DNA from: Rheinheimera sp.
GTDB lineage: Bacteria; Pseudomonadota; Gammaproteobacteria; Enterobacterales; Alteromonadaceae
Direction: 5' to 3'
DNA: 64,000 nt
Assembly (NCBI RefSeq): GCF_030690345.1
Contig: NZ_JAUYGV010000006.1
Location: 1,116,001 to 1,180,000, forward strand
Positions 1 through 64,000 of this stretch are shown in pieces (the first letter of the stretch is position 1; every line of letters begins with the position of its first letter). The position numbers and the translations under genes were made by a program. Under the pieces are notes generated by a model. It saw nothing but the letters and a program-made list of their open reading frames with translations. It searched no databases and was not told the origin of the DNA.

Positions 1-247
1 TTTCTTTAAACAACGCGGCACCGCCATTGATGAGTTTGTTGTGCCGGACGGTCACTATTTTGTGCTGGGTGATAACCGCGATAACAGCCGTGATGGTCGC
101 TTTTGGGGCTTTGTGCCGGAGCACAACATGGTAGGCAAAGCGGTGTTTATCTGGATGAGCTTTGAATTTAATGAGGATCCAAACAGCTGGTTACCCGGCT
201 GGATCCCAACCGGAGTGCGCTTTGACCGCCTTGGTGCTATTCACTAA
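1..247 (+). CDS. lepB: Signal peptidase I, C-terminal part (partial at left edge)
   Basis: The reading frame enters from the left edge (frame beginning at base 2) and stops at 245-247. It contains the conserved signal peptidase I box GDNRDNSRDGRFWGFVP, followed by the usual short tail. LepB is a membrane-anchored Ser-Lys protease that removes signal peptides from exported proteins. The catalytic Ser and Lys lie upstream of the window and cannot be checked. The gene sits 32 bp before rnc, the standard lepB-rnc-era order, so it probably shares that transcript. Confidence 0.95.
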   Translation, partial: FFKQRGTAIDEFVVPDGHYFVLGDNRDNSRDGRFWGFVPEHNMVGKAVFIWMSFEFNEDPNSWLPGWIPTGVRFDRLGAIH

Positions 248-279
248 GCCGGCACAGCGTTCACCGTTAAGAGACAGAC

Positions 280-954
280 ATGCAAAAATCGTTAAAACCG
301 CTGCAAGCCCGATTGGGCTATCAGTTTCAACAAGAGGCGCTGCTGGAGCAAGCCGTTACCCATCGCAGTTGTAAAGGCCAGCACAATGAACGGCTGGAGT
401 TTCTCGGCGATGCGGTGCTCAGCTTAGTTATCGCTGAAACCCTGTACGAACACTTCCCTAAAGCGCGCGAAGGCGATCTAACCCGGATGCGGGCGGCACT
501 GGTAAAGGGCGTAACCCTGGCTGAAATTGCCCAGGAGCTGCAGTTATCTGAGCACCTGCGGTTGGGCCCGGGTGAGCTGAAAAGCGGCGGCTTTCGCCGT
601 GAGTCTATTTTAGCCGACGCGGTAGAAGCCATTTTAGGTGCTATTTATCTGGATGCCGGTATGGCGGCGTGCAAAGAGCGCATTCTGCTGTGGTTTGGCT
701 CCCGGCTGAATACCATTATGCCCGGCGAGCAGAAAGACTCAAAAACCCTGTTGCAGGAATACCTGCAGGGGCTACGCTTAGCCTTGCCGGTATATGACGT
801 TATCGCCACTGTGGGCGAAGCGCATCAGCAAACCTTTACCGTGCGTTGTACTATCGCCGGCATGACACCTTTTACCGCCACCGGCAGTTCACGCCGCAAG
901 GCAGAGCAGGACGCCGCTCATATGGCGCTGGAAAAAATTAAGCATGACAAGTAA
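280..954 (+). CDS. rnc: Ribonuclease III
   Basis: This 224-residue protein has the usual length of bacterial RNase III, which cuts double-stranded RNA in rRNA processing and mRNA turnover. The catalytic signature ERLEFLGDA is at residues 37-45. A second acidic cluster, [13 protein letters not shown], lies near residues 114-126. A C-terminal double-stranded RNA-binding domain begins near residue 150, with the [11 protein letters not shown] motif near the end. The 3' end overlaps era by 11 bp, which indicates translational coupling in the lepB-rnc-era-recO-pdxJ-acpS operon. Confidence 0.97.
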
Positions 955-1852
955 CGACACAACACCGACCTATGCTGCCTTAGTGGCGATAGTGGGCCGG
1001 CCCAACGTGGGTAAATCAACCTTACTGAATAAGCTGGTAGGGCAGAAGGTAAGCATCACCTCGAAAAAGCCGCAAACCACCCGCCACCGCATTGTTGGTA
1101 TCGACACCCGTGACAATTATCAAACAGTGTATGTCGACACGCCGGGCTTACATATTGAAGAAAAGCGCGCCATTAACCGGTTGATGAACAAAGCTGCGGC
1201 CAGCTCGATTCTGGACGTGGAGTTTGTGTTGTTTGTGGTGGAAGGCACCCGCTGGACCGATGACGACCAAATGGTGTTGAACCGGTTAATAGCGTCAAAG
1301 AAGCCGGTAATATTGGTGGTGAACAAGGTTGATTTATACCGCGATAAAGACACCTTGCTGCCGCATTTACAATGGCTTGGCAGCCAACTGAATTTTATTG
1401 ATGTGGTGCCGTTGTCTGCGGAAACCGGCGACAACGTGGAAGCGCTGCGCACTGTAGTGCAAAAGCATTTACCACCGTGCGAGTTTTTCTTTCCCGATGA
1501 TTATGTTACCGACCGCTCAATGCGCTTTATGGCTGCAGAAATTGTGCGGGAAAAGTTAATGCGCTTTTTAGGTGACGAGTTACCGTACTCGGTAACAGTA
1601 GAGATTGAGCGCTTTAAGTGGGAAGAGAAACACTACCACATAGCGGCGCTGGTGCTGGTAGAGCGCGAAAGCCAAAAGCGCATGGTTATCGGCAATAAAG
1701 GCGAGCGGATAAAAACCATTGCTACCGAGGCACGTATTGATATGGCCTCTATGCTGGAGCAGCCGGTATTTTTGCAGGTTTGGGTTAAGGTTAAATCGGG
1801 CTGGGCTGACGATGAGCGCGCGCTGCGCAGTTTAGGCTACGGCGACGATTAA
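944..1852 (+). CDS. era: GTPase Era
   Basis: Era is a GTPase that binds the 3' end of 16S rRNA during 30S subunit maturation. The 302-residue protein shows the G1 loop GRPNVGKST (residues 18-26), the G3 motif DTPG, the G4 motif NKVD, and a C-terminal KH RNA-binding domain with [12 protein letters not shown]. The start overlaps the end of rnc by 11 bp. recO follows 8 bp downstream. Length and motif order are normal for the family. Confidence 0.97.
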
Positions 1853-1860
1853 GGCGGCCT

Positions 1861-2544
1861 ATGCACGCTGAGCTATGGCCCGGGTTTATTTTGCACAGCC
1901 GTCAGTTGGGTGAAGACAAGCTGATTTTGCAGCTGTTACTGCCTGAGCTGGGCCGGTTATCGGCGGTGGTACGTAAACGCCAGGGCAAACAACGTTTGGC
2001 GCTGCAGCCGTTTCAGCAGTTTAGCTTACAGTTAACCGGGCGGAATGAGCTTAAAACGGTAAAAAGTATTGATGAAGCGGCACCGGCCTTTATGTTCAGT
2101 GGCAAGGTGCTGTACAGCGGCATGTATTTAAATGAGCTGGTATGCCGCTTATGGCCGGATAATCTGGCAGCAGAGCAGTTATTTGCCGTATATCTGCATA
2201 GCCTGCAGCAGCTAAGCCTGGTGCAGCAGGGCAGCGCAGAGCTGGAACCGTGTTTACGCGAGTTTGAATTTGCGCTGTTAACTGAGCTCGGCCAGCCGAT
2301 AGACTGGCAGCACGATGCGCTTGGCAATGCTATCAGCAGCAACAGCTGCTATCAGTGGCAAACCGAATTGGGCTTTGTACCTGCTGTAAAAGGTTACAGT
2401 GGCGAGCAGCTGTTACATATCGGGCTGGGTCAGTGGCACAATGCCGACGTCAGGCGCTGCGCCAAGCAACTGAGCCGCCAACTGCTGGCACCTTTGCTGG
2501 GCAGTAAACCTTTAGCCAGCCGCGCGTTATTTGCAGCAGAATAA
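1861..2544 (+). CDS. recO: DNA repair protein RecO
   Basis: RecO anneals complementary strands and, with RecR, loads RecA on SSB-coated DNA in the RecF pathway. The 227-residue protein has the expected N-terminal OB-fold region (GFILHSRQLGEDKLILQLL) and an all-helical C-terminal part. The identification rests on sequence resemblance plus the conserved era-recO-pdxJ order, because RecO has few invariant residues. It starts 8 bp after era. No zinc-binding Cys cluster is visible, which is usual for gammaproteobacterial RecO. Confidence 0.92.
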   Translation: MHAELWPGFILHSRQLGEDKLILQLLLPELGRLSAVVRKRQGKQRLALQPFQQFSLQLTGRNELKTVKSIDEAAPAFMFSGKVLYSGMYLNELVCRLWPDNLAAEQLFAVYLHSLQQLSLVQQGSAELEPCLREFEFALLTELGQPIDWQHDALGNAISSNSCYQWQTELGFVPAVKGYSGEQLLHIGLGQWHNADVRRCAKQLSRQLLAPLLGSKPLASRALFAAE

Positions 2545-2572
2545 TATTTAATTTTGTCATCCGGAGTCAGGC

Positions 2573-3307
2573 ATGCACAACCCTATTTTTCTTGGCGTTA
2601 ATATTGATCACGTAGCAACGTTGCGCCAGGCGCGCGGCACTTATTACCCGGAGCCGGTGCATGCCGCCTTGTTGGCTGAACAAGCCGGAGCCGACGGTAT
2701 TACCGTGCATTTGCGCGAAGACCGCCGCCATATTATTGATCGCGATGTGTTTGTGCTGCGCCAAACCATTGCTACCAGGCTGAATTTTGAAATGGCGGTT
2801 ACCGATGAAATGCTGGCCATCGCCACTGAGCTAAAACCGCATTTTGCCTGTTTTGTGCCGGAAAAACGCCAGGAGTTAACCACCGAAGGCGGCTTGGAAG
2901 TAGCGGGGCAACTCAGCCGTATTACCGATGCGGTAACGCAAATGCGTCAGCAGAATATTTTGGTATCACTGTTTATTGATGCCGACAAGCGCCAGATTGA
3001 AGCCGCCGCCAAAGCCGGTGCGCCCTATATTGAAATTCATACCGGTAAGTACGCTGAAAGTACCGACAGCGCTGAACAAGCAGCTGAGTTAAAGCGGATC
3101 AGTGATGCTGCCGCTTTTGCTGCGTCGCTGGGCTTAATTGTTAATGCCGGCCATGGTTTGCATTATCACAATGTGCAACCAATAGCCGCCATACCACAGA
3201 TGTACGAGCTGAATATCGGCCATGCCATCGTGGCACGTGCTGTGTTCAGCGGCCTGGACGCCGCCGTGCGTGAGATGAAGCGTTTAATGGTAGAGGCGCG
3301 CCGCTAA
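2573..3307 (+). CDS. pdxJ: Pyridoxine 5'-phosphate synthase
   Basis: PdxJ condenses 1-deoxy-D-xylulose 5-phosphate with 3-amino-2-oxopropyl phosphate to give pyridoxine 5'-phosphate, the ring-closing step of the DXP-dependent vitamin B6 pathway. The 244-residue TIM-barrel protein has the family's N-terminal strand [14 protein letters not shown] at residues 10-23, and EIHTGKYA and [11 protein letters not shown] motifs later on. A CCGGAG ribosome-binding site lies just upstream of the ATG. The stop codon is immediately followed by the acpS start codon with no gap, so the two are probably translationally coupled. Confidence 0.97.
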
Positions 3308-3703
3308 ATGGCCATTGTAGGTCTTGGTACCGATATTGTTGAAATTGCCCGCATAGAGCAAAGCCTGGCGCGCAGCCCTGGCCTGGTTAAGCGGGTGCTT
3401 ACGTTAGCTGAGCAAACGATTTATCAAGACCATGCGGAGAAACAGCCGGCGATAGCCGCGCGTTATTTTGCCAAACGTTTTGCCGCCAAAGAAGCGGCGG
3501 CCAAAGCGCTGGGCACCGGCATCGGCCGCGGCGTATCCTTTCAACATATCAGTGTCAGCAACAATGCTGTGGGGGCACCACAACTGGCACTGAGCGATTA
3601 TGCTGCCGAGTTGGCCTCAAGCCTGGGGGTGAACCATATTTGGTTATCGATCAGCGACGAGCAGGCCTATGCTGCCGCTACGGTAATTCTCGAGCGGCAA
3701 TAG
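3308..3703 (+). CDS. acpS: Holo-[acyl-carrier-protein] synthase
   Basis: AcpS transfers 4'-phosphopantetheine from coenzyme A to a serine of acyl carrier protein, activating it for fatty acid synthesis. The 131-residue protein shows both Mg-binding signatures: GLGTDIVEI with Asp9, and RFAAKEAAAKALGTGI with Glu62. It begins directly after the pdxJ stop codon. It is the last gene of this operon and is convergent with barA, with only 19 bp between the stops. Confidence 0.97.
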   Translation: MAIVGLGTDIVEIARIEQSLARSPGLVKRVLTLAEQTIYQDHAEKQPAIAARYFAKRFAAKEAAAKALGTGIGRGVSFQHISVSNNAVGAPQLALSDYAAELASSLGVNHIWLSISDEQAYAAATVILERQ

Positions 3704-3722
3704 CCGCCGCCTGGCAAGCTGG

Positions 3723-6446
3723 TTACCATTTCGGCCAATGCTGGCTTTCCTGCCATAGCGCCTGTAATACATCATCCAGCTCCAGCAATTCCGGCTCCAG
3801 CTCTGCCGGTGTTTTACCTTGCTTAAGTTGGGTTTCCAGCAGTTCCGCCAGATTTTTCAGTGCCGGCACCCCGGTATAGCAGCAGGCACCGTGCAACTTA
3901 TGGATTTGTTGCAGCAGCTGCTCGTGATCATGCGTCACCAGCGCCTGTTGAATAGCGGCGCGGGTTGAGGTAATACCCGCCACCAGCATTTGCAGCATGT
4001 CGGTCATCAGGCTGCATTTACCGCCGGCTCTTTCCATTGCCAGGGCCCAATCTACCAGTTTGCTGGCCGGCCAGTTATTGGCCAGGCCCTGCAACTTGGT
4101 GGCCGGGCAAAACTCCTGCAAGCTACAGTGCAGCATGCTTTCATCCAGCGGTTTACTTAAAAACTCATTAAAGCCCAGCGTTAACAGCCTGGCGCGCTCG
4201 CCGTCCACGGCATGAGCAGTAACGGCAATCACCGGCGTGTGCTCGTTCAGCGAGCTTTGCCGGATGCGTTGGCAGGCGGTTACGCCGTCCATCACCGGCA
4301 TATTAATGTCCATAAAAATAATGTCATAGGCGTGCTGGGTGGCTTTGTGCCAGGCTTCCGCACCGTCGCGGGCCGAATCTATATGTTCAACGTACTCGGC
4401 CAGTAAGGTATTTATCAGCTTCAGGTTAGCGTCGTTGTCATCTACCGTCAGTACCTTCAGGCTGGCATTTTTCGGCGTGCTGTTGTGCTCAACTACCTGC
4501 TGTTGCTGTACATAGGGTTGTGCCAGCGTCATCGCCAGTTTACGCAAATGCGGCGGCTTGGACAGGCAGGCATCAGCACCGGAGCTGAGCAAGGTTTCGC
4601 GCAAGTGCGGCGATAGGGTATTCACCAACAGGCAAGTGTGGTGGCACTGCTGCTTTACCTGGCGAATTAACGCGGTAACCTGATTAACCTGGTTAATGGC
4701 GATAGTGCGGCCAATCAGGCCGATGTCGTAATGTTGTTGGTGTGCCAGCGCTTGTTGTAACTGGCCTTTGGTGGCGCAGGCGGTAACCTGCATGCCCCAG
4801 CTGTGCAACAAGCTTAGCGTAGCCTCACGTGAGTGTTGCTGTGGCTCAAAGTACAGAATTTGCTTGTTTTCCAACAACTCCAGCGGCAGGCTGTCGGCAA
4901 CAGATAGCTGATGGCGCTGACATCTGATGGTAAACCAGAAGGTGGAGCCTTCGGACGGCTTGCTTTCAAAGCCAATATTGCCACCCATCGCCTGCACCAA
5001 ACGCTGTGAAATCATCAAACCCAGTCCGGAGCCGGACTGATGGCTGCGCTGTTCGTTAGTGCTAAAGCCCTGAAACAGCACATGCTGCTGCTCTTCACTG
5101 ATGCCGCGGCCGGTATCCTGTACCGAGCAGTGCAGGATCAGCTGATCTTCGTTCAGTAAGCTGGCCGATACGCGGATAACAATGCTGCCGTGATCGGTAA
5201 ACTTAATCGCATTGCCGGCAATATTCATCAGTACCTGGGCAAAACGTGCCGGGTCGGCTATTAAATCGTCCGGGCAGCCCGGTTCCACCATTAACACCAG
5301 CTCCAGATGCTTATCAAAGGCATTGGCGGCCAACAGTTCGGTGGCGTCGTTTAATAAGTCGCGCAGCGAAAACGGCTCGGGGTTGATCGATAAGCGGCCT
5401 TCTTCCAACCGGGAGAAATCCAGCACGTCATTGACCAGATGCAACAGGCTGTTGGCCGATTTTTGAATAGTGGTTAAGTAATCATGCTGGCTGCTGGACA
5501 GCCGTGTTTTCAGCAGTTGCCGCGTAAAACCAATCACGCCGTTCAGTGGTGTGCGCAGCTCGTGACTCATTTTAGCGAGGAACTCCGATTTCTGCCGGTT
5601 TTCTTCCAGCGCTTTGCGCCTGGCAAAATCGAGTTGAATATTGTGTACTTCCAGCTGCTCCATGCTTTGCTGCAGATCACTGGTAACCTGTTCAATTTGC
5701 TGTTGTACTTCCTGATCATGATGCGCCAGGTGCTCACCCAGCCGGTTTAAATCCTGTTGTAACAGTGCCAGCTCGCGCACTATACCCGGCACACCGGCTG
5801 TTGGTGTCTGGCCGTTTAACAACTGCTGCAACTGGTGTTGCATAGCGCGCAGCGGCCGGTGCAGCCGGCGCAGCAAATACAGCGTGGGTACTATTACGGC
5901 CAGCAGGCACAGCAACACCAGTAGGGCAATGTGCAGCAGCAGGGTTTGCTGTTGCAGGCGCAGCTGCGCTTTGGGTAATTGCAATACCAGGTAGCCACTG
6001 CTGCCGGTCATGCTGCCGTCAGCCTGCGCCAGACTGCTAAGCAATGGTTGATAGACTACGGCGGTATAGCTGCCGGCAACAACTAAACCGGTAGCAGGTA
6101 AGCTGCCGGGATCCGGCAGCGATAAACTGCTGGAAAACTGCTGCGGGTTGCTGCTCAGCACTGCCTCGTTTTGTGCGTTAAACAGCGTAATGTTGCTCAG
6201 CAAGGGGGAATTTAACCGGTGTGTACTGTCGACGAGTTGCTGCAGCGCCGCGTGATTTTGCCGGCTGAGTAAGTCTTCGGCACTTATAGCCAAAGGCAGG
6301 GCAATATGGCGTGCCCGCTCGGTTAAAGAAAGTGCTAACTCCTGATAGCGAACATAGCTAAAATAGCCGGCGCAGAATACACTTACCAGCAGCGCCGGTA
6401 GCAGGCTGCACAGTAATAACCAGGAACGCAAACCAATTTTCGTCAT
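3723..6446 (-). CDS. barA: Hybrid sensor histidine kinase BarA
   Basis: This 907-residue hybrid kinase matches BarA, which signals to the regulator UvrY/SirA (GacA) and, through small RNAs, to CsrA. Visible domains in order are an N-terminal membrane segment (about residues 5-27), a periplasmic sensor, a second membrane segment (about 168-192), a HAMP-like region, HisKA with the SHELRTPLNG box and His295, the ATPase domain, a degenerate receiver, a receiver with Asp713 (FMDINMPVMDG) and an Hpt domain with His852 (HKLHGAC). All phosphorelay residues are therefore present. The frame opens four codons earlier at a TTG, and I prefer the internal ATG at 6446. The gene is divergent from rlmD. Confidence 0.9.
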   Translation of the reverse strand: MTKIGLRSWLLLCSLLPALLVSVFCAGYFSYVRYQELALSLTERARHIALPLAISAEDLLSRQNHAALQQLVDSTHRLNSPLLSNITLFNAQNEAVLSSNPQQFSSSLSLPDPGSLPATGLVVAGSYTAVVYQPLLSSLAQADGSMTGSSGYLVLQLPKAQLRLQQQTLLLHIALLVLLCLLAVIVPTLYLLRRLHRPLRAMQHQLQQLLNGQTPTAGVPGIVRELALLQQDLNRLGEHLAHHDQEVQQQIEQVTSDLQQSMEQLEVHNIQLDFARRKALEENRQKSEFLAKMSHELRTPLNGVIGFTRQLLKTRLSSSQHDYLTTIQKSANSLLHLVNDVLDFSRLEEGRLSINPEPFSLRDLLNDATELLAANAFDKHLELVLMVEPGCPDDLIADPARFAQVLMNIAGNAIKFTDHGSIVIRVSASLLNEDQLILHCSVQDTGRGISEEQQHVLFQGFSTNEQRSHQSGSGLGLMISQRLVQAMGGNIGFESKPSEGSTFWFTIRCQRHQLSVADSLPLELLENKQILYFEPQQHSREATLSLLHSWGMQVTACATKGQLQQALAHQQHYDIGLIGRTIAINQVNQVTALIRQVKQQCHHTCLLVNTLSPHLRETLLSSGADACLSKPPHLRKLAMTLAQPYVQQQQVVEHNSTPKNASLKVLTVDDNDANLKLINTLLAEYVEHIDSARDGAEAWHKATQHAYDIIFMDINMPVMDGVTACQRIRQSSLNEHTPVIAVTAHAVDGERARLLTLGFNEFLSKPLDESMLHCSLQEFCPATKLQGLANNWPASKLVDWALAMERAGGKCSLMTDMLQMLVAGITSTRAAIQQALVTHDHEQLLQQIHKLHGACCYTGVPALKNLAELLETQLKQGKTPAELEPELLELDDVLQALWQESQHWPKW

Positions 6447-6527
6447 TGATACAGGCAAAGAAGTGATAATTGTTGTGCTGATAATGACATATCAGGCCGC
6501 ACTTGCCTATAACCCGATAGAGAACCC

Positions 6528-7850
6528 ATGCTTAACCTTTATAAAGCCAAACCGAAAACCAGCTTAACCGGTAAAACACTGACATTTAGCATTGATAGCA
6601 GTGACTACGAAGTGCATGGCATCAGCAAACATGAGCAAAAAATTGCTTTTATCAGTGGTGCACTACCGGGCGAAAGGGTGCAGGCAAAGGTTGCGGAAGA
6701 TAAAGCAGGTTACCTCAAAGCGCTAAGCACTAAGGTGTTGCAAGCCTCAGCATTGCGCATTGCACCGCCTTGTCAGTATGCGGCGCAATGTGGTGGTTGT
6801 CAGTTACAGCATATCAGCGCAGCTAACCAGCGCGAGTTAAAGCAGCAGGGCATTGATAAGCTGATTTGTCATCAAACCGGTTTAACGTCTTTGCCGTGGC
6901 AGCCGATGCTAACAGCAGCCGGCAGTGGTTATCGCCGCCGTGCACGGATTGGCATCTGGTATGATAAAAAGCAGCGCCGGTTTAGTGTTGGCTTCAGGCA
7001 GCATGCCGATAAACAGATTGTTGCTGTTGACAGCTGCATGGTGTTATCGCCGCTGTTAGCACCGGTATTTGCGGCATTAAACCAAGCCTTGCCGCAATTA
7101 AAAGATGCCACAGCGGTAACCCATGCCGAAGTGTTAGAGGCCGGCGGTACCGCCTTTGTTATAGTGCGGCATGTTAAACCGCTGACACAAGCTGAGCAGC
7201 AGGGCTTTGTTGCCGCCTGGCCTGAAGCAATATGGCTGGGCGAAGCGACGGCCGGCGAGTTTAGTTACTGGAATACTACAATAACACCGCAGTACCGGCT
7301 GGCAGAGCAACAGCTGACGTTGCAATTTTCGCCGGACGATTTTATTCAGGTAAATGCCGCTATAAACCAGCAGATGGTGACGCAGGCATTGGACTGGCTG
7401 CAGCCTGGCAGTAATGACACTGTGCTGGATTTATACGCCGGCATCGGCAATTTTAGCCTGGCGCTGGCGCAGCGCGCCAAAACAGTGCATGCACTGGAAG
7501 GCGTGGCTAAAATGGTGCAACAACTGGCAACCAATGCTAAGTTAAACGGTCTTAGCAACGTGGAAGCCTGGCAGGCCGATTTACATCTGGCGTGGCCAAA
7601 AGCGCGCTGGAATAAAGCAGAATATACCAAGGTGCTGTTGGATCCGGCCCGCGCCGGCGCGCAGGGGGCGGTAGAGCAAATTGTAAAGCTAAAACCGGCA
7701 CAGATATTGTACGTGTCGTGCAATGCGGCCACCTTCGCCCGTGATGCCAAAGTATTGCTGCAAAGCGGCTATAGCTTGGAAAAGATCTGTGGTGTTGATA
7801 TGTTTGCCCACACCAGTCATCTGGAATTAATGGCGTTGTTCAGCCGGTAG
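6528..7850 (+). CDS. rlmD: 23S rRNA (uracil-1939-C5)-methyltransferase RlmD
   Basis: RlmD methylates U1939 of 23S rRNA using S-adenosylmethionine. The 440-residue protein has an N-terminal TRAM domain. Its iron-sulphur cluster cysteines are C82, C88 and C91, with the fourth at C170. The SAM-binding motif VLDLYAGIGNFSLALA and the catalytic loop YVSCNAATFARD (Cys398) follow. It lies 19 bp before relA, the same rlmD-relA arrangement as in E. coli, with barA divergent upstream. Confidence 0.95.
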   Translation: MLNLYKAKPKTSLTGKTLTFSIDSSDYEVHGISKHEQKIAFISGALPGERVQAKVAEDKAGYLKALSTKVLQASALRIAPPCQYAAQCGGCQLQHISAANQRELKQQGIDKLICHQTGLTSLPWQPMLTAAGSGYRRRARIGIWYDKKQRRFSVGFRQHADKQIVAVDSCMVLSPLLAPVFAALNQALPQLKDATAVTHAEVLEAGGTAFVIVRHVKPLTQAEQQGFVAAWPEAIWLGEATAGEFSYWNTTITPQYRLAEQQLTLQFSPDDFIQVNAAINQQMVTQALDWLQPGSNDTVLDLYAGIGNFSLALAQRAKTVHALEGVAKMVQQLATNAKLNGLSNVEAWQADLHLAWPKARWNKAEYTKVLLDPARAGAQGAVEQIVKLKPAQILYVSCNAATFARDAKVLLQSGYSLEKICGVDMFAHTSHLELMALFSR

Positions 7851-7869
7851 TAAAAAGAGGGAACAGCAC

Positions 7870-10062
7870 ATGGTAAGGGTTCGCCAGTCGCACAGCACTG
7901 ATTACAACAGTGGTGAAACGCTGGAATGGTTATGCTCACTGGGGCTGACAGAGAAAAAGATCAGCAGCTTAATGGCCGCAGCAGAGTGGCTGAAACAGCA
8001 TCAGCTGGTAGAGCCGGAGCCTGCAGTGCGCACCGGTTGGGAAATGGTCGAAATTCTGGCCGACCTGCGCATGGACAGCGACTCATTGCTGGCCGCGCTG
8101 TTTTTTCCACAACTTGAAGCCGGGTTACTCAGCCTGGAACAGTTAGAACCGGCATTTCCGGCCAATGTGCTGGTGATGTTGCGTGCTGTGCAGCAAATGG
8201 AAGCTATCCGCACTATTCCTACCGGGCCAAATCAAAGTGTTAACCCGCAGCAGGCCGACAATCTGCGGCGTATGCTACTGGCGATGGTAGAAGATGTGCG
8301 CGCTGTGGTAATTAAACTGGCAGCACAAATTTGTTACCTGCGTGAAGTGAAAAACGCCGACGAAGAAACCCGGGTACTGGCCGCCAAAGAAACCAATGCC
8401 ATTTTTGCCCCGCTGGCAAACCGGCTCGGTATCGGCCAGCTGAAATGGGAGCTGGAAGACTTAGCCTTTCGTTACCTGCACCCGCAACTGTATAAGCAAA
8501 TTGCCGGTTTGCTCGAAGAGCGCCGGCTGGACCGTGAGCAGTATATGCAGGATTTTGTCGCCTCAGTGCGGCAGAAAATGGCAGATGCCAATTTGGCGGT
8601 AGAAGTGTACGGCCGGCCAAAGCATATCTTCAGTATCTGGAAAAAAATGCAGAAAAAACAGCTGGCATTTGATCAGCTGTACGATATCCGCGCGGTGCGC
8701 ATTATTACCGAGCGGGTGCAGGATTGTTATGGTGCCTTAGGTATAGTGCACACCGGCTGGCGCCATTTGCCGAAAGAATTTGATGACTATATCGCCACGC
8801 CAAAGCAAAACGGCTACCAGTCTATTCATACCGTGGTGTTGGGGCCGCAGGGCCGGCCTGTGGAGATACAGATCCGCACGCGGCAGATGCATGAAGACTC
8901 GGAGCTTGGTGTGGCGGCACACTGGCGCTACAAAGAAGGTGCAGTAAACGCCAAAGATGGCGCCAACGATGAAAAAATCGGCTGGCTGCGTAAGTTACTG
9001 CAATGGCAGGAAGATGTGGTCGACAGCAGTGATTTAGCCGAAGAGCTGCGCAACCAGGTGATTGAAGACCGTGTTTACGTCTTTACCCCCAAAGGCGATA
9101 TTGTTGATTTACCGATGGGCTCCACGCCGCTGGATTTTGCTTATTATGTGCATTCTAATGTCGGTCATCGTTGTATCGGTGCCAAGGTGTCCGGCCGTAT
9201 TGTGCCCTTTACCTACCAGATGAAAACCGGCGATCAGGTTGAGATTTTGACCGGCCGCGAACCTAACCCCAGCCGTGATTGGCTAAACCCGCATTTGGGT
9301 TACTTAAAATCCAGCCGCGCCCGTTCAAAAGTGCAGTATTGGTTTCGCCTGCAAGACCGCGATAAAAACCTGGCTGCCGGCAAAGAGCTGCTTGATACCG
9401 AACTGACACGGCTGAACCTGGTGATGGAATATCCGGCTAAGGTACTGACGCGGTTTAACGTTAACAGTATGGACGAGCTGCTGGTGGGCATTGGCGGCGG
9501 TGAAATTAAAGTCACCCAAGTGGTGCATTTTATTCAAAGCCAGTATGTAAAAGATGAACCGGAAATTGACCCGCGTTTAATTACCAAACCGTTGCCCTCT
9601 ACCAAAGCGAAAAGCGATGTTGTGGTGCAGGGCGTGGGTAACCTGCTGACCCATATGGCTGGTTGCTGCCATCCGCTGCCGGGCGATGCCATTATCGGCT
9701 ACATTACCCAGGGCCGTGGTATTGCTATTCACCGTGATGACTGCGACCAGTTTAAAACCCTGCAGGACAGCCACCCCGAGCGGGTGGTAGATGCCACCTG
9801 GGGCGATAAATACGCCTCCGGTTACGAGGTAGATATCCGTATTATTGCGCACGATCGCAACGGCTTATTGCGGGACATCACCAGCATTTTGGCCAACGAA
9901 AAAGCCAACGTTACCAAGATGAGCAGCAGCTCGGATATTAAAGCGCAAACCGCGGTAATTAATATGACGATGGAGCTGTATAACCTCGACTCGCTTAATA
10001 AGTTATTAAGCAAAATCAGCCAGATAGATGATGTGGTTGAAGCCAAGCGCTTCCATCATTAA
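7870..10062 (+). CDS. relA: GTP pyrophosphokinase RelA
   Basis: RelA makes (p)ppGpp from GTP/GDP and ATP when uncharged tRNA occupies the ribosomal A site. The 730-residue protein has a pseudo-hydrolase domain in which the usual His-Asp pair is replaced (LAALFFPQLE near residue 80), so it should be synthetase-only like E. coli RelA. The synthetase region carries YGRPKHIFSIWKKM, DDYIATPKQNGYQSIH and EIQIRT. A TGS domain (about residues 402-465) and a C-terminal ACT/RRM domain follow. An AGAGGGA ribosome-binding site precedes the ATG. mazG follows after 30 bp. Confidence 0.97.
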   Translation: MVRVRQSHSTDYNSGETLEWLCSLGLTEKKISSLMAAAEWLKQHQLVEPEPAVRTGWEMVEILADLRMDSDSLLAALFFPQLEAGLLSLEQLEPAFPANVLVMLRAVQQMEAIRTIPTGPNQSVNPQQADNLRRMLLAMVEDVRAVVIKLAAQICYLREVKNADEETRVLAAKETNAIFAPLANRLGIGQLKWELEDLAFRYLHPQLYKQIAGLLEERRLDREQYMQDFVASVRQKMADANLAVEVYGRPKHIFSIWKKMQKKQLAFDQLYDIRAVRIITERVQDCYGALGIVHTGWRHLPKEFDDYIATPKQNGYQSIHTVVLGPQGRPVEIQIRTRQMHEDSELGVAAHWRYKEGAVNAKDGANDEKIGWLRKLLQWQEDVVDSSDLAEELRNQVIEDRVYVFTPKGDIVDLPMGSTPLDFAYYVHSNVGHRCIGAKVSGRIVPFTYQMKTGDQVEILTGREPNPSRDWLNPHLGYLKSSRARSKVQYWFRLQDRDKNLAAGKELLDTELTRLNLVMEYPAKVLTRFNVNSMDELLVGIGGGEIKVTQVVHFIQSQYVKDEPEIDPRLITKPLPSTKAKSDVVVQGVGNLLTHMAGCCHPLPGDAIIGYITQGRGIAIHRDDCDQFKTLQDSHPERVVDATWGDKYASGYEVDIRIIAHDRNGLLRDITSILANEKANVTKMSSSSDIKAQTAVINMTMELYNLDSLNKLLSKISQIDDVVEAKRFHH

Positions 10063-10092
10063 TCCGTAACAGTTAAAATATAAAGGATTAGC

Positions 10093-10890
10093 GTGTCAGA
10101 TAATATAACCCGACTGCTGGGCATTATGAGCCGCTTGCGCGACCCGCAAAGCGGCTGCCCGTGGGATTTAAAACAAAGTTACGCCACTATAGTACCGTAT
10201 ACTCTGGAAGAGGCATATGAAGTAGCCGACGCCATAGCGCGTGAGAGCTTTGACGAGTTAAAAGATGAACTGGGCGATTTACTGTTTCAGGTGGTGTTTT
10301 ACGCCCAAATCGCCAAAGAAGAAGGCCGCTTTGAATTTGATGATTGCGTCGCGGCGATTTGCGACAAACTGGAGCGGCGCCATCCGCACGTTTTTTCTGA
10401 CAAAGCTGTTGGTAGTATTAGCGTCGTGGATGCCCTCAATACCGATACGGTACTGCAAAACTGGGAAGCACTAAAAAGTAACGAGCGTAAAGATAACGGC
10501 CAGCACAGTGTGTTGGATAATGTTCCGCAGGCAATGCCGGCATTAAGCCGCGCTTACAAGCTGCAAAAACGCTGTGCTAATGTCGGTTTTGACTGGCCCA
10601 ATGTTGAAGGCTGCTGGGATAAAGTAAAAGAAGAAATCCTCGAAGTAGAGCAAACCCAAGCCGGTAGTGAAGAATTGGCCGAAGAGCTGGGCGATTTAAT
10701 GTTCGCCCTGGTTAACGTGGTGCGTAAACATAAGCTGGACCCGGAAGCGGTGCTGCGCGCCGCCAACAGTAAATTCGAACGCCGCTTTCGCGCTGTTGAG
10801 CACGCTCTTGCAGAGCAGGGCAAAAGCCCGCAGCAATCTAACTTAGATGAAATGGAAGCGCTGTGGCAGCAGGTAAAGAAAAAAGCATAA
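10093..10890 (+). CDS. mazG: Nucleoside triphosphate pyrophosphohydrolase MazG
   Basis: MazG hydrolyses NTPs and dNTPs to monophosphates and pyrophosphate. It has been linked to nucleotide-pool cleaning and to lowering ppGpp. The 265-residue protein shows the two-repeat architecture: an N-terminal MazG fold with CPWDLKQSYATIVPYTLEEAYEV and a C-terminal one with EELAEELGDLMFALVNVVR. It uses a GTG start preceded by AAAGGA. It follows relA as in E. coli and ends just before a hairpin shared with the convergent HPF gene. Confidence 0.95.
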   Translation: MSDNITRLLGIMSRLRDPQSGCPWDLKQSYATIVPYTLEEAYEVADAIARESFDELKDELGDLLFQVVFYAQIAKEEGRFEFDDCVAAICDKLERRHPHVFSDKAVGSISVVDALNTDTVLQNWEALKSNERKDNGQHSVLDNVPQAMPALSRAYKLQKRCANVGFDWPNVEGCWDKVKEEILEVEQTQAGSEELAEELGDLMFALVNVVRKHKLDPEAVLRAANSKFERRFRAVEHALAEQGKSPQQSNLDEMEALWQQVKKKA

Positions 10891-10895
10891 TAAAA

Positions 10896-10930
10896 GGGCG
10901 CAGCTGATAGCCTGGTGCTGCGCCCCTATT
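10896..10930. terminator. Bidirectional hairpin terminator between mazG and the HPF gene
   Basis: A perfect 9-bp stem, GGGCGCAGC (10896-10904) with GCTGCGCCC (10917-10925), closes a 12-base loop. It is flanked by CTATTT on the right and TTA-rich sequence on the left. It lies between two convergent genes, as expected for a shared terminator. Confidence 0.75.
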
Positions 10931-10940
10931 TAGTTAAACG

Positions 10941-11306
10941 TTAACTTACTTCGTCCGGCTGAACAAATTCGGCGTTGGTCGTCCGGACATGTTTATCGCG
11001 TAACTTACCCACTACCGAGCTTAGCTTACGCTGCATTTTGTCAGCGGCGCCGGTTATCGCCTGGCCAACAGTGGCGGCATGCTCGGTTATGGCAACCGGA
11101 TCTAAGCCTTCAAAGCGGGCTTCCAACAGGCAGCGTTTGTCATTGCCATCGTTTTTCTGCTGGCCATTTTCGTCACTTAAATGCACTTCAACCCGGGTTA
11201 GATGATCGGCAAAACGGCTAAGTTTAGTTTGCAGTGTATCGCGGATAAATTCAGCTAAGCGCTCGTCTGACGGGATATGACGGTCTGTATGAACTTGAAT
11301 TTGCAT
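10941..11306 (-). CDS. HPF/RaiA-family ribosome-associated protein
   Basis: The 121-residue protein resembles the short ribosome hibernation/RaiA (sigma-54 modulation) family. It begins MQIQVHTDRHIPSDERLAEF, has the alternating LTRVEVHLSDENG strand, and a basic helix with KLSSVVGKLRDKH near the end. Members bind the 30S decoding region and stabilise or inactivate ribosomes in stress. The start is supported by an AGGAG sequence about 6 bp upstream on the minus strand. The RaiA-like assignment is firmer than the exact subfamily. It is convergent with mazG. Confidence 0.8.
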   Translation of the reverse strand: MQIQVHTDRHIPSDERLAEFIRDTLQTKLSRFADHLTRVEVHLSDENGQQKNDGNDKRCLLEARFEGLDPVAITEHAATVGQAITGAADKMQRKLSSVVGKLRDKHVRTTNAEFVQPDEVS

Positions 11307-11471
11307 AGGCTACTCCTGTGGTTGACTCTGTGGCGGGATACATAACTTACAGACCCCGCCGGTGTCGAATGGTTTCCATCTGCTACTACTTATCTGGAGA
11401 CTGTGAGCGTTACACTCAAGGGGATGGATTAAAAACTTTTTTACTAAATCACATTAGCCAGCAGCTTTACG

Positions 11472-11500
11472 TTGAGTGGCGATGCGCGCTTTGCTATACT
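11472..11500 (+). promoter_or_regulatory. Sigma-70 promoter upstream of pyrG
   Basis: TTGAGT (11472-11477) and TATACT (11495-11500) are separated by exactly 17 bp, a near-consensus sigma-70 promoter. This gives a leader of about 110 bases before the pyrG start. The 314-bp gap 11307-11620 otherwise holds only the short minus-strand upstream region of the HPF gene and this leader. Confidence 0.7.
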
Positions 11501-11553
11501 TTCCTCCCGTCCTGATACCAATTCTTGAACAACCGTTGTACCCCAGTGTTTAC

Positions 11554-11583
11554 GCACCGGGCGCTTGGTGTTTTTCTGTTTTG
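11554..11583 (+). promoter_or_regulatory. Weak hairpin plus U-run in the pyrG leader
   Basis: CACC and GGTG flank GGGCGCTT and are followed by a T-rich run ending before TTGGTATTC. It looks like a short attenuator, but the stem is only four base pairs, so this is tentative. Confidence 0.25.
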
Positions 11584-11602
11584 GTATTCATCTATTGATT
11601 AA

Positions 11603-14608
<3,006 letters not shown>

Positions 14609-14656
14609 TTAGCGTTAGTCACCGCTGACTATCGCCTTATTAACAGGCAAAGCAGC

Positions 14657-14681
14657 AAAGCCACCGCAAGGTGGCTTTTTT
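14657..14681 (+). terminator. Intrinsic terminator of eno
   Basis: A perfect 9-bp stem, AAAGCCACC (14657-14665) with GGTGGCTTT (14670-14678), is capped by the GCAA tetraloop and followed by a T run. It lies 48 bp after the eno stop codon. Confidence 0.9.
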
Positions 14682-14816
14682 ATTACTGAAATGTCAGCGC
14701 TTTCACATCTGTAGCTATGTCATATTTTAGTCACACAATGGCTTTACGATAACGCTCTGTCAGGATGGCTGCTGTTATTACTCTGGATAGGACTTTATTA
14801 ACCTGCATTTAAATGA

Positions 14817-16634
14817 GTGGCTGTCTTGGGATTAAGTGATTTTCATCGTACCGAGCTTGAGCGTATCCTGGCGCATAAACTGCTTACTCCGCTGTTTCAA
14901 CCCTTAGTTGCCCTCAGTGACGGCAGTGTCTGGGGCTATGAAGCGCTGATCCGCGGGCCGTCCGACAGTGCGCTGCACTCGCCGATACTGCTGTTTAAAA
15001 CTGCTCAGGCGTTTGACTTACTTGAAGAGCTGGAGTTGCTGTGCCGGCAAATAAGCATCAATGCTTTTGCTGCTGCCAAGGTAGATGGCTTGCTGTTTCT
15101 TAACGTCAATCCGTTGCTGCTGCTAACCTCTGACCATCCCTCCGGCCTGACCAAGAAATATATTCAGCAAGCCGGACTGGAGCCGGATCGCATCGTTATT
15201 GAGCTGTCTGAACAGTTTCAGGTAGAAGATACCGGGTTGTTTATCAGTGCGGTAAAGCATTACCGTGACTTCGGCTTTAAAATTGCTATCGACGATTTAG
15301 GCAGTGGTTTTTCCGGGCTCAGGCTATGGTCGGAGTTACAACCGGATATCGTCAAAATAGATCGCTATTTTATCGATCAGCTGCATCTGGACCCGATAAA
15401 AAAAGCCTTTGTAAAAAACATTATTGAGCTGGCGAAAAATACCCAGTCGGTTATTGTGGCCGAGGGTATTGAAACCAGCGAAGAGCTGATCACCTGCAAA
15501 GAATTAGGTGCTGATTTTGGCCAGGGTTATTTGTTGGGCCGGCCGGATGTCAGATTAAAATACGATGCATTGCAGTTGGCGCAATTGCTGCGCACGGATG
15601 ATAAAGGCCTGGCGCTGAATGATGCGCTGGAGCCGGTGATCAGCCGCACAGCCGCCGTGCCGGACAATACCCCGGCGCAGCAAGTGGCCGACTTGTTCCG
15701 TTACGATAAAAACCTGCCCTGTGTCGCTGTGGTAAATCGCGACAATGTACCGGTGGGGATTGTCAGTCGCAGCATGATTAACGAGCGCTTCTCGCATCAG
15801 TTTGGCCGTGCCTTGTATGAGAAAAAACCGGTTAAGCATTGTATGGAGCAGGCGCCGCTAATCGTTGATCGGCAATTGTCGCTTGATAAAGTCAGTGCCA
15901 TTCTCAGTGCCGAAACAGATGAAGACGCCGGCTTATTTTTTATTGTTACCGATAATGCTAAATATTACGGTATTGGCTCGGTGCGCAAAGTGTTGAAACA
16001 GATCAGCGAGAATAAAATTCAGCTGGCGCGCTATGCGAACCCGTTAACATTGCTGCCTGGCAATGTGCCGATTAATACCCGCATTGACCAACTGCTGAAG
16101 CACAATTTGGCCTTTACTGTGGCTTATATCGATATTGATAACTTTAAGCCCTATAACGATCAGTACGGTTACAGCAAAGGCGATTTAGTGATAGAGCTGC
16201 TGGCGCAGATCATTCAGTCGGCCGTGGATCCGACGCAGGACTTTGTCGGCCATATTGGCGGCGACGATTTTATTGTGTTGTTTGCTGCCGACATGCCGCT
16301 TGCGGTGGCAGAACGCATCGTGGCTGAATTTGATCAGCGCGTAAGGCACTACTACCTGGAGCAGCATCTGCTGGATAAGGGTTTTAGCGCAAAAGACCGG
16401 CTGGGGGCTGAATCTTTCTACCCGCTGCTGAGTATCTCTATCGGCCTGGCGCGACCGGATCCGGCGCTGTGCACCAGCCACCATGATGTGTCTGCGCTGG
16501 CCTCAGCGGCCAAACAACAAGCCAAGAAACAACAGGGCTCTGCCATTTTTGTTAATAAAAGGCGCTCGCCGGATATGACGCAGGATACAACATTGTCGGA
16601 GCATGCCGTTTCAGCTAAGGCTGATTTGGCTTAA
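14817..16634 (+). CDS. EAL-CBS-GGDEF cyclic-di-GMP protein
   Basis: This 605-residue soluble protein has an N-terminal EAL phosphodiesterase domain, a pair of CBS-like segments (about residues 265-400) and a C-terminal GGDEF domain. The EAL residues look intact: E42 in YEALIRG, LNVNP, VIELSE, DDLGSG, DIVKID and AEGIET. The GGDEF motif reads GGDDF at residues 481-485, still compatible with diguanylate cyclase activity. CBS domains usually bind adenine nucleotides, so nucleotide-sensed switching is an inference. The start is GTG. An ATG four bases earlier is out of frame and gives only eight codons. The 3' end overlaps the convergent DUF1569 gene by 24 bp. Confidence 0.88.
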   Translation: MAVLGLSDFHRTELERILAHKLLTPLFQPLVALSDGSVWGYEALIRGPSDSALHSPILLFKTAQAFDLLEELELLCRQISINAFAAAKVDGLLFLNVNPLLLLTSDHPSGLTKKYIQQAGLEPDRIVIELSEQFQVEDTGLFISAVKHYRDFGFKIAIDDLGSGFSGLRLWSELQPDIVKIDRYFIDQLHLDPIKKAFVKNIIELAKNTQSVIVAEGIETSEELITCKELGADFGQGYLLGRPDVRLKYDALQLAQLLRTDDKGLALNDALEPVISRTAAVPDNTPAQQVADLFRYDKNLPCVAVVNRDNVPVGIVSRSMINERFSHQFGRALYEKKPVKHCMEQAPLIVDRQLSLDKVSAILSAETDEDAGLFFIVTDNAKYYGIGSVRKVLKQISENKIQLARYANPLTLLPGNVPINTRIDQLLKHNLAFTVAYIDIDNFKPYNDQYGYSKGDLVIELLAQIIQSAVDPTQDFVGHIGGDDFIVLFAADMPLAVAERIVAEFDQRVRHYYLEQHLLDKGFSAKDRLGAESFYPLLSISIGLARPDPALCTSHHDVSALASAAKQQAKKQQGSAIFVNKRRSPDMTQDTTLSEHAVSAKADLA

Positions 16635-17129
16635 GTGATTTTGCAGGTGCAGATAATGCGCTTTAAAATAATCAATTTTATTCAGCTCACCAAAAGCAAA
16701 GTGCGGCTCCAGCCGTCCCTGCCATGCAATAAACTGTTCCAGCGCATAGACTAACTCTGCTTGCGCCACGCTGTTGGGTACCTCTTTTACCAACCCCGGG
16801 GCGCCGGGAATGGCTTCATCCAATGGGTGATCCATACTGCCTTTGGCAACAAAGGTGTTAAAGGCAGCTTTGCCGGCCGTTAGCTGAAACAACGCCGGTT
16901 TAGCCTGCGGATAGCCGGTCATCGAATAGCGGATGCTTTGCGCACAGTGCTGAAAAATTTCGCTGACATTCCAGTTACCGCTGCTGCTGAGCCGGTCTGC
17001 CGGTAAGGCTTTTATCTCGCGCAGCATTTGCCCTAAAGGGTAGTGCCGTAAAGTGGCAATACTTTTAACCCCCAATACCAACACTACAGGTGTGCAAAGC
17101 GCACCAATGATAAACTGTCTGCGATTCAT
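16611..17129 (-). CDS. DUF1569 family protein with Tat-like N-terminus
   Basis: The 172-residue protein begins MNRRQFIIGA followed by a hydrophobic stretch, a twin-arginine-type export signal or membrane anchor. The rest resembles DUF1569, a DinB/YfiT-like four-helix fold, with the histidine-containing segments NVSEIFQHCAQSIRYSMTGYP and FKAHYLHLQNHL. Such folds often bind a metal through spaced histidines, but no reaction is known. It is convergent with the EAL-CBS-GGDEF gene and overlaps its 3' end. Confidence 0.7.
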   Translation of the reverse strand: MNRRQFIIGALCTPVVLVLGVKSIATLRHYPLGQMLREIKALPADRLSSSGNWNVSEIFQHCAQSIRYSMTGYPQAKPALFQLTAGKAAFNTFVAKGSMDHPLDEAIPGAPGLVKEVPNSVAQAELVYALEQFIAWQGRLEPHFAFGELNKIDYFKAHYLHLQNHLSQISLS

Positions 17130-17232
17130 TATAAGCCCGCTGTTTGTCCTTGCCGTTATATTTGCTACTTTAGCAGTTAAACGTCGCTCTTAGTTGAGTT
17201 TTGCACTTTTATCAAGCTAATCAAAGAAATAA

Positions 17233-17261
17233 TTGCCGAAAAAACCGGCATATGTTAGATT
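17233..17261 (+). promoter_or_regulatory. Candidate promoter for the PilZ-like gene
   Basis: TTGCCG (17233-17238) and TAGATT (17256-17261) are spaced by 17 bp, 35 bp upstream of the ATG at 17297. The spacer contains the small inverted repeat GCCG/CGGC. Confidence 0.45.
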
Positions 17262-17296
17262 CGTGCAACTTTTATGACACAGGGATGTAGGGCTAA

Positions 17297-17917
17297 ATGC
17301 AAGGGAATGTGTTACTGACAGACGCAGAGCGCGGCTTTTTTGCCGAGCTGTTTGACGACAATATTCAGGTTGCCCCTGCGGGGCAGGATGGCCTGAACCA
17401 TATGATTTCAGTTACCACTGAAGTACCGCAGTTAATTGCCTCGTTATTGGGCAAAGCCACCTTTACCTTATTAGCCGAAGTGGGTAACTACAAACTGTGG
17501 TTTCCGCTGGAAATGTCATTGGACGAATTTGGCCAACCTAATCCGGTGCTGGGCATTCCGGAAGTACTGGAATACTGTGGTGCCGAGCGCAGCTGGCGGT
17601 TGCAGGCCGAGCCTGAATTACGCCTTGGCGATAAACAATACGCCGGTAAAGTACAGGTGTTGTCGTTGTCCAGCAGCGGTATGGCGTTGCAACCCGACAG
17701 CCTGCACACGGCAGAACAACTGATGCAAGCCAATGAATTAACGCTGTGCCTGCCCGATGGCCAACTGTTGCGGCTGGGTATTGAACCGGTGCGGCGCGAG
17801 AATAATATCCTCGCAACCCGCATCAGCGCCTGTAAACAAAACCGTGATACCTTGCGCCGTTACCTGTTTCAGAGCCACCGCCAGCGTCATCCGACGTTGT
17901 ATCAGGGCTTAAGCTAA
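17297..17917 (+). CDS. PilZ-domain-like protein
   Basis: The 206-residue cytoplasmic protein ends in a region resembling PilZ, a cyclic-di-GMP receptor fold: VQVLSLSSSGMALQ (about residues 118-131) matches the strand carrying the D/NxSxxG motif. The N-terminal half, with a PLEMSLDEFG segment, resembles the YcgR-N type partner domain only loosely. A clean RxxxR c-di-GMP-binding motif is not obvious, so binding is uncertain. A nearby GGDEF/EAL gene and a second uncharacterised gene downstream are consistent with a c-di-GMP setting. Confidence 0.5.
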   Translation: MQGNVLLTDAERGFFAELFDDNIQVAPAGQDGLNHMISVTTEVPQLIASLLGKATFTLLAEVGNYKLWFPLEMSLDEFGQPNPVLGIPEVLEYCGAERSWRLQAEPELRLGDKQYAGKVQVLSLSSSGMALQPDSLHTAEQLMQANELTLCLPDGQLLRLGIEPVRRENNILATRISACKQNRDTLRRYLFQSHRQRHPTLYQGLS

Positions 17918-17980
17918 AAAACGCCAGCTAAACCAGGGGTTTCGCTTTGCAAACGCGCGCTGATTGGCTAACATCTGGCC

Positions 17981-18634
17981 ATGATTGATGCAAGCCGTAA
18001 CCAACCCCATTTCTGGCAAGTGTCCGGAGAGAATCAAACTTATACCGAGCTGTGTAATGCTTTGTATGAGCGTGAGCTGCTGCGTCTGTCGCGGTTAAGC
18101 ACCGAGCAACTGTTACGCCTGCCAAATCGCCTGGCCAGTTTACCGTTTTATATCCGCCGTGCGGCGGCAAATATTTTGCAGCAGCGCAGCGAGCTGCAAC
18201 TGGACAGCCTGAATGCGTCCTGGTATCACCAGCAGGCTGCGGTTTGCCCGGCTCGCAAGCAACAAGCCGATCCGATAGAAGCGTTTTATCGCAAGCATGC
18301 CAAACCGGGCCTGATTGTGCCGGTATATATTACGCTGCTGAGCCATGAGCAAATTGTGCTCGACAGTGTCGACGAGGTAGATGTTACCGGCATGCGCTTG
18401 CATTGTAATGAACATGGCTGGTTTGCATTTGCCGGTACGCCGTTAGCACAGCAAAACAGCGACAAATTTTTGCTCAAACCGGCCAAAGCCATCCTTACCG
18501 CCGCCTGTTGCGGCCATCAGTGGTTAAATGGCAACAGAACACCGCCACGGCTGCTTAGTCTGCGTGAGCTGTTGTTGGCCAGCCGGCTGAATTGGCAGAA
18601 TTTTGCTAAACCTTTACCGGCCTTATTGCCCTGA
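17981..18634 (+). CDS. Unrecognised 217-residue protein upstream of ftsB
   Basis: I do not recognise this family. The protein has no signal peptide or membrane segment. It has an N-terminal helical part (TEQLLRLPNRLASLPFYIRR) and a central strand-rich part (GLIVPVYITLLSHEQIVLDSVDEVDVTGMRLHC) that could be a divergent PilZ-like barrel. It follows the PilZ-like gene by 63 bp in the same direction and precedes ftsB by 73 bp. Base composition is like the flanking core genes, so it looks vertically inherited. There is no clear ribosome-binding site before the ATG. Confidence 0.6.
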   Translation: MIDASRNQPHFWQVSGENQTYTELCNALYERELLRLSRLSTEQLLRLPNRLASLPFYIRRAAANILQQRSELQLDSLNASWYHQQAAVCPARKQQADPIEAFYRKHAKPGLIVPVYITLLSHEQIVLDSVDEVDVTGMRLHCNEHGWFAFAGTPLAQQNSDKFLLKPAKAILTAACCGHQWLNGNRTPPRLLSLRELLLASRLNWQNFAKPLPALLP

Positions 18635-18707
18635 TGCCGTTATTCCTGCTTTGCAATCAGCCTTTCAGGCTTCATAATAACCGCATTGTATTTAACGAAG
18701 CTGCGTT

Positions 18708-19007
18708 ATGCGAATACTTACTGTACTGCTGGTCGTAGTGCTCGGCTTGCTGCAATACCGTTTATGGTTTGGCGAGCACAGCATTGCTGATTATTTTCGC
18801 CAGCAAGAAGAACTGAATATACAGGCGGCCAGTAACCTCGAGCTGGAAAAGCGCAACCGCTTATTAAGAGCTGATGTGAAAGATTTACAACAAGGTATTG
18901 AAGCTATTGAAGAGCGGGCCCGCAACGAACTGGGGCTGATTAAACAAGACGAGGTGTTTTTCCGCCTGTTTAGTCAACATGCTGCGACAGGCCAAACCAA
19001 TGACTGA
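18708..19007 (+). CDS. ftsB: Cell division protein FtsB
   Basis: FtsB is a bitopic divisome protein that forms the FtsQ-FtsL-FtsB complex and helps activate septal peptidoglycan synthesis. The 99-residue protein has one N-terminal membrane helix (LTVLLVVVLGLLQYRLWFG) followed by a periplasmic coiled coil (LEKRNRLLRADVKDLQQGIEAI) and the conserved ERARNELGLIKQDEVFFRL. It overlaps ispD by 8 bp, the usual ftsB-ispD coupling. Confidence 0.95.
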   Translation: MRILTVLLVVVLGLLQYRLWFGEHSIADYFRQQEELNIQAASNLELEKRNRLLRADVKDLQQGIEAIEERARNELGLIKQDEVFFRLFSQHAATGQTND

Positions 19008-19692
19008 ACACACCTCTGTCGCTATCGCGGCGGTAATGCCGGCGGCCGGTATCGGCAAACGGATGCGCTCTGATGTGCCGAAACAATACCTGCAATTGCA
19101 TGGCAAAACCATTTTAGAACACAGTGTCGCCAGATTGCAGGCCGTGCCTGCGGTTAGTCAAATCTGGTTAGCCTTGGCCGCCGATGATCCTTATTTTGCC
19201 GACACGGCGTTGGCACACAGCAATATTATTCGCGTAAAAGGCGGTGCAGAGCGCATGCATTCAGTGCTTAATGCGCTGCAGTTTATCGATGAGCATCAGT
19301 ATCCGTGGGTGCTGGTGCATGATGCCGCCAGACCGCTGGTGCGCAGCAGCGATATAGAACACTTGATCCAGCGCTGTCTGGCGGTAGAGCAGGGCGGTAT
19401 TTTAGCCTGCCGCGTGCGTGACACCATGAAACGTGGCGAACTGCAGGTAAGCGAAACTGTTAGCCGTGAGCATTTATGGCACGCTCTGACCCCGCAATTT
19501 TTCCCCACCGCCTTGCTACGCGCAGCACTTAAAGATGCTATTACGGCCGGTGTGCATGTTACCGATGAGGCATCGGCGATGGAATGGGCCGGCCACAATG
19601 TGCTGCTGGTGGAAGGGCACAGCGACAATATCAAAATTACCCAGCCGGCAGATTTAGCTCTGGCGGCGTTTTATCTGGAGCAAATTGTTTAA
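19000..19692 (+). CDS. ispD: 2-C-methyl-D-erythritol 4-phosphate cytidylyltransferase
   Basis: IspD attaches CMP to methylerythritol phosphate in the MEP isoprenoid pathway. The 230-residue protein has the cytidylyltransferase signature [13 protein letters not shown] near the N-terminus, VHDAARPLV in the middle and TDEASAMEW later. The frame is open from 18979, but the ATG at 19000 gives the normal N-terminus and overlaps the ftsB stop. Its stop TAA shares a base with the ispF ATG. Confidence 0.96.
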
Positions 19693-20171
19693 TGAACATG
19701 CGTATTGGCCATGGTTTTGATGTGCACGCTTTTGGCGGTGCAGGCCCGGTAACCCTGGGTGGCGTAAAAATTGATTATGCACAGGGCCTTGTTGCGCACT
19801 CCGACGGCGATGTGGTGCTGCATGCTTTATCCGACGCCCTGTTAGGTGCGTTAGCGCTGGGCGATATAGGCCATCATTTCCCCGACACCGACGCCGCTTT
19901 TAAAGGTATCGACAGTCGGATTTTATTGCGTAAGGTGTTTGCTGAGGTATCTGCTGCCGGGTATAAAATCGGCAATCTGGATATCACTGTGATGGCGCAG
20001 GCACCGAAAATGGCACCGCATATTGCCGCTATGCGCCGTTGTATTGCCGCTGATTTGGCCTGTGAGCTGTCGCAGGTAAATGTGAAAGCTACCACCACAG
20101 AAAAGCTGGGCTTTGTCGGGCGCAAAGAAGGTATAGCAGCAGAAGCCGTGGTGCTGCTGGTTGGTGTATGA
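19692..20171 (+). CDS. ispF: 2-C-methyl-D-erythritol 2,4-cyclodiphosphate synthase
   Basis: IspF cyclises CDP-methylerythritol 2-phosphate with release of CMP in the MEP pathway. The 159-residue protein has the metal-binding GHGFDVHAF (Asp10, His12), [18 protein letters not shown] and the C-terminal [19 protein letters not shown]. The ATG overlaps the ispD stop (TAATG). The open frame extends about 100 bp upstream into ispD but lacks any family resemblance there. The stop overlaps the truD start. Confidence 0.97.
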
Positions 20172-21211
20172 CGGCCATGCAACCGTTGCAATATCTGTAT
20201 GGCGAACCGGCAGCAACAGGGCTTTTGCGCCAGCAGGCAGACGATTTTATTGTTGAAGAGCAGCTTAATTTCAGCCCGAGCGGTGCCGGTGAGCATATTC
20301 TGCTGTATATCGAAAAGACCGGCCAAAACACCCAATATGTGGCAAAACAATTGGCAGAACTAACCGGCTTGCGTGCACGGGACATCAGTTACGCCGGGCT
20401 GAAGGACCGCCATGCCGTAACGCGGCAGTGGTTTTGTTTTAAATGGCCGATAAAACAGGAGCTGGACTGGCAAAGCTGGCAGCTTGAGGGCTGCACGATA
20501 CTGCAGATGCTGCGGCATTATCGTAAGCTGCGTTTAGGCGCACTTAAAGCCAACTGCTTTAACATTCGCTTACGCCAGGTATCAGACTGTGCAGAACTGC
20601 TGCAGCGCGCAGAGCAGCTGCACTGTGGCGTGCCTAATTACTACGGTGAACAACGCTTTGGCATTAACGGCGGCAATTTAGCTCTGGCAGAGCAATTGTT
20701 TAACGGCCACAGCATTACCGATCGCAAGTTACGCGGTTTGGCGCTGTCGGCGGCGCGTTCGTTTTTATTTAACTGCCAGCTCAGCGCCAGAATCGGCGCC
20801 GGGCGGTTTAATACCGTGCTCGATGGCGACGTATTGCAACTGGATGGCAGCGGGTCGGTATTTCGCGCGCCGCAAGCAGATGCCACCTTGCAGCAACGCC
20901 TGGCAGAGCACGATGTTCACCTTACGGCAGCTTTGCCCGGCATTGGCGAGCCGATGGTAAGCGGGCCGGCGGCAGAGCAAGAACAGGCAGCGCTAGCCGC
21001 TTATCCGCTATTGCTGCAGGGCTTACAGGATTACCGGCTTAAAGCCGAGCGGCGCGCCATGCGGCTGGTGCCGCAACAGTTACAACTGCAACAGGATGGC
21101 AATGATATTGTTATAAGCTTTGCCTTGCCGGCCGGCTGTTTTGCCACCAGCGTACTGCGTGAATTACTGCAGTACCGCGATTGTGGCCGCAAGACGACAG
21201 AAATGGAGTAA
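20168..21211 (+). CDS. truD: tRNA pseudouridine(13) synthase TruD
   Basis: TruD isomerises U13 of tRNA-Glu to pseudouridine. The 347-residue protein carries the family motif [15 protein letters not shown], with the catalytic Asp at residue 80, and [15 protein letters not shown] later. It overlaps ispF by four bases (ATGA) and is three bases from surE, inside the usual ispD-ispF-truD-surE-pcm order. Confidence 0.96.
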
Positions 21212-21214
21212 CAG

Positions 21215-21967
21215 ATGCGGATTTTACTAAGCAATGATGATGGTGTGCACGCCAAAGGCATGCAGGTGTTGCAACAGGCATTGAGCCAGTTTGCGGATGT
21301 CACTACAGTAGGGCCGGATCGCAACTGCAGTGGTGCCAGCAATTCGTTAACCCTGATTAACCCGCTGCGGGTGCAGCATATGGAAAATGGCTTTTATTCG
21401 GTTAACGGCACGCCAACCGATTGCGTGCATCTGGCGATCAGTCAGTTATTGGATTTCACCCCCGATTTAGTAGTGGCCGGTATTAACCATGGTGCTAACT
21501 TAGGTGACGATGTATTGTATTCCGGTACCGTTGCTGCTGCCACCGAAGGCCGCCATTTAGGCTTGCCGGCCATTGCCGTCAGCCTGGCCGGACGGGATGA
21601 AGAGCATTTTGCCACGGCGGCCTTTGTTACAGCCCAGGTGATTAAACAATTGAAATCGCACCCGCTGCCGGCCGACCAAATTTTAAATATCAATGTACCG
21701 GCGGTCAGTATTGAACAGTTAAAAGGTATTCAGGTGACACGGCTTGGCCGGCGGCATAAAGCCGAAACCATGACCAGTGCCACCGATCCCTGGGGGCGGA
21801 CTATATACTGGTACGGCTCGTTGGGGCCGGAGCTGGATGCCGGCGAAGGCACAGATTTTCACGCTATAGCCAATGGCTATGCATCGATAACGCCGCTGCA
21901 AATTGATATGTCTGCTTATAAAAGCATGGACAGATTAAAACAATGGTTAGAGGGGATCAGGTTGTAA
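21215..21967 (+). CDS. surE: 5'/3'-nucleotidase SurE
   Basis: SurE is a survival-associated phosphatase acting on nucleoside monophosphates. The 250-residue protein has the metal-binding SNDDG motif (Asp8, Asp9), the SGASNSLT loop and the [20 protein letters not shown] signature. It lies between truD and pcm in the standard stationary-phase survival cluster ending in rpoS. Confidence 0.96.
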
Positions 21968-21968
21968 T

Positions 21969-22607
21969 ATGGCAGTCGCGACATCACGCAGCGCCGCGGT
22001 ACTGGCGCAAAAACTTCAAAGCGACGGCATTACTAATGCACAGGTATTAGCCGCTATAGCCCATACACCACGCCATGTGTTTGTTGAGGCGGTGCTGGCA
22101 CACAAAGCCTACGAGAATACTGCTTTGCCGATTGGTCAGGGCCAGACGATTTCGCAACCTTATATTGTTGCCCGCATGACAGAGTTGCTGTTACAAGACA
22201 AAGCGCCGGGTAAGGTATTGGAAATCGGCACCGGCTCCGGCTATCAAACTGCGATTTTGGCGCGGCTGTTTTGCCATGTCTGCAGTGTTGAGCGCATTAA
22301 AGCGTTGCAGTTTCAGGCTAAGCGCCGCTTGCAGCAATTAGACTTACACAATGTTTCGATGAAACACGGCGACGGCTGGCAGGGTTGGCCCAGCAAAGCA
22401 CCGTTTGACAGCATTATAGTTACCGCGGCGCCAACGGAAGTGCCGGTGGCACTGCTGCAGCAACTGACTGATGGTGGCCGTTTAGTGATCCCCGTGGGTT
22501 TGCATGACCAGGTGCTGCGGGTGTATCAACGCAACGGTGACGAAATCAGCAGCAAAGATATTGAAGCGGTGCGTTTTGTGCCGCTGGTTCCCGGCGAATT
22601 AGCCTGA
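21969..22607 (+). CDS. pcm: Protein-L-isoaspartate O-methyltransferase
   Basis: Pcm methylates L-isoaspartyl residues to start repair of aged proteins. The 212-residue protein has the characteristic [19 protein letters not shown] segment and the SAM-binding motif [18 protein letters not shown]. It starts two bases after the surE stop. The next gene (PopT/DUF368) follows after 14 bp, so the whole set is likely one transcript. Confidence 0.96.
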
Positions 22608-22621
22608 TTTAAGGATAGCGC

Positions 22622-23521
22622 ATGCAGTATATACAATGGATGATAAAAGGCCTGGCTATGGGCGCGGCCGATGTGGTACCCGGTGTATCCGGCGGTACTC
22701 TGGCCTTTATTTTGGGTATTTATGAGCGCTTACTGGCTGCGATCAGTAGTTGCAACCTGCAGGCCTTAGGCTTATTGCGTCGGGGCCGTTTTAAGGCGCT
22801 GTGGCAACATATCGACGGCACTTTCCTGCTGTGTTTATTCAGCGGCATCTTACTGAGTATTTTCTCGCTGGCCGGAGTGATCAGCTATTTACTGCAACAC
22901 CGGCCTATTCCGCTGTGGGCTTTATTTACCGCGCTTATTCTTACTGCGTTACCGCACCTGTGCCGTAGCCTGCGCTGGAACACCGTGCGGTTGCTACTTT
23001 GTTTGTGCGGCATAGTGTTTGCGGTAATGGTTGGTATGTTAACACCAAGAGAGCTGCAGCCGGCCAGTTGGATGTTCTTTATCGCCGGGGCTGTGGCTAT
23101 TTGCGCCATGATCCTGCCCGGTATTTCCGGCAGTTTTATTTTACTGATGTCGGGTATGTACGCGCCGGTATTGTTGGCGGTTACCGAGTTGCAGCTGGGC
23201 GTGTTGGCATTATTTATGTTGGGTTGCATTATAGGTTTACTGGGCTTTTCCCGTGTGCTTAACTGGCTGCTGCAACATTATCACGACGCCAGTCTGGCGC
23301 TGCTGATTGGCATCGTGATAGGCGCACTGTATCGCATCTGGCCATGGCAACTGGAGCAGCAGCTTTATTTGCCGTGGCAGTATGCCGCCAAAGCCGGCCA
23401 GGCAGATATCACAGCGGCACTGCTTAGCGCCGCCGCCGGTGTCATTATTATGGTGTTGCTACTGAATTTGGAAAAGTGGCTTAACCCGGCTGTGGATGGC
23501 CGCAAGCAGACAGCAGACTAA
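22622..23521 (+). CDS. DUF368/PopT-type polytopic membrane protein
   Basis: The 299-residue protein has about eight hydrophobic segments and the family signature MGAADVVPGVSGGTLAFILG near the N-terminus, with a second related repeat (AICAMILPGISGSFILLMSG) about 130 residues later. DUF368 (PopT) members have been reported as undecaprenyl phosphate translocases that return the lipid carrier across the inner membrane. That function is assigned here by family only. Its position between pcm and nlpD is common in this group. The 3' end overlaps the longest form of nlpD by 26 bp. Confidence 0.85.
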   Translation: MQYIQWMIKGLAMGAADVVPGVSGGTLAFILGIYERLLAAISSCNLQALGLLRRGRFKALWQHIDGTFLLCLFSGILLSIFSLAGVISYLLQHRPIPLWALFTALILTALPHLCRSLRWNTVRLLLCLCGIVFAVMVGMLTPRELQPASWMFFIAGAVAICAMILPGISGSFILLMSGMYAPVLLAVTELQLGVLALFMLGCIIGLLGFSRVLNWLLQHYHDASLALLIGIVIGALYRIWPWQLEQQLYLPWQYAAKAGQADITAALLSAAAGVIIMVLLLNLEKWLNPAVDGRKQTAD

Positions 23522-24437
23522 AAAGGAGTCGGGTATTCGTTGTTCTTACCACCGCAATCTGCAGCTGATATTACGTCGCCGCGCCAAATTGGCCGGCAAG
23601 GCGGCGCTGTTGCTGTTGTTTCTTGCGGTGGCAGGCTGCTCTTCCGGCTCCGGTCCGGCACCGGTTACTACGCTGGAACTGCGGGAGAACTTTTACCAGC
23701 AGCGTAACCGCGGCACCTTAAACAGCAGCAGCTATACAGTGCAGCGCGGCGATACCCTGTATTCTATTGCGTTCCGGGCCGGTAAAGATGTGCGCGAGCT
23801 GGCCGGTATTAATGGCATTGCCAATCCTTATACTATTTACCCCGGCCAGGTCATTCGCTTCTCTGGTAAGGCGAAACCGGTAGCGCGCAAGCCGGCAAAA
23901 CCGGCAGTAGTGGCAAAACAAAATACAAATAAGAACAATTCAAGCCAAGCAAAATCAAATAGTTCGGTAAAACCGGCTAAACCTGTTGCACCAAAAAATC
24001 AAAAGGGTTATGTTCAAACCACGCCTGCAAAAAATAACAAAACCGCGCACTCTACCCTAAATAGGGACTTGGTGCAATGGCAGTGGCCGGTTAAAGGTAA
24101 AATAATTTCCGGCTTCTCCCATCAGCAACAAGGTAATAAGGGTATAGACGTAGCCGGGCGGGAAGGCGACAGAGTTAATGCTGCTGCCAGTGGTCAGGTG
24201 GTGTACGCCGGTAACGCGTTAAGGGGCTACGGCAATTTAATTATTATTAAACACAATGATGATTACTTAAGTGCTTACGCACATAACCGTAAGTTACTGG
24301 TAGCAGAGAAACAAATGGTAACTGCAGGACAGCAAGTTGCCGAGTTGGGTAGTACCGATGCAACAGATCCACGTTTGCATTTTGAGATCCGGTTTCGCGG
24401 CAGTTCGGTCGACCCACTGAAATACTTACCAAAATAA
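23496..24437 (+). CDS. nlpD: NlpD-type LysM/M23 murein hydrolase activator lipoprotein
   Basis: This lipoprotein has a lipobox (LAVAGC), a LysM peptidoglycan-binding domain (YTVQRGDTLYSIAF to YPGQVIRF), a lysine/proline/asparagine-rich linker and a C-terminal M23 domain. In the M23 domain the HxxxD zinc motif is replaced (NKGID) while LHFEIR remains, so it should be catalytically inactive, as in NlpD, which activates the amidase AmiC in septum splitting. The start is uncertain. The ATG at 23496 lies inside the upstream gene without a ribosome-binding site, whereas AAGGAG at 23523-23528 is spaced for an ATT at 23535 in the same frame. The gene commonly also carries the rpoS promoter. Confidence 0.9.
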   Translation: MAASRQQTKKESGIRCSYHRNLQLILRRRAKLAGKAALLLLFLAVAGCSSGSGPAPVTTLELRENFYQQRNRGTLNSSSYTVQRGDTLYSIAFRAGKDVRELAGINGIANPYTIYPGQVIRFSGKAKPVARKPAKPAVVAKQNTNKNNSSQAKSNSSVKPAKPVAPKNQKGYVQTTPAKNNKTAHSTLNRDLVQWQWPVKGKIISGFSHQQQGNKGIDVAGREGDRVNAAASGQVVYAGNALRGYGNLIIIKHNDDYLSAYAHNRKLLVAEKQMVTAGQQVAELGSTDATDPRLHFEIRFRGSSVDPLKYLPK

Positions 24438-24521
24438 TAAGATCGACAACATAAGTAATATCAGGAATGGATGCGATACGCCTTAGCTGGCCCCTGACCC
24501 TGTAGACGTGGGAGAAAGGAT

Positions 24522-25514
24522 ATGGGACAAAAAAGTAGTGATGATGAAGTTTTAGAGTTTAAAGACGACGAGCTGAACGAAGATGCGATGCTCGATGACG
24601 ACGCGGAGCCGGATGCCGCCGCACTCGTTACAGAAGAAAGCAGTAGTGATGACGTGTTTGCCCGCGATGACAGCCAGAAAACTATGGATGCCACGCAAAT
24701 TTATCTGGGCGAAATAGGTTTTTCTCCTTTACTGTCGGCAGAAGAAGAAGTGTATTTTTCCAGGCTGGCGTTAAAAGGTGATCAAGCCGCGCGCAAACGC
24801 ATGATCGAAAGTAACTTACGTTTAGTGGTAAAAATTGCCAGACGCTATATTAACCGCGGTTTGGCGCTGCTCGACCTGATAGAAGAGGGCAACCTTGGTC
24901 TTATCCGTGCGGTAGAGAAATTTGACCCCGAGCGCGGTTTCCGTTTCTCAACCTATGCTACCTGGTGGATCCGTCAAACCATAGAACGGGCCATCATGAA
25001 CCAAACCCGCACTATTCGTTTACCCATTCATGTGGTTAAAGAACTGAATATTTACTTGCGCGCCGCGCGTGAGTTATCACAAAAGCTGGACCACGAACCG
25101 ACACCGGAAGAAATTGCCAGCGCGCTGGACAGGCCGGTAGAAGAAGTGCGTAAAATGCTGAAGTTAAATGAGAAAATAACCTCAGTAGATACACCGGTGG
25201 CTGGTGCGTCGGAAAAACAGTTGCTGGATGTTATTGCCGACGAAAAAGAGCTGGGGCCGGAAACCGAACTGCAGGACGAAGATATTCGTCAGCATTTGGT
25301 GGTATGGCTTAATGAGCTGAACCCAAAACAGCGCGAGGTATTGGCGCGGCGGTTTGGTTTGCTGGGATATGAACCGTCAACATTAGAAGATGTCGGCCAT
25401 GAAATTGGTTTAACCCGCGAACGGGTGCGGCAAATTCAGGTAGAAGCGCTGCGACGCTTACGGGAAATTGTTACCCATCAGGGTTTGAATATCGAAACCC
25501 TGTTCCAGGATTAA
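24522..25514 (+). CDS. rpoS: RNA polymerase sigma factor RpoS
   Basis: The 330-residue protein has the sigma-70 core without the long region 1.1: an acidic N-terminus, region 1.2 ([22 protein letters not shown]), region 2 ([20 protein letters not shown] and [19 protein letters not shown]), region 3, and region 4 with the helix-turn-helix [20 protein letters not shown]. Length and the nlpD-rpoS linkage identify the stationary-phase and general-stress sigma factor. GGAGAAAGGAT precedes the ATG. The 84-bp gap after nlpD shows no clear hairpin. Confidence 0.97.
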
Positions 25515-25529
25515 GCTCTGCTTACTACA

Positions 25530-25561
25530 AACAAGGCGCTCTCAGGCGCCTTGTTGTTTTT
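25530..25561 (+). terminator. Terminator of rpoS, overlapping the 3' end of the GntR gene
   Basis: A perfect 10-bp stem, AACAAGGCGC (25530-25539) with GCGCCTTGTT (25546-25555), closes a 6-base loop and is followed by GTTTTTG. It lies 16 bp after the rpoS stop. The stop codon of the convergent GntR gene falls within the hairpin, so it probably serves both genes. Confidence 0.85.
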
Positions 25562-26183
25562 GCAGCCACTGCACCAGCAAATTACCGGCAGCAGCAATAT
25601 GCCGCGTCAGTAGCTCGCTGGCCAGATAAGTATTGCCACTGCGTAATAAACTAAGCAGTTCGGCATGTTCCGCCGCACTGGTATCGGCATAGGCCAGTGC
25701 TTGTTCCTGGTAGCCCAGATAGCGCGATACCTGCTGGTGTAACTGATCCAGTAAGCGCAACAAGTGCGGTTTGGCGCAGCTTTGATACAAGATGCGGTGA
25801 AACTGCCAGTTCAACTCGCCGCGCTGATACGGTGCCAACTGTGTATTAGCCGCGATATAGGCCAGCAAGTCTTCAGCCTGGCCCAATTGGCTGAAGCTGA
25901 GGTTGGCCGCAGCCAGGGTTAACGCCAGCGGTTCCAGCTGTAAACGCAACATGCACAGCTCTTCTGCTTCAGTGGCGCTAAAGCCCGGTACCTGCATACC
26001 GGCTTTACCATGTGCTGCTAACCAGCCTTCGCTCATCAGTGCGTGCTGCGCATCGCGCACCACGATGCGGCTGACAGCATAGTGCTGCGCCAGTTGCTGT
26101 TGCGTCAACACTTGGCCCGGAGCCCAATGCTGCAGCTGAATATCCTGTTTTAGTTGTTGATACAGTTGCTGTTTTTTTAGCAT
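25542..26183 (-). CDS. GntR/FadR-type transcriptional regulator
   Basis: The 213-residue protein has an N-terminal winged helix-turn-helix (LTQQQLAQHYAVSRIVVRDAQHALMSEGWL) and an all-helical FCD-type ligand domain with conserved histidines (NWQFHRILYQSC, SAAEHAELL). FCD regulators respond to small organic acids, often through a metal in the helical pocket. Its ATG shares one base with the stop of benE upstream on the same strand (TGATG), so the pair is an operon and the regulator probably controls it. A palindromic site upstream of benE is the likely operator. Confidence 0.85.
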   Translation of the reverse strand: MLKKQQLYQQLKQDIQLQHWAPGQVLTQQQLAQHYAVSRIVVRDAQHALMSEGWLAAHGKAGMQVPGFSATEAEELCMLRLQLEPLALTLAAANLSFSQLGQAEDLLAYIAANTQLAPYQRGELNWQFHRILYQSCAKPHLLRLLDQLHQQVSRYLGYQEQALAYADTSAAEHAELLSLLRSGNTYLASELLTRHIAAAGNLLVQWLQKQQGA

Positions 26184-27352
26184 CAGCGGCTCCGGCGCAG
26201 GCCGTTAACCAGTAGTAAGGTTAAGCCGCCGGCAATAATGCCCCAAAATGCCGCGGCGATACCAAAAAAGCTGATACCCGACGCGGTAACCAGTAAGGTC
26301 ACGACCGCAGCTTCCCGATGTTCGCCCTCAGCGGTAGCTACTGCCAGATTCGCCCCTATGGTGCCCAGCAGTGCCAGCCCGGCCAGCGCGGCAATCATCT
26401 CTTTGGGAAAAGCGGCAAATAAGGCTACAACGGTGGCACCGGCAAGGCCTGCCAGCAGGTAAAACACGCCGGCGGCAATGCCGGCAATATAGCGCTTATC
26501 TTTATCCGGGTGCGCTTCAGCGCCGGTGCAAATGGCCGCGGTAATGGCAGCAAGGTTAATCGAGAATGCGCCCCAGGGCGCTAACAACAGAGTAGATAAG
26601 GCGGTGCTGCTGATCAATGGCGACACCGGTGTTTGGTAACCACTGGTGCGGATAACCGCGACGCCCGGGATATTTTGTGATGCCATGGTAACCAGCAGCA
26701 GCGGCAGGCCAACACCGAGCAGGGCGCTGAGTGACCAATGCGGTGTTACCCAAACCGGCGTGGTCAGGCTTAACGTAACAGCGGCGTAGTCAAACTGGCC
26801 TTGCAGCACTACGGTGACTAAGCCGCTGAGTAATACCCATAAAATGGCATAGCGCGGCATAAAGCGTTTGGCCAGCAAGTAGCTGATGCACATCAGGCCA
26901 ACTAACAATAACTGGCTTTGTAGTGAGGTAAAAATACTTAAACCAAATTGCAGTAAAATGCCGGCTAACATGGCGCTGGCCAGCGGCAGCGGAATAAGCC
27001 GTGTTAATTTATCAAACCAGCCGCTGATACCAATAACAACGCCCAGTGCGGCCGTAAAAATAAACACGCCCACGGCCTCGTTAATGGTTAATCCCTGCAG
27101 GCTGGTGGCCAGCAGCGCAGCGCCAGGGGTAGACCAGGCGGTAATAACCGGTGCCTTGTAATACCAGGACAGACCAATACAGGTAGCGGCCATACCGATA
27201 CCCAGTGCCAGCAACCAGGACGCCATGATGTCCTGAGTGGCGCCAGCCGCCGCTGCCGCTTGCAATACAATCGCCACTGAACTGGCAAAGCCTACCAGCA
27301 CGGCGACAAAACCGGCGACGACCGCCGACAGGCTGAGATCTTTAATCCACAT
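26183..27352 (-). CDS. BenE-family benzoate/H+ symporter-like transporter
   Basis: The 389-residue polytopic membrane protein has about 11-12 hydrophobic segments. It resembles the BenE family (nucleobase/ascorbate-transporter-like fold), with segments such as WYYKAPVITAWSTPGAALLATS and FSINLAAITAAICTGAEAHPD. Family members import benzoate with protons, but no benzoate-degradation gene is present in this window, so the substrate is unproven. It is the first gene of a two-gene operon with a GntR regulator. Confidence 0.82.
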   Translation of the reverse strand: MWIKDLSLSAVVAGFVAVLVGFASSVAIVLQAAAAAGATQDIMASWLLALGIGMAATCIGLSWYYKAPVITAWSTPGAALLATSLQGLTINEAVGVFIFTAALGVVIGISGWFDKLTRLIPLPLASAMLAGILLQFGLSIFTSLQSQLLLVGLMCISYLLAKRFMPRYAILWVLLSGLVTVVLQGQFDYAAVTLSLTTPVWVTPHWSLSALLGVGLPLLLVTMASQNIPGVAVIRTSGYQTPVSPLISSTALSTLLLAPWGAFSINLAAITAAICTGAEAHPDKDKRYIAGIAAGVFYLLAGLAGATVVALFAAFPKEMIAALAGLALLGTIGANLAVATAEGEHREAAVVTLLVTASGISFFGIAAAFWGIIAGGLTLLLVNGLRRSR

Positions 27353-27373
27353 AAACTAACTCAAACTAAAAAA

Positions 27374-27409
27374 GTATACCTAATTTAAAATGTATACATT
27401 TTTTGTCAA
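27374..27409 (-). promoter_or_regulatory. Operator and -35 element upstream of benE-gntR
   Basis: A perfect 16-bp palindrome, AAAATGTATACATTTT, lies at 27387-27402. A second GTATAC core is at 27374-27379, 18 bp from the first core at 27392-27397. On the minus strand a consensus -35, TTGACA (27404-27409), directly abuts the palindrome. A regulator bound here would cover the promoter, which fits autoregulation by the GntR protein. A good -10 element at the proper spacing is not evident. Confidence 0.6.
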
Positions 27410-27465
27410 GTAATTACAGTGAAAGGGATGCAGATTAGTGTTGCGGCCCGAACCGGTTTGTCCAC

Positions 27466-27529
27466 GCTGACACGCCGTAAATACATCCCTGTAGGCTCGA
27501 TTCGGCCATCCTGGCCTGCAACGGTCAGC
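27466..27529. repeat. Nested inverted-repeat element in the benE-mutS gap
   Basis: Outer arms GCTGAC (27466-27471) and GTCAGC (27524-27529) enclose an inner hairpin, GGCCA (27504-27508) with TGGCC (27512-27516). Between them lies ATACATCCCTGTAGGCTCG. It resembles a dispersed intergenic palindromic repeat type I recall from related genomes, but I see only one copy in this window, so calling it a repeat is partly from memory. Confidence 0.45.
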
Positions 27530-27567
27530 TTAGAACAAGCCGATTCTGGTTAGAGTGCCCATCGGAG

Positions 27568-30126
27568 TTATAGCTGTTGCTTTAGCTGATATAACAACTC
27601 CAGTGCCTGGCGGGCGGTTAAATCATCCGGGTTAATCGTACGCAGCTGATCCACCACCGGGTGTTCTTCGTGCAACAAACTCAGTTGTGGTTGTATGGTT
27701 GCTGCAGCTTTCAGCGGCGCTGTACTGCTGTGCTGCTCCAGTTCGGTTAATTTATGCCGTGCGCGCTGAATTACCGCTTTAGGCACACCTGCCAGCTGGG
27801 CTACCTGCAAGCCGAAACTTTTGCTGGCGGCGCCGTCCTGCACGTGGTGCATAAACACTATATCATCACCATGCTCTACCGCATCCAGGTGCACATTGGC
27901 TAAGCCTGGCAGCTGCTCCGCCAGCTCGGTCAGCTCAAAGTAATGGGTAGCAAACAGGGTTAAGGCCTTAATTTTTCCGGCCAAATAGTCGGCACAGGCC
28001 CACGCCAGGCTTAAGCCGTCATAGGTGCTGGTACCGCGGCCTATTTCGTCCATCAGCACTAAGCTATGCTCAGTGGCATGGTGCAAAATAGTGGCGGTTT
28101 CGGTCATTTCTACCATAAAAGTAGAGCGGCCGGAGGCCAGATCATCTGAGGCGCCGATACGGGTAAAAATGCGGTCTATCGGGCCTATTTGCGCTTTTGC
28201 CGCCGGCACAAAACAGCCGATACAGGCCATTAGAGTGATCAGTGCAGTTTGGCGCATATAGGTCGATTTACCGCCCATATTCGGCCCGGTAATCATCAGC
28301 ATGCGGCGCTGGCTGTTTAATGTCAGCGGGTTGGCAATAAACGGCTCGGTTAATACCTGCTCTACCACCGGGTGGCGCGCTTGCTCCAGCACTATGCCGG
28401 TTTGGCTGCTCAGCTGTGGCCGGCAGTAGTTCAGGCTGTCGGCGCGTTCGCTAAAGGTGCACAGCACATCCAGTTCGGCCAGTACCAGCGACAGTTGCTG
28501 CAGTGGTGCCAGGAAGGGCGCGGTCAGCTCAAATAATTGCTCGTACAGCTGTTTTTCCAGCGCTAAGGCTTTGCTTTGGCTGCCCAGTACCTTGTCTTCG
28601 TATTCCTTTAACTCCGGAATAATATAACGCTCGTTGTTTTTCAGCGTCTGGCGTCGTACATACTCCGGCGGTACTTTGGTATCGGCACTGCGGCCGGTTT
28701 CAATGTAATAGCCATGAATACGGTTAAAGCCCACTTTAAGCGAGGCGATGCCGGTGCGCTCGCGTTCGCGCAGTTCTAACTGTTCTAAATAATCGGTGGC
28801 ACCGGTTGCCAGCGCACGCCAGTGATCCAGCTCTGTGTTGTAGCCCGGCGCAATAACGCCGCCATCACGAATTAATACCGGCGGCGCTTCTACGATGGCT
28901 TGCTCCAGCAACTGGCATAGCTGTGGCAGCGGTTGGGCGGCCTGGCCGATTTGCTTTAGCAAGGCGCTGTTAAACGGTGCCAGTTGCGGCGCTAACAGTG
29001 GCAACTGCTGCAGGGCCTGACGCAGCCGGGCAAAATCACGTGGCCTGGCACTGCGCAGCGCCAGCCGCGCTATTACCCGCTCTATATCGCCGATGTGTTT
29101 TAACAGCGGCTGCAGTTGTTCATATTCTGTGGCCAGCTCTGTTACCGCATCCAGCCTGGCATTGATCTGGTTTTGATCGCGCAGCGGTGCATGGATCCAG
29201 CGTTTTAATAAGCGCGAGCCCATGGCGGTTTGGCTGCGATCGAGCACCGCGGCCAGGGTATGCTCATAGTTACCGGCCAGGTTTTGCGTCAGCTCCAGGT
29301 TACGCCGTGTTGCTGCGTCCAGTACGATATTGTCCTGCGAGCGCTCCAGTGCCACGGCGCGGATATGCGGCAGGGCAGTGCGCTGGGTGTCTTTAACATA
29401 CTGCATCACACAACCGGCCGCCATTAACGCTACCGGCGCATCGTCAACGCCAAAACTGAGTAAGTCTTTAGTACCGAATTGCCGACATAACAAACGCTTA
29501 GCGGTAGCCAGCTCAAACTCCCACACCGGGCGGCGGCGTGCGCCTTTGCGCTTTTCCACTAAATAGCTGTCGGCAAAATCTTCCGGGTAGAGTAATTCTG
29601 CCGGGTTCAGCCGCTGCAGCAGCGCGGCTAAGTCGTCGACATTATCAACCTGATTCAGCAAAAAACGGCCGCTGCTAAGATCCAGCTGCGCCAAACCATA
29701 CTGGCCGCGCAGCACACTGATGGCGCAGAGCAAATTGTCCTGGCGCTCATTTAACAAGGCTTCATCGGTAACAGTGCCGGGGGTAACAATACGTACCACC
29801 TTGCGTTCGACCGGGCCCTTGCTGGTGGCCGGGTCGCCAATTTGTTCGCAAATTGCGGCAGACTCACCCAGTTGCACCAGCCGGGCTAAATAGCCCTCTA
29901 CGGCATGGTAGGGTACGCCGGCCATCGGTATAGGTGTGCCGGCGCTTTGGCCGCGTTTGGTCAGCGAGATATCCAGCAAGGCAGAGGCCCGTTTGGCATC
30001 GTCGTAAAATAACTCGTAAAAGTCGCCCATACGGTAAAACAGCAGGATGTCGGGGTGCTGACTTTTTAAACCCAAATATTGCTGCATCATTGGGGTATGA
30101 GAAGACAAGTCTTTGATTATATTCAT
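27568..30126 (-). CDS. mutS: DNA mismatch repair protein MutS
   Basis: MutS recognises mismatches and small loops and starts methyl-directed repair with MutL. The 852-residue protein has the mismatch-contacting FYE at residues 36-38, a connector and lever region, the Walker A loop [32 protein letters not shown] and the [14 protein letters not shown] segment, and a C-terminal tail. The frame opens 14 codons earlier, but [16 protein letters not shown] aligns exactly with the family N-terminus, so I take the start at 30126. An extended -10 promoter lies directly upstream. Confidence 0.97.
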
Positions 30127-30170
30127 ACAGATGTTCTTATCCGCAGCTGTTAGCGATGATAAAGCCACGA

Positions 30171-30179
30171 ATTATAACA
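30171..30179 (-). promoter_or_regulatory. Extended -10 promoter of mutS
   Basis: On the minus strand the sequence reads TGTTATAAT, a perfect extended -10 (TGnTATAAT), about 45 bp upstream of the mutS ATG. It lets mutS be transcribed independently of the helicase-nuclease gene inserted upstream on the same strand. No good -35 element is visible, as is common for extended -10 promoters. Confidence 0.6.
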
Positions 30180-30282
30180 GAAGTTTGTCAGTGCGGGGGA
30201 TCGTCATACACAAGCCGTAACTATTTATAAAAGTTTGAGTTATGGTAGTATGGCTACGATTATTTTAGTAAACCTAAACTGA

Positions 30283-32994
30283 TTACGCGTCGAGCGCTGG
30301 GCTCGCCCACTGGGCGATAAAGTCTGCGATTCTCTCTTCGATACGACTCTCGACGGTGCGCAGTCGCAGGATGGAAATACCGCTTTTCGTCAGAATACCG
30401 CTCTTCAAGGCGTCCCGCGCCGCCTGATCCGGCTGCTCGTGGGAGCCTCCATCGACTTCGATCACCCCCAGCGGGGTCTTGCCCACCTTGAAATAGATCA
30501 CGAAATCGCAACTGGCACGTGCCATGAAGGCCCGCTCGCGTTGCGTCAAATCCGGGTTACTCGGTGATGCGATCTGATCCAGTTTGATCTGGTCGTGACA
30601 CATCAACGCCTGACACGACGGATCGGACAGCGCCTCGCGTAGCAGTTGCGCTGCGATCTGCTCGGATTTGTAGCGTGAATCCTTGGATCGCAAGCGGTCG
30701 TTCAAGCGTGCCAGAGATTGGTCGTATTCGCGGTACAGCAGGTCGAAGGCCGATACGACGGGTGCACGCACAACCTGATCATCCTGCGCATAATACGCGA
30801 CGTAGCGCATCAAGGCCGCAATGTGACCGTTGTTTCCGGTGAACACCTCGTCGCCCGTCACCAGAATGAAACGGTGCTTCGCCCGGGACACCGCCACGTT
30901 GATCATGCGCGGGTCATCGACGAAATCCAGGCGCTTGCGCTCCTGGTTGTAGTGTTTCTTGTCCAGCACGGTAGAAAAAACGATCTCGTCGCACTCCCGC
31001 CCTTGGAACTTATGCACGGTGTCCTTAACGAAATTCGCTGGCAGGTGCGTACCGGAGAGGTTGACCTGTGCCCGGAACGGCGCGATGAAACCACGGCCTT
31101 CGCCATCCAGCCCGACAGCCTCGCCCTCGTCGTCGAGCAGCTTGAGCAGGGAATCAAGCTCCCGCAAGTTAGTGTTTTGCCGAGCATGGTTGCCCTTTGC
31201 GGTCACTACCAGGCGCAGCGGGGCTTCGCCCTTGTCCTCGGTCATGGGCACCAGCGCGTTGTCGTAGAACTGCTGGTTGCAGAACTGAATGATTCTGGGA
31301 TGGCAGCGGTAATGCTCTTTCAGCAGGGTTCTGGGCAGCGCCTCCTCGAACACGCCGATGCACGAATCGAGCAGGCTGTAGCGCTCGCAATCGTAGGCGT
31401 CGGCGGGCGCCTGCAGGCCCAGCGCCACTGGAATGTGTGCCAACTGGCGGTTGTCGCCGACGACGATAAGATTCTTTGCGCAGCCTAGCGCCAGAATGCC
31501 CGGCACGATGTCCTGCAACGAGGCCTCGTCGATGATCGCGTAGTCGAGAATCGCCCCCGGCGCAATCGAATTGACAATGGAGTGGGTGCCGCTGCCCAGG
31601 ATCGGAAAACGCTGCACGAAGGCATCGAACTGCTTGCGGTAGGTTTTGGCATCGAAGCTGTACGATGGCCGCGCCTTACGTTGTAGATGCTGCTTCAGAT
31701 GGCGCATCGATGCCGTCTTCAATGCCTCTAGCAAGACCTCGAAATTTCCGCGCGCCAGCGATTCGCGGCATGCCAGCAGCTCAGCCTCTTTCTCTTGCAA
31801 CGCTTTGTCGTAGTAGTGCATCTGCAGGGCACGAAAGACGGACAGGCGCGCATCCCCGTGAACGAAAGGCCTGGCGCGAAAAATTCTGAAGCTGAACAGC
31901 AGCTCTATGCGATCTTTAAGGCGAATGCGCTGCTCGCCGAGATGGGCAAGGTAGGCCATCAGGTCCGTGGTCTTGTGCGGCGACAGTCCGTACTTGTCCA
32001 GCGAGGCTGCGGCCGGTATGCCGCTGTCTGCCTGCCACTGCTGCAGGTGGCGTCGCTCAATAGTGAGCTCATCGAGCTCGACCTGCAGTTGCGCCGCCCG
32101 ATTGTGATCGTGCAAGAGCTGCTTCAAGCGGGCCAGCAGGGCCTGAATTTCATCCAGAGTCGGTGCAGGCTCGGGTTCGCTCGATGGCCAGGGTGGCAGG
32201 GCGGCGAAGAAATCCTTACGGTTGTCCTGGTTACCGAGTTTGGCGATCAGGTGGCCCAGGCTGCATTTCTCCAGCTTCTCGTAGACGTTGTCCACCGCCG
32301 TATTGTTGTTGGATAGCACCGCCACCGTCTGCCCGCGCAGCAGAATATTGGCGAGGATGTTGAGGATGGTTTGGGTCTTGCCGGTTCCCGGCGGCCCTTC
32401 GATCACACTGACCTGCGCGCTGAAGGCCTGCTCGACCGCCGCAAGCTGGCTCTCGTTCACCCCGAATGGATAGATCAAGCCTTTGCCCGCTGCCAGCGCT
32501 CCATTCCGTGCCGTGCAATAGGCATGCAAGGCGGTGTCAGCACTAGCAGGTAGTTTTTCCAGTTGGTGCACCACATTGGCGGCGATCTCACGGTCACTCT
32601 TCGACACCGCGCGATCCTGCCGGGCATTCGCCACGGCCGTGAAATAGTGGAAGACTGGCGCGTCCTTCATCGCCGTCGGCGCGGCAAAGCCGATACCTTC
32701 CATTTTGTAGACGTAGGGCTTGTCGGCGTCTGGATAGTGCACGACGGCATATCGCTCGCCGTAGATCGTCGCTTTGGCAATGGGCGTGACGATCGTGCTG
32801 CCGGGCTTGGTCAGCAACATCTCGCCCAACTCGCGGGTGGGTGAAACACGGCAGTCGCCAAGCGGGCGCGTGTAGGTTTTCTTGGAGGGGTAATAGCAGG
32901 TCAGTTGCAGGGCTTTATACTTGTCGTTCCAGTAAATCGCCCAGTCGCTGATCTTCGCGGTCTTGTCCTCCCCACCCACCTGAATCGAAACCAT
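30283..32994 (-). CDS. Superfamily 1 helicase fused to a DUF2726-like nuclease domain
   Basis: The 903-residue protein is a UPF1/DNA2-type SF1 helicase: Walker A GPPGTGKT at residues 200-207, Walker B AIIDEAS, VVGDNRQL, VHKFQGRECDEIVFSTV and NVAVSRAKHRFILVTG. The C-terminal segment (about residues 765-895) looks like a DUF2726/PD-(D/E)XK fold, with CDFVIYFKVGKTPLGVIEVDGG. The N-terminal 150 residues are not recognised. It sits alone between mutS and pncC-recA, with richer GC and few TTA codons compared with its neighbours, and an IS110 relic lies beside it. A phage- or plasmid-defence role is plausible but unproven. Confidence 0.8.
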   Translation of the reverse strand: MVSIQVGGEDKTAKISDWAIYWNDKYKALQLTCYYPSKKTYTRPLGDCRVSPTRELGEMLLTKPGSTIVTPIAKATIYGERYAVVHYPDADKPYVYKMEGIGFAAPTAMKDAPVFHYFTAVANARQDRAVSKSDREIAANVVHQLEKLPASADTALHAYCTARNGALAAGKGLIYPFGVNESQLAAVEQAFSAQVSVIEGPPGTGKTQTILNILANILLRGQTVAVLSNNNTAVDNVYEKLEKCSLGHLIAKLGNQDNRKDFFAALPPWPSSEPEPAPTLDEIQALLARLKQLLHDHNRAAQLQVELDELTIERRHLQQWQADSGIPAAASLDKYGLSPHKTTDLMAYLAHLGEQRIRLKDRIELLFSFRIFRARPFVHGDARLSVFRALQMHYYDKALQEKEAELLACRESLARGNFEVLLEALKTASMRHLKQHLQRKARPSYSFDAKTYRKQFDAFVQRFPILGSGTHSIVNSIAPGAILDYAIIDEASLQDIVPGILALGCAKNLIVVGDNRQLAHIPVALGLQAPADAYDCERYSLLDSCIGVFEEALPRTLLKEHYRCHPRIIQFCNQQFYDNALVPMTEDKGEAPLRLVVTAKGNHARQNTNLRELDSLLKLLDDEGEAVGLDGEGRGFIAPFRAQVNLSGTHLPANFVKDTVHKFQGRECDEIVFSTVLDKKHYNQERKRLDFVDDPRMINVAVSRAKHRFILVTGDEVFTGNNGHIAALMRYVAYYAQDDQVVRAPVVSAFDLLYREYDQSLARLNDRLRSKDSRYKSEQIAAQLLREALSDPSCQALMCHDQIKLDQIASPSNPDLTQRERAFMARASCDFVIYFKVGKTPLGVIEVDGGSHEQPDQAARDALKSGILTKSGISILRLRTVESRIEERIADFIAQWASPALDA

Positions 32995-33045
32995 ACATCC
33001 CTTATTCTTTCGCGAAAATTAATTTTGACCTGATAATCATCTAGC

Positions 33046-33124
33046 CTAAGTGGCCTTAGACGGCCTCCGAGTAAATAGCTATTTTTTGATTGACGTCAAA
33101 AAAACTATGTACAAGAAGGCCGTC
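33046..33124. repeat. Nested inverted repeats upstream of the helicase-nuclease gene
   Basis: Three inverted repeats are packed here: CTAAG/CTTAG at 33046-33050 and 33055-33059; an outer pair GACGGCCT (33059-33066) and AGGCCGTC (33117-33124); and, inside it, TTTTTTGA (33082-33089) with TCAAAAAA (33096-33103) around TTGACG. The inner hairpin could act as a terminator on either strand. The outer pair could mark an element end or a regulatory fold. Confidence 0.6.
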
Positions 33125-33129
33125 GGAAA

Positions 33130-33252
33130 TTGTATGTCGAGATTGACCTTCATTCCAATAATTCCGTGTTAGTTATTATTGATGAAAACGATAAGGTCAT
33201 TTATTCCAAACGTTTACCGAACGATACACAGGCTACTTCCTTACCTGTATAG
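33130..33252 (+). pseudogene. Relic of an IS110-family transposase N-terminus
   Basis: Reading from TTG at 33130 gives a 40-codon peptide beginning LYVEIDLHSNNSVLVIID and continuing ENDKVIYSKRLPND, then a short unrelated tail and a stop at 33250-33252. This closely resembles the N-terminal DEDD-type segment of IS110-family transposases, including the first catalytic Asp. The remaining 250 or more codons are absent, so it is a truncated remnant. It lies in the 415-bp gene-free gap 32995-33409, next to the foreign-looking helicase gene. Confidence 0.6.
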
Positions 33253-33409
33253 GCGGTAACGTGAGGATAGTCTGAAAAATTAGAGGTTGGGTATTATATG
33301 CCGAAGGTTATTCTCATTTGCTACGCAGCAGGGGTATGTGCGCTTAAGGCTTGCTCCGTTTTCTGGTCTGACGGCATAATAGCGTTTTGAATTCCCTGTT
33401 GGATAAAAT

Positions 33410-33910
33410 ATGACGGTCGCAGCAGACAGCCTGCAGCTGGCGACAGAATTAGGCCAGCTATTATTACGGAAAAAGTGGACTATCACCACTGCTGAATCCT
33501 GCACCGGCGGCGGCATTGCTTATTGCTTAACCGCCGTGCCCGGCAGCTCTGCTTATGTAGACCGTGGTTTTATTACCTACAGCAATAAAGCCAAACAACA
33601 GCTGCTGGCTGTGCGCAGCGCTACCTTACTGCAATTTGGCGCAGTAAGTGAAGAGACTGTGCGTGAAATGGCCGAAGGTGCCGCCAAAGCCGCCAATGCC
33701 GATATGGCCATTGCCGTGTCCGGCATTGCCGGGCCGGATGGCGGTTCAGTCTATAAGCCGGTAGGCACGGTATGCTTTGGTTTTTGCATTAACGGCCAGG
33801 TTGCCAGCAGCCGCTTGGTATTGGCCGGTGATCGTCAGCAGGTACGCCAGCAGGCCATCGATTACGCCCTGAAACAAAGCATTGAGCTGTTGACAGCTTT
33901 AGCAAACTAG
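33410..33910 (+). CDS. pncC: CinA C-terminal family nicotinamide-nucleotide amidase
   Basis: The 166-residue protein matches the stand-alone CinA C-terminal domain (PncC), which deamidates nicotinamide mononucleotide to nicotinate mononucleotide in NAD recycling. Motifs include TTAESCTGGGIAYCLT, the VSEETVREMAEGAA helix and AVSGIAGPDGGS. It directly precedes recA, the usual cinA/pncC-recA order, and the LexA box of recA begins three bases after its stop. GGATAA precedes the ATG. Confidence 0.94.
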   Translation: MTVAADSLQLATELGQLLLRKKWTITTAESCTGGGIAYCLTAVPGSSAYVDRGFITYSNKAKQQLLAVRSATLLQFGAVSEETVREMAEGAAKAANADMAIAVSGIAGPDGGSVYKPVGTVCFGFCINGQVASSRLVLAGDRQQVRQQAIDYALKQSIELLTALAN

Positions 33911-33912
33911 AC

Positions 33913-33932
33913 TACTGTACGAGCATACAGTG
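33913..33932 (+). promoter_or_regulatory. LexA (SOS) box of recA
   Basis: The sequence TACTGTACGAGCATACAGTG contains CTGT (33915-33918) and ACAG (33927-33930) spaced by eight bases, the exact CTGT-N8-ACAG LexA consensus. Its core is almost identical to the E. coli recA operator. It lies 40 bp upstream of the recA start, so LexA should repress recA here. Confidence 0.92.
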
Positions 33933-33972
33933 TTAATTGTCCGGCAAGCCCGGCTCAACCATGGATATAAAA

Positions 33973-35016
33973 ATGGACGACAACAAACAAAAAGCGCTCA
34001 CCGCCGCCTTAGGTCAAATTGAACGTCAGTTCGGTAAAGGTTCTATTATGCGTTTGGGCGACAGCACAGCGCTTGATATCGCTGCTGTATCTACCGGCTC
34101 TTTAGGCCTGGATATCGCGCTGGGTATCGGCGGTTTACCTTATGGCCGTATCGTCGAAATTTATGGCCCGGAGTCGTCCGGTAAAACCACCTTAACGTTG
34201 CAGGTTATTGCCGAAGCACAAAAGGCCGGTAAAACCTGTGCTTTTATCGATGCCGAGCACGCGCTGGATCCGGTATACGCGAAAAAGCTGGGTGTTAAGG
34301 TAGAAGACCTGCTGGTGTCGCAGCCGGATACCGGTGAGCAGGCGCTGGAAATTTGTGACATGTTAGTACGCTCTGCCGCTGTAGATGTCGTAGTCGTCGA
34401 CTCGGTCGCCGCGTTAACGCCAAAAGCGGAAATTGAAGGCGACATGGGCGACAGCCACATGGGCTTGCAAGCCCGGTTAATGTCACAGGCTCTGCGTAAG
34501 CTAACCGGTAATATTAAGCGTTCTAATACCTTATGTATTTTTATCAACCAGATCCGGATGAAAATCGGTGTAATGTTTGGTAACCCGGAAACCACCACCG
34601 GTGGTAACGCGCTGAAATTCTATGCCTCAGTGCGCTTAGATATCCGCCGCATCGGTTCGGTAAAAGACGGTGATGAAATTACCGGTAACGAAACCCGCGT
34701 TAAAGTGGTGAAAAACAAAGTGGCGCCGCCGTTTAAACAAGCCGAGTTTATTATTCAGTACGGTGCCGGCATTAACAAGTTAGGCGAACTGATCGATTTA
34801 GGCGTAGCCCAGGGCTTGGTAGATAAAGCCGGCGCCTGGTACGCTTATCAGGGCAATAAAATTGGTCAGGGTAAAGCCAATGCGATGAAGTTCCTTGCCG
34901 ATAACCAACCGGTAGCCGACGAAATTGAGAAAGAGTTGCGCGCCCGCTTGTTGTTAAAGCCGGGTGAAAAACCGATCGAAGAAAGCATACCAGAGGCATT
35001 TGAAGCCGACTTATAA
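33973..35016 (+). CDS. recA: Recombinase RecA
   Basis: RecA forms filaments on single-stranded DNA, performs strand exchange and triggers LexA self-cleavage. The 347-residue protein has Walker [11 protein letters not shown], the [12 protein letters not shown] segment, [14 protein letters not shown], loop 2 with [17 protein letters not shown], and the C-terminal acidic tail. The frame is open from a TTG at 33937, and an ATG at 33961 is also possible. I chose 33973 because MDDNKQKAL matches the family start and GGATA is properly spaced. No recX follows. A terminator comes 22 bp later. Confidence 0.97.
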
Positions 35017-35038
35017 GGCCTGTTCATCTGTCGTTAAT

Positions 35039-35064
35039 AAAGCCAGCTTATGCTGGCTTTTTTT
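35039..35064 (+). terminator. Intrinsic terminator of recA
   Basis: A perfect 9-bp stem, AAAGCCAGC (35039-35047) with GCTGGCTTT (35052-35060), has a TTAT loop and a T run. It closes the recA transcript before the long accessory operon. Confidence 0.92.
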
Positions 35065-35176
35065 GTGATAAATTTTAACTTGCTCTGCTGTCAATGCAGC
35101 GATAAGCTGTTGACTTCGCCATTTTGTTTGGCGTGAAAACGTAAACAAGCAGTAAACGGTAGCCGGTGTCGGAATA

Positions 35177-37786
35177 ATGATAATAATAACAAGGCTATGC
35201 CTGATTGCAGTCTGTGTTGTACTGGTGGCCTGTAAAGCCGATATCAGCGTGCAGGACGAACCGACAGATCCTGTGGTGCAGGAAATTGCGCTGGCTTTTG
35301 TTGAACGCCCACTGCTGATTAACGAAGATGAAGCTTATCAAACCAACCTGACTGACCCTGCTGCCTTTAACCCGGGCGCCCGCTTACTGCTAAAACAAAA
35401 TGCCTTTGCCCAATCTGTTGAAACAGACCTTACCGCCGGCCTGTTTGCCGAAGGTGCGTTATATGACGTCAAAGACCTCAGTGCGTCGCCCGATGGCTTA
35501 ACCTTAGTGTTTGCCTTACGGGCACCGGCACTGGAAAACGTTGCTGAAGAGCTGCAACCGAAATGGGATTTGTGGCGCTATGATGTACAAAGTAAAACTG
35601 TCAGCCCACTGATTGCCGATGCCCAATTAGCGCAGCGCGGCCATGATATCAGCCCGGCATTCTTACCGGATGGCCGTATTATTTTCAGCTCTACCCGCCA
35701 GACCACCGCACGGCAAATTCTACTGGACGAATTTAAACCGCAATACACGGCGTTGGATGAAAATTTAAACGCCCCGGCATTTAACCTGCACCTAATGAAT
35801 GCCGACGGTAGCGGCATTGAACAACTAAGCTTTAACCTGAGCCACGACCTGTATCCGGTGGTGCTGGACGATGGCCATATTTTGTATAGTCGCTGGGACA
35901 ACCAGAGCGATCGTTCAATGTTTAACTGGTACCAGATGCAGCCGGACGGCAGTGAAAACCAGTTAGTTTATGGCTGGCATTCACATGAAACCGGTGCTGA
36001 ACAGTCTGAAGTTGAATTTGTTAAAGCCGTACTACTGGAAGACGGTAGCGTAAGTACTGCGTTGGCTTCTACTGCCGCGCCTTATTACAACAGCTGGCCA
36101 CAGCAGGTTGCGCTGGCGCTGGCCAGTGACAATGAGCAGGCTCTGTTTGGCGAAACGCTGAACTTGCCGGCGCAAACGCCACTGTTTCCGTGGGCTTTTG
36201 ATAACACTGAACGCACCGAACCGGCCGGCGCCGTGCACAGCTATGCGCCGTTAAAAGATGGCAGCGGCCGTTTTTTAGTCAGTTGGTCACCGTGTCGCGT
36301 GTTGGTTGAAGAGGTAGCGTTCAGCTGTGCTCAGTTAGACGATGTCAGTGAATTGGAGCTGGCTGCACCTTTGTACGGCTTATGGTTATTTGATACCGAA
36401 AAACAAACTCAGGTACCGGTGCGGCCGGGTACAGAAGGCTTGCTGCTGGCCGAACCTGTGGTGCTGCAAGCTTACAGCGCCGGGGCGTTTTTACCACAGA
36501 ACCCGTTACTGGATGCAGAACTGGCCGCCGAAAATGCTGCGGTGCTGGATATTCGCAGCGTGTATGATTTTGCCGGTACTGCCAGCGTTAATATTGCCCA
36601 GCTGGCCGACCCGATGCAAAGCACGGCGGATGAGCGCCCGGCGCGGTTTTTACGCCTGGTGCGCGGCGTGCCGATGCCACCGGAAGAGGTGCTGGATGTA
36701 CCCAATTCCGCCTTTGGTGTCAGCCGTCGCCAACTGATGCGCGAAATTCTCGGCAGCGTGGCAATAGAGCCGGATGGCTCGGTACAGGTTAAGGTACCGG
36801 CCAATGTGCCGTTTAATTTGGCGTTGTTAAATGCACAGGGCCAGGCTATTTCGCCGCTGCATCAGCAGTGGATCACATTAAGGCCGGGCGAAACACGCAG
36901 TTGCAATGGTTGCCATAGCGCACAAAGCACAGCACCGCATGGCCGCTTAAGCGGCGAAGCGCCAACGGCGAACGCCGGCCTTGCCAGTGATGGCACCTTT
37001 GCCAATACCAACCCGCAAATTATCGCTCAGGCCGGTGAAACTATGGCACAAGCTGCCGCGCGGTTAAACGGTCTGCCTGAGCTAAACGAAGCCCTGGTTT
37101 ATCTGGATATCTGGACTGATCCTGCACTGCGCGCTGCAGATGCGCCTTTAACGGTCAGCCTGCAGGATTTAGCCACACCGCTGCCGGCCGGGGTGGCTTG
37201 CTTTAGCCAATGGCTGGCCAGTTGCCGCTTACGTATTGATTATCCTGAGCATATTCAACCCTTATGGCAGTTAGACCGGCGCCGTTTTGACCCCGATAGC
37301 AATGAATTGCTGGCCGATAACACCTGTGTCAGCTGCCACAGCCGCACCGATGCTAATGGCAACGGCCGCGTGCCGCTGGCGCAATTAGAGCTCGATAATG
37401 AGCCGTCTGATTTGGAAGCAGAGCACTATCGCAGTTACCGTGAACTGGTAAGCGTGGATAACGAACAGGAGTTAGTGGGCGGTGTATTGGTAGACCGGCT
37501 GGTTCAGGCCACCGATGCCGACGGTAACCTGCTGTTTTTAACCGATGAAAACGGCGATTTAATCCTCGATGATAGCGGTAACCCAATTCCGGTGATGGTT
37601 ACGGTGAATGTTGCGCCCGCCCTTCGTGTAGGCAATGCGCTGGGCAGTACGGCGTTTTTTAATCTGTTTGGCGCCGGCGGTTCGCACCAAGGCTATTTAT
37701 CGGCGGCAGAGTTGAAGCTGGTAGCAGAGTGGCTGGATATTGGTGCCCAGTACTACAACTCGCCCTTTGCTATCCCGGAGCAATAG
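35177..37786 (+). CDS. HzsA-like di-haem c lipoprotein with beta-propeller region
   Basis: The 869-residue protein starts with a lipoprotein signal (lipobox LVAC). The middle has WD40/TolB-like propeller strands (DISPAFLPDGRIIFSSTR, DLYPVVLDDGHILYSRWDN) and resembles the HzsA-related family, named after the hydrazine synthase alpha subunit. Two c-type haem sites are visible: CNGCH at residues 576-580 and CVSCH at 717-721. Hydrazine chemistry should not be assumed, because related proteins occur in non-anammox bacteria. It is the first gene of a 17-gene run and ends exactly one base before the next start. Likely location: outer-membrane-anchored, facing periplasm or surface. Confidence 0.75.
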   Translation: MIIITRLCLIAVCVVLVACKADISVQDEPTDPVVQEIALAFVERPLLINEDEAYQTNLTDPAAFNPGARLLLKQNAFAQSVETDLTAGLFAEGALYDVKDLSASPDGLTLVFALRAPALENVAEELQPKWDLWRYDVQSKTVSPLIADAQLAQRGHDISPAFLPDGRIIFSSTRQTTARQILLDEFKPQYTALDENLNAPAFNLHLMNADGSGIEQLSFNLSHDLYPVVLDDGHILYSRWDNQSDRSMFNWYQMQPDGSENQLVYGWHSHETGAEQSEVEFVKAVLLEDGSVSTALASTAAPYYNSWPQQVALALASDNEQALFGETLNLPAQTPLFPWAFDNTERTEPAGAVHSYAPLKDGSGRFLVSWSPCRVLVEEVAFSCAQLDDVSELELAAPLYGLWLFDTEKQTQVPVRPGTEGLLLAEPVVLQAYSAGAFLPQNPLLDAELAAENAAVLDIRSVYDFAGTASVNIAQLADPMQSTADERPARFLRLVRGVPMPPEEVLDVPNSAFGVSRRQLMREILGSVAIEPDGSVQVKVPANVPFNLALLNAQGQAISPLHQQWITLRPGETRSCNGCHSAQSTAPHGRLSGEAPTANAGLASDGTFANTNPQIIAQAGETMAQAAARLNGLPELNEALVYLDIWTDPALRAADAPLTVSLQDLATPLPAGVACFSQWLASCRLRIDYPEHIQPLWQLDRRRFDPDSNELLADNTCVSCHSRTDANGNGRVPLAQLELDNEPSDLEAEHYRSYRELVSVDNEQELVGGVLVDRLVQATDADGNLLFLTDENGDLILDDSGNPIPVMVTVNVAPALRVGNALGSTAFFNLFGAGGSHQGYLSAAELKLVAEWLDIGAQYYNSPFAIPEQ

Positions 37787-38509
37787 ATGATCAGATTTTT
37801 ACTGCTCTGCATCAGCCTATTCAGCTTAGCTACTGTGGCAGAGCCGGTTGATGTCAGCGTAAGCGGCGATTTTGTTAATTTGCACTCCGGTGCCGGCCGT
37901 GGTTATCCGATAGTGCAGGTAGCCATTAAGGGCGAGCGTTTAACGCTGCTGATCCAACGGCATGACTGGGTGCAGGTAGAGTTTAAGCAACAACAATACT
38001 GGCTGGCACGCGCCGACCTGACACAGGTTATTACCACGCAACAGCAGCGGTTTGATTTGTCTGACGACAGAATGGCGGCTTTTGAGGCGCGCACCCTGGA
38101 AGCCGGCATACAGTTTGGTGATTTTAACGGCAGCAGCATGTATCAAGTGTCGTTGGCGTATCTGTTCAGCCCTTATCTGCAAACCGAGCTCTCTGTCGGC
38201 CAGGCCAATGGCGACCAGGCAGATAATTTAGCGGCAGAGCTGAGCCTGTATTTAAGCCCGTGGCCGCATTGGCGCTTGTCACCTTACTTTGGTATTGGTG
38301 GCGGCGTATTGCGCACCACGCCGCGTACGGTGTTGGTGCAAACCCCGGATCGCAACAATAGTCTGGCCAGTGCCGAGTTTGGCCTGCGCTATTACCTGAG
38401 CCGTAATTTTATCGCCCGCGCGGCATACCGGCGCAGTGTTATCGTCACTGACCGTAACGACAATGAAGAGATTGACACATGGAAACTTGGTTTCAGCGTA
38501 TTTTTCTAG
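37787..38509 (+). CDS. SH3b-domain outer-membrane barrel protein
   Basis: The 240-residue protein has a signal peptide (to about residue 18), an SH3b-like domain (VDVSVSGDFVNLHSGAGRGYPIVQVAIKGERL) and then alternating amphipathic strands ending in aromatic Phe-Phe, typical of an outer-membrane barrel. SH3b domains commonly contact peptidoglycan, so it may tie the barrel to the cell wall. It starts immediately after the HzsA-like gene and overlaps the next barrel gene by 31 bp. It resembles barrel proteins found beside motility-type clusters in Myxococcus, an inference from domain make-up. Confidence 0.7.
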   Translation: MIRFLLLCISLFSLATVAEPVDVSVSGDFVNLHSGAGRGYPIVQVAIKGERLTLLIQRHDWVQVEFKQQQYWLARADLTQVITTQQQRFDLSDDRMAAFEARTLEAGIQFGDFNGSSMYQVSLAYLFSPYLQTELSVGQANGDQADNLAAELSLYLSPWPHWRLSPYFGIGGGVLRTTPRTVLVQTPDRNNSLASAEFGLRYYLSRNFIARAAYRRSVIVTDRNDNEEIDTWKLGFSVFF

Positions 38510-39093
38510 CTCTGTCTTTAACCTCTGCCGCAGCCATAGCGCAGCAGGTTGAACCGGACATCACGCCTGAGGTGGTGAGCGAAGATCTGCTCGACAGTGA
38601 AAACTGGTTGCTTGGCGCCCGCGTTGGTGTGCTGAGTATTGAGGATTTCGGCAGTAGTGCCCTGGCTGCGCTGGCGCTTAGTTATCATATTAACGAGGAC
38701 TTTTACCTTAGCGCCGAATATGCACAGGCTAAAGCCGGACGCACCTCGTTTGAAGAGTTAAGCGGCGCGGCACCGTTACTGACCGACAGCGAGCGGGAAT
38801 GGCGTTATTACGGCGCCCATTTGGGCTATATGGTATTGCCGGGTGAAGCTTTTTTAAGCGAAAACTACGCCTTGAACAGCGGACTGTCGCTGTTTATTGG
38901 TGGGGGAAATGTCGATTTTGCCGGCGATAAAGTATTTGCGCTGCAACTGGGCAGTCAGTTTCGCTTATATGCCACCGATTGGCTGGCACTGGAGCTGACG
39001 TTCAGCGATTACATTTTCGAAACCACCATTCTGGCACGCAGTAAAACCACGCATAACCTCAGCCTGGCTTTGGGTGTGGCGGTATATTTTTAG
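38479..39093 (+). CDS. Outer-membrane beta-barrel protein
   Basis: The 204-residue protein has a signal peptide (METWFQRIFLALSLTSAAAIAQQ, about 22 residues) and then regular beta-hairpins with a C-terminal strand ending in Val-Tyr-Phe, the usual sorting signature of barrels. The lengths suggest about eight strands. It overlaps the SH3b barrel gene by 31 bp, so the two are probably made in fixed ratio and may form a pair. No enzymatic motif is seen. Confidence 0.7.
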   Translation: METWFQRIFLALSLTSAAAIAQQVEPDITPEVVSEDLLDSENWLLGARVGVLSIEDFGSSALAALALSYHINEDFYLSAEYAQAKAGRTSFEELSGAAPLLTDSEREWRYYGAHLGYMVLPGEAFLSENYALNSGLSLFIGGGNVDFAGDKVFALQLGSQFRLYATDWLALELTFSDYIFETTILARSKTTHNLSLALGVAVYF

Positions 39094-39116
39094 CGATGCA
39101 AACAGCAGAGGCAGTA

Positions 39117-39599
39117 ATGAAAAAAACGATACAACAACTGGCGCTGGTACTGGCCTGTAGCTTAGCAGTAACGGCGCAGGGTGCTACGGCACCGGATTTC
39201 ACGTTAAAAGCTTTGGACGGTAATAACCTGCGGCTGGCGGAGCAGCGCGGCGACATTATGCTGATTAACTTCTGGGCCAGCTGGTGCGGCCCTTGTATTC
39301 AGGAAATGCCGGCGCTGGATAAACTGGCACAAAAGTATCAGATGATGGGCGTGCAGGTATGGGGCGTTAACGTGGAAAACGACAGCTCAGCCGCCAAAGC
39401 CTATCTGAGTAAGGTGCAGGTGGCGTTTCCGATTTTGTTTGATATCGACAACAGCGTATCCAAAGACTACCGCGTTGAAGCGATGCCCACTACGGTGATC
39501 CTGGATAAGGACGGCAAGGTCCGCACTGTGCATCGCGGCTATAAGCCGGGTTATGAGAAGAAGTATGAAGATGATATTAAAACACTGCTGCGTGAATAG
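39117..39599 (+). CDS. TlpA-type periplasmic thioredoxin
   Basis: The 160-residue exported thioredoxin-fold protein has the CGPC active site at residues 57-60 (WASWCGPC), the cis-Pro segment AMPTTVILDKDG and a signal peptide (MKKTIQQLALVLACSLAVTAQG). TlpA/ResA proteins reduce disulphides outside the cytoplasm, often for cytochrome c maturation or copper insertion. Here the neighbours are multihaem proteins and a Cys-containing DUF4266 lipoprotein. The frame is open from 39096, but the ATG at 39117 has AGAGG upstream and gives a proper signal peptide. Confidence 0.88.
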   Translation: MKKTIQQLALVLACSLAVTAQGATAPDFTLKALDGNNLRLAEQRGDIMLINFWASWCGPCIQEMPALDKLAQKYQMMGVQVWGVNVENDSSAAKAYLSKVQVAFPILFDIDNSVSKDYRVEAMPTTVILDKDGKVRTVHRGYKPGYEKKYEDDIKTLLRE

Positions 39600-39603
39600 C
39601 GTC

Positions 39604-39843
39604 GTGAATAAGCCGGTATCGGCTTTTATGCGCCTGCTGTTACCGGCGGCATTAGTGTTGCTCAGTGGTTGCAGCAGTATTCAGCCTTGGGTAAAGCCCT
39701 ATGAGCGCGACAAATTGGCCGATCCAATTATGGCGTTTGGCCGCCATCCGGTAGCGCTGCAACATGTGGCCCATGTGCAGGACTCACGTGAAGCGGCTAA
39801 AGGTGCTAACGGCAGCGGGGGCGGTGGTTGTGGCTGTAATTAG
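39604..39843 (+). CDS. DUF4266 lipoprotein with Gly/Cys-rich C-terminus
   Basis: The small protein (about 79 residues from a GTG at 39604, or 71 from an ATG at 39628) has a lipobox with Cys23 (LLSGCSS) and the DUF4266 core (WVKPYERDKLADPIM). It ends GSGGGGCGCN. The terminal Cys-Gly-Cys is a likely metal or thiol site and could be a substrate of the TlpA thioredoxin encoded just upstream. DUF4266 genes usually accompany DUF3570 and TlpA genes, as here. The reading frame is open from 39553. It overlaps the DUF3570 gene by 14 bp. Confidence 0.75.
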   Translation: MNKPVSAFMRLLLPAALVLLSGCSSIQPWVKPYERDKLADPIMAFGRHPVALQHVAHVQDSREAAKGANGSGGGGCGCN

Positions 39844-40966
39844 AGTCATTGCCGCAGCCTTGTTGCTGCTAAGCGGCGCCCTGGTTCAGGCAGCGGTATT
39901 GCCCGAAGACAGGGCTGATCTGATGTACCACGGCTATCAGGGCGGCGGCGTGTCTATTGACGGCCCTGCTGTGATGCTGCGCAAAAAAGCCGGCCAGTCG
40001 GTGTCGTTATCAGCCTATTACTACATCGACACTGTCTCCGGTGCCTCCATCGACGTAGAAGCCACCGCCTCGGCCTACACCGAAACCCGGCATGAAAAGC
40101 GTTTGGGTGTCGATTATCTGGCCGGCAACAGCATTTTAAGTCTGAACTATGCGCAAAGTGATGAAGACGATTACAACGCTAAGTCGGTGTCATTCGGCAT
40201 CGCACACGATACTTTTGGTGGTATGACGACGCTGAGCCTTGAAGCCGGGCTGGGCGATGACACTGTGGGTCGCAACGGTGATGAAAGCTTCAGTGCCGAT
40301 GTAAAGCGGTTTAATTACAAGTTTGGCTGGACTCAGGTGCTGAGCAGCCGCTGGATAGCGGCGCTGAATATGCAGGTCGACTTAGACGAAGGCTTTTTAA
40401 ATAACCCCTATCGCAGTGTGCGCTATCGTGATGCCACTGAAGCCCTCGGCTATGGTTATCAACGTGAGGTGTATCCGGACACCCGTAACGGCTTTGCCGT
40501 GTCGTTGGTGAATAAAGTGTATCTGCCGTACCGCGCTGCACTAAGCCTGAACCTGCGGCATTACCAGGACAGCTGGGACATCCGCGCCTTTGATGCGGAA
40601 GTGGAATATGTGCATCCGCTGACAGATCAGTGGACGCTGGAGGCCAAACTGCGCTGGTACAGCCAGGGCCAGGCAGAGTTTTACCGTGATTTATTCGATT
40701 TTGCCAATCAGCAAAACTTTATGGCGCGCGATAAAGAGTTAAGCGAATTTGACAACCTGACCTTAGGCCTGGGCGCCGGTTACCGCCTGCCGGTGTGGGA
40801 TTTCTGGCCCGGGGCGAAGCCCGAGCTGAACCTGCAGTGGGATCATATTCGCTTTAACTATAAAAATTTCCGCAATGTCACCATCACTGACGCCGGCGCC
40901 GGGCTTGAACCCCTGTATAGCCTGGACGCCAATGTGTTGCGGGCGTTTTTCAGCATTTACTTTTAA
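39830..40966 (+). CDS. DUF3570 outer-membrane barrel protein
   Basis: The 378-residue protein has a signal peptide (VIRVIAAALLLLSGALVQA) and a long series of amphipathic strands ending FFSIYF, a barrel C-terminus. The sequence matches DUF3570 (YHGYQGGGVSIDGPAVMLRKK, SLSAYYYIDTVSGASIDVEATAS), a large predicted outer-membrane barrel. The frame opens earlier at 39764, but that part overlaps DUF4266 and lacks signal-peptide character. I take the GTG at 39830. It is consistently paired with DUF4266, suggesting the lipoprotein docks with or modifies the barrel. Confidence 0.8.
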   Translation: MAVIRVIAAALLLLSGALVQAAVLPEDRADLMYHGYQGGGVSIDGPAVMLRKKAGQSVSLSAYYYIDTVSGASIDVEATASAYTETRHEKRLGVDYLAGNSILSLNYAQSDEDDYNAKSVSFGIAHDTFGGMTTLSLEAGLGDDTVGRNGDESFSADVKRFNYKFGWTQVLSSRWIAALNMQVDLDEGFLNNPYRSVRYRDATEALGYGYQREVYPDTRNGFAVSLVNKVYLPYRAALSLNLRHYQDSWDIRAFDAEVEYVHPLTDQWTLEAKLRWYSQGQAEFYRDLFDFANQQNFMARDKELSEFDNLTLGLGAGYRLPVWDFWPGAKPELNLQWDHIRFNYKNFRNVTITDAGAGLEPLYSLDANVLRAFFSIYF

Positions 40967-40978
40967 CGGGACACACCA

Positions 40979-41488
40979 ATGAGAACGCTGATACTAAGTG
41001 GATTGTTATGCTTAAGCGCTTTAGCCAGTGCCGATACGGCACCGGTTAGCTCGCAGTTAGAGCAGTTGAAGCAGCAGGTGATCCAGTTAAACCGTGAACT
41101 GTTTTTGCTCGAAGAAGAACTGCTGTTTCCGCCGGAAACCCAGCTGGCGGTATTTTTGTCGCTCGACAGCGGCCAGTTTTTTCAAATTGACAGTGTAGAG
41201 CTGATCCTGAATGACAAACCGGTCGGTGCTTTTCTTTACACCACACAACAGCGTGAAGCCCTGCAACGCGGCGCTATTCAGCCGTTATATAAAGGCAATG
41301 TCAAAGCCGGTGAACATAATCTTACCGCGGTTTTTGTTGGCAAAGGCCCGGATAACCGCGATTACCGCCGTGCGGTAAATTACCGCTTTGCCAAAGCAGA
41401 CGATGCCGTGTTGCTGGAGCTGCAGGTGAAGGATCGCAGCAGCGACTATCAACCCGACTTTATTGTGCAGCCATGGTCCAACGACTGA
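40979..41488 (+). CDS. Periplasmic coiled-coil protein of the envelope-machine cluster
   Basis: The 169-residue protein has a signal peptide (MRTLILSGLLCLSALASA), a short coiled coil (VSSQLEQLKQQVIQLNRELFLLEEELLFP) and a beta-rich, Ig-like part (ETQLAVFLSLDSGQFFQIDSVELILNDKPVGAFLYT). No catalytic motif is seen. I do not recognise a named family. The 3' end overlaps the next TPR gene by 16 bp and it lies 12 bp after DUF3570, so it belongs to the same operon. A periplasmic scaffold role is an inference. Confidence 0.65.
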   Translation: MRTLILSGLLCLSALASADTAPVSSQLEQLKQQVIQLNRELFLLEEELLFPPETQLAVFLSLDSGQFFQIDSVELILNDKPVGAFLYTTQQREALQRGAIQPLYKGNVKAGEHNLTAVFVGKGPDNRDYRRAVNYRFAKADDAVLLELQVKDRSSDYQPDFIVQPWSND

Positions 41489-43356
41489 TTTGCCCGCTGT
41501 TGTATCTGCTGGCGCTGCACGCAACGCCGGCATTTGCGCAGGCGGCCATCAACGATAAGCAGCAGTTGCTCACAGAGAAACACTACCGCCAGGCGGCGTG
41601 GGCGTTTTATCAACAGCAACCGGCGCAAGCACTGGAAGCCTTGCAGTTGGCTCCTCAGCAGGATCAGCGCACTCAGTTGCTTGAAGCCGGGTTGTATCTG
41701 CAATTGCAGATGCCACAGCACGCCGCTGAGGTGCTGGCACGGCTGTTAGCCGCTGACAGTGAGGGCGACAACGCCCTGCCGGCGGCGCTGCGCAACATTG
41801 CCTTGTTGCAATTTGCCCGTTATCAGTTGGAGTCAGGGGATAAAGCCGCGGCGCGGCAATATTTAGCCCAAGTGAAGATTACCGCCGACGGTGCCTGGTT
41901 GGGCCAGCAGCAGTTGCTGAGCCAGCTGATCAGCTGGCCGGATATCGAGATACCGGCGCAACCGGATTTTGTCTCGTTGGCACAGCAGCCGGAAATGCCC
42001 TATATCATCAGTAATCAGGCGTTAGTGCTGGCCAAACAACAGCCGGAAATAGCATTGCAGTGGCTCAGCCGGTTGCAACAGCAGTTGGCGGTAGATGCGC
42101 CGCAAGGGTTCTGGCAACTGTTATTCAGTGGCCAGTGGCCGCTGCAGTCACAGCCGCAGGGTTTTGTTTACCCACAAGAAGAGCAGCAGGCGCTGGACGA
42201 CTATGTACAATTGACACAAGCACAGTTACTGATCGAACAGCAGGATCTGGCCGGTGCCGATCGCATTTTGGCTAACTTCGGCGCTGACAGTGTGCTCAGC
42301 AGCAGCGCCTTACAACTGTACAGCCATATTTTGACTGAGCAGCGGCATATTCCCGCCTTACTGGCCGTGTTACAGCAGCAAATTAAACAACAACCGTTCA
42401 GCCTCACCGCCTGGCAAGCTGCCACCCGTATTGGTGAGCAGTTGGAGCGCTCATTGCAGCCACGCGATGCCCTGGCCGCTTACCACTGGGCGCAGCAGTA
42501 CTACCAGCAACAAACGCAATTGATTAACCAACAAGCTACGCCGCTGCAGGTAAACCAACTGCAACAAGGCTTGTCGCAATGGCAAACACTGCAACTGAGC
42601 AATGACAATAACCTGCACCGCTTACAGCAGGATGCACTGGCGTTGCAACAGCAACTGAATGCGGCGCCACAGCGGCAACAGCGGCTGCTGCAGTTACAAG
42701 AGATAACCGCCTATAAACTGACGCAACAGCAGCAATTGCTGACGGGGCAGCTGCCGCTGTTAGTGGCCCGCAAGCAGCAACTGAGCCAGCGCTATACCCA
42801 ACTGCAGCAACAGATAAATGAGGCTGCCACAGCACCGATGGCATTAGCGTTGTGGCAGGGCGAGCCTTATCAGCAACTTAGCCGGTTGGAGCGCTCAGAG
42901 CAACGCTTGCAACAGCTGGAGCAAAGCGGCCAACCGACAGCGGCATACCGGCAACGCCTGCAACGGCTGCGCGGTTTGCTGCAATGGCAGTACAGCGACA
43001 GTACAGCGCAGCGGCGCTGGCAATTCCAACGGGCGCAGCAACAGTTAGCCACCCAGCTCAGTGCGTTGGAGCAGCAGTTGGCGGCTTTGCAACAACGCGG
43101 CGGTAAGGCGGCAAGGCTGCAGCAATTACAACAACGGTTGGCACAGTTAACGCAACAGCAGCAACAGCTTAATCTGGCGCTGTTAAGCCAGCAACAACAG
43201 CTGTTGGCGCAGTTAAATCAGCAGTTGCAGCAAATACGCCGGCAACAATTGGCGCAGTTAACGCAGTTACAACGGCACAATAAAGAATCCATGGCACGGG
43301 TAATGGAGCGGGTATTACTGATGGCTGATGCCAATGCTGACGGAGGCCAGCCATGA
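41473..43356 (+). CDS. Glutamine-rich periplasmic TPR/coiled-coil protein
   Basis: The 627-residue exported protein has a signal peptide (about 22 residues), N-terminal TPR-like helices (RQAAWAFYQQQPAQALEALQ, LLEAGLYLQLQMPQHAAEVLARLL) and a very glutamine-rich C-terminal half (about residues 350-610) with long predicted coiled coils. The composition suggests an elongated periplasmic rod. It overlaps both neighbours (16 bp upstream, 4 bp downstream). It resembles, in architecture only, the TPR proteins of the Agl-Glt and Nfs machines. The repeat-rich DNA makes antisense reading frames common here; they are not genes. Confidence 0.7.
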   Translation: MVQRLICPLLYLLALHATPAFAQAAINDKQQLLTEKHYRQAAWAFYQQQPAQALEALQLAPQQDQRTQLLEAGLYLQLQMPQHAAEVLARLLAADSEGDNALPAALRNIALLQFARYQLESGDKAAARQYLAQVKITADGAWLGQQQLLSQLISWPDIEIPAQPDFVSLAQQPEMPYIISNQALVLAKQQPEIALQWLSRLQQQLAVDAPQGFWQLLFSGQWPLQSQPQGFVYPQEEQQALDDYVQLTQAQLLIEQQDLAGADRILANFGADSVLSSSALQLYSHILTEQRHIPALLAVLQQQIKQQPFSLTAWQAATRIGEQLERSLQPRDALAAYHWAQQYYQQQTQLINQQATPLQVNQLQQGLSQWQTLQLSNDNNLHRLQQDALALQQQLNAAPQRQQRLLQLQEITAYKLTQQQQLLTGQLPLLVARKQQLSQRYTQLQQQINEAATAPMALALWQGEPYQQLSRLERSEQRLQQLEQSGQPTAAYRQRLQRLRGLLQWQYSDSTAQRRWQFQRAQQQLATQLSALEQQLAALQQRGGKAARLQQLQQRLAQLTQQQQQLNLALLSQQQQLLAQLNQQLQQIRRQQLAQLTQLQRHNKESMARVMERVLLMADANADGGQP

Positions 43357-46187
43357 AGCGCCGCGCACTGCAACCGCCACACAGCATGTTGCTACTGTGC
43401 TGCAGTGTGCTGCTGTTTGGTTGCAGCAACACCGATAGCGCAGCAAAACGGCAACGGCTGGCGGATTTACCGGCGTTTGACCGCAGCATTTTGCAGCAGG
43501 ATGTGGCGGTAACCGAACAACAGCTGGATAGTTTATATCAGCAAATTCTGGCGCTGCAGCCTGAGCCGCAAACGCGGCAAAAGATTTTATACCGCTTGTC
43601 GCAAATGCACACTAATCAGCTGGAGCGTTCAGAGCTACCACCGGACGCTGAGCAAGCGGCCTTGCAGCAACTGGTAAGCCGCTACCGGCAATTGCTGCAT
43701 GACTACCCGCAGGACCCGAACAACGAGCTGATCCGTTACCAACTGGCCCGCAGTTACGACTTGCTCGGCCAGCAGCAAGCGTGCCTCGAGCAGCTGAATA
43801 TATTGCTGCAGCACTATCCCGACTCCGTGTTTGCCGCTGAAGCCTGGTTTCGCAAGGCCGACATTCATTTCAGTCGTGGCGACTATGACGCGGCACTGCC
43901 GGCCTTTTTGGCGGTGCTAAACGGCTCTGATGCTGCATTGGCACAGCATGGCCGCTATATGGCCGGTTGGAGCTATTTTAAGCTGCAACAGTTTGAGCAA
44001 GCCGATGAGCAGTTTTTGCAGGTGCTGGATCAAAGCTACAGTGAATTGCTGCTAACCGAGCAGCAACAGCCACAGCAGAGCCTGCGCGAAGAAGTGCTGC
44101 GTACCTTAAGCATTTCGTTAAGCTATCAGCAGCAGGGCGAAAGCCTGCAGGCGTTATTAAAGCGCGTGCGCTATCAGCGTGGTGAGCGGCCACTGACGCT
44201 GCTGGCTGAGCTGTATCAGGGCCTGGCAGAGTTTTTGGCGTCGAAAGACTTAGTTGCCGCCAGCCTTGATACCTACCGGTTGTTTATCGCCGATTATCCG
44301 CAGAATCTGACTGCAGCCCGGTTTCAGCTGCATATTATTCAGCATTATTTAGCCCATGCCGATGCAGAGCAGGCATTGACTGCGCAGCAGCGTTATATCG
44401 GCTTATTTGGCCCGCAGTCTGAATTTTGGCGCCGCGCCGGACGCGAAGAGTTAGCAGAAGTGCAGCCGCAGTTGCTGCAGTATCTGGATTACTTTGCCCG
44501 TAAACAGTACGCCGCTGCCGGTGCCATGCCGGCAGATACCGCAGCGGCAGCCTTTGCGGCAGTGAGCGATTTATGGCTGCAAATGCTGGCCGTGCTGCAG
44601 GAGCCGTTGCTGCAGCAGGCCACAGCGCCAGGCTACTCCGTGGCCGATATCCGTTATTTGCTGGCAGAATCTTACGCCGGCGCAGCGATGACAGAGCAAG
44701 CGCTGACACTGTATACCGAACTGGGTTATGGCCCGGCGTTAACCGATGCCAGCTTGTTTACTGCACAAGATGCGGCTTATAAAGCCCTGCTGCTTAGCGA
44801 AGAGCTGGCCGGTTCCGACGAGGCCGGCGCGCTGCGGCTATGGCGGCAGCAAAGCGATTTTGTCGCAACGCACAGCAGCCATCCGGCGGCGCAGCAAGTG
44901 GCACTGCAACAGTTGCAGCAGCGCTACAGCGAGCAGGATTATTATGGCGTGTTAACCCACAGCAACAGCGTTATACAGTGGCCACAGGCCGCGCAAAGCC
45001 GCCCGGAGCTGGTACAGGAAGCACAGTTTTTACACAGCCAAAGCGAGCTGGCACTGCAACAATATGCGGCAGCAGAGCACAGCATCAGTATGTTATTAAC
45101 GCAGCAACTGGTTGAAACGCGACGCAGCTTGCTGACGGAGCAATTAGCTTCGGCGATTTATCAGCAGGCACAACAAGCGGATGCGCCGGTTGAGGCCGTA
45201 CAGGGCCATTTGCAGCGGCTGCTGACATTGCTACCGGACTCGGCGTATCACGAAGCGGCCGCCTATCAGCAAATCAGCTTGTTGCTTAGCGCTAAAAGCT
45301 GGGCCGCAGCCATACCATTGCTAAGCGCCTTTATTCAGCGTTATCCGCAAACAGAGCGCGGCATAGTCGCCAAAGCCCAATTGCTTGACAGTTATGAACA
45401 GTCAGAGCAATGGGACAAAGCGGCCGGCGAGCTGACTAAACTTGCTGCCACGACGACGGAGCCTGAGCAGCAGCGCGAAGCCTTGTATCTGGCAGCGCAG
45501 TATTACCAGCGCAGCGGTGATACTGTCAAAGCACTGGATAGCTGGCGCAGTTATGCCAACCGTTACCCGCAGCCGCATCTGTTGGCGCAAGAAGCGCGCT
45601 ATCAACTGGTACAGCTGTATCAAACACAGCAGGACCTGTACCGGCAAAATTTCTGGCGCGACAAAATCGCCGCTTTTGAGCAGCAATTTGCCGACGAAGG
45701 CAATGAACGCACGCAGCAACTGGCAGCACAGGCGCTGCTGGAGCTGGGCCGGCATGAAAGCGGCTTGTTTGCTGCGGTGCGGCTGGCGCATCCGCTGGCG
45801 CAAAGCCTGAAGAAAAAACGTTTACATATGGCTGATGCCATTAAACGCTATGAGCAAAGTATGCAGTACGGCATTGCCGGTTTACTCAGTGAAGCCCAGT
45901 TTCGCGTGGCTGAACTGTATCAGCAGATGGCCAAAGCGCTGCTCGATTCTGACCGCCCCAAGGGTTTAGACGAGCTGGCGTTGGAAGAATACGAGCTGCT
46001 GCTGGAAGAGCAGGCCTATCCGTTTGAAGAGCAGGCCATTGCCATTTATCAGCAGAACACCCGCTTAACCCAACAACAGCTATGGGATGACTGGATTAAG
46101 CAAAGCTTTACGCGGTTGGCGGTATTGTTGCCGGCCAAGTTTAATAAGACCGAAGCCTATGCCGGGGTAGCCGATGACGCGAATTAA
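43353..46187 (+). CDS. Large TPR lipoprotein
   Basis: The 944-residue protein starts with a lipoprotein signal (LLLCCSVLLFGC) and consists of many tetratricopeptide repeats, for example LARSYDLLGQQQACLEQLNILLQHYPDS and AEAWFRKADIHFSRGDYDAALPAFLAVL. It resembles GltD/GltE-type or BamD-type TPR scaffolds at the level of architecture. It should lie in the periplasm, attached to the inner leaflet of the outer membrane. It overlaps the previous gene by 4 bp and the next TPR lipoprotein by 14 bp. Confidence 0.75.
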   Translation: MKRRALQPPHSMLLLCCSVLLFGCSNTDSAAKRQRLADLPAFDRSILQQDVAVTEQQLDSLYQQILALQPEPQTRQKILYRLSQMHTNQLERSELPPDAEQAALQQLVSRYRQLLHDYPQDPNNELIRYQLARSYDLLGQQQACLEQLNILLQHYPDSVFAAEAWFRKADIHFSRGDYDAALPAFLAVLNGSDAALAQHGRYMAGWSYFKLQQFEQADEQFLQVLDQSYSELLLTEQQQPQQSLREEVLRTLSISLSYQQQGESLQALLKRVRYQRGERPLTLLAELYQGLAEFLASKDLVAASLDTYRLFIADYPQNLTAARFQLHIIQHYLAHADAEQALTAQQRYIGLFGPQSEFWRRAGREELAEVQPQLLQYLDYFARKQYAAAGAMPADTAAAAFAAVSDLWLQMLAVLQEPLLQQATAPGYSVADIRYLLAESYAGAAMTEQALTLYTELGYGPALTDASLFTAQDAAYKALLLSEELAGSDEAGALRLWRQQSDFVATHSSHPAAQQVALQQLQQRYSEQDYYGVLTHSNSVIQWPQAAQSRPELVQEAQFLHSQSELALQQYAAAEHSISMLLTQQLVETRRSLLTEQLASAIYQQAQQADAPVEAVQGHLQRLLTLLPDSAYHEAAAYQQISLLLSAKSWAAAIPLLSAFIQRYPQTERGIVAKAQLLDSYEQSEQWDKAAGELTKLAATTTEPEQQREALYLAAQYYQRSGDTVKALDSWRSYANRYPQPHLLAQEARYQLVQLYQTQQDLYRQNFWRDKIAAFEQQFADEGNERTQQLAAQALLELGRHESGLFAAVRLAHPLAQSLKKKRLHMADAIKRYEQSMQYGIAGLLSEAQFRVAELYQQMAKALLDSDRPKGLDELALEEYELLLEEQAYPFEEQAIAIYQQNTRLTQQQLWDDWIKQSFTRLAVLLPAKFNKTEAYAGVADDAN

Positions 46188-46821
46188 GTTCAGCTTGGCG
46201 GTGGTAGTGTTGTGGCTTAGCGGTTGCAGCTTGCCAACTGTGCCGCCAACACCGGTACTGCAGCCGGCAGCTCAGCAGGCAACCGGCGAGGCGCAAATAC
46301 CGCAGCAGCCGGTATTAAGTGCGGCGCAGCAACAGCAGTTTGAGCAGGCAAAACAGCAGCTCAGTAGCGGTGAATTCGCGGCGGCTACTGCCATATTGCA
46401 ACCGTTAGCGGTGCAGTTGCCCAAGCTGCCGGGCATTCGCTATAACCTGGCGCTCAGCCAATGGCAGGGCGGTGATATCGCTGCAGCACAGCATAGCTTA
46501 ACGCAGTTGCTGGCCGGCGCACCGCAGTACAGCGATGGGCATAATTTATCCGGTGTCTTAGCCCGACAGCAGGGCAATTTTCGCCAGGCTGAGCGCCATT
46601 TTCAGCGCGCTTTACAAGCGGACGCTAAGTACGCCGTCGCGCATAAAAATCTCGCTTTTTTGTACGAGCTGTACTTAGGTGAGCCATTGCAGGCGCATTA
46701 TCATTATCAGCAATACTATGCCTTGACGCAGGACGACCAGGCCAAAATGTGGCTGGCATTGCTGGAGCAGGAACTGGATCAGTTGCCGGCGCAGGCAGCG
46801 AAGGAGCCGGATGATGAATAA
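46174..46821 (+). CDS. Small TPR lipoprotein
   Basis: The 215-residue protein has a lipobox (LWLSGC), a proline/glutamine-rich linker and about three TPR units (FEQAKQQLSSGEFAAATAIL, RYNLALSQWQGGDIAAAQHSL, LSGVLARQQGNFRQAERHFQRAL). Its size and layout fit the GltE-type TPR lipoprotein of gliding clusters, though this is inferred. It is the third TPR protein in a row and overlaps the genes on both sides (14 bp and 11 bp). Confidence 0.72.
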   Translation: MTRIKFSLAVVVLWLSGCSLPTVPPTPVLQPAAQQATGEAQIPQQPVLSAAQQQQFEQAKQQLSSGEFAAATAILQPLAVQLPKLPGIRYNLALSQWQGGDIAAAQHSLTQLLAGAPQYSDGHNLSGVLARQQGNFRQAERHFQRALQADAKYAVAHKNLAFLYELYLGEPLQAHYHYQQYYALTQDDQAKMWLALLEQELDQLPAQAAKEPDDE

Positions 46822-47116
46822 ACCGTTATTAGTGTCAGCTTTGTTACTGCTCAGCAGCGGATTGTGCGCGCAGCAGCGGGAACAAACCGTGCAACTGGAG
46901 AGCACCATCAGCGGCAATCAGGAGCAGCCGAAAACCATTTATGTGCTGCCATGGCAAAGCCCGGTCAGCCTGATCCGCATTCCGGGCCAGCCGTTACAGC
47001 TGCAAACCCCGACAGTGTCGCCACTGGATCGCAGTCAGTTTTTACGTTTTATCGCGGTGCAGCAAAGCACCACGACGTTACCAATAACACAATCAGTTAA
47101 CTCAAAAGAGCAATAA
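46811..47116 (+). CDS. Small secreted protein of unknown function
   Basis: The 101-residue protein has a clean signal peptide (MMNKPLLVSALLLLSSGLCA) and a mature part of about 80 residues without cysteines, containing KTIYVLPWQSPVSLIRIPGQPL. I do not recognise the family. It overlaps the preceding TPR lipoprotein by 11 bp and lies 13 bp before the ExbB gene. Its persistence in a tightly packed operon suggests it is a real structural or adaptor component. Confidence 0.65.
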   Translation: MMNKPLLVSALLLLSSGLCAQQREQTVQLESTISGNQEQPKTIYVLPWQSPVSLIRIPGQPLQLQTPTVSPLDRSQFLRFIAVQQSTTTLPITQSVNSKEQ

Positions 47117-47129
47117 GAGGATGTTTTTC

Positions 47130-47789
47130 ATGGACTTTTTAAACGGCATAGTTCGGTTTTTACAGGAAGGCGGTGTGTTTATTTACCCCATCGCGTTTAT
47201 CCTGGTGCTTGGCATAGTGATTGCCGTTGAACGCTGGTGGTTTTTACGCAGCGTGTATGGGGTAAACCAACGCGCCATGGCGCAGGTGCACAGCGCAGTG
47301 GGCCAGGCCGACACGGCGCGTATTCTGCAGCTGGCGGCCAATAGTGCCGCGCCGTTACTGACGATGTTGGCCAGCGGCGTAAACCGGCTGCGTTCGTCGT
47401 CACGGCGTGAAGATATGGAATATGCCATGGAAGAAGTGGTGCTGGAATACAGCCTGCGGCTGCAAAAACGTACGCCGTTTTTAGCCACTTTAGCTAACGT
47501 GGCGACTTTGCTCGGCTTGCTGGGCACTATTATGGGCCTGATTGCGGCGTTCTCGGCAGTAGCCAACGCCGACCCGTCGGAAAAAGCCAGCTTGCTGTCA
47601 TCAAGTATTTCGGTCGCGATGAACACCACCGCCTTTGGTTTGATCACCGCTATTCCGCTGGTCTTTGTTCATGCCTTACTGCAGGGTAAAACGGCCAGTA
47701 TTATTGATACCATGGAAATGGTCGGCATTAAGCTGATGAACAGTATTGCCAAACAAACTGATGGTGGCGCGGATGATAAAAAGGCGTAA
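47130..47789 (+). CDS. ExbB/TolQ/AglR-type proton channel protein
   Basis: The 219-residue inner-membrane protein has three predicted membrane helices (FIYPIAFILVLGIVIAVERW; FLATLANVATLLGLLGTIMGLIAAF; MNTTAFGLITAIPLVFVHALL), the ExbB/TolQ/MotA topology. The conserved TM3 Thr and TM2 Gly-rich segments are present. It would form the pentameric stator around two ExbD copies. The frame opens at 47121, but AGAGG at 47116-47120 suits the ATG at 47130. It overlaps the first ExbD gene by 17 bp. Confidence 0.88.
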   Translation: MDFLNGIVRFLQEGGVFIYPIAFILVLGIVIAVERWWFLRSVYGVNQRAMAQVHSAVGQADTARILQLAANSAAPLLTMLASGVNRLRSSSRREDMEYAMEEVVLEYSLRLQKRTPFLATLANVATLLGLLGTIMGLIAAFSAVANADPSEKASLLSSSISVAMNTTAFGLITAIPLVFVHALLQGKTASIIDTMEMVGIKLMNSIAKQTDGGADDKKA

Positions 47790-48291
47790 AGCACCCCTTG
47801 CCGATGCCGAGCTTGATATCACGTCCTTTATGAACCTGATGATCGTGCTGGTACCGGTATTGCTGCTCAGCCTGGTGTTCGCGCAAATTCGCGTGCTGAA
47901 TATTCAGCTGCCGCCGTTAAGCGAACAGCAATTGCAGCAAGAACAACAACAACCGCAGCAACTGGAGTTGGAAATTCATGCCAACCGCTTGCGGCTGAAT
48001 TATCCGGCCGGCGAGCCGCTGCGGGTATTTGAGCTGACAGAGCAGGGCAAGCTGGATTTTGCCGCACTAAGCCTGTATCTGCAGGACTTGAAGCTGACAT
48101 TTCAGCAACAGCAGATTGAAAAACAGGACATCAGCATTCTGGCACCGGACGAGCTGGATTACCAAACGTTGGTTACCGCTATGGATACCGTGCGTTCATT
48201 TAAAGCCGTAGTGGCGGCGCAGGTGGTGGATGCCGAACTGTTCCCGCAAATTTCGCTTGGTCAGTTGCCATCAGCGGAGGGTACAGAATGA
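47773..48291 (+). CDS. ExbD/AglQ-type motor protein with Asn at the proton site
   Basis: The 172-residue protein has one N-terminal membrane helix (DITSFMNLMIVLVPVLLLSLVF) and a periplasmic domain. The position of the proton-carrying Asp of ExbD (PFIDVML in E. coli) is Asn21 here, so this subunit alone should not conduct protons. A following second ExbD keeps the Asp. The frame opens at 47746, but MIKRRKAPLADAELD at 47773 gives the family-like basic N-terminus. It overlaps both neighbours (17 bp and 4 bp). Confidence 0.82.
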   Translation: MIKRRKAPLADAELDITSFMNLMIVLVPVLLLSLVFAQIRVLNIQLPPLSEQQLQQEQQQPQQLELEIHANRLRLNYPAGEPLRVFELTEQGKLDFAALSLYLQDLKLTFQQQQIEKQDISILAPDELDYQTLVTAMDTVRSFKAVVAAQVVDAELFPQISLGQLPSAEGTE

Positions 48292-48815
48292 AGATGTCAT
48301 TTCGTGCCAAACGGCTGGAGCGGCAAAACCAGCGCCTGGCGCAGGGCAGTAAACTGAACCTGGTGGCACTGATGGATATTTTTACCATCCTGGTGTTCTT
48401 TTTAATGGTGAACCAGTCTGAAGTTAAAGTGTTGCAAAGCAACAAAGATATCAGCTTACCGCGCTCGGTGTCGGAGCAGCTACCCGGCGAGAAAGTGATG
48501 TTAACCATTACCGCCAACGGCATACTAGTGCAAGGCAAACCGGTATGGCAGGGCGACTGGCAGCAAGACAGTAACCTGTGGTTAGCCGATCTTACCGCCG
48601 CGCTGACAACAGAACTGAATTATCTGTCCGGCCGCGCCGGGCCCTTGCCTGAAGCACAACAGCAAAATGGCCGTGCCCTTACCATACTGGGCGATGCCGC
48701 CACGCCGTATGCGCTGCTGCGGCAATTGATGGCGATCTGCGCGGCCACCGAGTATCGCGATTTATCGCTGGCAGTAGAGACCATGCCGGCGGCGACTGTG
48801 GCGGAGGCACCATGA
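48288..48815 (+). CDS. ExbD/AglS-type motor protein with intact Asp
   Basis: The 175-residue protein has one N-terminal membrane helix (LNLVALMDIFTILVFFLMVNQ) with Asp30 at the ExbD proton-carrier position, then a periplasmic domain. Together with the Asn21 paralogue it could form an asymmetric dimer in the ExbB ring. Two ExbD genes behind one ExbB gene is the same arrangement as aglR-aglQ-aglS of Myxococcus. It overlaps the AgmX-like gene by 4 bp. Confidence 0.85.
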   Translation: MKMSFRAKRLERQNQRLAQGSKLNLVALMDIFTILVFFLMVNQSEVKVLQSNKDISLPRSVSEQLPGEKVMLTITANGILVQGKPVWQGDWQQDSNLWLADLTAALTTELNYLSGRAGPLPEAQQQNGRALTILGDAATPYALLRQLMAICAATEYRDLSLAVETMPAATVAEAP

Positions 48816-49750
48816 CAACGCTGACCATGGCTACCTTTGAAACGCAGCAGTTTGAAGATAAACGTTTTTACCGTCTGTTATGGCTGGGTTTTCTGTTATG
48901 GCTGCTGTTTGCTGTACTCATACCGGCCCTGACCGTGCCGGAACGTAGCCGCCAGCTGCAGGAACAATTGCCGCCGCAGTTAGCGCGGGTGATGCTGGAA
49001 GAGCGCAAAGCACCGCCACCGCCTGAACCCGAGCCGGTGCCTGAACAGGTAGTTGAGCCGGTGAAGCCGGAACCGGCAACTGAGCCGGTAGAGGCAACAC
49101 CGGAGCAGGTTAAACCTGATCCGCAACAGGCACGCCAGCAAGCCGAGCAAGCCGGCCTAATGGCAATGCGCGATGATTTGGCGGCGCTGCGGCAAAGCTT
49201 TCAGTTAAATAACAGCGCGCCGCAGGTAAAAAGCCGCGGCGAGCAGCAAGCCACACAGGTAGAGCGTAAGTTGCTGCGCAACGAAGCCGCCAAAAGCTTT
49301 GCCAGTGCTGAAGCTGCCGCCGTGGCCGGTGATATTGCCCGTTCTGAATTGGCCGATATCGGCAGTACTCGTTTAGCTGAAACAGAGCTCAAGGGCTTAT
49401 CTGCCAACGCGCCGGCGCAGCAACAAAACCGCAGCGCAGCCGATAGCAGCGGTGGTCCGCAGGGGCGTTCAGAGGCGACTATCCGTCGTGTACTGGAGGC
49501 GAATAAAAGCAGTTTATATACGCTGTACAGCCGGGCGCTGCGTGCCAATCCGTTGCTGAAGGGCAAAGTGGTATTTGAGTTAGTGATCCGTCCGGACGGC
49601 AGTTTGGCCGAAGTCAACATAGTGCAAAGTGAGCTGAACGACAGCAAGCTGGAGCGGCAATTAACGCTACGCTTACGCTCAGTCAATTTTGGTGCCGAGG
49701 CAGTAGCCTTAACCCGTTCGCAGTGGACGGTGGAGTTTTTACCGGGCTGA
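48812..49750 (+). CDS. AgmX/PglI C-terminal domain TonB-like linker protein
   Basis: The 312-residue protein has one membrane helix (about residues 22-45), a proline/glutamate/valine-rich periplasm-spanning linker (KAPPPPEPEPVPEQVVEPVKPE) and a C-terminal TonB-like domain of the AgmX/PglI type (SEATIRRVLEANKSSLYTLYSRAL to LKGKVVFELVIRPDGSLAEVNI). Such proteins carry force from an ExbB/ExbD motor to outer-membrane partners. It closes the motor module and is 21 bp before the haem protein gene. AgmX/PglI-type proteins belong to the Myxococcus gliding set. Confidence 0.85.
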   Translation: MTTLTMATFETQQFEDKRFYRLLWLGFLLWLLFAVLIPALTVPERSRQLQEQLPPQLARVMLEERKAPPPPEPEPVPEQVVEPVKPEPATEPVEATPEQVKPDPQQARQQAEQAGLMAMRDDLAALRQSFQLNNSAPQVKSRGEQQATQVERKLLRNEAAKSFASAEAAAVAGDIARSELADIGSTRLAETELKGLSANAPAQQQNRSAADSSGGPQGRSEATIRRVLEANKSSLYTLYSRALRANPLLKGKVVFELVIRPDGSLAEVNIVQSELNDSKLERQLTLRLRSVNFGAEAVALTRSQWTVEFLPG

Positions 49751-49771
49751 TAACAGCCGGAGGTGATAAAA

Positions 49772-50971
49772 ATGCGTTATTTACCTTATGCCACTTTGCT
49801 GGCGCTTGGCAGCCTGCTGCTGTTTGGCGCCACCGCACAGGCCGGCTCGTTAGAGCAGGCCAAGCGGCTGCACGACCGTATCGCCGGCGTACCGGCCGAT
49901 GCGGCAACCCTAAGTCAGATGCAAACGCTGATTGATAACGGCAATGCCACGGCAGCGGCAGAGCTGGCAATGCAGCACCCGGATTTTTACCGCACTACAT
50001 TAAAGTTGTTTGCCGCTGCGGCCACTAACCGCGACCAGGATGTGTTTGAGCCGCTGAATGACTACAGCGCAACGGTAATTGGCCTGGTACGGGATGACGT
50101 CGATTTTCGCCAGTTATTGCAAACCGATATTTTGTATGTCGGTGCTGACAGCCTCGGCTTACCGCCTTATAACAGTAACGACAATGAACATTATCTGGCA
50201 CTGGAGCGCCAGGCGGTAGATTTAGCTCAGCATTTAGAGCCCAGGGCGCAAAGCACACTAAACGGTATTCCAGCTGATGCCGCCGCCGGGATTATGACCA
50301 GCCGCGCCGCCGCCAAAGCGTTTTTTTATCTGGGTACCAACCGGGCCATGTTCCGTTTTACGCTGATGAATCAGCTGTGTACGGATTTAGAGCCGCTGCA
50401 GGATATTACCCGGCCAACCGACCGCATTCGCCAGGATGTCAGCCGCAGCCCGGGCGGCGACAGCCGTATTTTTAATAACCGCTGTGTTGGCTGTCATGCC
50501 GGCATGGACCCGCTGGCGCAGGCGTTTGCCTATTACGACTATCAGTTTACTGATGAAGACGGCAGTAACGGCCGGATTTTTTATCAGCAAAGCGGCACGC
50601 AAAACGACATAACGCAAAGCCGCGTGCAACCGAAATACCATATTAATGCCGGCAGTTTCCCCTATGGTTTTCGCACCCCGGATGACAGCTGGAGCAACTA
50701 CTGGCGTGAAGGCCAAAACCAGTCTTTGGGCTGGGATAACAGTTTACCGGGCAGTGGTAACGGCGCCAAAAGCCTCGGCGAAGAGCTGGCTAACAGCACG
50801 GCCTTTGCCCAATGTCAGGTTAAAAAAGTGTTCCGCACCGTATGTTTGCGTGAGCCGCAAAGCCTGGCTGATGTGAATACCCTGCACAGTATTACCGACA
50901 CTTTCCGCACCGGTGGTTATCTGCTGAAGCAGGTATTTGCTGACACTGCTACTTATTGTATGGGAGATTAG
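49772..50971 (+). CDS. Exported mono-haem c protein
   Basis: The 399-residue protein has a signal peptide (MRYLPYATLLALGSLLLFGATAQA) and one c-type haem site, CVGCH at residues 238-242, within CVGCHAGMDPLAQAFAYYDY. That context resembles the cysteine box of DUF1588/DUF1585-type planctomycete cytochromes. GGAGGTGA directly upstream is a near-perfect Shine-Dalgarno and decides the ATG at 49772 over an earlier GTG. No enzyme activity can be assigned. It is 2 bp before the next haem lipoprotein gene. Confidence 0.72.
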   Translation: MRYLPYATLLALGSLLLFGATAQAGSLEQAKRLHDRIAGVPADAATLSQMQTLIDNGNATAAAELAMQHPDFYRTTLKLFAAAATNRDQDVFEPLNDYSATVIGLVRDDVDFRQLLQTDILYVGADSLGLPPYNSNDNEHYLALERQAVDLAQHLEPRAQSTLNGIPADAAAGIMTSRAAAKAFFYLGTNRAMFRFTLMNQLCTDLEPLQDITRPTDRIRQDVSRSPGGDSRIFNNRCVGCHAGMDPLAQAFAYYDYQFTDEDGSNGRIFYQQSGTQNDITQSRVQPKYHINAGSFPYGFRTPDDSWSNYWREGQNQSLGWDNSLPGSGNGAKSLGEELANSTAFAQCQVKKVFRTVCLREPQSLADVNTLHSITDTFRTGGYLLKQVFADTATYCMGD

Positions 50972-50973
50972 TG

Positions 50974-53400
50974 ATGAAGTTATTTTTACTCCCTATGCTG
51001 GCGCTGAGCCTGGTATTGGCCGGTTGTGGCGGTGCAGAGGTAGAACAAAATCCGCCGCCACCGGTTCAGGAAGACAACACCAACTACACTGGGCCTGCAC
51101 CGCAAACTGATGATATTCAGCTGTTTAAACTCACCTTGTGGGACAACATTGCCAGTGCAAACCGCTGTGGTGCCTGCCATGTGCAAAGCAATACCGCGCC
51201 TTATTTTGCCCGTAATGACGATATTAATCAGGCTTATGCTGCCGCCGTACCGCTGGTTAACCTGGCCGACCCGGCGCAGTCGTTATTAGTAACCAAGTTG
51301 GCCGGCGGACATAACTGTTGGCTGGCCAGCGATACAGCCTGTGCCGATACCATGGCGCAGTGGCTGCGCAACTGGGCCAACAGCAGCGATACCGAAAGCG
51401 CCACGGTAGCATTAGTGGCACCGCCGGTGCGTGAACCCGGCAGCAGCAAGGTGCTGCCACAAGACCCGGCACTATTTAGCAACAGCGTGTATCCGCTGTT
51501 ACGCCAGTATTGTGTCAATTGCCATGCGCCCGATGCGCCGCAAACACAGTCGCCGTTTTTTGCCGACAGCGACCTGGCGGCGGCCTATGAAGCCAGCCGT
51601 AAGCTGATTAACCTTGATAATCCGCAATTATCGCGCTTTGTTGCCAGGCTTGGTGGTGAGTTTCATAACTGCTGGTCCAACTGTGATGATGATGCGGCCG
51701 ACATGCTGGCCGCTATCAGACAAATAGCCGACAACGTTGAGCTGAGCGCGCTTGACCCTGCGCTGGTGCCGTCTAAAGCACTGCGGTTGGAAGATGGTAT
51801 TGTTGCCTCCAGTGGCGGGCGTTTTGAAGCCAACCAGATTGCCTTTTACCAGTTTAAAACCGGCGAGGGCGTTATTGCTTATGATACTTCCGGCGTAGAG
51901 CCGGCAGCGAATTTAAGCCTGCAGGGTGATATCAGCTGGGTAACCGGCTGGGGCCTGCAAATTAACAGTGGCCGGGCGCAGGCCAGTACGCAAAACAGTG
52001 CCAAGTTGGCGCAGTTGATCAGTGCCACCGGCGAGATGAGTATCGAAGCCTGGGTAGTGCCGGCCAATGTGGTACAGGAAGGCCCTGCGGCTATTGTCAG
52101 CTACGCCGGTAGCAGCAGTGAGCGTAATTTTACGCTGGGACAAAGCCAGTATAACTACGACTTTTTACTGCGCTCAGACAGTGCCGATTTTGCCGGCTTA
52201 CCGGCCCTGAGTACCGCGGATGCGGATGAAGTGTTGCAAGCTACGTTACAGCATGTAGTGCTGACGCAGGACCCGGTAAACGGCAAGCGTATCTATGTTA
52301 ATGGTCAGGACACCGGCGTGCGCCAGCCGGCTGATGCTATCCGCAACTGGGACAGCAGCTATGCGCTGATTGTTGGTAACGAGGCCAACGGTAACCGGCA
52401 GTGGCAGGGCACAGTGCGGCTGCTGGCGGTGCATAATAAGGCGCTGAGTGCGGCACAAATTCAGCAGAATTATGAGATTGGCGTCGGTCAGAAGTTCTAC
52501 CTGCTGTTTGGTGTCGGCGAGCTGATTAACCTGGCCGACAGCTATATCGTGTTTGAAGTAGCGCAGTTTGACAGCTATTCCTACCTGTTTAATGCACCTT
52601 ATCTGGTGAATCTGGAGGGGCGCAGCTTGCCGCAAGACCTGCTGATAAGCGGTATGGCACTGGGTATGAACGGTAAAGAAGTGGTTACCGGTCAGGCCTG
52701 GTTAAAACAGCAGTTTAGCCTGGCTGGCGGTACTGCGTTAACAGAGGGGGCGGTGTTGTCGACGCAGGGCACTATTATCGGCACTGAGCTGGGCGCCGGC
52801 GCGGACGAGTTTTTCTTATCCTTCGGCCGTATTGGTGAATTTGAAAACGTGCGCAGCGGTATCAGTGTGCCGGTGCAGCAAATTATTGCCACCGGTGATG
52901 AAAGCAGTGATATCGGCTTGCGTACCTTTGCTGAAATTCATGCCGGCATGAGTGCATTAACCGGGGTGGCGCAGCAACAAAGTGCGGTGTCTGCGGTATA
53001 TCAAACCATCCAGCGCCAGTTACCGGCTGCCGATAATATCGACACCTTTGTCTCGGCGCAGCAAATGGGCATTACCCAGTTGGCGATTGCCTATTGCAAT
53101 GCAGCGATAAGCGATAACAACATCCGCCAGAGCTGGTTCCCTGCGGTGGATTTCAGTACCGGCCCGGCAACTACCTATAGCCTGGCTAACCGGCCGTTGT
53201 TTATGCAGCCGTTGCTGGATCAGCTAATGCCGTTGTCGCCGCAAACGTCGGCGCTGCGCGCTGATGTCGAGACGGAGCTTGACGCGCTGATTACGCGGTT
53301 AAGTAACTGTGGCGGGGCCTGCAGCGCCGACCGCAGTACAACCATTGCCAAAGCGGCCTGTACTGCGGTACTGGCCAGTGCTGAACTGCTGGTGCAGTAG
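50974..53400 (+). CDS. Di-haem c lipoprotein with LamG-like domain
   Basis: The 808-residue protein has a lipobox (LVLAGCGG), two c-type haem sites (CGACH at residues 65-69, CVNCH at 180-184), and a concanavalin/LamG-like domain in the middle (MSIEAWVVPANVVQEGPAAI to VLTQDPVNGKRIYVNGQ). The C-terminal third is unrecognised. LamG domains bind glycans or proteins, so it could be a surface adhesin with electron-transfer sites. The start at 50974 follows GGGAG; an earlier in-frame ATG lies inside the upstream gene. The next gene starts 10 bp later. Confidence 0.72.
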   Translation: MKLFLLPMLALSLVLAGCGGAEVEQNPPPPVQEDNTNYTGPAPQTDDIQLFKLTLWDNIASANRCGACHVQSNTAPYFARNDDINQAYAAAVPLVNLADPAQSLLVTKLAGGHNCWLASDTACADTMAQWLRNWANSSDTESATVALVAPPVREPGSSKVLPQDPALFSNSVYPLLRQYCVNCHAPDAPQTQSPFFADSDLAAAYEASRKLINLDNPQLSRFVARLGGEFHNCWSNCDDDAADMLAAIRQIADNVELSALDPALVPSKALRLEDGIVASSGGRFEANQIAFYQFKTGEGVIAYDTSGVEPAANLSLQGDISWVTGWGLQINSGRAQASTQNSAKLAQLISATGEMSIEAWVVPANVVQEGPAAIVSYAGSSSERNFTLGQSQYNYDFLLRSDSADFAGLPALSTADADEVLQATLQHVVLTQDPVNGKRIYVNGQDTGVRQPADAIRNWDSSYALIVGNEANGNRQWQGTVRLLAVHNKALSAAQIQQNYEIGVGQKFYLLFGVGELINLADSYIVFEVAQFDSYSYLFNAPYLVNLEGRSLPQDLLISGMALGMNGKEVVTGQAWLKQQFSLAGGTALTEGAVLSTQGTIIGTELGAGADEFFLSFGRIGEFENVRSGISVPVQQIIATGDESSDIGLRTFAEIHAGMSALTGVAQQQSAVSAVYQTIQRQLPAADNIDTFVSAQQMGITQLAIAYCNAAISDNNIRQSWFPAVDFSTGPATTYSLANRPLFMQPLLDQLMPLSPQTSALRADVETELDALITRLSNCGGACSADRSTTIAKAACTAVLASAELLVQ

Positions 53401-53410
53401 GAGAAAAGTT

Positions 53411-54988
53411 ATGAAACGTAAAACACCTTTGCACCCGGACAGCCCGCTGTTTCACGCCTGCCACAGCAAGCCGGTAAGCCGGCGTGATTTTATCGCCTGC
53501 GGTATGGGCTATGGTGCAGCAGTGCTGACCAGCGGCTCGGTATTTGGCCTGTTTGCTAATCCCAACAAAGCCTATGCCCAGTTGTCGCCGGATCTGGAAG
53601 CGTTAAAGCAGCTGTGCGGTATTAATGTGCAGGGCGCCGGTAAAATTCCGTTCATTTGCTTTGATTTAGCCGGTGGCGCCAATATTGCCGGCTCCAATGT
53701 GCTGGTGGGCGGTGCCGGTGGTCAACTGGACTTTTTATCGGTGCAGGGTTATAGCAAGCTGGGTTTACCGGCCGATATGGTGCCGACCGCGGTAAATGCC
53801 GCCAATCCGGCCGGTGGCTTTGTTAACGATCAGTTGGGGTTGGCGTTTCACAGCGACTCGCAAATGCTGGCCGGTATTTTAGAGCGCACCACTATGGCCA
53901 CCCAGGCCATGACTAACGGCGCTGTATTGCCGTCGCGGTCAGAAAACGATACCGGCAATAACCCGCATAACCCGATGTATGCCATTGCCAAAGCTGGTGC
54001 CAGCGGCTCGTTAATGCCGCTGATTGGTTCCCGTAACTCTGACTCCGGCGCTAATTCCATGATGCCAATGGAGTTTTATAATGCTGAGCTTAGGCCCACC
54101 AAAATTGACCGGCCATCTGATGTCACCGGTTTGGTGGATGTGGGCGATTTATTCAGTTTATTAAATCAGAATGATGCGGTGGCGGTAATGGAATCGGTGC
54201 AGCGCATCAGCGACAGCAAACTGGGCCGCGTGAATACCAATATCAGCCGTGATGCGGTAATTAAAGAGCTGATCCGCTGCGGCTACGTGAAAAGTGCCGA
54301 TCTGGCAGATCGCTTCGGCAACCCTGCGACACTGGACCCGGCCGCAGATCCGGATATTGTCGGTGCGGCCGGCATTTTCACTGCGGACGAATTTAATGCC
54401 GACGCTGAGTTTCGTAAAACCGCATCGGTAATGAAGCTGGTAGTAAACGGCTTTGCCGGTGCCGGCTCCATCACCATTGGTGGCTATGACTACCATACCG
54501 GCGAGCGCGGTACCGGTGAGCTGCGTGATTTACGCGCCGGCCGCTGTATTGGCGCCTGTCTGGAGTATGCTGCGCGGATGAACCAGCCGCTGATGATATA
54601 CGTATACAGCGACGGCTCGGTGGCCAGTAACGGCCGTATTGATGACTCGGAATTTGGCCGCGGTAAAGGCGAGTGGACCGGCGATAATTCCTCCACTGCA
54701 GCCTCTTTTATGTTGGTGTACAGCCCGAACGGCAGGCCGTCTTTACTCGGTGGCACGCCGGCAGAACAAGCACGGCATCAACAAATTGGTTTTATGCGAC
54801 CGGATGCCTCAGTCGAAACCGGCTCGTCTATCGCGGCCAATAATGTCAACTTACTGGTGCAAACCGTAATGCTGAATTATCTGGCCTTACACGGTGAGCA
54901 AGGCCGGCTTAGCGAAGTGGCGCCGTTTCATGGTTTGGGTAATGCCGCCAGCGTTGACAGGTTAACGGCCTTTGCGCCGATAATTTAG
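53411..54988 (+). CDS. Tat-exported DUF1501-like protein
   Basis: The 525-residue protein has a twin-arginine signal (SRRDFIACGMGYGAAVLTSG) and resembles the DUF1501 family, which has an alkaline-phosphatase/sulfatase-like fold. Segments such as GGYDYHTGERGTGELRDL and SDGSVASNGRIDDSEFGRGKG fit that family's metal-site region. DUF1501 proteins in planctomycetes are paired with cytochrome-like lipoproteins, the same pairing as here. The frame is open from 53309, but AGGAGA before the ATG at 53411 marks the start. It is the last gene of the run. Confidence 0.68.
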   Translation: MKRKTPLHPDSPLFHACHSKPVSRRDFIACGMGYGAAVLTSGSVFGLFANPNKAYAQLSPDLEALKQLCGINVQGAGKIPFICFDLAGGANIAGSNVLVGGAGGQLDFLSVQGYSKLGLPADMVPTAVNAANPAGGFVNDQLGLAFHSDSQMLAGILERTTMATQAMTNGAVLPSRSENDTGNNPHNPMYAIAKAGASGSLMPLIGSRNSDSGANSMMPMEFYNAELRPTKIDRPSDVTGLVDVGDLFSLLNQNDAVAVMESVQRISDSKLGRVNTNISRDAVIKELIRCGYVKSADLADRFGNPATLDPAADPDIVGAAGIFTADEFNADAEFRKTASVMKLVVNGFAGAGSITIGGYDYHTGERGTGELRDLRAGRCIGACLEYAARMNQPLMIYVYSDGSVASNGRIDDSEFGRGKGEWTGDNSSTAASFMLVYSPNGRPSLLGGTPAEQARHQQIGFMRPDASVETGSSIAANNVNLLVQTVMLNYLALHGEQGRLSEVAPFHGLGNAASVDRLTAFAPII

Positions 54989-55049
54989 CGGCAGAGCCTT
55001 AATTGGGCGTATATAGTGTAAACAGTTGTTTCGCTGTAGCGGAGGCCTT

Positions 55050-55865
55050 ATGAAATACAGCGTAGTGTGGTTACTTTGCCTGCTAAGCAGTTTTCCCGGT
55101 TACAGTTGTAACTTACGGATGGGCATAGAAACCAGCTTTCCGCCTTATATAGTGCAGCAGGGTGACAGTTGGCGTGGCTTAAATGTCGAGCTGCTGCAAC
55201 TGCTGGTGCAGGATATAGGTTGTGAGCTGGAGTTTATTCACAGCCCCTGGCTGCGCTCATTAAAGCTGATAGAGCAGGGCGAACTGGATGTACTCAGCCA
55301 CCTAACCTACAACACCGAACGCAGTGCTCAATTTGCCTTTATCGGCCCGCACCAGTTAGAAAGCATTTATCTGGTAGGTTCCGCTGAGGCCTTTGCCGGG
55401 TTGACTGACATCAGCCAATTAAGACGCCAGGGTAGCACAGGCATTATTGCACTGCTAAACGGTGCCTATTACGGCGATGAGCTGGACAGCATTTTAAATG
55501 ACGCCAACAACCGCTCATTATTTGTGTTTATCCGCGGTAACGAAGATAAGCTGGCGCTGTTACTCAACGGCCGCGTGCATGGCTTGCTGGAGGATATTAC
55601 CGCGTTTCATTACTGGAAGCAGGCTGCAACCTTGCCGGCAGAGCAATATCAGCCGCTGTTTAAAGTGTATGAAAGCCTGGTGTATTTCGGTTTTAACCGC
55701 AAAACCCTGACCGCTGCGCAATTGCAACAGCTGGCCGCTGCCTGGTACAAACGTTATCAGGATGGCAGCCTGCAGCGTATTGTGGCCAGGTATCAGCTGG
55801 CCGATTACCGCTTCAGCCTGCCACAGCCAGGTTCTCTTCTACCTCAAGCGGCAGCGCCGGACTGA
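55050..55865 (+). CDS. Family 3 solute-binding protein (copy 1)
   Basis: The 271-residue protein has a signal peptide and the type II periplasmic binding fold of amino-acid-type solute-binding proteins (CNLRMGIETSFPPYIVQQG, SPWLRSLKLIEQGELDVL, FAFIGPHQLESIYLVG). No permease or ATPase gene is nearby, so it may sense rather than transport. It is closely similar over its whole length to the convergent gene 12 bp away. GGAGG precedes the ATG at 55050. Confidence 0.82.
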   Translation: MKYSVVWLLCLLSSFPGYSCNLRMGIETSFPPYIVQQGDSWRGLNVELLQLLVQDIGCELEFIHSPWLRSLKLIEQGELDVLSHLTYNTERSAQFAFIGPHQLESIYLVGSAEAFAGLTDISQLRRQGSTGIIALLNGAYYGDELDSILNDANNRSLFVFIRGNEDKLALLLNGRVHGLLEDITAFHYWKQAATLPAEQYQPLFKVYESLVYFGFNRKTLTAAQLQQLAAAWYKRYQDGSLQRIVARYQLADYRFSLPQPGSLLPQAAAPD

Positions 55866-55877
55866 CAACGCAGTGGT

Positions 55878-56690
55878 TTAATCGACAAGCGCATCAGGGA
55901 GCAGCCGCGCCGGGTCCAGCTGATATTTGCGGTAAATCGCAGCCAGTTCACCGTTGTGATACAGCTTATGCCAGGCAGCCGTTAACTGCTGAATTTGCTG
56001 CTCTGACAACGCCGTTTTACTCAGGCCGAAGTACACCGGGCTTTCATATACCAATAACAGTGGCTGGTATTTTTCCGCCATCGGATAGCTGTGCTGCTGC
56101 CAGTAATGCAGCACCGACAAGTCTTCTAAAATGGCATTAACACGGCCGGCCCGCAGCAACGCCAGCTTATCCTGAATGCTGCTGATACTGACCAACTGGC
56201 GCGCCAGCGCCGGGTGTTGGCTTAACTTGCTGAATTCCTCACCGTAGTAAGCACCGTGCAGGCTGGCGATAGAGCCCAAATCTTTATCTTGCGTCAGCTG
56301 TTGCAGGTTATTCAGCGCCGGCAGTACAGCGGGATCGCCAATTAGGTAAATGGCTTCAATATGATGCGGGCCGATAAAGGCAAAGTGCTCTTTACGCTGC
56401 GGGCTGACGGATAAATGGCTCAGCACGTCCAGCTCACCGCTTTCGCTTTGCTGCAGTGAGCGCAGCCAGGGGCTGTTAATAAAACTGAGCTGGCAATTTA
56501 CCTCGCTGGCCAACCGTTGTAACAGCTCAACACTTAAGCCGCCCCATTGGCCGTCGCGTTGAATTAAATGCGGCGGAAAATCGGTTTCTGCTGCCATCCG
56601 TAATGTACATTGCTCTGCTGCTATGGTTGGAAATAGCAGCTGCAACAGCAGCATTAGCAACAGCCAGCTGCGGCATAATAAAGACATCAT
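55878..56690 (-). CDS. Family 3 solute-binding protein (copy 2)
   Basis: The 270-residue paralogue of the preceding gene shares CTLRMAAETDFPPHLIQRDG, SPWLRSLQQSESGELDVLSH and FAFIGPHHIEAIYLIG with it. It has a signal peptide. The two genes are convergent with 12 bp between their stops, a tail-to-tail duplication. The frame opens at a TTG at 56699; I take the ATG at 56690. No transport partner is seen. Confidence 0.82.
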   Translation of the reverse strand: MMSLLCRSWLLLMLLLQLLFPTIAAEQCTLRMAAETDFPPHLIQRDGQWGGLSVELLQRLASEVNCQLSFINSPWLRSLQQSESGELDVLSHLSVSPQRKEHFAFIGPHHIEAIYLIGDPAVLPALNNLQQLTQDKDLGSIASLHGAYYGEEFSKLSQHPALARQLVSISSIQDKLALLRAGRVNAILEDLSVLHYWQQHSYPMAEKYQPLLLVYESPVYFGLSKTALSEQQIQQLTAAWHKLYHNGELAAIYRKYQLDPARLLPDALVD

Positions 56691-56777
56691 AGTATTCAAT
56701 ATCCGGCTGGTTTAAATTTCCTGTTACTGAATGTAGCTGAACGGCGGCATTAATGCATGCGTTAAATGCCGGCGCTG

Positions 56778-57761
56778 TTATTGTGTCAGACCACTGGAGA
56801 AGTGCATATTGCGGTTGGCATCAATAAAGATAGCGTCGTAGCCGTCAATACGTTCAATCAGCTCCATGCCTTGTTGCAGGCCCAACACAAACAACGTAGT
56901 GGATAAAGCATCAGTTTTGCTGGTATCAGCGCCGGTTACCGTAACACTGAGTAAGCCGGTGGCACTGACGCCGGTTTTCGGATCGATAATGTGGTGATAG
57001 CGCACACCATCTTCAATAAAATAACGCTCATAGTCGCCTGAAGTGCTTATCGCACTGTCCTGCAACGGCAGTTGAGCGGCATATTTATCGTCCTGACGCG
57101 GGTGTTTTATTGCCACCAACCAGGGCTTGCCGCGTTTATCGCCCAGCAGGCGGCTATCGCCGCCGGCGGTTAATTGGGCATGCTTAATGCCCTGTTGTGC
57201 CAGCAGGGCGATACCACGCTCAACCGCATAGCCTTTGGCTATGCCGCCTAAATCAATTTTCACCCCAGGCTGGCTGTAGCGCACTTTATTATCCGCCAGT
57301 AACTCAATACTTTGATAATTCACGTATTGCCGGGCTTGGCGCAACTGAGCGGCATCAGGTTTTTTGCGCGCACGGTAATCATAGTAAAAGCCTACCGAGG
57401 CAAAGGTAATATCAAAGGCGCCGTTACTCAAAGCCGAAATCTGTTTAGCCTGTTGCAATAACTGATAAAACTCACTGCACACTGTTACCGGGGCTGTGGC
57501 GGCATTGCGGTTTAACAGGCTAAGCTCGCTGCTTTCAATATACGGGCTCATTAACTGATTTATCCGCTCAAACTCGGCCTGCACATCCAGTATCAATTGC
57601 CTGGCTTTGGCCTTGTCTTCGCTCCAGAATTCGATATAGGCACGGGTACCCAGGGTGTCAAAGGCTTCACGTTGCCATTGCGCCTGGGCCGGCGCTAACA
57701 ACATTAAGCCGGCCGGCACAGCATATAACATCAGTTGCAACAGAGAAAAAACAACGCGCAT
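56778..57761 (-). CDS. FAD:protein FMN transferase (ApbE family)
   Basis: The 327-residue exported protein (signal peptide MRVVFSLLQLMLYAVPAGLMLLAPAQAQ) matches ApbE/Ftp, which attaches FMN to threonines of flavoproteins in or outside the inner membrane. It shows VKIDLGGIAKGYAVERGI, LTAGGDSRLLG, HHIIDPKTGVSA and the metal-binding GADTSKTDALST. An upstream frame extension to 57926 lacks signal-peptide character. No obvious flavinylation-target gene is in the window, though the DUF4266/DUF3570/TlpA genes are of a type I recall near apbE. It is divergent from the eCIS operon. Confidence 0.9.
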   Translation of the reverse strand: MRVVFSLLQLMLYAVPAGLMLLAPAQAQWQREAFDTLGTRAYIEFWSEDKAKARQLILDVQAEFERINQLMSPYIESSELSLLNRNAATAPVTVCSEFYQLLQQAKQISALSNGAFDITFASVGFYYDYRARKKPDAAQLRQARQYVNYQSIELLADNKVRYSQPGVKIDLGGIAKGYAVERGIALLAQQGIKHAQLTAGGDSRLLGDKRGKPWLVAIKHPRQDDKYAAQLPLQDSAISTSGDYERYFIEDGVRYHHIIDPKTGVSATGLLSVTVTGADTSKTDALSTTLFVLGLQQGMELIERIDGYDAIFIDANRNMHFSSGLTQ

Positions 57762-58074
57762 TAAGTATTCCGATAGCGTAAACAACAGTGTGGCTATTGT
57801 TGCAGAGCCGGCAGTTTTACTCAATGCTGCCGTTAGCTTTGACGCTTTGGTCGGCTGTTTTATTTCGATGATGGTGGATTTTATTTGATAAATTTCCGAT
57901 ATGTTTGCATTGTTGCGATCAAACACTATCTTTAAATGCGTTGGGCAATACCTCCTCGTATAAATAATCAGTTGTTTGTTTTTGTTATTTGTTTTTACTG
58001 CCGTTGGAGACTAAGGGCATAGCCCGGGTTCTTAATAAAGTACCTTACAGTAGTCGTTACCCTGAATTATCGTT

Positions 58075-58093
58075 CACAGCCATGATGGCTGTG
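58075..58093. promoter_or_regulatory. 19-bp palindrome upstream of the eCIS operon
   Basis: CACAGCCAT and ATGGCTGTG form perfect 9-base arms around a central G (58084), 31 bp before the first eCIS start codon. It could be an operator or an mRNA hairpin. The rest of the 363-bp gap 57762-58124 shows only a small GGGC/GCCC hairpin near 58014 and AT-rich sequence. Confidence 0.5.
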
Positions 58094-58124
58094 TGGTGTT
58101 CGTTTGGCAGGAAGAAAAAGTAAT

Positions 58125-58706
58125 ATGATAGCAAAGACGTTGTCGCAACTGGCGCTGCAGCTTAATCGCTTCTTACGACATAATTTTAAACTGGACGAAG
58201 ATATTGTACTGGTGTCGAACTTAAATGAGGCCGACGGCAGTGCCTGCACCCGGGTAAACAATAAATTAGCCTTGTTTCTGGTTGGCGTGGAAAAAGAAAC
58301 TGCCTCGCGCAGTAAAATGCCGCTGCTTGACGCCGGTTTTGCCCGCAGCAGCAACAGTGCACCACCATTGCACCTGAATTTATATTTAATGCTGGCGGCC
58401 AATTTTAACGGTGCCAATTACAGTGATGCGTTAACACTGTTGTCAGCTTGTATCAGTTTTTTTCAGCGCAACCCGTTATTTACACAGCAAAATTTACCTG
58501 AGCTGGACCCTGCGATTGAACGCCTGGCACTGGATGTGGAAAACCTCAGCATTCAGGATGCCGGCAGCCTGTGGGGTATGCTCAGCGGTAAGTATCTCCC
58601 CTCAGTGTTGTACAAGGTACGCATGGTCAGTTTTGACGGTGCAGATATCTACAGCCAAAGCAGCTTAGTGCATAAACCTGCCAGTGAAATTGGTAACCAA
58701 CCATGA
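58125..58706 (+). CDS. eCIS Pvc16-like (DUF4255) sheath-terminator/cap protein
   Basis: The 193-residue protein matches DUF4255, the N-terminal domain of Pvc16/Afp16, which caps the tube and sheath of contractile injection particles. Motifs include LHLNLYLMLAANF and the central YSDALTLLSACISFFQRNPLFT helix. The frame opens at TTG 58104, but AGGAAG upstream supports the ATG at 58125. Finding it first in the cluster is typical of extracellular contractile injection systems. It overlaps the next gene by four bases. Confidence 0.85.
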   Translation: MIAKTLSQLALQLNRFLRHNFKLDEDIVLVSNLNEADGSACTRVNNKLALFLVGVEKETASRSKMPLLDAGFARSSNSAPPLHLNLYLMLAANFNGANYSDALTLLSACISFFQRNPLFTQQNLPELDPAIERLALDVENLSIQDAGSLWGMLSGKYLPSVLYKVRMVSFDGADIYSQSSLVHKPASEIGNQP

Positions 58707-59542
58707 GCTACCTGACGCTTTGCAGCATCACCTTGCGGCATCAGTATTTCAGCGACGGCCTGTTACAGCAGGGCCGCCTGGTTATCGCCACAGAATCGGC
58801 CGCCGCGCTGCATAACGCTCAGTTCGTGTTTAAACCTACCAAACAAGGTGGCCTGTTGCTGCTGGATACTGCCCGGCGCGACATCGCCGCGGCATGTTGC
58901 GACCCGCTGTTAACCCTGCATATGCTCTGGTACAGCACAGATCCGCAGTTTGGCAGTTACAGCGCGCCCGCAGTACCGGCAAACCGGTTGTTGTATTGCA
59001 ATAATCGTGATTTGCAACCGGAGGCGGCGGGCCGGTTACATGCAGCGGCCACGTTAGGCAGTGCTGAGCTGACAGAGCTTAGTGCGCCTGAGCTTGCCGG
59101 TTTATCACAGCTTAAACGCCTGCCGTTACCGGCGCTGGTGCTGACGCTTGATATCAAGCGTGCGGCAATTGAACACCTTACGCCGGATAACGCAGCAGCG
59201 TACTCGGTGCAATTTGGTTGCCGCCACAGTATTTGGCGTTATTACCTCTGTGGCAGCAGCTTTGCGTCGCCGCTGACTATCGCCGATATGGCGCAGCAAC
59301 AGCAGTTTGTGCAGCGGGCAGATATTACGCTGGCAAACGGCCGCCGCGCTAAGGTGTTTGAGTCCGGCCAGCCGTTAATGTTGGCACAGTTCAGCCCTTA
59401 CCGGTTTGCGCTGGTGAGCCGCACAGATAATACGGAAAAGATTCTGATCAAACGGCTGCCGGTGGCGGCTGCCGGGCAGTTCGACAGAGCGGTAGTAAAC
59501 GGAGTAGAGAGCAACGTGTCGGAAATTTACCTTAACTATTAA
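58703..59542 (+). CDS. Unrecognised protein in the eCIS operon
   Basis: The 279-residue protein begins MSYLTLCSITLRHQYFSDG and has no signal peptide or membrane segment. I do not recognise its family. It has many short predicted strands. It overlaps the Pvc16-like gene (ATGA) and is 17 bp before the sheath gene, so it is almost certainly a component or assembly factor of the particle. A position between the cap adaptor and the sheath would suit a cap-, collar- or sheath-associated role. Confidence 0.7.
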   Translation: MSYLTLCSITLRHQYFSDGLLQQGRLVIATESAAALHNAQFVFKPTKQGGLLLLDTARRDIAAACCDPLLTLHMLWYSTDPQFGSYSAPAVPANRLLYCNNRDLQPEAAGRLHAAATLGSAELTELSAPELAGLSQLKRLPLPALVLTLDIKRAAIEHLTPDNAAAYSVQFGCRHSIWRYYLCGSSFASPLTIADMAQQQQFVQRADITLANGRRAKVFESGQPLMLAQFSPYRFALVSRTDNTEKILIKRLPVAAAGQFDRAVVNGVESNVSEIYLNY

Positions 59543-59559
59543 CCTGAAAGGATCCAATC

Positions 59560-61119
59560 ATGGGGCAGATGAAAACGCCTGGCGTTTATATCGTAGAAAA
59601 AAATGCCTTTCCCAATTCAGTAGTGGAAGTGGCTACGGCAGTGCCGGCGTTTATCGGTTATACCGAAAAAGCGCTGAACGGCAATAAATCGCTGACTAAT
59701 CAGCCAATGCGTATCAGTTCAATGTCAGAGTTTCACAATTACTTTGGCTTTGCACCCACGCCAATGTTTGGCTTGGCCGAAGCTGCAGCGCCGGATGACA
59801 ACACCTTCAGTGTTGGCGGCAAATCGTATCAGTTTAGCCATGACAGCGGCAAAAATCTGCTGTATTACGCCATGATGCTGTTCTATCAAAATGGCGGTGG
59901 CCCCTGCTATATAGTGTCGGTTGGCAGCTATGGCGATGACGTTGAAGGCGCCAAATTAATGGCCGGTATCGACCAACTGATTAAAGAGCAGGAACCGACC
60001 ATGTTGGTGATACCCGAAGCGGTATTGCTGACAGAAGACGACTGTATTGCGGTGCAGCAGGCCGCGCTGGCGCACTGTGGCGGCAAGATGCGTAACCGCG
60101 TGGCGATTTTAGATGTGTGGCAGGGCTATAAACCACGCCAGCATCCGGACGGCGATTGCATCGACAATTTTCGCGGCAAACTGGGCATTAATTATCTGGA
60201 TTTTGCCACCGCCTATTATCCATGGCTGAACACCAGCATAGTGCAGGAACGCGATCTGAGTTATCAGAATCTGGCCCCTGCTGAGCTGTTGCAGCAACTG
60301 CTGAAACAAGAGCGCAACCTGCCGGATGAGCTGCCGAAACTGCCTGATACGGCCACGGCCGCCGATAAAGCCGCGCAACTGAAACTGCAGCAGCAACTGG
60401 ACGCAATAGCTGAGGTCAGTGCCGATTGGAGCAAACTTGAAAGCGCTGAGCGCGTGGCCAAGCAAATGCTGTTACACAAAAGCTTAAAAGCCATCAGCCC
60501 GCTATATAGCCAGTTGATCAGCCAAATGCGCGCTATGTTGAATTTACTGCCACCGGCAGCGGCGATGGCAGGTATTTATACCATGGTGGATAACACTAAG
60601 GGCGTGTGGAAAGCACCGGCCAATGTCAGCTTAAGTGCTGTGGTATCCCCTGCTGTAAATATCAGCCACGATGAGCAGGAAGATTTAAACGTCAGTACTC
60701 AGGGTAAATCGGTCAATGCTATCCGCACCTTTATCGGCGAGGGTACCCTGGTGTGGGGCGCCCGTACCCTGGACGGTAACAGCCTGGATTGGCGTTATAT
60801 CAGTGTGCGCCGCACCATGATTATGCTGGAAGAATCAATCCGGCTTGGTACTAAAGCCTATGTGTTTGAAAACAACACCGCCAGCACCTGGGTCACCGTT
60901 AAAAGCATGATCCGTAACTTCCTTACCGGTATTTGGAAACGCGGCGGCCTGGCCGGTGCGTCGCCGGAAGATGCATTCAGTGTCAGTGTTGGCCTGGGTG
61001 AAACCATGACATCGGAAGATATTCTCGAAGGTATTTTACGCGTTACGGTCATGGTAGCGCTGATCCGCCCGGCCGAGTTTATTGAAATCACCTTCCAGCA
61101 GCAAATGCAGAAGTCCTGA
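59560..61119 (+). CDS. eCIS contractile sheath protein
   Basis: The 519-residue protein matches phage-tail-like sheath proteins (Pvc2-4/Afp2-4): N-terminal KTPGVYIVEKNAFPNSVVEV, and C-terminal VWGARTLDGNSLDWRYISVRR and ENNTASTWVTVKSMIRNFLTG. Between residues about 230 and 330 lies a long helical, Gln/Lys/Leu-rich stretch that looks like an insertion compared with the shortest sheath proteins. Only one sheath gene is seen, unlike the three of Photorhabdus PVCs. The tube gene follows after 65 bp. Confidence 0.93.
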   Translation: MGQMKTPGVYIVEKNAFPNSVVEVATAVPAFIGYTEKALNGNKSLTNQPMRISSMSEFHNYFGFAPTPMFGLAEAAAPDDNTFSVGGKSYQFSHDSGKNLLYYAMMLFYQNGGGPCYIVSVGSYGDDVEGAKLMAGIDQLIKEQEPTMLVIPEAVLLTEDDCIAVQQAALAHCGGKMRNRVAILDVWQGYKPRQHPDGDCIDNFRGKLGINYLDFATAYYPWLNTSIVQERDLSYQNLAPAELLQQLLKQERNLPDELPKLPDTATAADKAAQLKLQQQLDAIAEVSADWSKLESAERVAKQMLLHKSLKAISPLYSQLISQMRAMLNLLPPAAAMAGIYTMVDNTKGVWKAPANVSLSAVVSPAVNISHDEQEDLNVSTQGKSVNAIRTFIGEGTLVWGARTLDGNSLDWRYISVRRTMIMLEESIRLGTKAYVFENNTASTWVTVKSMIRNFLTGIWKRGGLAGASPEDAFSVSVGLGETMTSEDILEGILRVTVMVALIRPAEFIEITFQQQMQKS

Positions 61120-61184
61120 TTAACCGGCTGATTAACCGAATAGCGAGTAATTGATAATGAACATGCTTATTAAGGAGCTTAACA

Positions 61185-61643
61185 ATGGCTGATGACGGTT
61201 CAACCCAATCCACTTCGGTATGGCCCTTACCGAAGTTTTATTTCCAGGTGAAATGGGACTCTGAAGTAATGTCGTTTCAGGAAGTATCCGGCCTGGATAT
61301 TGAGGCACAAATTATTGAATATCGCGCCGGTGATAACCCGGTGTTTTCTGCTACCAAGATGCCGGGGCTGAAAAAGTCCGGCAACGTAACGATGAAAAAA
61401 GGCGTGTATAAATCGGATAACAAATTCTGGGCCTGGTTTAGCCAGATCAAGATGAACACGATAAAGCGCCTGCCAATTACCATCAGTTTGCTGGATGAAG
61501 CCGGTGGCACCACTATGGTGTGGACCTTAACCAACGCCTGGCCCACCAAAATCACCGGCACCGATCTGAAGTCAGACGGCAATGAGGTGGCAATAGAAAC
61601 CATCGAAATTGTGCATGAAGGTATCACCATTGATAACCCGTAG
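61185..61643 (+). CDS. eCIS inner tube protein (gp19/Pvc1-like)
   Basis: The 152-residue protein matches the T4 gp19/Pvc1 tube family: WPLPKFYFQVKWDSEVMSFQEVSGLD at the start, NVTMKKGVYKSDNKFWAWF in the middle, and a C-terminal IETIEIVHEGI. It forms the hexameric rings of the inner tube. AAGGAG precedes the ATG. The second tube-like gene follows after 13 bp. Confidence 0.93.
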   Translation: MADDGSTQSTSVWPLPKFYFQVKWDSEVMSFQEVSGLDIEAQIIEYRAGDNPVFSATKMPGLKKSGNVTMKKGVYKSDNKFWAWFSQIKMNTIKRLPITISLLDEAGGTTMVWTLTNAWPTKITGTDLKSDGNEVAIETIEIVHEGITIDNP

Positions 61644-61656
61644 CAGGTAACAGCGC

Positions 61657-62121
61657 ATGAGTGAGTTGGCAGCTTCAGACTATCCGTTAACGGCGTTTTA
61701 TTTTCGCGTTAAGTTTGCCGCTACCGGCGGCAATGCCGACACCGCTTTTCAGGAGGTGTCTGGCATTGGCGTGCAGCTGGATACCGAAGATGTGGTGGAA
61801 GGGGGGGAAAACCGCTTTGTGCATAAGTTACCCAAAGCGGTGAAACACGGCAACCTGGTGTTAAAGCGTGGTATAGCGTCGAACAATTCAGCGCTGGTGC
61901 AATGGTGTATCAAGGTGTTTGAACAAGGAGTGGATATCAGTATTACCCCGATGACCATTATGGTGGAACTGCTGGACAGCAAGGGGCAACCGGCGCGCAG
62001 CTGGTCTTTTGTTAATGCGTACCCGGTTAGCTGGCAGGTTGAGGGGTTTAATGCCGGCAAAAATGAAGTGGCGATAGAAAAGCTGGAGTTCAGTTACCAA
62101 TATGTGAACAAGGAGCGCTGA
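61657..62121 (+). CDS. eCIS second tube-like protein (Pvc5-like)
   Basis: The 154-residue paralogue of the tube protein shares FYFRVKFAATGGNADTAFQEVSGIG and the C-terminal VAIEKLEFSYQYV. In other eCIS the second tube protein (Pvc5/Afp5) forms the first ring joining the tube to the spike. It lies 13 bp after the main tube gene and is followed after 4 bp by the DUF5908-like small gene. Confidence 0.88.
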   Translation: MSELAASDYPLTAFYFRVKFAATGGNADTAFQEVSGIGVQLDTEDVVEGGENRFVHKLPKAVKHGNLVLKRGIASNNSALVQWCIKVFEQGVDISITPMTIMVELLDSKGQPARSWSFVNAYPVSWQVEGFNAGKNEVAIEKLEFSYQYVNKER

Positions 62122-62125
62122 GATT

Positions 62126-62299
62126 ATGCCCATTGAAGTTACCCGGCTAATTGTAAAAGCTACCCTGCTCGAGCCGCAGGCCGATACCGCCCCACCGCCT
62201 GCTGTAGCGGCAGAAGATATCCGGCAACTAAAGGAAGACATTTTGCAGGAATGCCAACGGCTGGTGCAGCAAGCGCAGTATGAGCAGAGGCAACGTTGA
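62126..62299 (+). CDS. DUF5908-like small eCIS protein
   Basis: This short gene encodes 57 residues, starting MPIEVTRLIVKATLLEPQ with a C-terminal helix (ED IRQLKEDILQECQRL). Small proteins with this start (DUF5908/Pvc6-like) regularly sit between the tube genes and the LysM protein in eCIS operons. It lies 4 bp after the second tube gene and overlaps the LysM gene (TGATG). Its position and conserved N-terminus make it a likely real gene despite its length. Confidence 0.75.
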   Translation: MPIEVTRLIVKATLLEPQADTAPPPAVAAEDIRQLKEDILQECQRLVQQAQYEQRQR

Positions 62300-62988
62300 T
62301 GAGCGGCAGCAAAACCCTGTTAAGTATCAGTTGTTGTGATCAAAACGGCCAGCCCAGCGGTGAAGGCCGGTTTCAGGCGATGATTAATCCGGCCAGCCTG
62401 AACCATCAGCTGGGTATCAGCTATAACACCGACAACAGCAGCATTTTACCGGTAGGCAAATCGGCGGTTGAAAGTAAGCTAAGCCAGTATCAACAGGAAA
62501 AACTCAGCTTTGAGTTGGTGCTGGATGGCACCGGCGCTGTGCCGCAGCTACCGCCGCAAGCCTCAGCAGGTGACGTTAGCCAACAGGTTAAACAGCTGAA
62601 AAACGTGGTGTATCACTATGTCGGCGAAAAACATGAACCCAGCATCGTTAAGCTGCAATGGGGCCAAAGTTTCAGCTTTGTTGGCCGTTTAAGCAGTATG
62701 ACGGTGGATTACACCTTGTTTAAACCCGGTGGTGATCCGCTGCGGGCAAAAATTAAGCTGAACTTCGGCAGCTATATGTCAAATAAACAGGAGGCGTTAA
62801 AAGCTGATCGGCAATCACCGGATCTCACCCACCGCGTGCTGGTAAAAGCCGGCGATACCTTGCCAAACCTGTGTTACCGCATCTACCGTGACAGCAGTTA
62901 CTACCTGGCGGTAGCCGAATTTAACCAACTGGACAGTGTCAGCGTTGTTGTGCCGGGCACGCAGCTGTACTTTCCGCCGTTGAGGTAA
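62299..62988 (+). CDS. eCIS LysM tube-assembly protein (Pvc7-like)
   Basis: The 229-residue protein has an N-terminal domain typical of the eCIS tube-initiation/LysM proteins (RFQAMINPASLNHQLGISYN, KLSFELVLDGTGAV) and a C-terminal LysM-like motif (HRVLVKAGDTLPNLCYRIYR to VPGTQLYFPPLR). In Afp and PVC this component sits at the base of the tube. The frame opens at a TTG three bases earlier; ATG 62299 overlaps the previous stop. The spike gene begins 2 bp after the stop. Confidence 0.88.
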   Translation: MSGSKTLLSISCCDQNGQPSGEGRFQAMINPASLNHQLGISYNTDNSSILPVGKSAVESKLSQYQQEKLSFELVLDGTGAVPQLPPQASAGDVSQQVKQLKNVVYHYVGEKHEPSIVKLQWGQSFSFVGRLSSMTVDYTLFKPGGDPLRAKIKLNFGSYMSNKQEALKADRQSPDLTHRVLVKAGDTLPNLCYRIYRDSSYYLAVAEFNQLDSVSVVVPGTQLYFPPLR

Positions 62989-62990
62989 GC

Positions 62991-64000
62991 ATGGCTAACT
63001 CTCCGTTACAGGGTGCCGACGGGCCGGTTCGTCTGACTATATTAAGTGATGGCACGGCACTGGCAGACAGTGTCAGCGTGATCAGTGTGGAGATAAGCAC
63101 AGCATTAAACCGCATTCCGCAGGCGCTGTTAACTTTCAGCGACGGCGATATGCCGAATAAGGATTTTCCGCTGAGTAATCAGCCGGAACTGGCACCGGGT
63201 GCTGTGCTGGTGATCAATGCCGGCTATGGCGATACCGAGCAGCAGCTGTTTAGCGGCGTAGTGGTAAAACACAGCCTGACGGTAAAAGGAAATAATCAGG
63301 CGCAACTGCTTATTGAGTGCCGCGACAAAATTTTTGCTGCCAGCCTGGGCCGTAACAACGCGAACTTTGTCAATATGACCGACAGTGATATCTGGCAGCA
63401 ACTGGCCGGTAAATACGGTGTCAGCTGCGAGGCAAAGGCCAGCGGTGAGAGCCATGCTGAGCTGGTGCAGTATTATTGTTCCGACTGGGATTTTATGCTG
63501 CTGCGCGCTGAGGTTAACGGGATGGTTGTCGCTGCCGGCGATGGCAAACTTAGCATAGCGCCGCCGGATGTGGGCAGTGCAGCAGTACTGAAAGTAACTT
63601 ATGGTGATGACTTACTCAGCTTTAACGCCAGCCTTGATGCCAGCCAGCAGTTCAGTACGGTAAAAACCGTTAGTTGGGATCCGGCCAGTCAGCAGTTACA
63701 AAACAGCGAAGCGTCCACTACCCCCCTAACCGCGCAGGGCAACCTGGCAGCCGATACCCTGGCCGGGGTGGCGGCGTTAAGCGAATTCCGTTTGCAAAGC
63801 AGTGCGCCACTCAGCAGTGACAGTTTAAGCAGTTGGGCCAAAGCACAGCAGCTGAAATCGGCGCTGGCACGGATTCGCGGCGAGCTGCAATGTCAGGGCT
63901 CGGCCTTGCTAAAACCCGGCGTGTTGCTTGAGGTCGAAGGGGTAGGCGAGCGCTTTAACGGCAAGGTGTATGTCAGCGCGGTGCGGCACAGCATTGGCAA
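62991..64000 (+). CDS. eCIS VgrG/PhageD-like spike protein (runs off right edge)
   Basis: The frame starts at ATG 62991 and stays open to the window end, giving at least 336 residues without a stop. The start MANSPLQGADGPVRLTILSD and segments such as LFSGVVVKHSLTVKGNNQAQL and YYCSDWDFMLLRAEVNGMVV resemble the PhageD/VgrG N-terminal region of spike hubs (Pvc8/Afp8). The spike/OB-fold part must lie beyond the edge. It directly follows the LysM gene, the standard order. Confidence 0.88.
   Translation, partial: MANSPLQGADGPVRLTILSDGTALADSVSVISVEISTALNRIPQALLTFSDGDMPNKDFPLSNQPELAPGAVLVINAGYGDTEQQLFSGVVVKHSLTVKGNNQAQLLIECRDKIFAASLGRNNANFVNMTDSDIWQQLAGKYGVSCEAKASGESHAELVQYYCSDWDFMLLRAEVNGMVVAAGDGKLSIAPPDVGSAAVLKVTYGDDLLSFNASLDASQQFSTVKTVSWDPASQQLQNSEASTTPLTAQGNLAADTLAGVAALSEFRLQSSAPLSSDSLSSWAKAQQLKSALARIRGELQCQGSALLKPGVLLEVEGVGERFNGKVYVSAVRHSIG

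Follow-up and report, generated by a model that had tools for sequence, protein, structure and literature searches.

The window analysed here, a stretch of 64,000 nucleotides from a Rheinheimera sp. genome, contains a block of 18 genes at positions 35,177–54,988, all on the forward strand, which together with apbE on the reverse strand form a set of 19 genes (Table 1). A first-pass annotation of the same DNA had given this strand and these coordinates correctly but counted only 17 genes. It had also described tight packing, and the widest intergenic gap is indeed 12 bases, with overlaps at 12 of the 17 junctions. No internal terminator is apparent, as had been claimed, given that terminator-like sites within the block occur at chance level (32 versus 27.0, s.d. 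5.6). On the forward strand between 35,000 and 54,999 no sigma-70-like promoter is predicted; four are predicted on the reverse strand, and shuffled sequences average 12.5. The clearest terminator lies upstream of the block.

Table 1 Features of the block and its surroundings in the window.
Feature	Position	Strand	Support
Intrinsic terminator at the upstream edge of the block, after recA	35039..35060	+	9-pair stem, loop of 4, T-rich tail
HZS-like: hydrazine-synthase-alpha-related di-haem c lipoprotein	35177..37786	+	PF18582 62.6 bits, PF07676 30.4 bits
SH3omp: SH3-like domain and outer-membrane barrel	37787..38509	+	PF13505 28.9 bits (cut-off 28.7)
OMPmyx: outer-membrane barrel, OMP_myx_plus family	38479..39093	+	TIGR04565 147.9 bits (cut-off 60)
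TlpA/ResA-like exported thioredoxin	39096..39599	+	PF08534 110 bits
DUF4266 small lipoprotein, C-terminal CxC tail	39553..39843	+	PF14086 77.2 bits
DUF3570 predicted 16-strand outer-membrane barrel	39764..40966	+	PF12094 144 bits
u169: conserved exported protein, core-complex marker	40979..41488	+	Occurs with AgmX across Gammaproteobacteria
coil627: Q-rich coiled-coil envelope protein	41473..43356	+	GltC-like by position and coiled-coil character only
TPR944: large TPR lipoprotein	43353..46187	+	PF13174 38.1 bits, PF07719 31.5 bits
TPR215: small TPR lipoprotein, weakly like PilW/Tgl/GltE	46174..46821	+	
u101: small exported protein	46811..47116	+	No Pfam or NCBIfam match
ExbB/TolQ/AglR-type proton-channel subunit	47121..47789	+	PF01618 97.3 bits
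ExbD1, Asn replacing the transmembrane Asp	47746..48291	+	PF02472 52.1 bits; Asn in 28/29 aligned
ExbD2, transmembrane Asp present	48288..48815	+	PF02472 47.4 bits; Asp in 29/29 aligned
TonB-like linker, AgmX/PglI C-terminal domain (GltG/GltJ-related)	48812..49750	+	NF033768 57.8 bits (cut-off 40)
cyt402: exported mono-haem c protein, no known family	49763..50971	+	One CxxCH
cyt814: di-haem c lipoprotein, lectin-like (LamG) domain	50956..53400	+	PF13385 67.5 bits
Tat-exported alkaline-phosphatase/sulfatase-fold protein, 559 aa	53309..54988	+	Start likely 53,411
ApbE FAD:protein FMN transferase	56778..57926	-	PF02424 271 bits

Two modules make up the set. The motor module holds ExbB, two ExbD proteins, an AgmX/PglI linker, TPR and coiled-coil proteins and u169, and the redox module holds the HZS-like protein, two barrels, the TlpA-like thioredoxin, DUF4266, DUF3570, two more c-type cytochromes and the sulfatase-fold protein. 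The five CxxCH sites reported previously in three exported proteins are all present, divided 2+1+2. The outer-membrane barrels reported with them correspond to SH3omp, OMPmyx and, from its predicted model, DUF3570. What had been overlooked was the DUF4266/DUF3570 flavin pair and the apbE gene.

The HZS-like protein combines PD40 repeats, the HZS middle domain and two CxxCH sites, and it matches the hydrazine synthase chain 5c2v_A (PDB) with an E value of 5e-14. Both haem sites are kept in 80 of 80 related proteins, and a lipobox pattern is found in 61 of the 80. The protein is not a true hydrazine synthase alpha subunit at the equivalog level (NF052339, 39.3 bits against a cut-off of 800), and for Planctomycetota and KSB1 a wider HZS-like family acting on other substrates has been put forward (PMC10732223, in the part available). 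Its neighbour SH3omp has sub-threshold matches to PF08239 (25.9 bits, cut-off 27) and to TIGR04565 (33.8 bits, cut-off 60). The other two cytochromes are similarly conserved: cyt402, which has no Pfam match, keeps its single CxxCH in 71 of 71 relatives, and cyt814 keeps both sites in 66 of 67, with a lipobox pattern in 52 of the 67. The last gene encodes a protein with the alkaline-phosphatase/sulfatase superfamily fold; despite its former label ‘DUF1501-like’, it has no match to the Pfam DUF1501 model, and 41 family members gave none at E values up to 10.

In the thiol-flavin part, WCxxC of the TlpA-like protein is kept in 69 of 70 relatives. The eight matches listed for this protein include Redoxin, AhpC-TSA and further thioredoxin families but not PF13899. 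The CxC end of DUF4266 is found in 66 of 69 relatives, and the actual start of this protein is probably downstream of the called one. DUF3570 bears an ApbE-type flavinylation motif (SGAS, residues 92–95). The pattern D-x-[IV]-[ST]-x-A-S is present in all 74 aligned sequences, of which 24 have the strict [ST]GA[ST] form (SGAS) and the remainder SSAS, SAAS or TSAS. Its barrel fold is confidently predicted by AlphaFold (16 strands, pLDDT 89.6, pTM 0.81), and in the model 24 of the 43 invariant residues, including the flavin site, lie in loops opposite the N terminus, whereas the N-terminal side has three, in its turns. DUF3570 is a flavinylation target of ApbE in Chlorobium, where its role was left open (eLife 2021, PMC8238504, in the part available). 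The window holds all three components of such an ApbE–DUF3570 cluster, with DUF3570, a CxC-bearing DUF4266 and, some 1.8 kb beyond the downstream end of the block, apbE. From gene content, apbE appears to be functionally tied to the block: in a relative with 98% identical RecA (G561), the 14.6 kb after recA contain neither the block nor apbE and retain the SBP gene, which sits between block and apbE in two other genomes (G566 and G549).

Pfam confirms ExbB and the two ExbD proteins named in the first-pass annotation, and NCBIfam likewise confirms the AgmX/PglI linker. Against the full-length GltG model (NF033760) the linker scores 36 bits of 650, and it was rejected as GltJ, a Group A protein (see below), at 34.8 bits against a cut-off of 450 (NF033761). 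Three TPR proteins had been claimed; Pfam supports two, of 944 and 215 aa, but the third, coil627 (627 aa), has no Pfam match. TPR944 is GltD-like by position and TPR character only. TPR215 has sub-cut-off scores to TIGR02521 (48.5 bits), NF033762 (31.0 bits) and the GltE model NF033758 (27.1 bits, cut-off 225). The u169 protein matches nothing in Pfam or NCBIfam, and coil627 adjoins it in 49 of 55 full loci. Overall, the motor module appears to match the seven core genes of the gliding machinery of Myxococcus, which also occur in gammaproteobacteria with unknown function (Luciano 2011, PMC3169522, in the part available). This Group B core complex consists of aglRQS and gltC, D, E and G, and Group A includes GltJ and gltA, B, F, H, I and K. 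The block contains the ExbB/TolQ protein, the two ExbD/TolR proteins and the GltG-type linker of Group B, with the genes in one cluster. For comparison with GltA and GltB of Group A, it has two adjacent barrels.

The genetic link between motor and redox genes is firm. Within the genus, the HZS-like gene and u169 are concordant in 31 of 31 genomes, both being present in 23 and both missing from the same 8. Across 274 gammaproteobacterial genomes, 39 have a strong HZS-like match and 59 have u169; u169 accompanies the HZS-like gene in 38 of the 39 (Fisher's p = 2.5e-37, kinship ignored), and DUF3570 is present in those same 38. The idea that motor and haem genes belong to one unit is thus borne out. 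The dependence is one-way, in that a redox set with no motor block is rare but motor blocks lacking the redox set are frequent: a strong HZS-like match is missing from 21 of the 59 genomes with u169, and the motor is therefore not dedicated to redox. Independent occurrence in most relatives, which was to have counted against the link, was not seen, although in five of 12 order relatives (G003, G013, G014, G029 and G059) the stretches fetched next to the redox set contain no motor genes. One genome (G132) has the HZS-like gene, split over two frames, together with cyt402, cyt814 and the sulfatase-fold gene, and has no match to u169, AgmX or DUF3570. The sulfatase-fold gene is missing from 7 of the 39 HZS genomes.

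Gene order is more variable than gene content. We fetched 80 HZS-like loci from relatives including Rheinheimera, Shewanella, Colwellia, Marinobacter, Microbulbifer and Alteromonas, and 55 of these have at least 9 kb on both flanks of the HZS-like gene. All nine redox genes are together in 50 of the 55, apbE is inside the locus in only 31, and u169 lies within 10 kb in 49 and is not found within that distance in the other 6. The motor block takes three arrangements, so the linkage survives rearrangement. The single-strand order from the HZS-like gene to the last gene, which the first-pass annotation expected to recur, is not widespread: cyt402 is divergent from the HZS-like gene in 51 of 51 loci where it was seen, and the single-strand block was found in the window and three fetched genus relatives. 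In nine genomes the u169–TPR block has no ExbB, ExbD or AgmX beside it; 7 of the 9 carry it on the same contig as the redox genes, and an AgmX linker is encoded elsewhere in every one of the nine, which favours a single system.

These data are best explained, at roughly even odds, by a single 19-gene system in which an Agl/Glt-type envelope core bears an outer-membrane redox set on which the motor acts. Most likely, this is a relay of thiols, flavin and haems that spans the outer membrane and is worked or moved by the Agl-type motor. We propose for it an order and direction of electron flow, a surface location for the cytochromes, a substrate and an effect of the motor on the redox parts. The core would consist of ExbB, two ExbD proteins, the AgmX-type linker, the TPR lipoproteins, the coiled-coil protein, u169 and u101. 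ApbE would attach FMN to DUF3570 in the periplasm, ahead of outer-membrane insertion, and the flavin would exchange thiol electrons with the TlpA-like thioredoxin and the DUF4266 CxC tail. From there electrons may pass to the HZS-like lipoprotein and to whichever of cyt814 and cyt402 is present; the chemistry would take place at the cell surface, on a substrate outside the cell. That substrate could plausibly be a glycan, since cyt814 has a lectin-like domain and the last gene encodes a sulfatase-like fold. Through the linker and TPR proteins, the proton-driven motor would move or gate the outer-membrane parts. The redox branch postulated previously is thus retained, but as flavin plus haem and not haem alone. 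Surface motility and adhesion, two of the roles suggested in the first-pass annotation, found no support in these analyses. A more specific version, that the motor mechanically gates or positions electron delivery to a surface enzyme via the covalent-FMN barrel, itself fed from beneath by the CxC tail, is possible and we hold it only tentatively. In the literature searched we found no description of an ExbBD-type motor coupled to trans-outer-membrane electron transfer.

A different role for the motor, which we regard as unlikely, is that of a general-purpose surface-transport core similar to Nfs, with the redox enzymes as one cargo set that cross-links or modifies the moved surface polymer. 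Glt and Nfs are both driven by AglRQS, and what Nfs moves is a spore-coat glycan (Wartel 2013, PMC3858216, in the part available). Surface transport also suits the nine genomes with a motor-free u169–TPR block and the AgmX linker elsewhere, the motor blocks that lack redox genes, the LamG domain in cyt814 and the sulfatase-superfamily fold of the final gene product; however, none of the 19 genes is for polysaccharide synthesis or export, and inspection by eye of the neighbours of stand-alone clusters found them inconsistent, with no cargo set.

Reductive acquisition of a metal such as iron, or respiration, in which an external acceptor would receive electrons from flavin and haems while the ExbBD motor drove uptake, is improbable. 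In its favour are ExbBD with a TonB-like linker and the occurrence of a VIT1 iron transporter in 25 DUF3570 clusters (PMC8238504, in the part available). However, the set lacks a TonB-dependent receptor or metal transporter, and the linker ends in an AgmX/PglI domain and is only weakly TonB-like (E 0.04 against PDB chains). That the modules are two unrelated transcription units, neighbours by chance or hitch-hiking in the genus, is already hard to hold and very improbable: they do separate at the locus level in the five order relatives and six full loci mentioned above, but the genus and class concordance and the linkage in three arrangements argue against it.

The block joins two puzzles, the job of the core complex and the role of DUF3570, to each other and to conserved haem proteins, and thereby offers an initial clue to a possible use of the widespread gammaproteobacterial Agl-type motor. 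The envelope blocks that lack a motor of their own suggest that one motor may serve several envelope machines in gammaproteobacteria, as in Myxococcus. If force-coupled electron delivery were true, it would be the first task assigned to the gammaproteobacterial core complex. Many culturable marine genera carry the block, making both puzzles testable in one organism, and the conserved Asp/Asn split between the ExbD proteins is a natural case for the number of protonatable subunits such motors need.

Compared with known systems, the block resembles the Agl-Glt and Nfs machines of Myxococcus in its clustered ExbB, two ExbD proteins, AgmX/PglI linker, TPR lipoproteins and coiled-coil protein, and in a motor that possibly serves more than one envelope complex. 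It differs from these machines and from the core complex in bearing a flavin-haem redox set and apbE; such genes go unmentioned in the available text on them (PMC3169522, PMC3858216). With the ApbE–DUF3570–DUF4266–thioredoxin clusters it shares the motif-bearing DUF3570 barrel, the CxC tail of DUF4266, a thioredoxin-like protein and a nearby apbE, but compared with the available description of those clusters (PMC8238504) it has a lower-scoring form of DUF3570, a TlpA/Redoxin-type protein instead of the PF13899 thioredoxin, and no DsbD, and carries haem proteins and a motor in addition. The HZS-like protein is co-linear with the hydrazine synthase alpha subunit (PDB 5c2v) over the PD40 repeats, the CxxCH-bearing middle domain and the C-terminal segment. 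Electron transfer across the outer membrane is carried out by porin-cytochrome conduits of the MtrCAB type. This would be the task shared with the block, although the carrier proposed at its barrel is a covalent flavin with thiols and few haems.

The block consists of 18 genes on one strand, lying between recA and a contractile-injection-system cluster, and each of its 17 junctions leaves a gap of at most 12 bases, with 12 of them overlaps. The first-pass annotation had described the same tight run with 17 genes and no internal terminator; the extent and tightness hold, the count rises by one, and terminator-like sites inside the block are indeed found only at chance level. Upstream, the block is bounded by a clear terminator after recA, and no sigma-70-like promoter was found on the forward strand inside the block. 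Past two solute-binding-protein (SBP) genes downstream lies apbE, which we count as a nineteenth gene.

Coordinates in the window of the block, selected genes and downstream neighbours
Feature	Position	Strand	Remark
Block	35,177-54,988	+	18 genes
HZS-like gene	35177-37786	+	hydrazine-synthase-alpha-like di-haem protein
ExbD1/ExbD2 pair	47746-48815	+	differ at transmembrane acid
Two family-3 SBP genes	55026-56699	+ and -	one per strand
apbE	56,778-57,926	-
Contractile-injection-system genes	58104-62988		Pvc16-like, sheath, two tube proteins, CIS tube protein

The products fall into two modules. The motor module comprises u169 (a conserved exported protein), the envelope proteins coil627, TPR944, TPR215 and u101, ExbB, ExbD1, ExbD2 and an AgmX/PglI linker. 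A sequence search of the PDB with u169 returned no useful match (best E 0.55). The GltJ and full-length GltG models score far under the cut-off, and the idea that the gliding machine is present here unaltered is therefore rejected. The redox module comprises the HZS-like di-haem lipoprotein, the outer-membrane barrels SH3omp, OMPmyx and DUF3570, a TlpA-like thioredoxin, DUF4266, the c-type cytochromes cyt402 and cyt814, and a Tat-exported protein with a sulfatase/alkaline-phosphatase fold. This last product had been called DUF1501-like, and by sequence it is rejected as a Pfam DUF1501 protein; likewise, the model score rejects hydrazine synthase as the identity of the HZS-like protein.

The five haem sites reported earlier are real and conserved, with two CxxCH motifs in the HZS-like protein (80/80), one in cyt402 (71/71) and two in cyt814 (66/67). 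The first-pass annotation had noted these haems and missed the predicted flavins of the redox module. Lipobox patterns occur in 61 of 80 HZS-like proteins and 52 of 67 cyt814 proteins, and the lipoprotein DUF4266 ends in a CxC tail in 66 of 69 cases. The HZS-like protein also has four invariant cysteines outside its haem motifs (residues 373, 384, 675 and 683), which suggest disulfides, possibly served by TlpA/DUF4266 instead of or besides the flavin.

ApbE is known to act on DUF3570. Gene clusters that combine apbE with DUF3570, DUF4266 and a thioredoxin-like gene have been described, their role being left open in the part of the paper available (PMC8238504). The model of DUF3570 is a 16-strand barrel (pLDDT 89.6, pTM 0.81), for which Foldseek listed 50 solved structures, by title all outer-membrane proteins or complexes, with no closer family among the matches listed. 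A D-x-[IV]-[ST]-x-A-S motif is present in all 74 aligned sequences; by analogy with the [ST]GA[ST] motif in the available text of PMC8238504, its last serine, Ser95 in the protein of the window, would be the flavin acceptor. In the model, strand 3 is followed by the loop that contains the motif. This loop is on the barrel face away from the N terminus, and that face is taken as the cell exterior. Its eight loops total 95 residues and hold 24 of the 43 invariant residues; the seven turns of the opposite face, 30 residues in all, hold 3. Elsewhere in the window's genome, away from the block, another DUF3570 with a higher score (530 bits) immediately precedes a further apbE (contig C8:73018-75167).

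Gene order was compared at the best 80 of at least 545 relatives matching the HZS-like profile, fetched as loci and gammaproteobacterial by their titles, 55 of which have at least 9 kb on either side of the HZS-like gene. The recurring block expected by the first-pass annotation is seen: all nine redox genes are present in 50 of these 55 loci, and u169 lies within 10 kb in 49 and is missing there in 6. The fixed one-strand order is not widespread, given that cyt402 is divergent from the HZS-like gene wherever seen (51/51) and that u169 follows DUF3570 in 37 loci, sits past the sulfatase-fold gene with the same orientation as that gene in 11 and occupies the same place in opposite orientation in 1. 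Linkage kept through rearrangement is stronger than linkage in a single order. In 31 of the 55 loci apbE is inside the locus. Locus L088, from a metagenome-assembled record titled Klebsiella pneumoniae, carries the system, and the title is probably wrong.

Among 31 genomes of the genus, the HZS-like gene and u169 occur in the identical 23 and neither in the remaining 8. One of the latter (G561, RecA 98% identical) has recA, then SBP, then injection-system genes; neither the block nor apbE is present in the 14.6 kb after recA, while the SBP gene found between the two in G566 and G549 is retained. No apbE is found within 11–16 kb after recA in the other seven. Both SBP queries lead by tblastn to one single gene in G566, G549 and G561, and the injection-system neighbours recur in the same three genomes. 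In G570, a second recA stands beside a degraded, stop-rich HZS-like gene (contig C16:99620-102853), the good copy being on C13; duplication and contamination are the suggested alternatives.

The class sample of 274 genomes, for which mainly each genome's main match was used, gave 45 genomes with an HZS-like match, of which 39 were kept at 140 bits or more; the six dropped (G131, G164, G210, G298, G326, G344) have best matches below 50 bits. Of the 39 genomes, 38 have u169 and the identical 38 have DUF3570, and in 29 of the 38 the HZS-like gene and u169 are on one contig and no more than 24 kb apart. The exception, G132, has haem genes only, with the HZS-like gene broken over two frames. At a split of 200 bits, set after the scores had been seen, 37 genomes have u169 and 35 of them the HZS-like gene. 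Of the other two, G191 has a contig that ends inside the redox genes, and G115 (L122) has the motor with SH3omp, OMPmyx, TlpA and DUF3570 and no haem genes in the stretch. The class co-occurrence has p = 2.5e-37 with kinship ignored, and the genus-level pattern is independent of this value. The comparison across relatives proposed by the first-pass annotation finds motor and haem genes together at both levels. Among 200 genomes sampled across the phylum, u169 turned up in 8, each of which belongs to the window's class; the share of other classes in that sample is not stated.

Evidence against one system comes from 5 of 12 relatives from the same taxonomic order (G003, G013, G014, G029, G059), which have the redox set with unrelated genes in the motor's place; in G016 and G058 the stretch ends at the contig end. 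The 6 of 55 loci with no u169 within 10 kb, and the presence of apbE in 31 of the 55, count on the same side. Some genes also look optional, namely cyt402, cyt814 and the sulfatase-fold gene, because the last is absent from 7 of 39 HZS genomes and on the maps of G142, G224 and G154 the stretch has the HZS, flavin and motor genes with none of these three. Conversely, of 59 genomes with u169, 21 have no strong HZS-like match. AgmX, tallied in 61 genomes, was counted in 59, leaving out the weakest matches (G104 and G346). Around the 13 stand-alone clusters mapped (L125, L126, L139-L141, L148-L150, L157-L161), there are no redox genes bar one TlpA-like gene (L150), and inspection of their neighbours by eye gave no lead. 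Placing the stand-alone clusters on a TPR944 tree of 84 rows, made by a quick method with long-branch warnings, takes 7 changes, no fewer than 5 of them forced, and they therefore do not form a single clean clade. One side of 45 rows is entirely redox-linked; the share of redox-linked rows in the tree is biased, since the HZS-like gene served as the bait for them.

Nine genomes (G154, G162, G175, G179, G226, G276, G294, G300, G303) have a u169-coil block, in most cases accompanied by TPR944, TPR215 or u101, that abuts unrelated genes and is without ExbB, ExbD and AgmX. In 7 of the 9 it shares a contig with the HZS-like gene, and in all 9 an AgmX linker is found elsewhere in the genome. The simplest reading would be a shared motor; in Myxococcus, AglRQS is the single motor for Glt and Nfs (PMC3858216, available text).

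The two ExbD chains differ at the transmembrane position, which is Asn in 28 of 29 aligned ExbD1 and Asp in 29 of 29 ExbD2, in redox-linked and stand-alone clusters alike; the single ExbD1 with Asp is that of G115 (L122). In the ExbD family the transmembrane Asp carries the proton, and therefore only one ExbD chain of the two looks protonatable. The available part of PMC3858216 gives loss of function for AglQ D28N.

Based on the predicted DUF3570 barrel and flavin motif, the DUF4266 CxC tail and the lipoboxes of the HZS-like protein and cyt814, we infer that electrons would pass from the TlpA-like protein to the DUF4266 thiols, the DUF3570 flavin and then the haems carried by the HZS-like protein and by the other cytochromes; they may also run in the opposite direction. 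By analogy with the way Agl moves Glt or Nfs, the motor may move or gate the redox parts. That the substrate is a glycan is a guess, prompted by the LamG domain and the sulfatase-like fold.

The block is a real, widespread, co-inherited system of two separately known, unexplained parts, and its function is a testable proposal. Literature joining the two modules was not found in a search covering few subscription papers or preprints. Four points are new as far as can be told: the joining of the modules, the tie to apbE, the motor-in-trans pattern and the asymmetry of the ExbD pair. The motor module fits the gammaproteobacterial core complex of Luciano 2011, which the available text treats as a complex of unknown function (PMC3169522). 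An additional gene that has no homologue in Myxococcus is mentioned there, and this gene is perhaps u169. The complex was called a basal transport machinery in 2013 (PMC3858216, in part).
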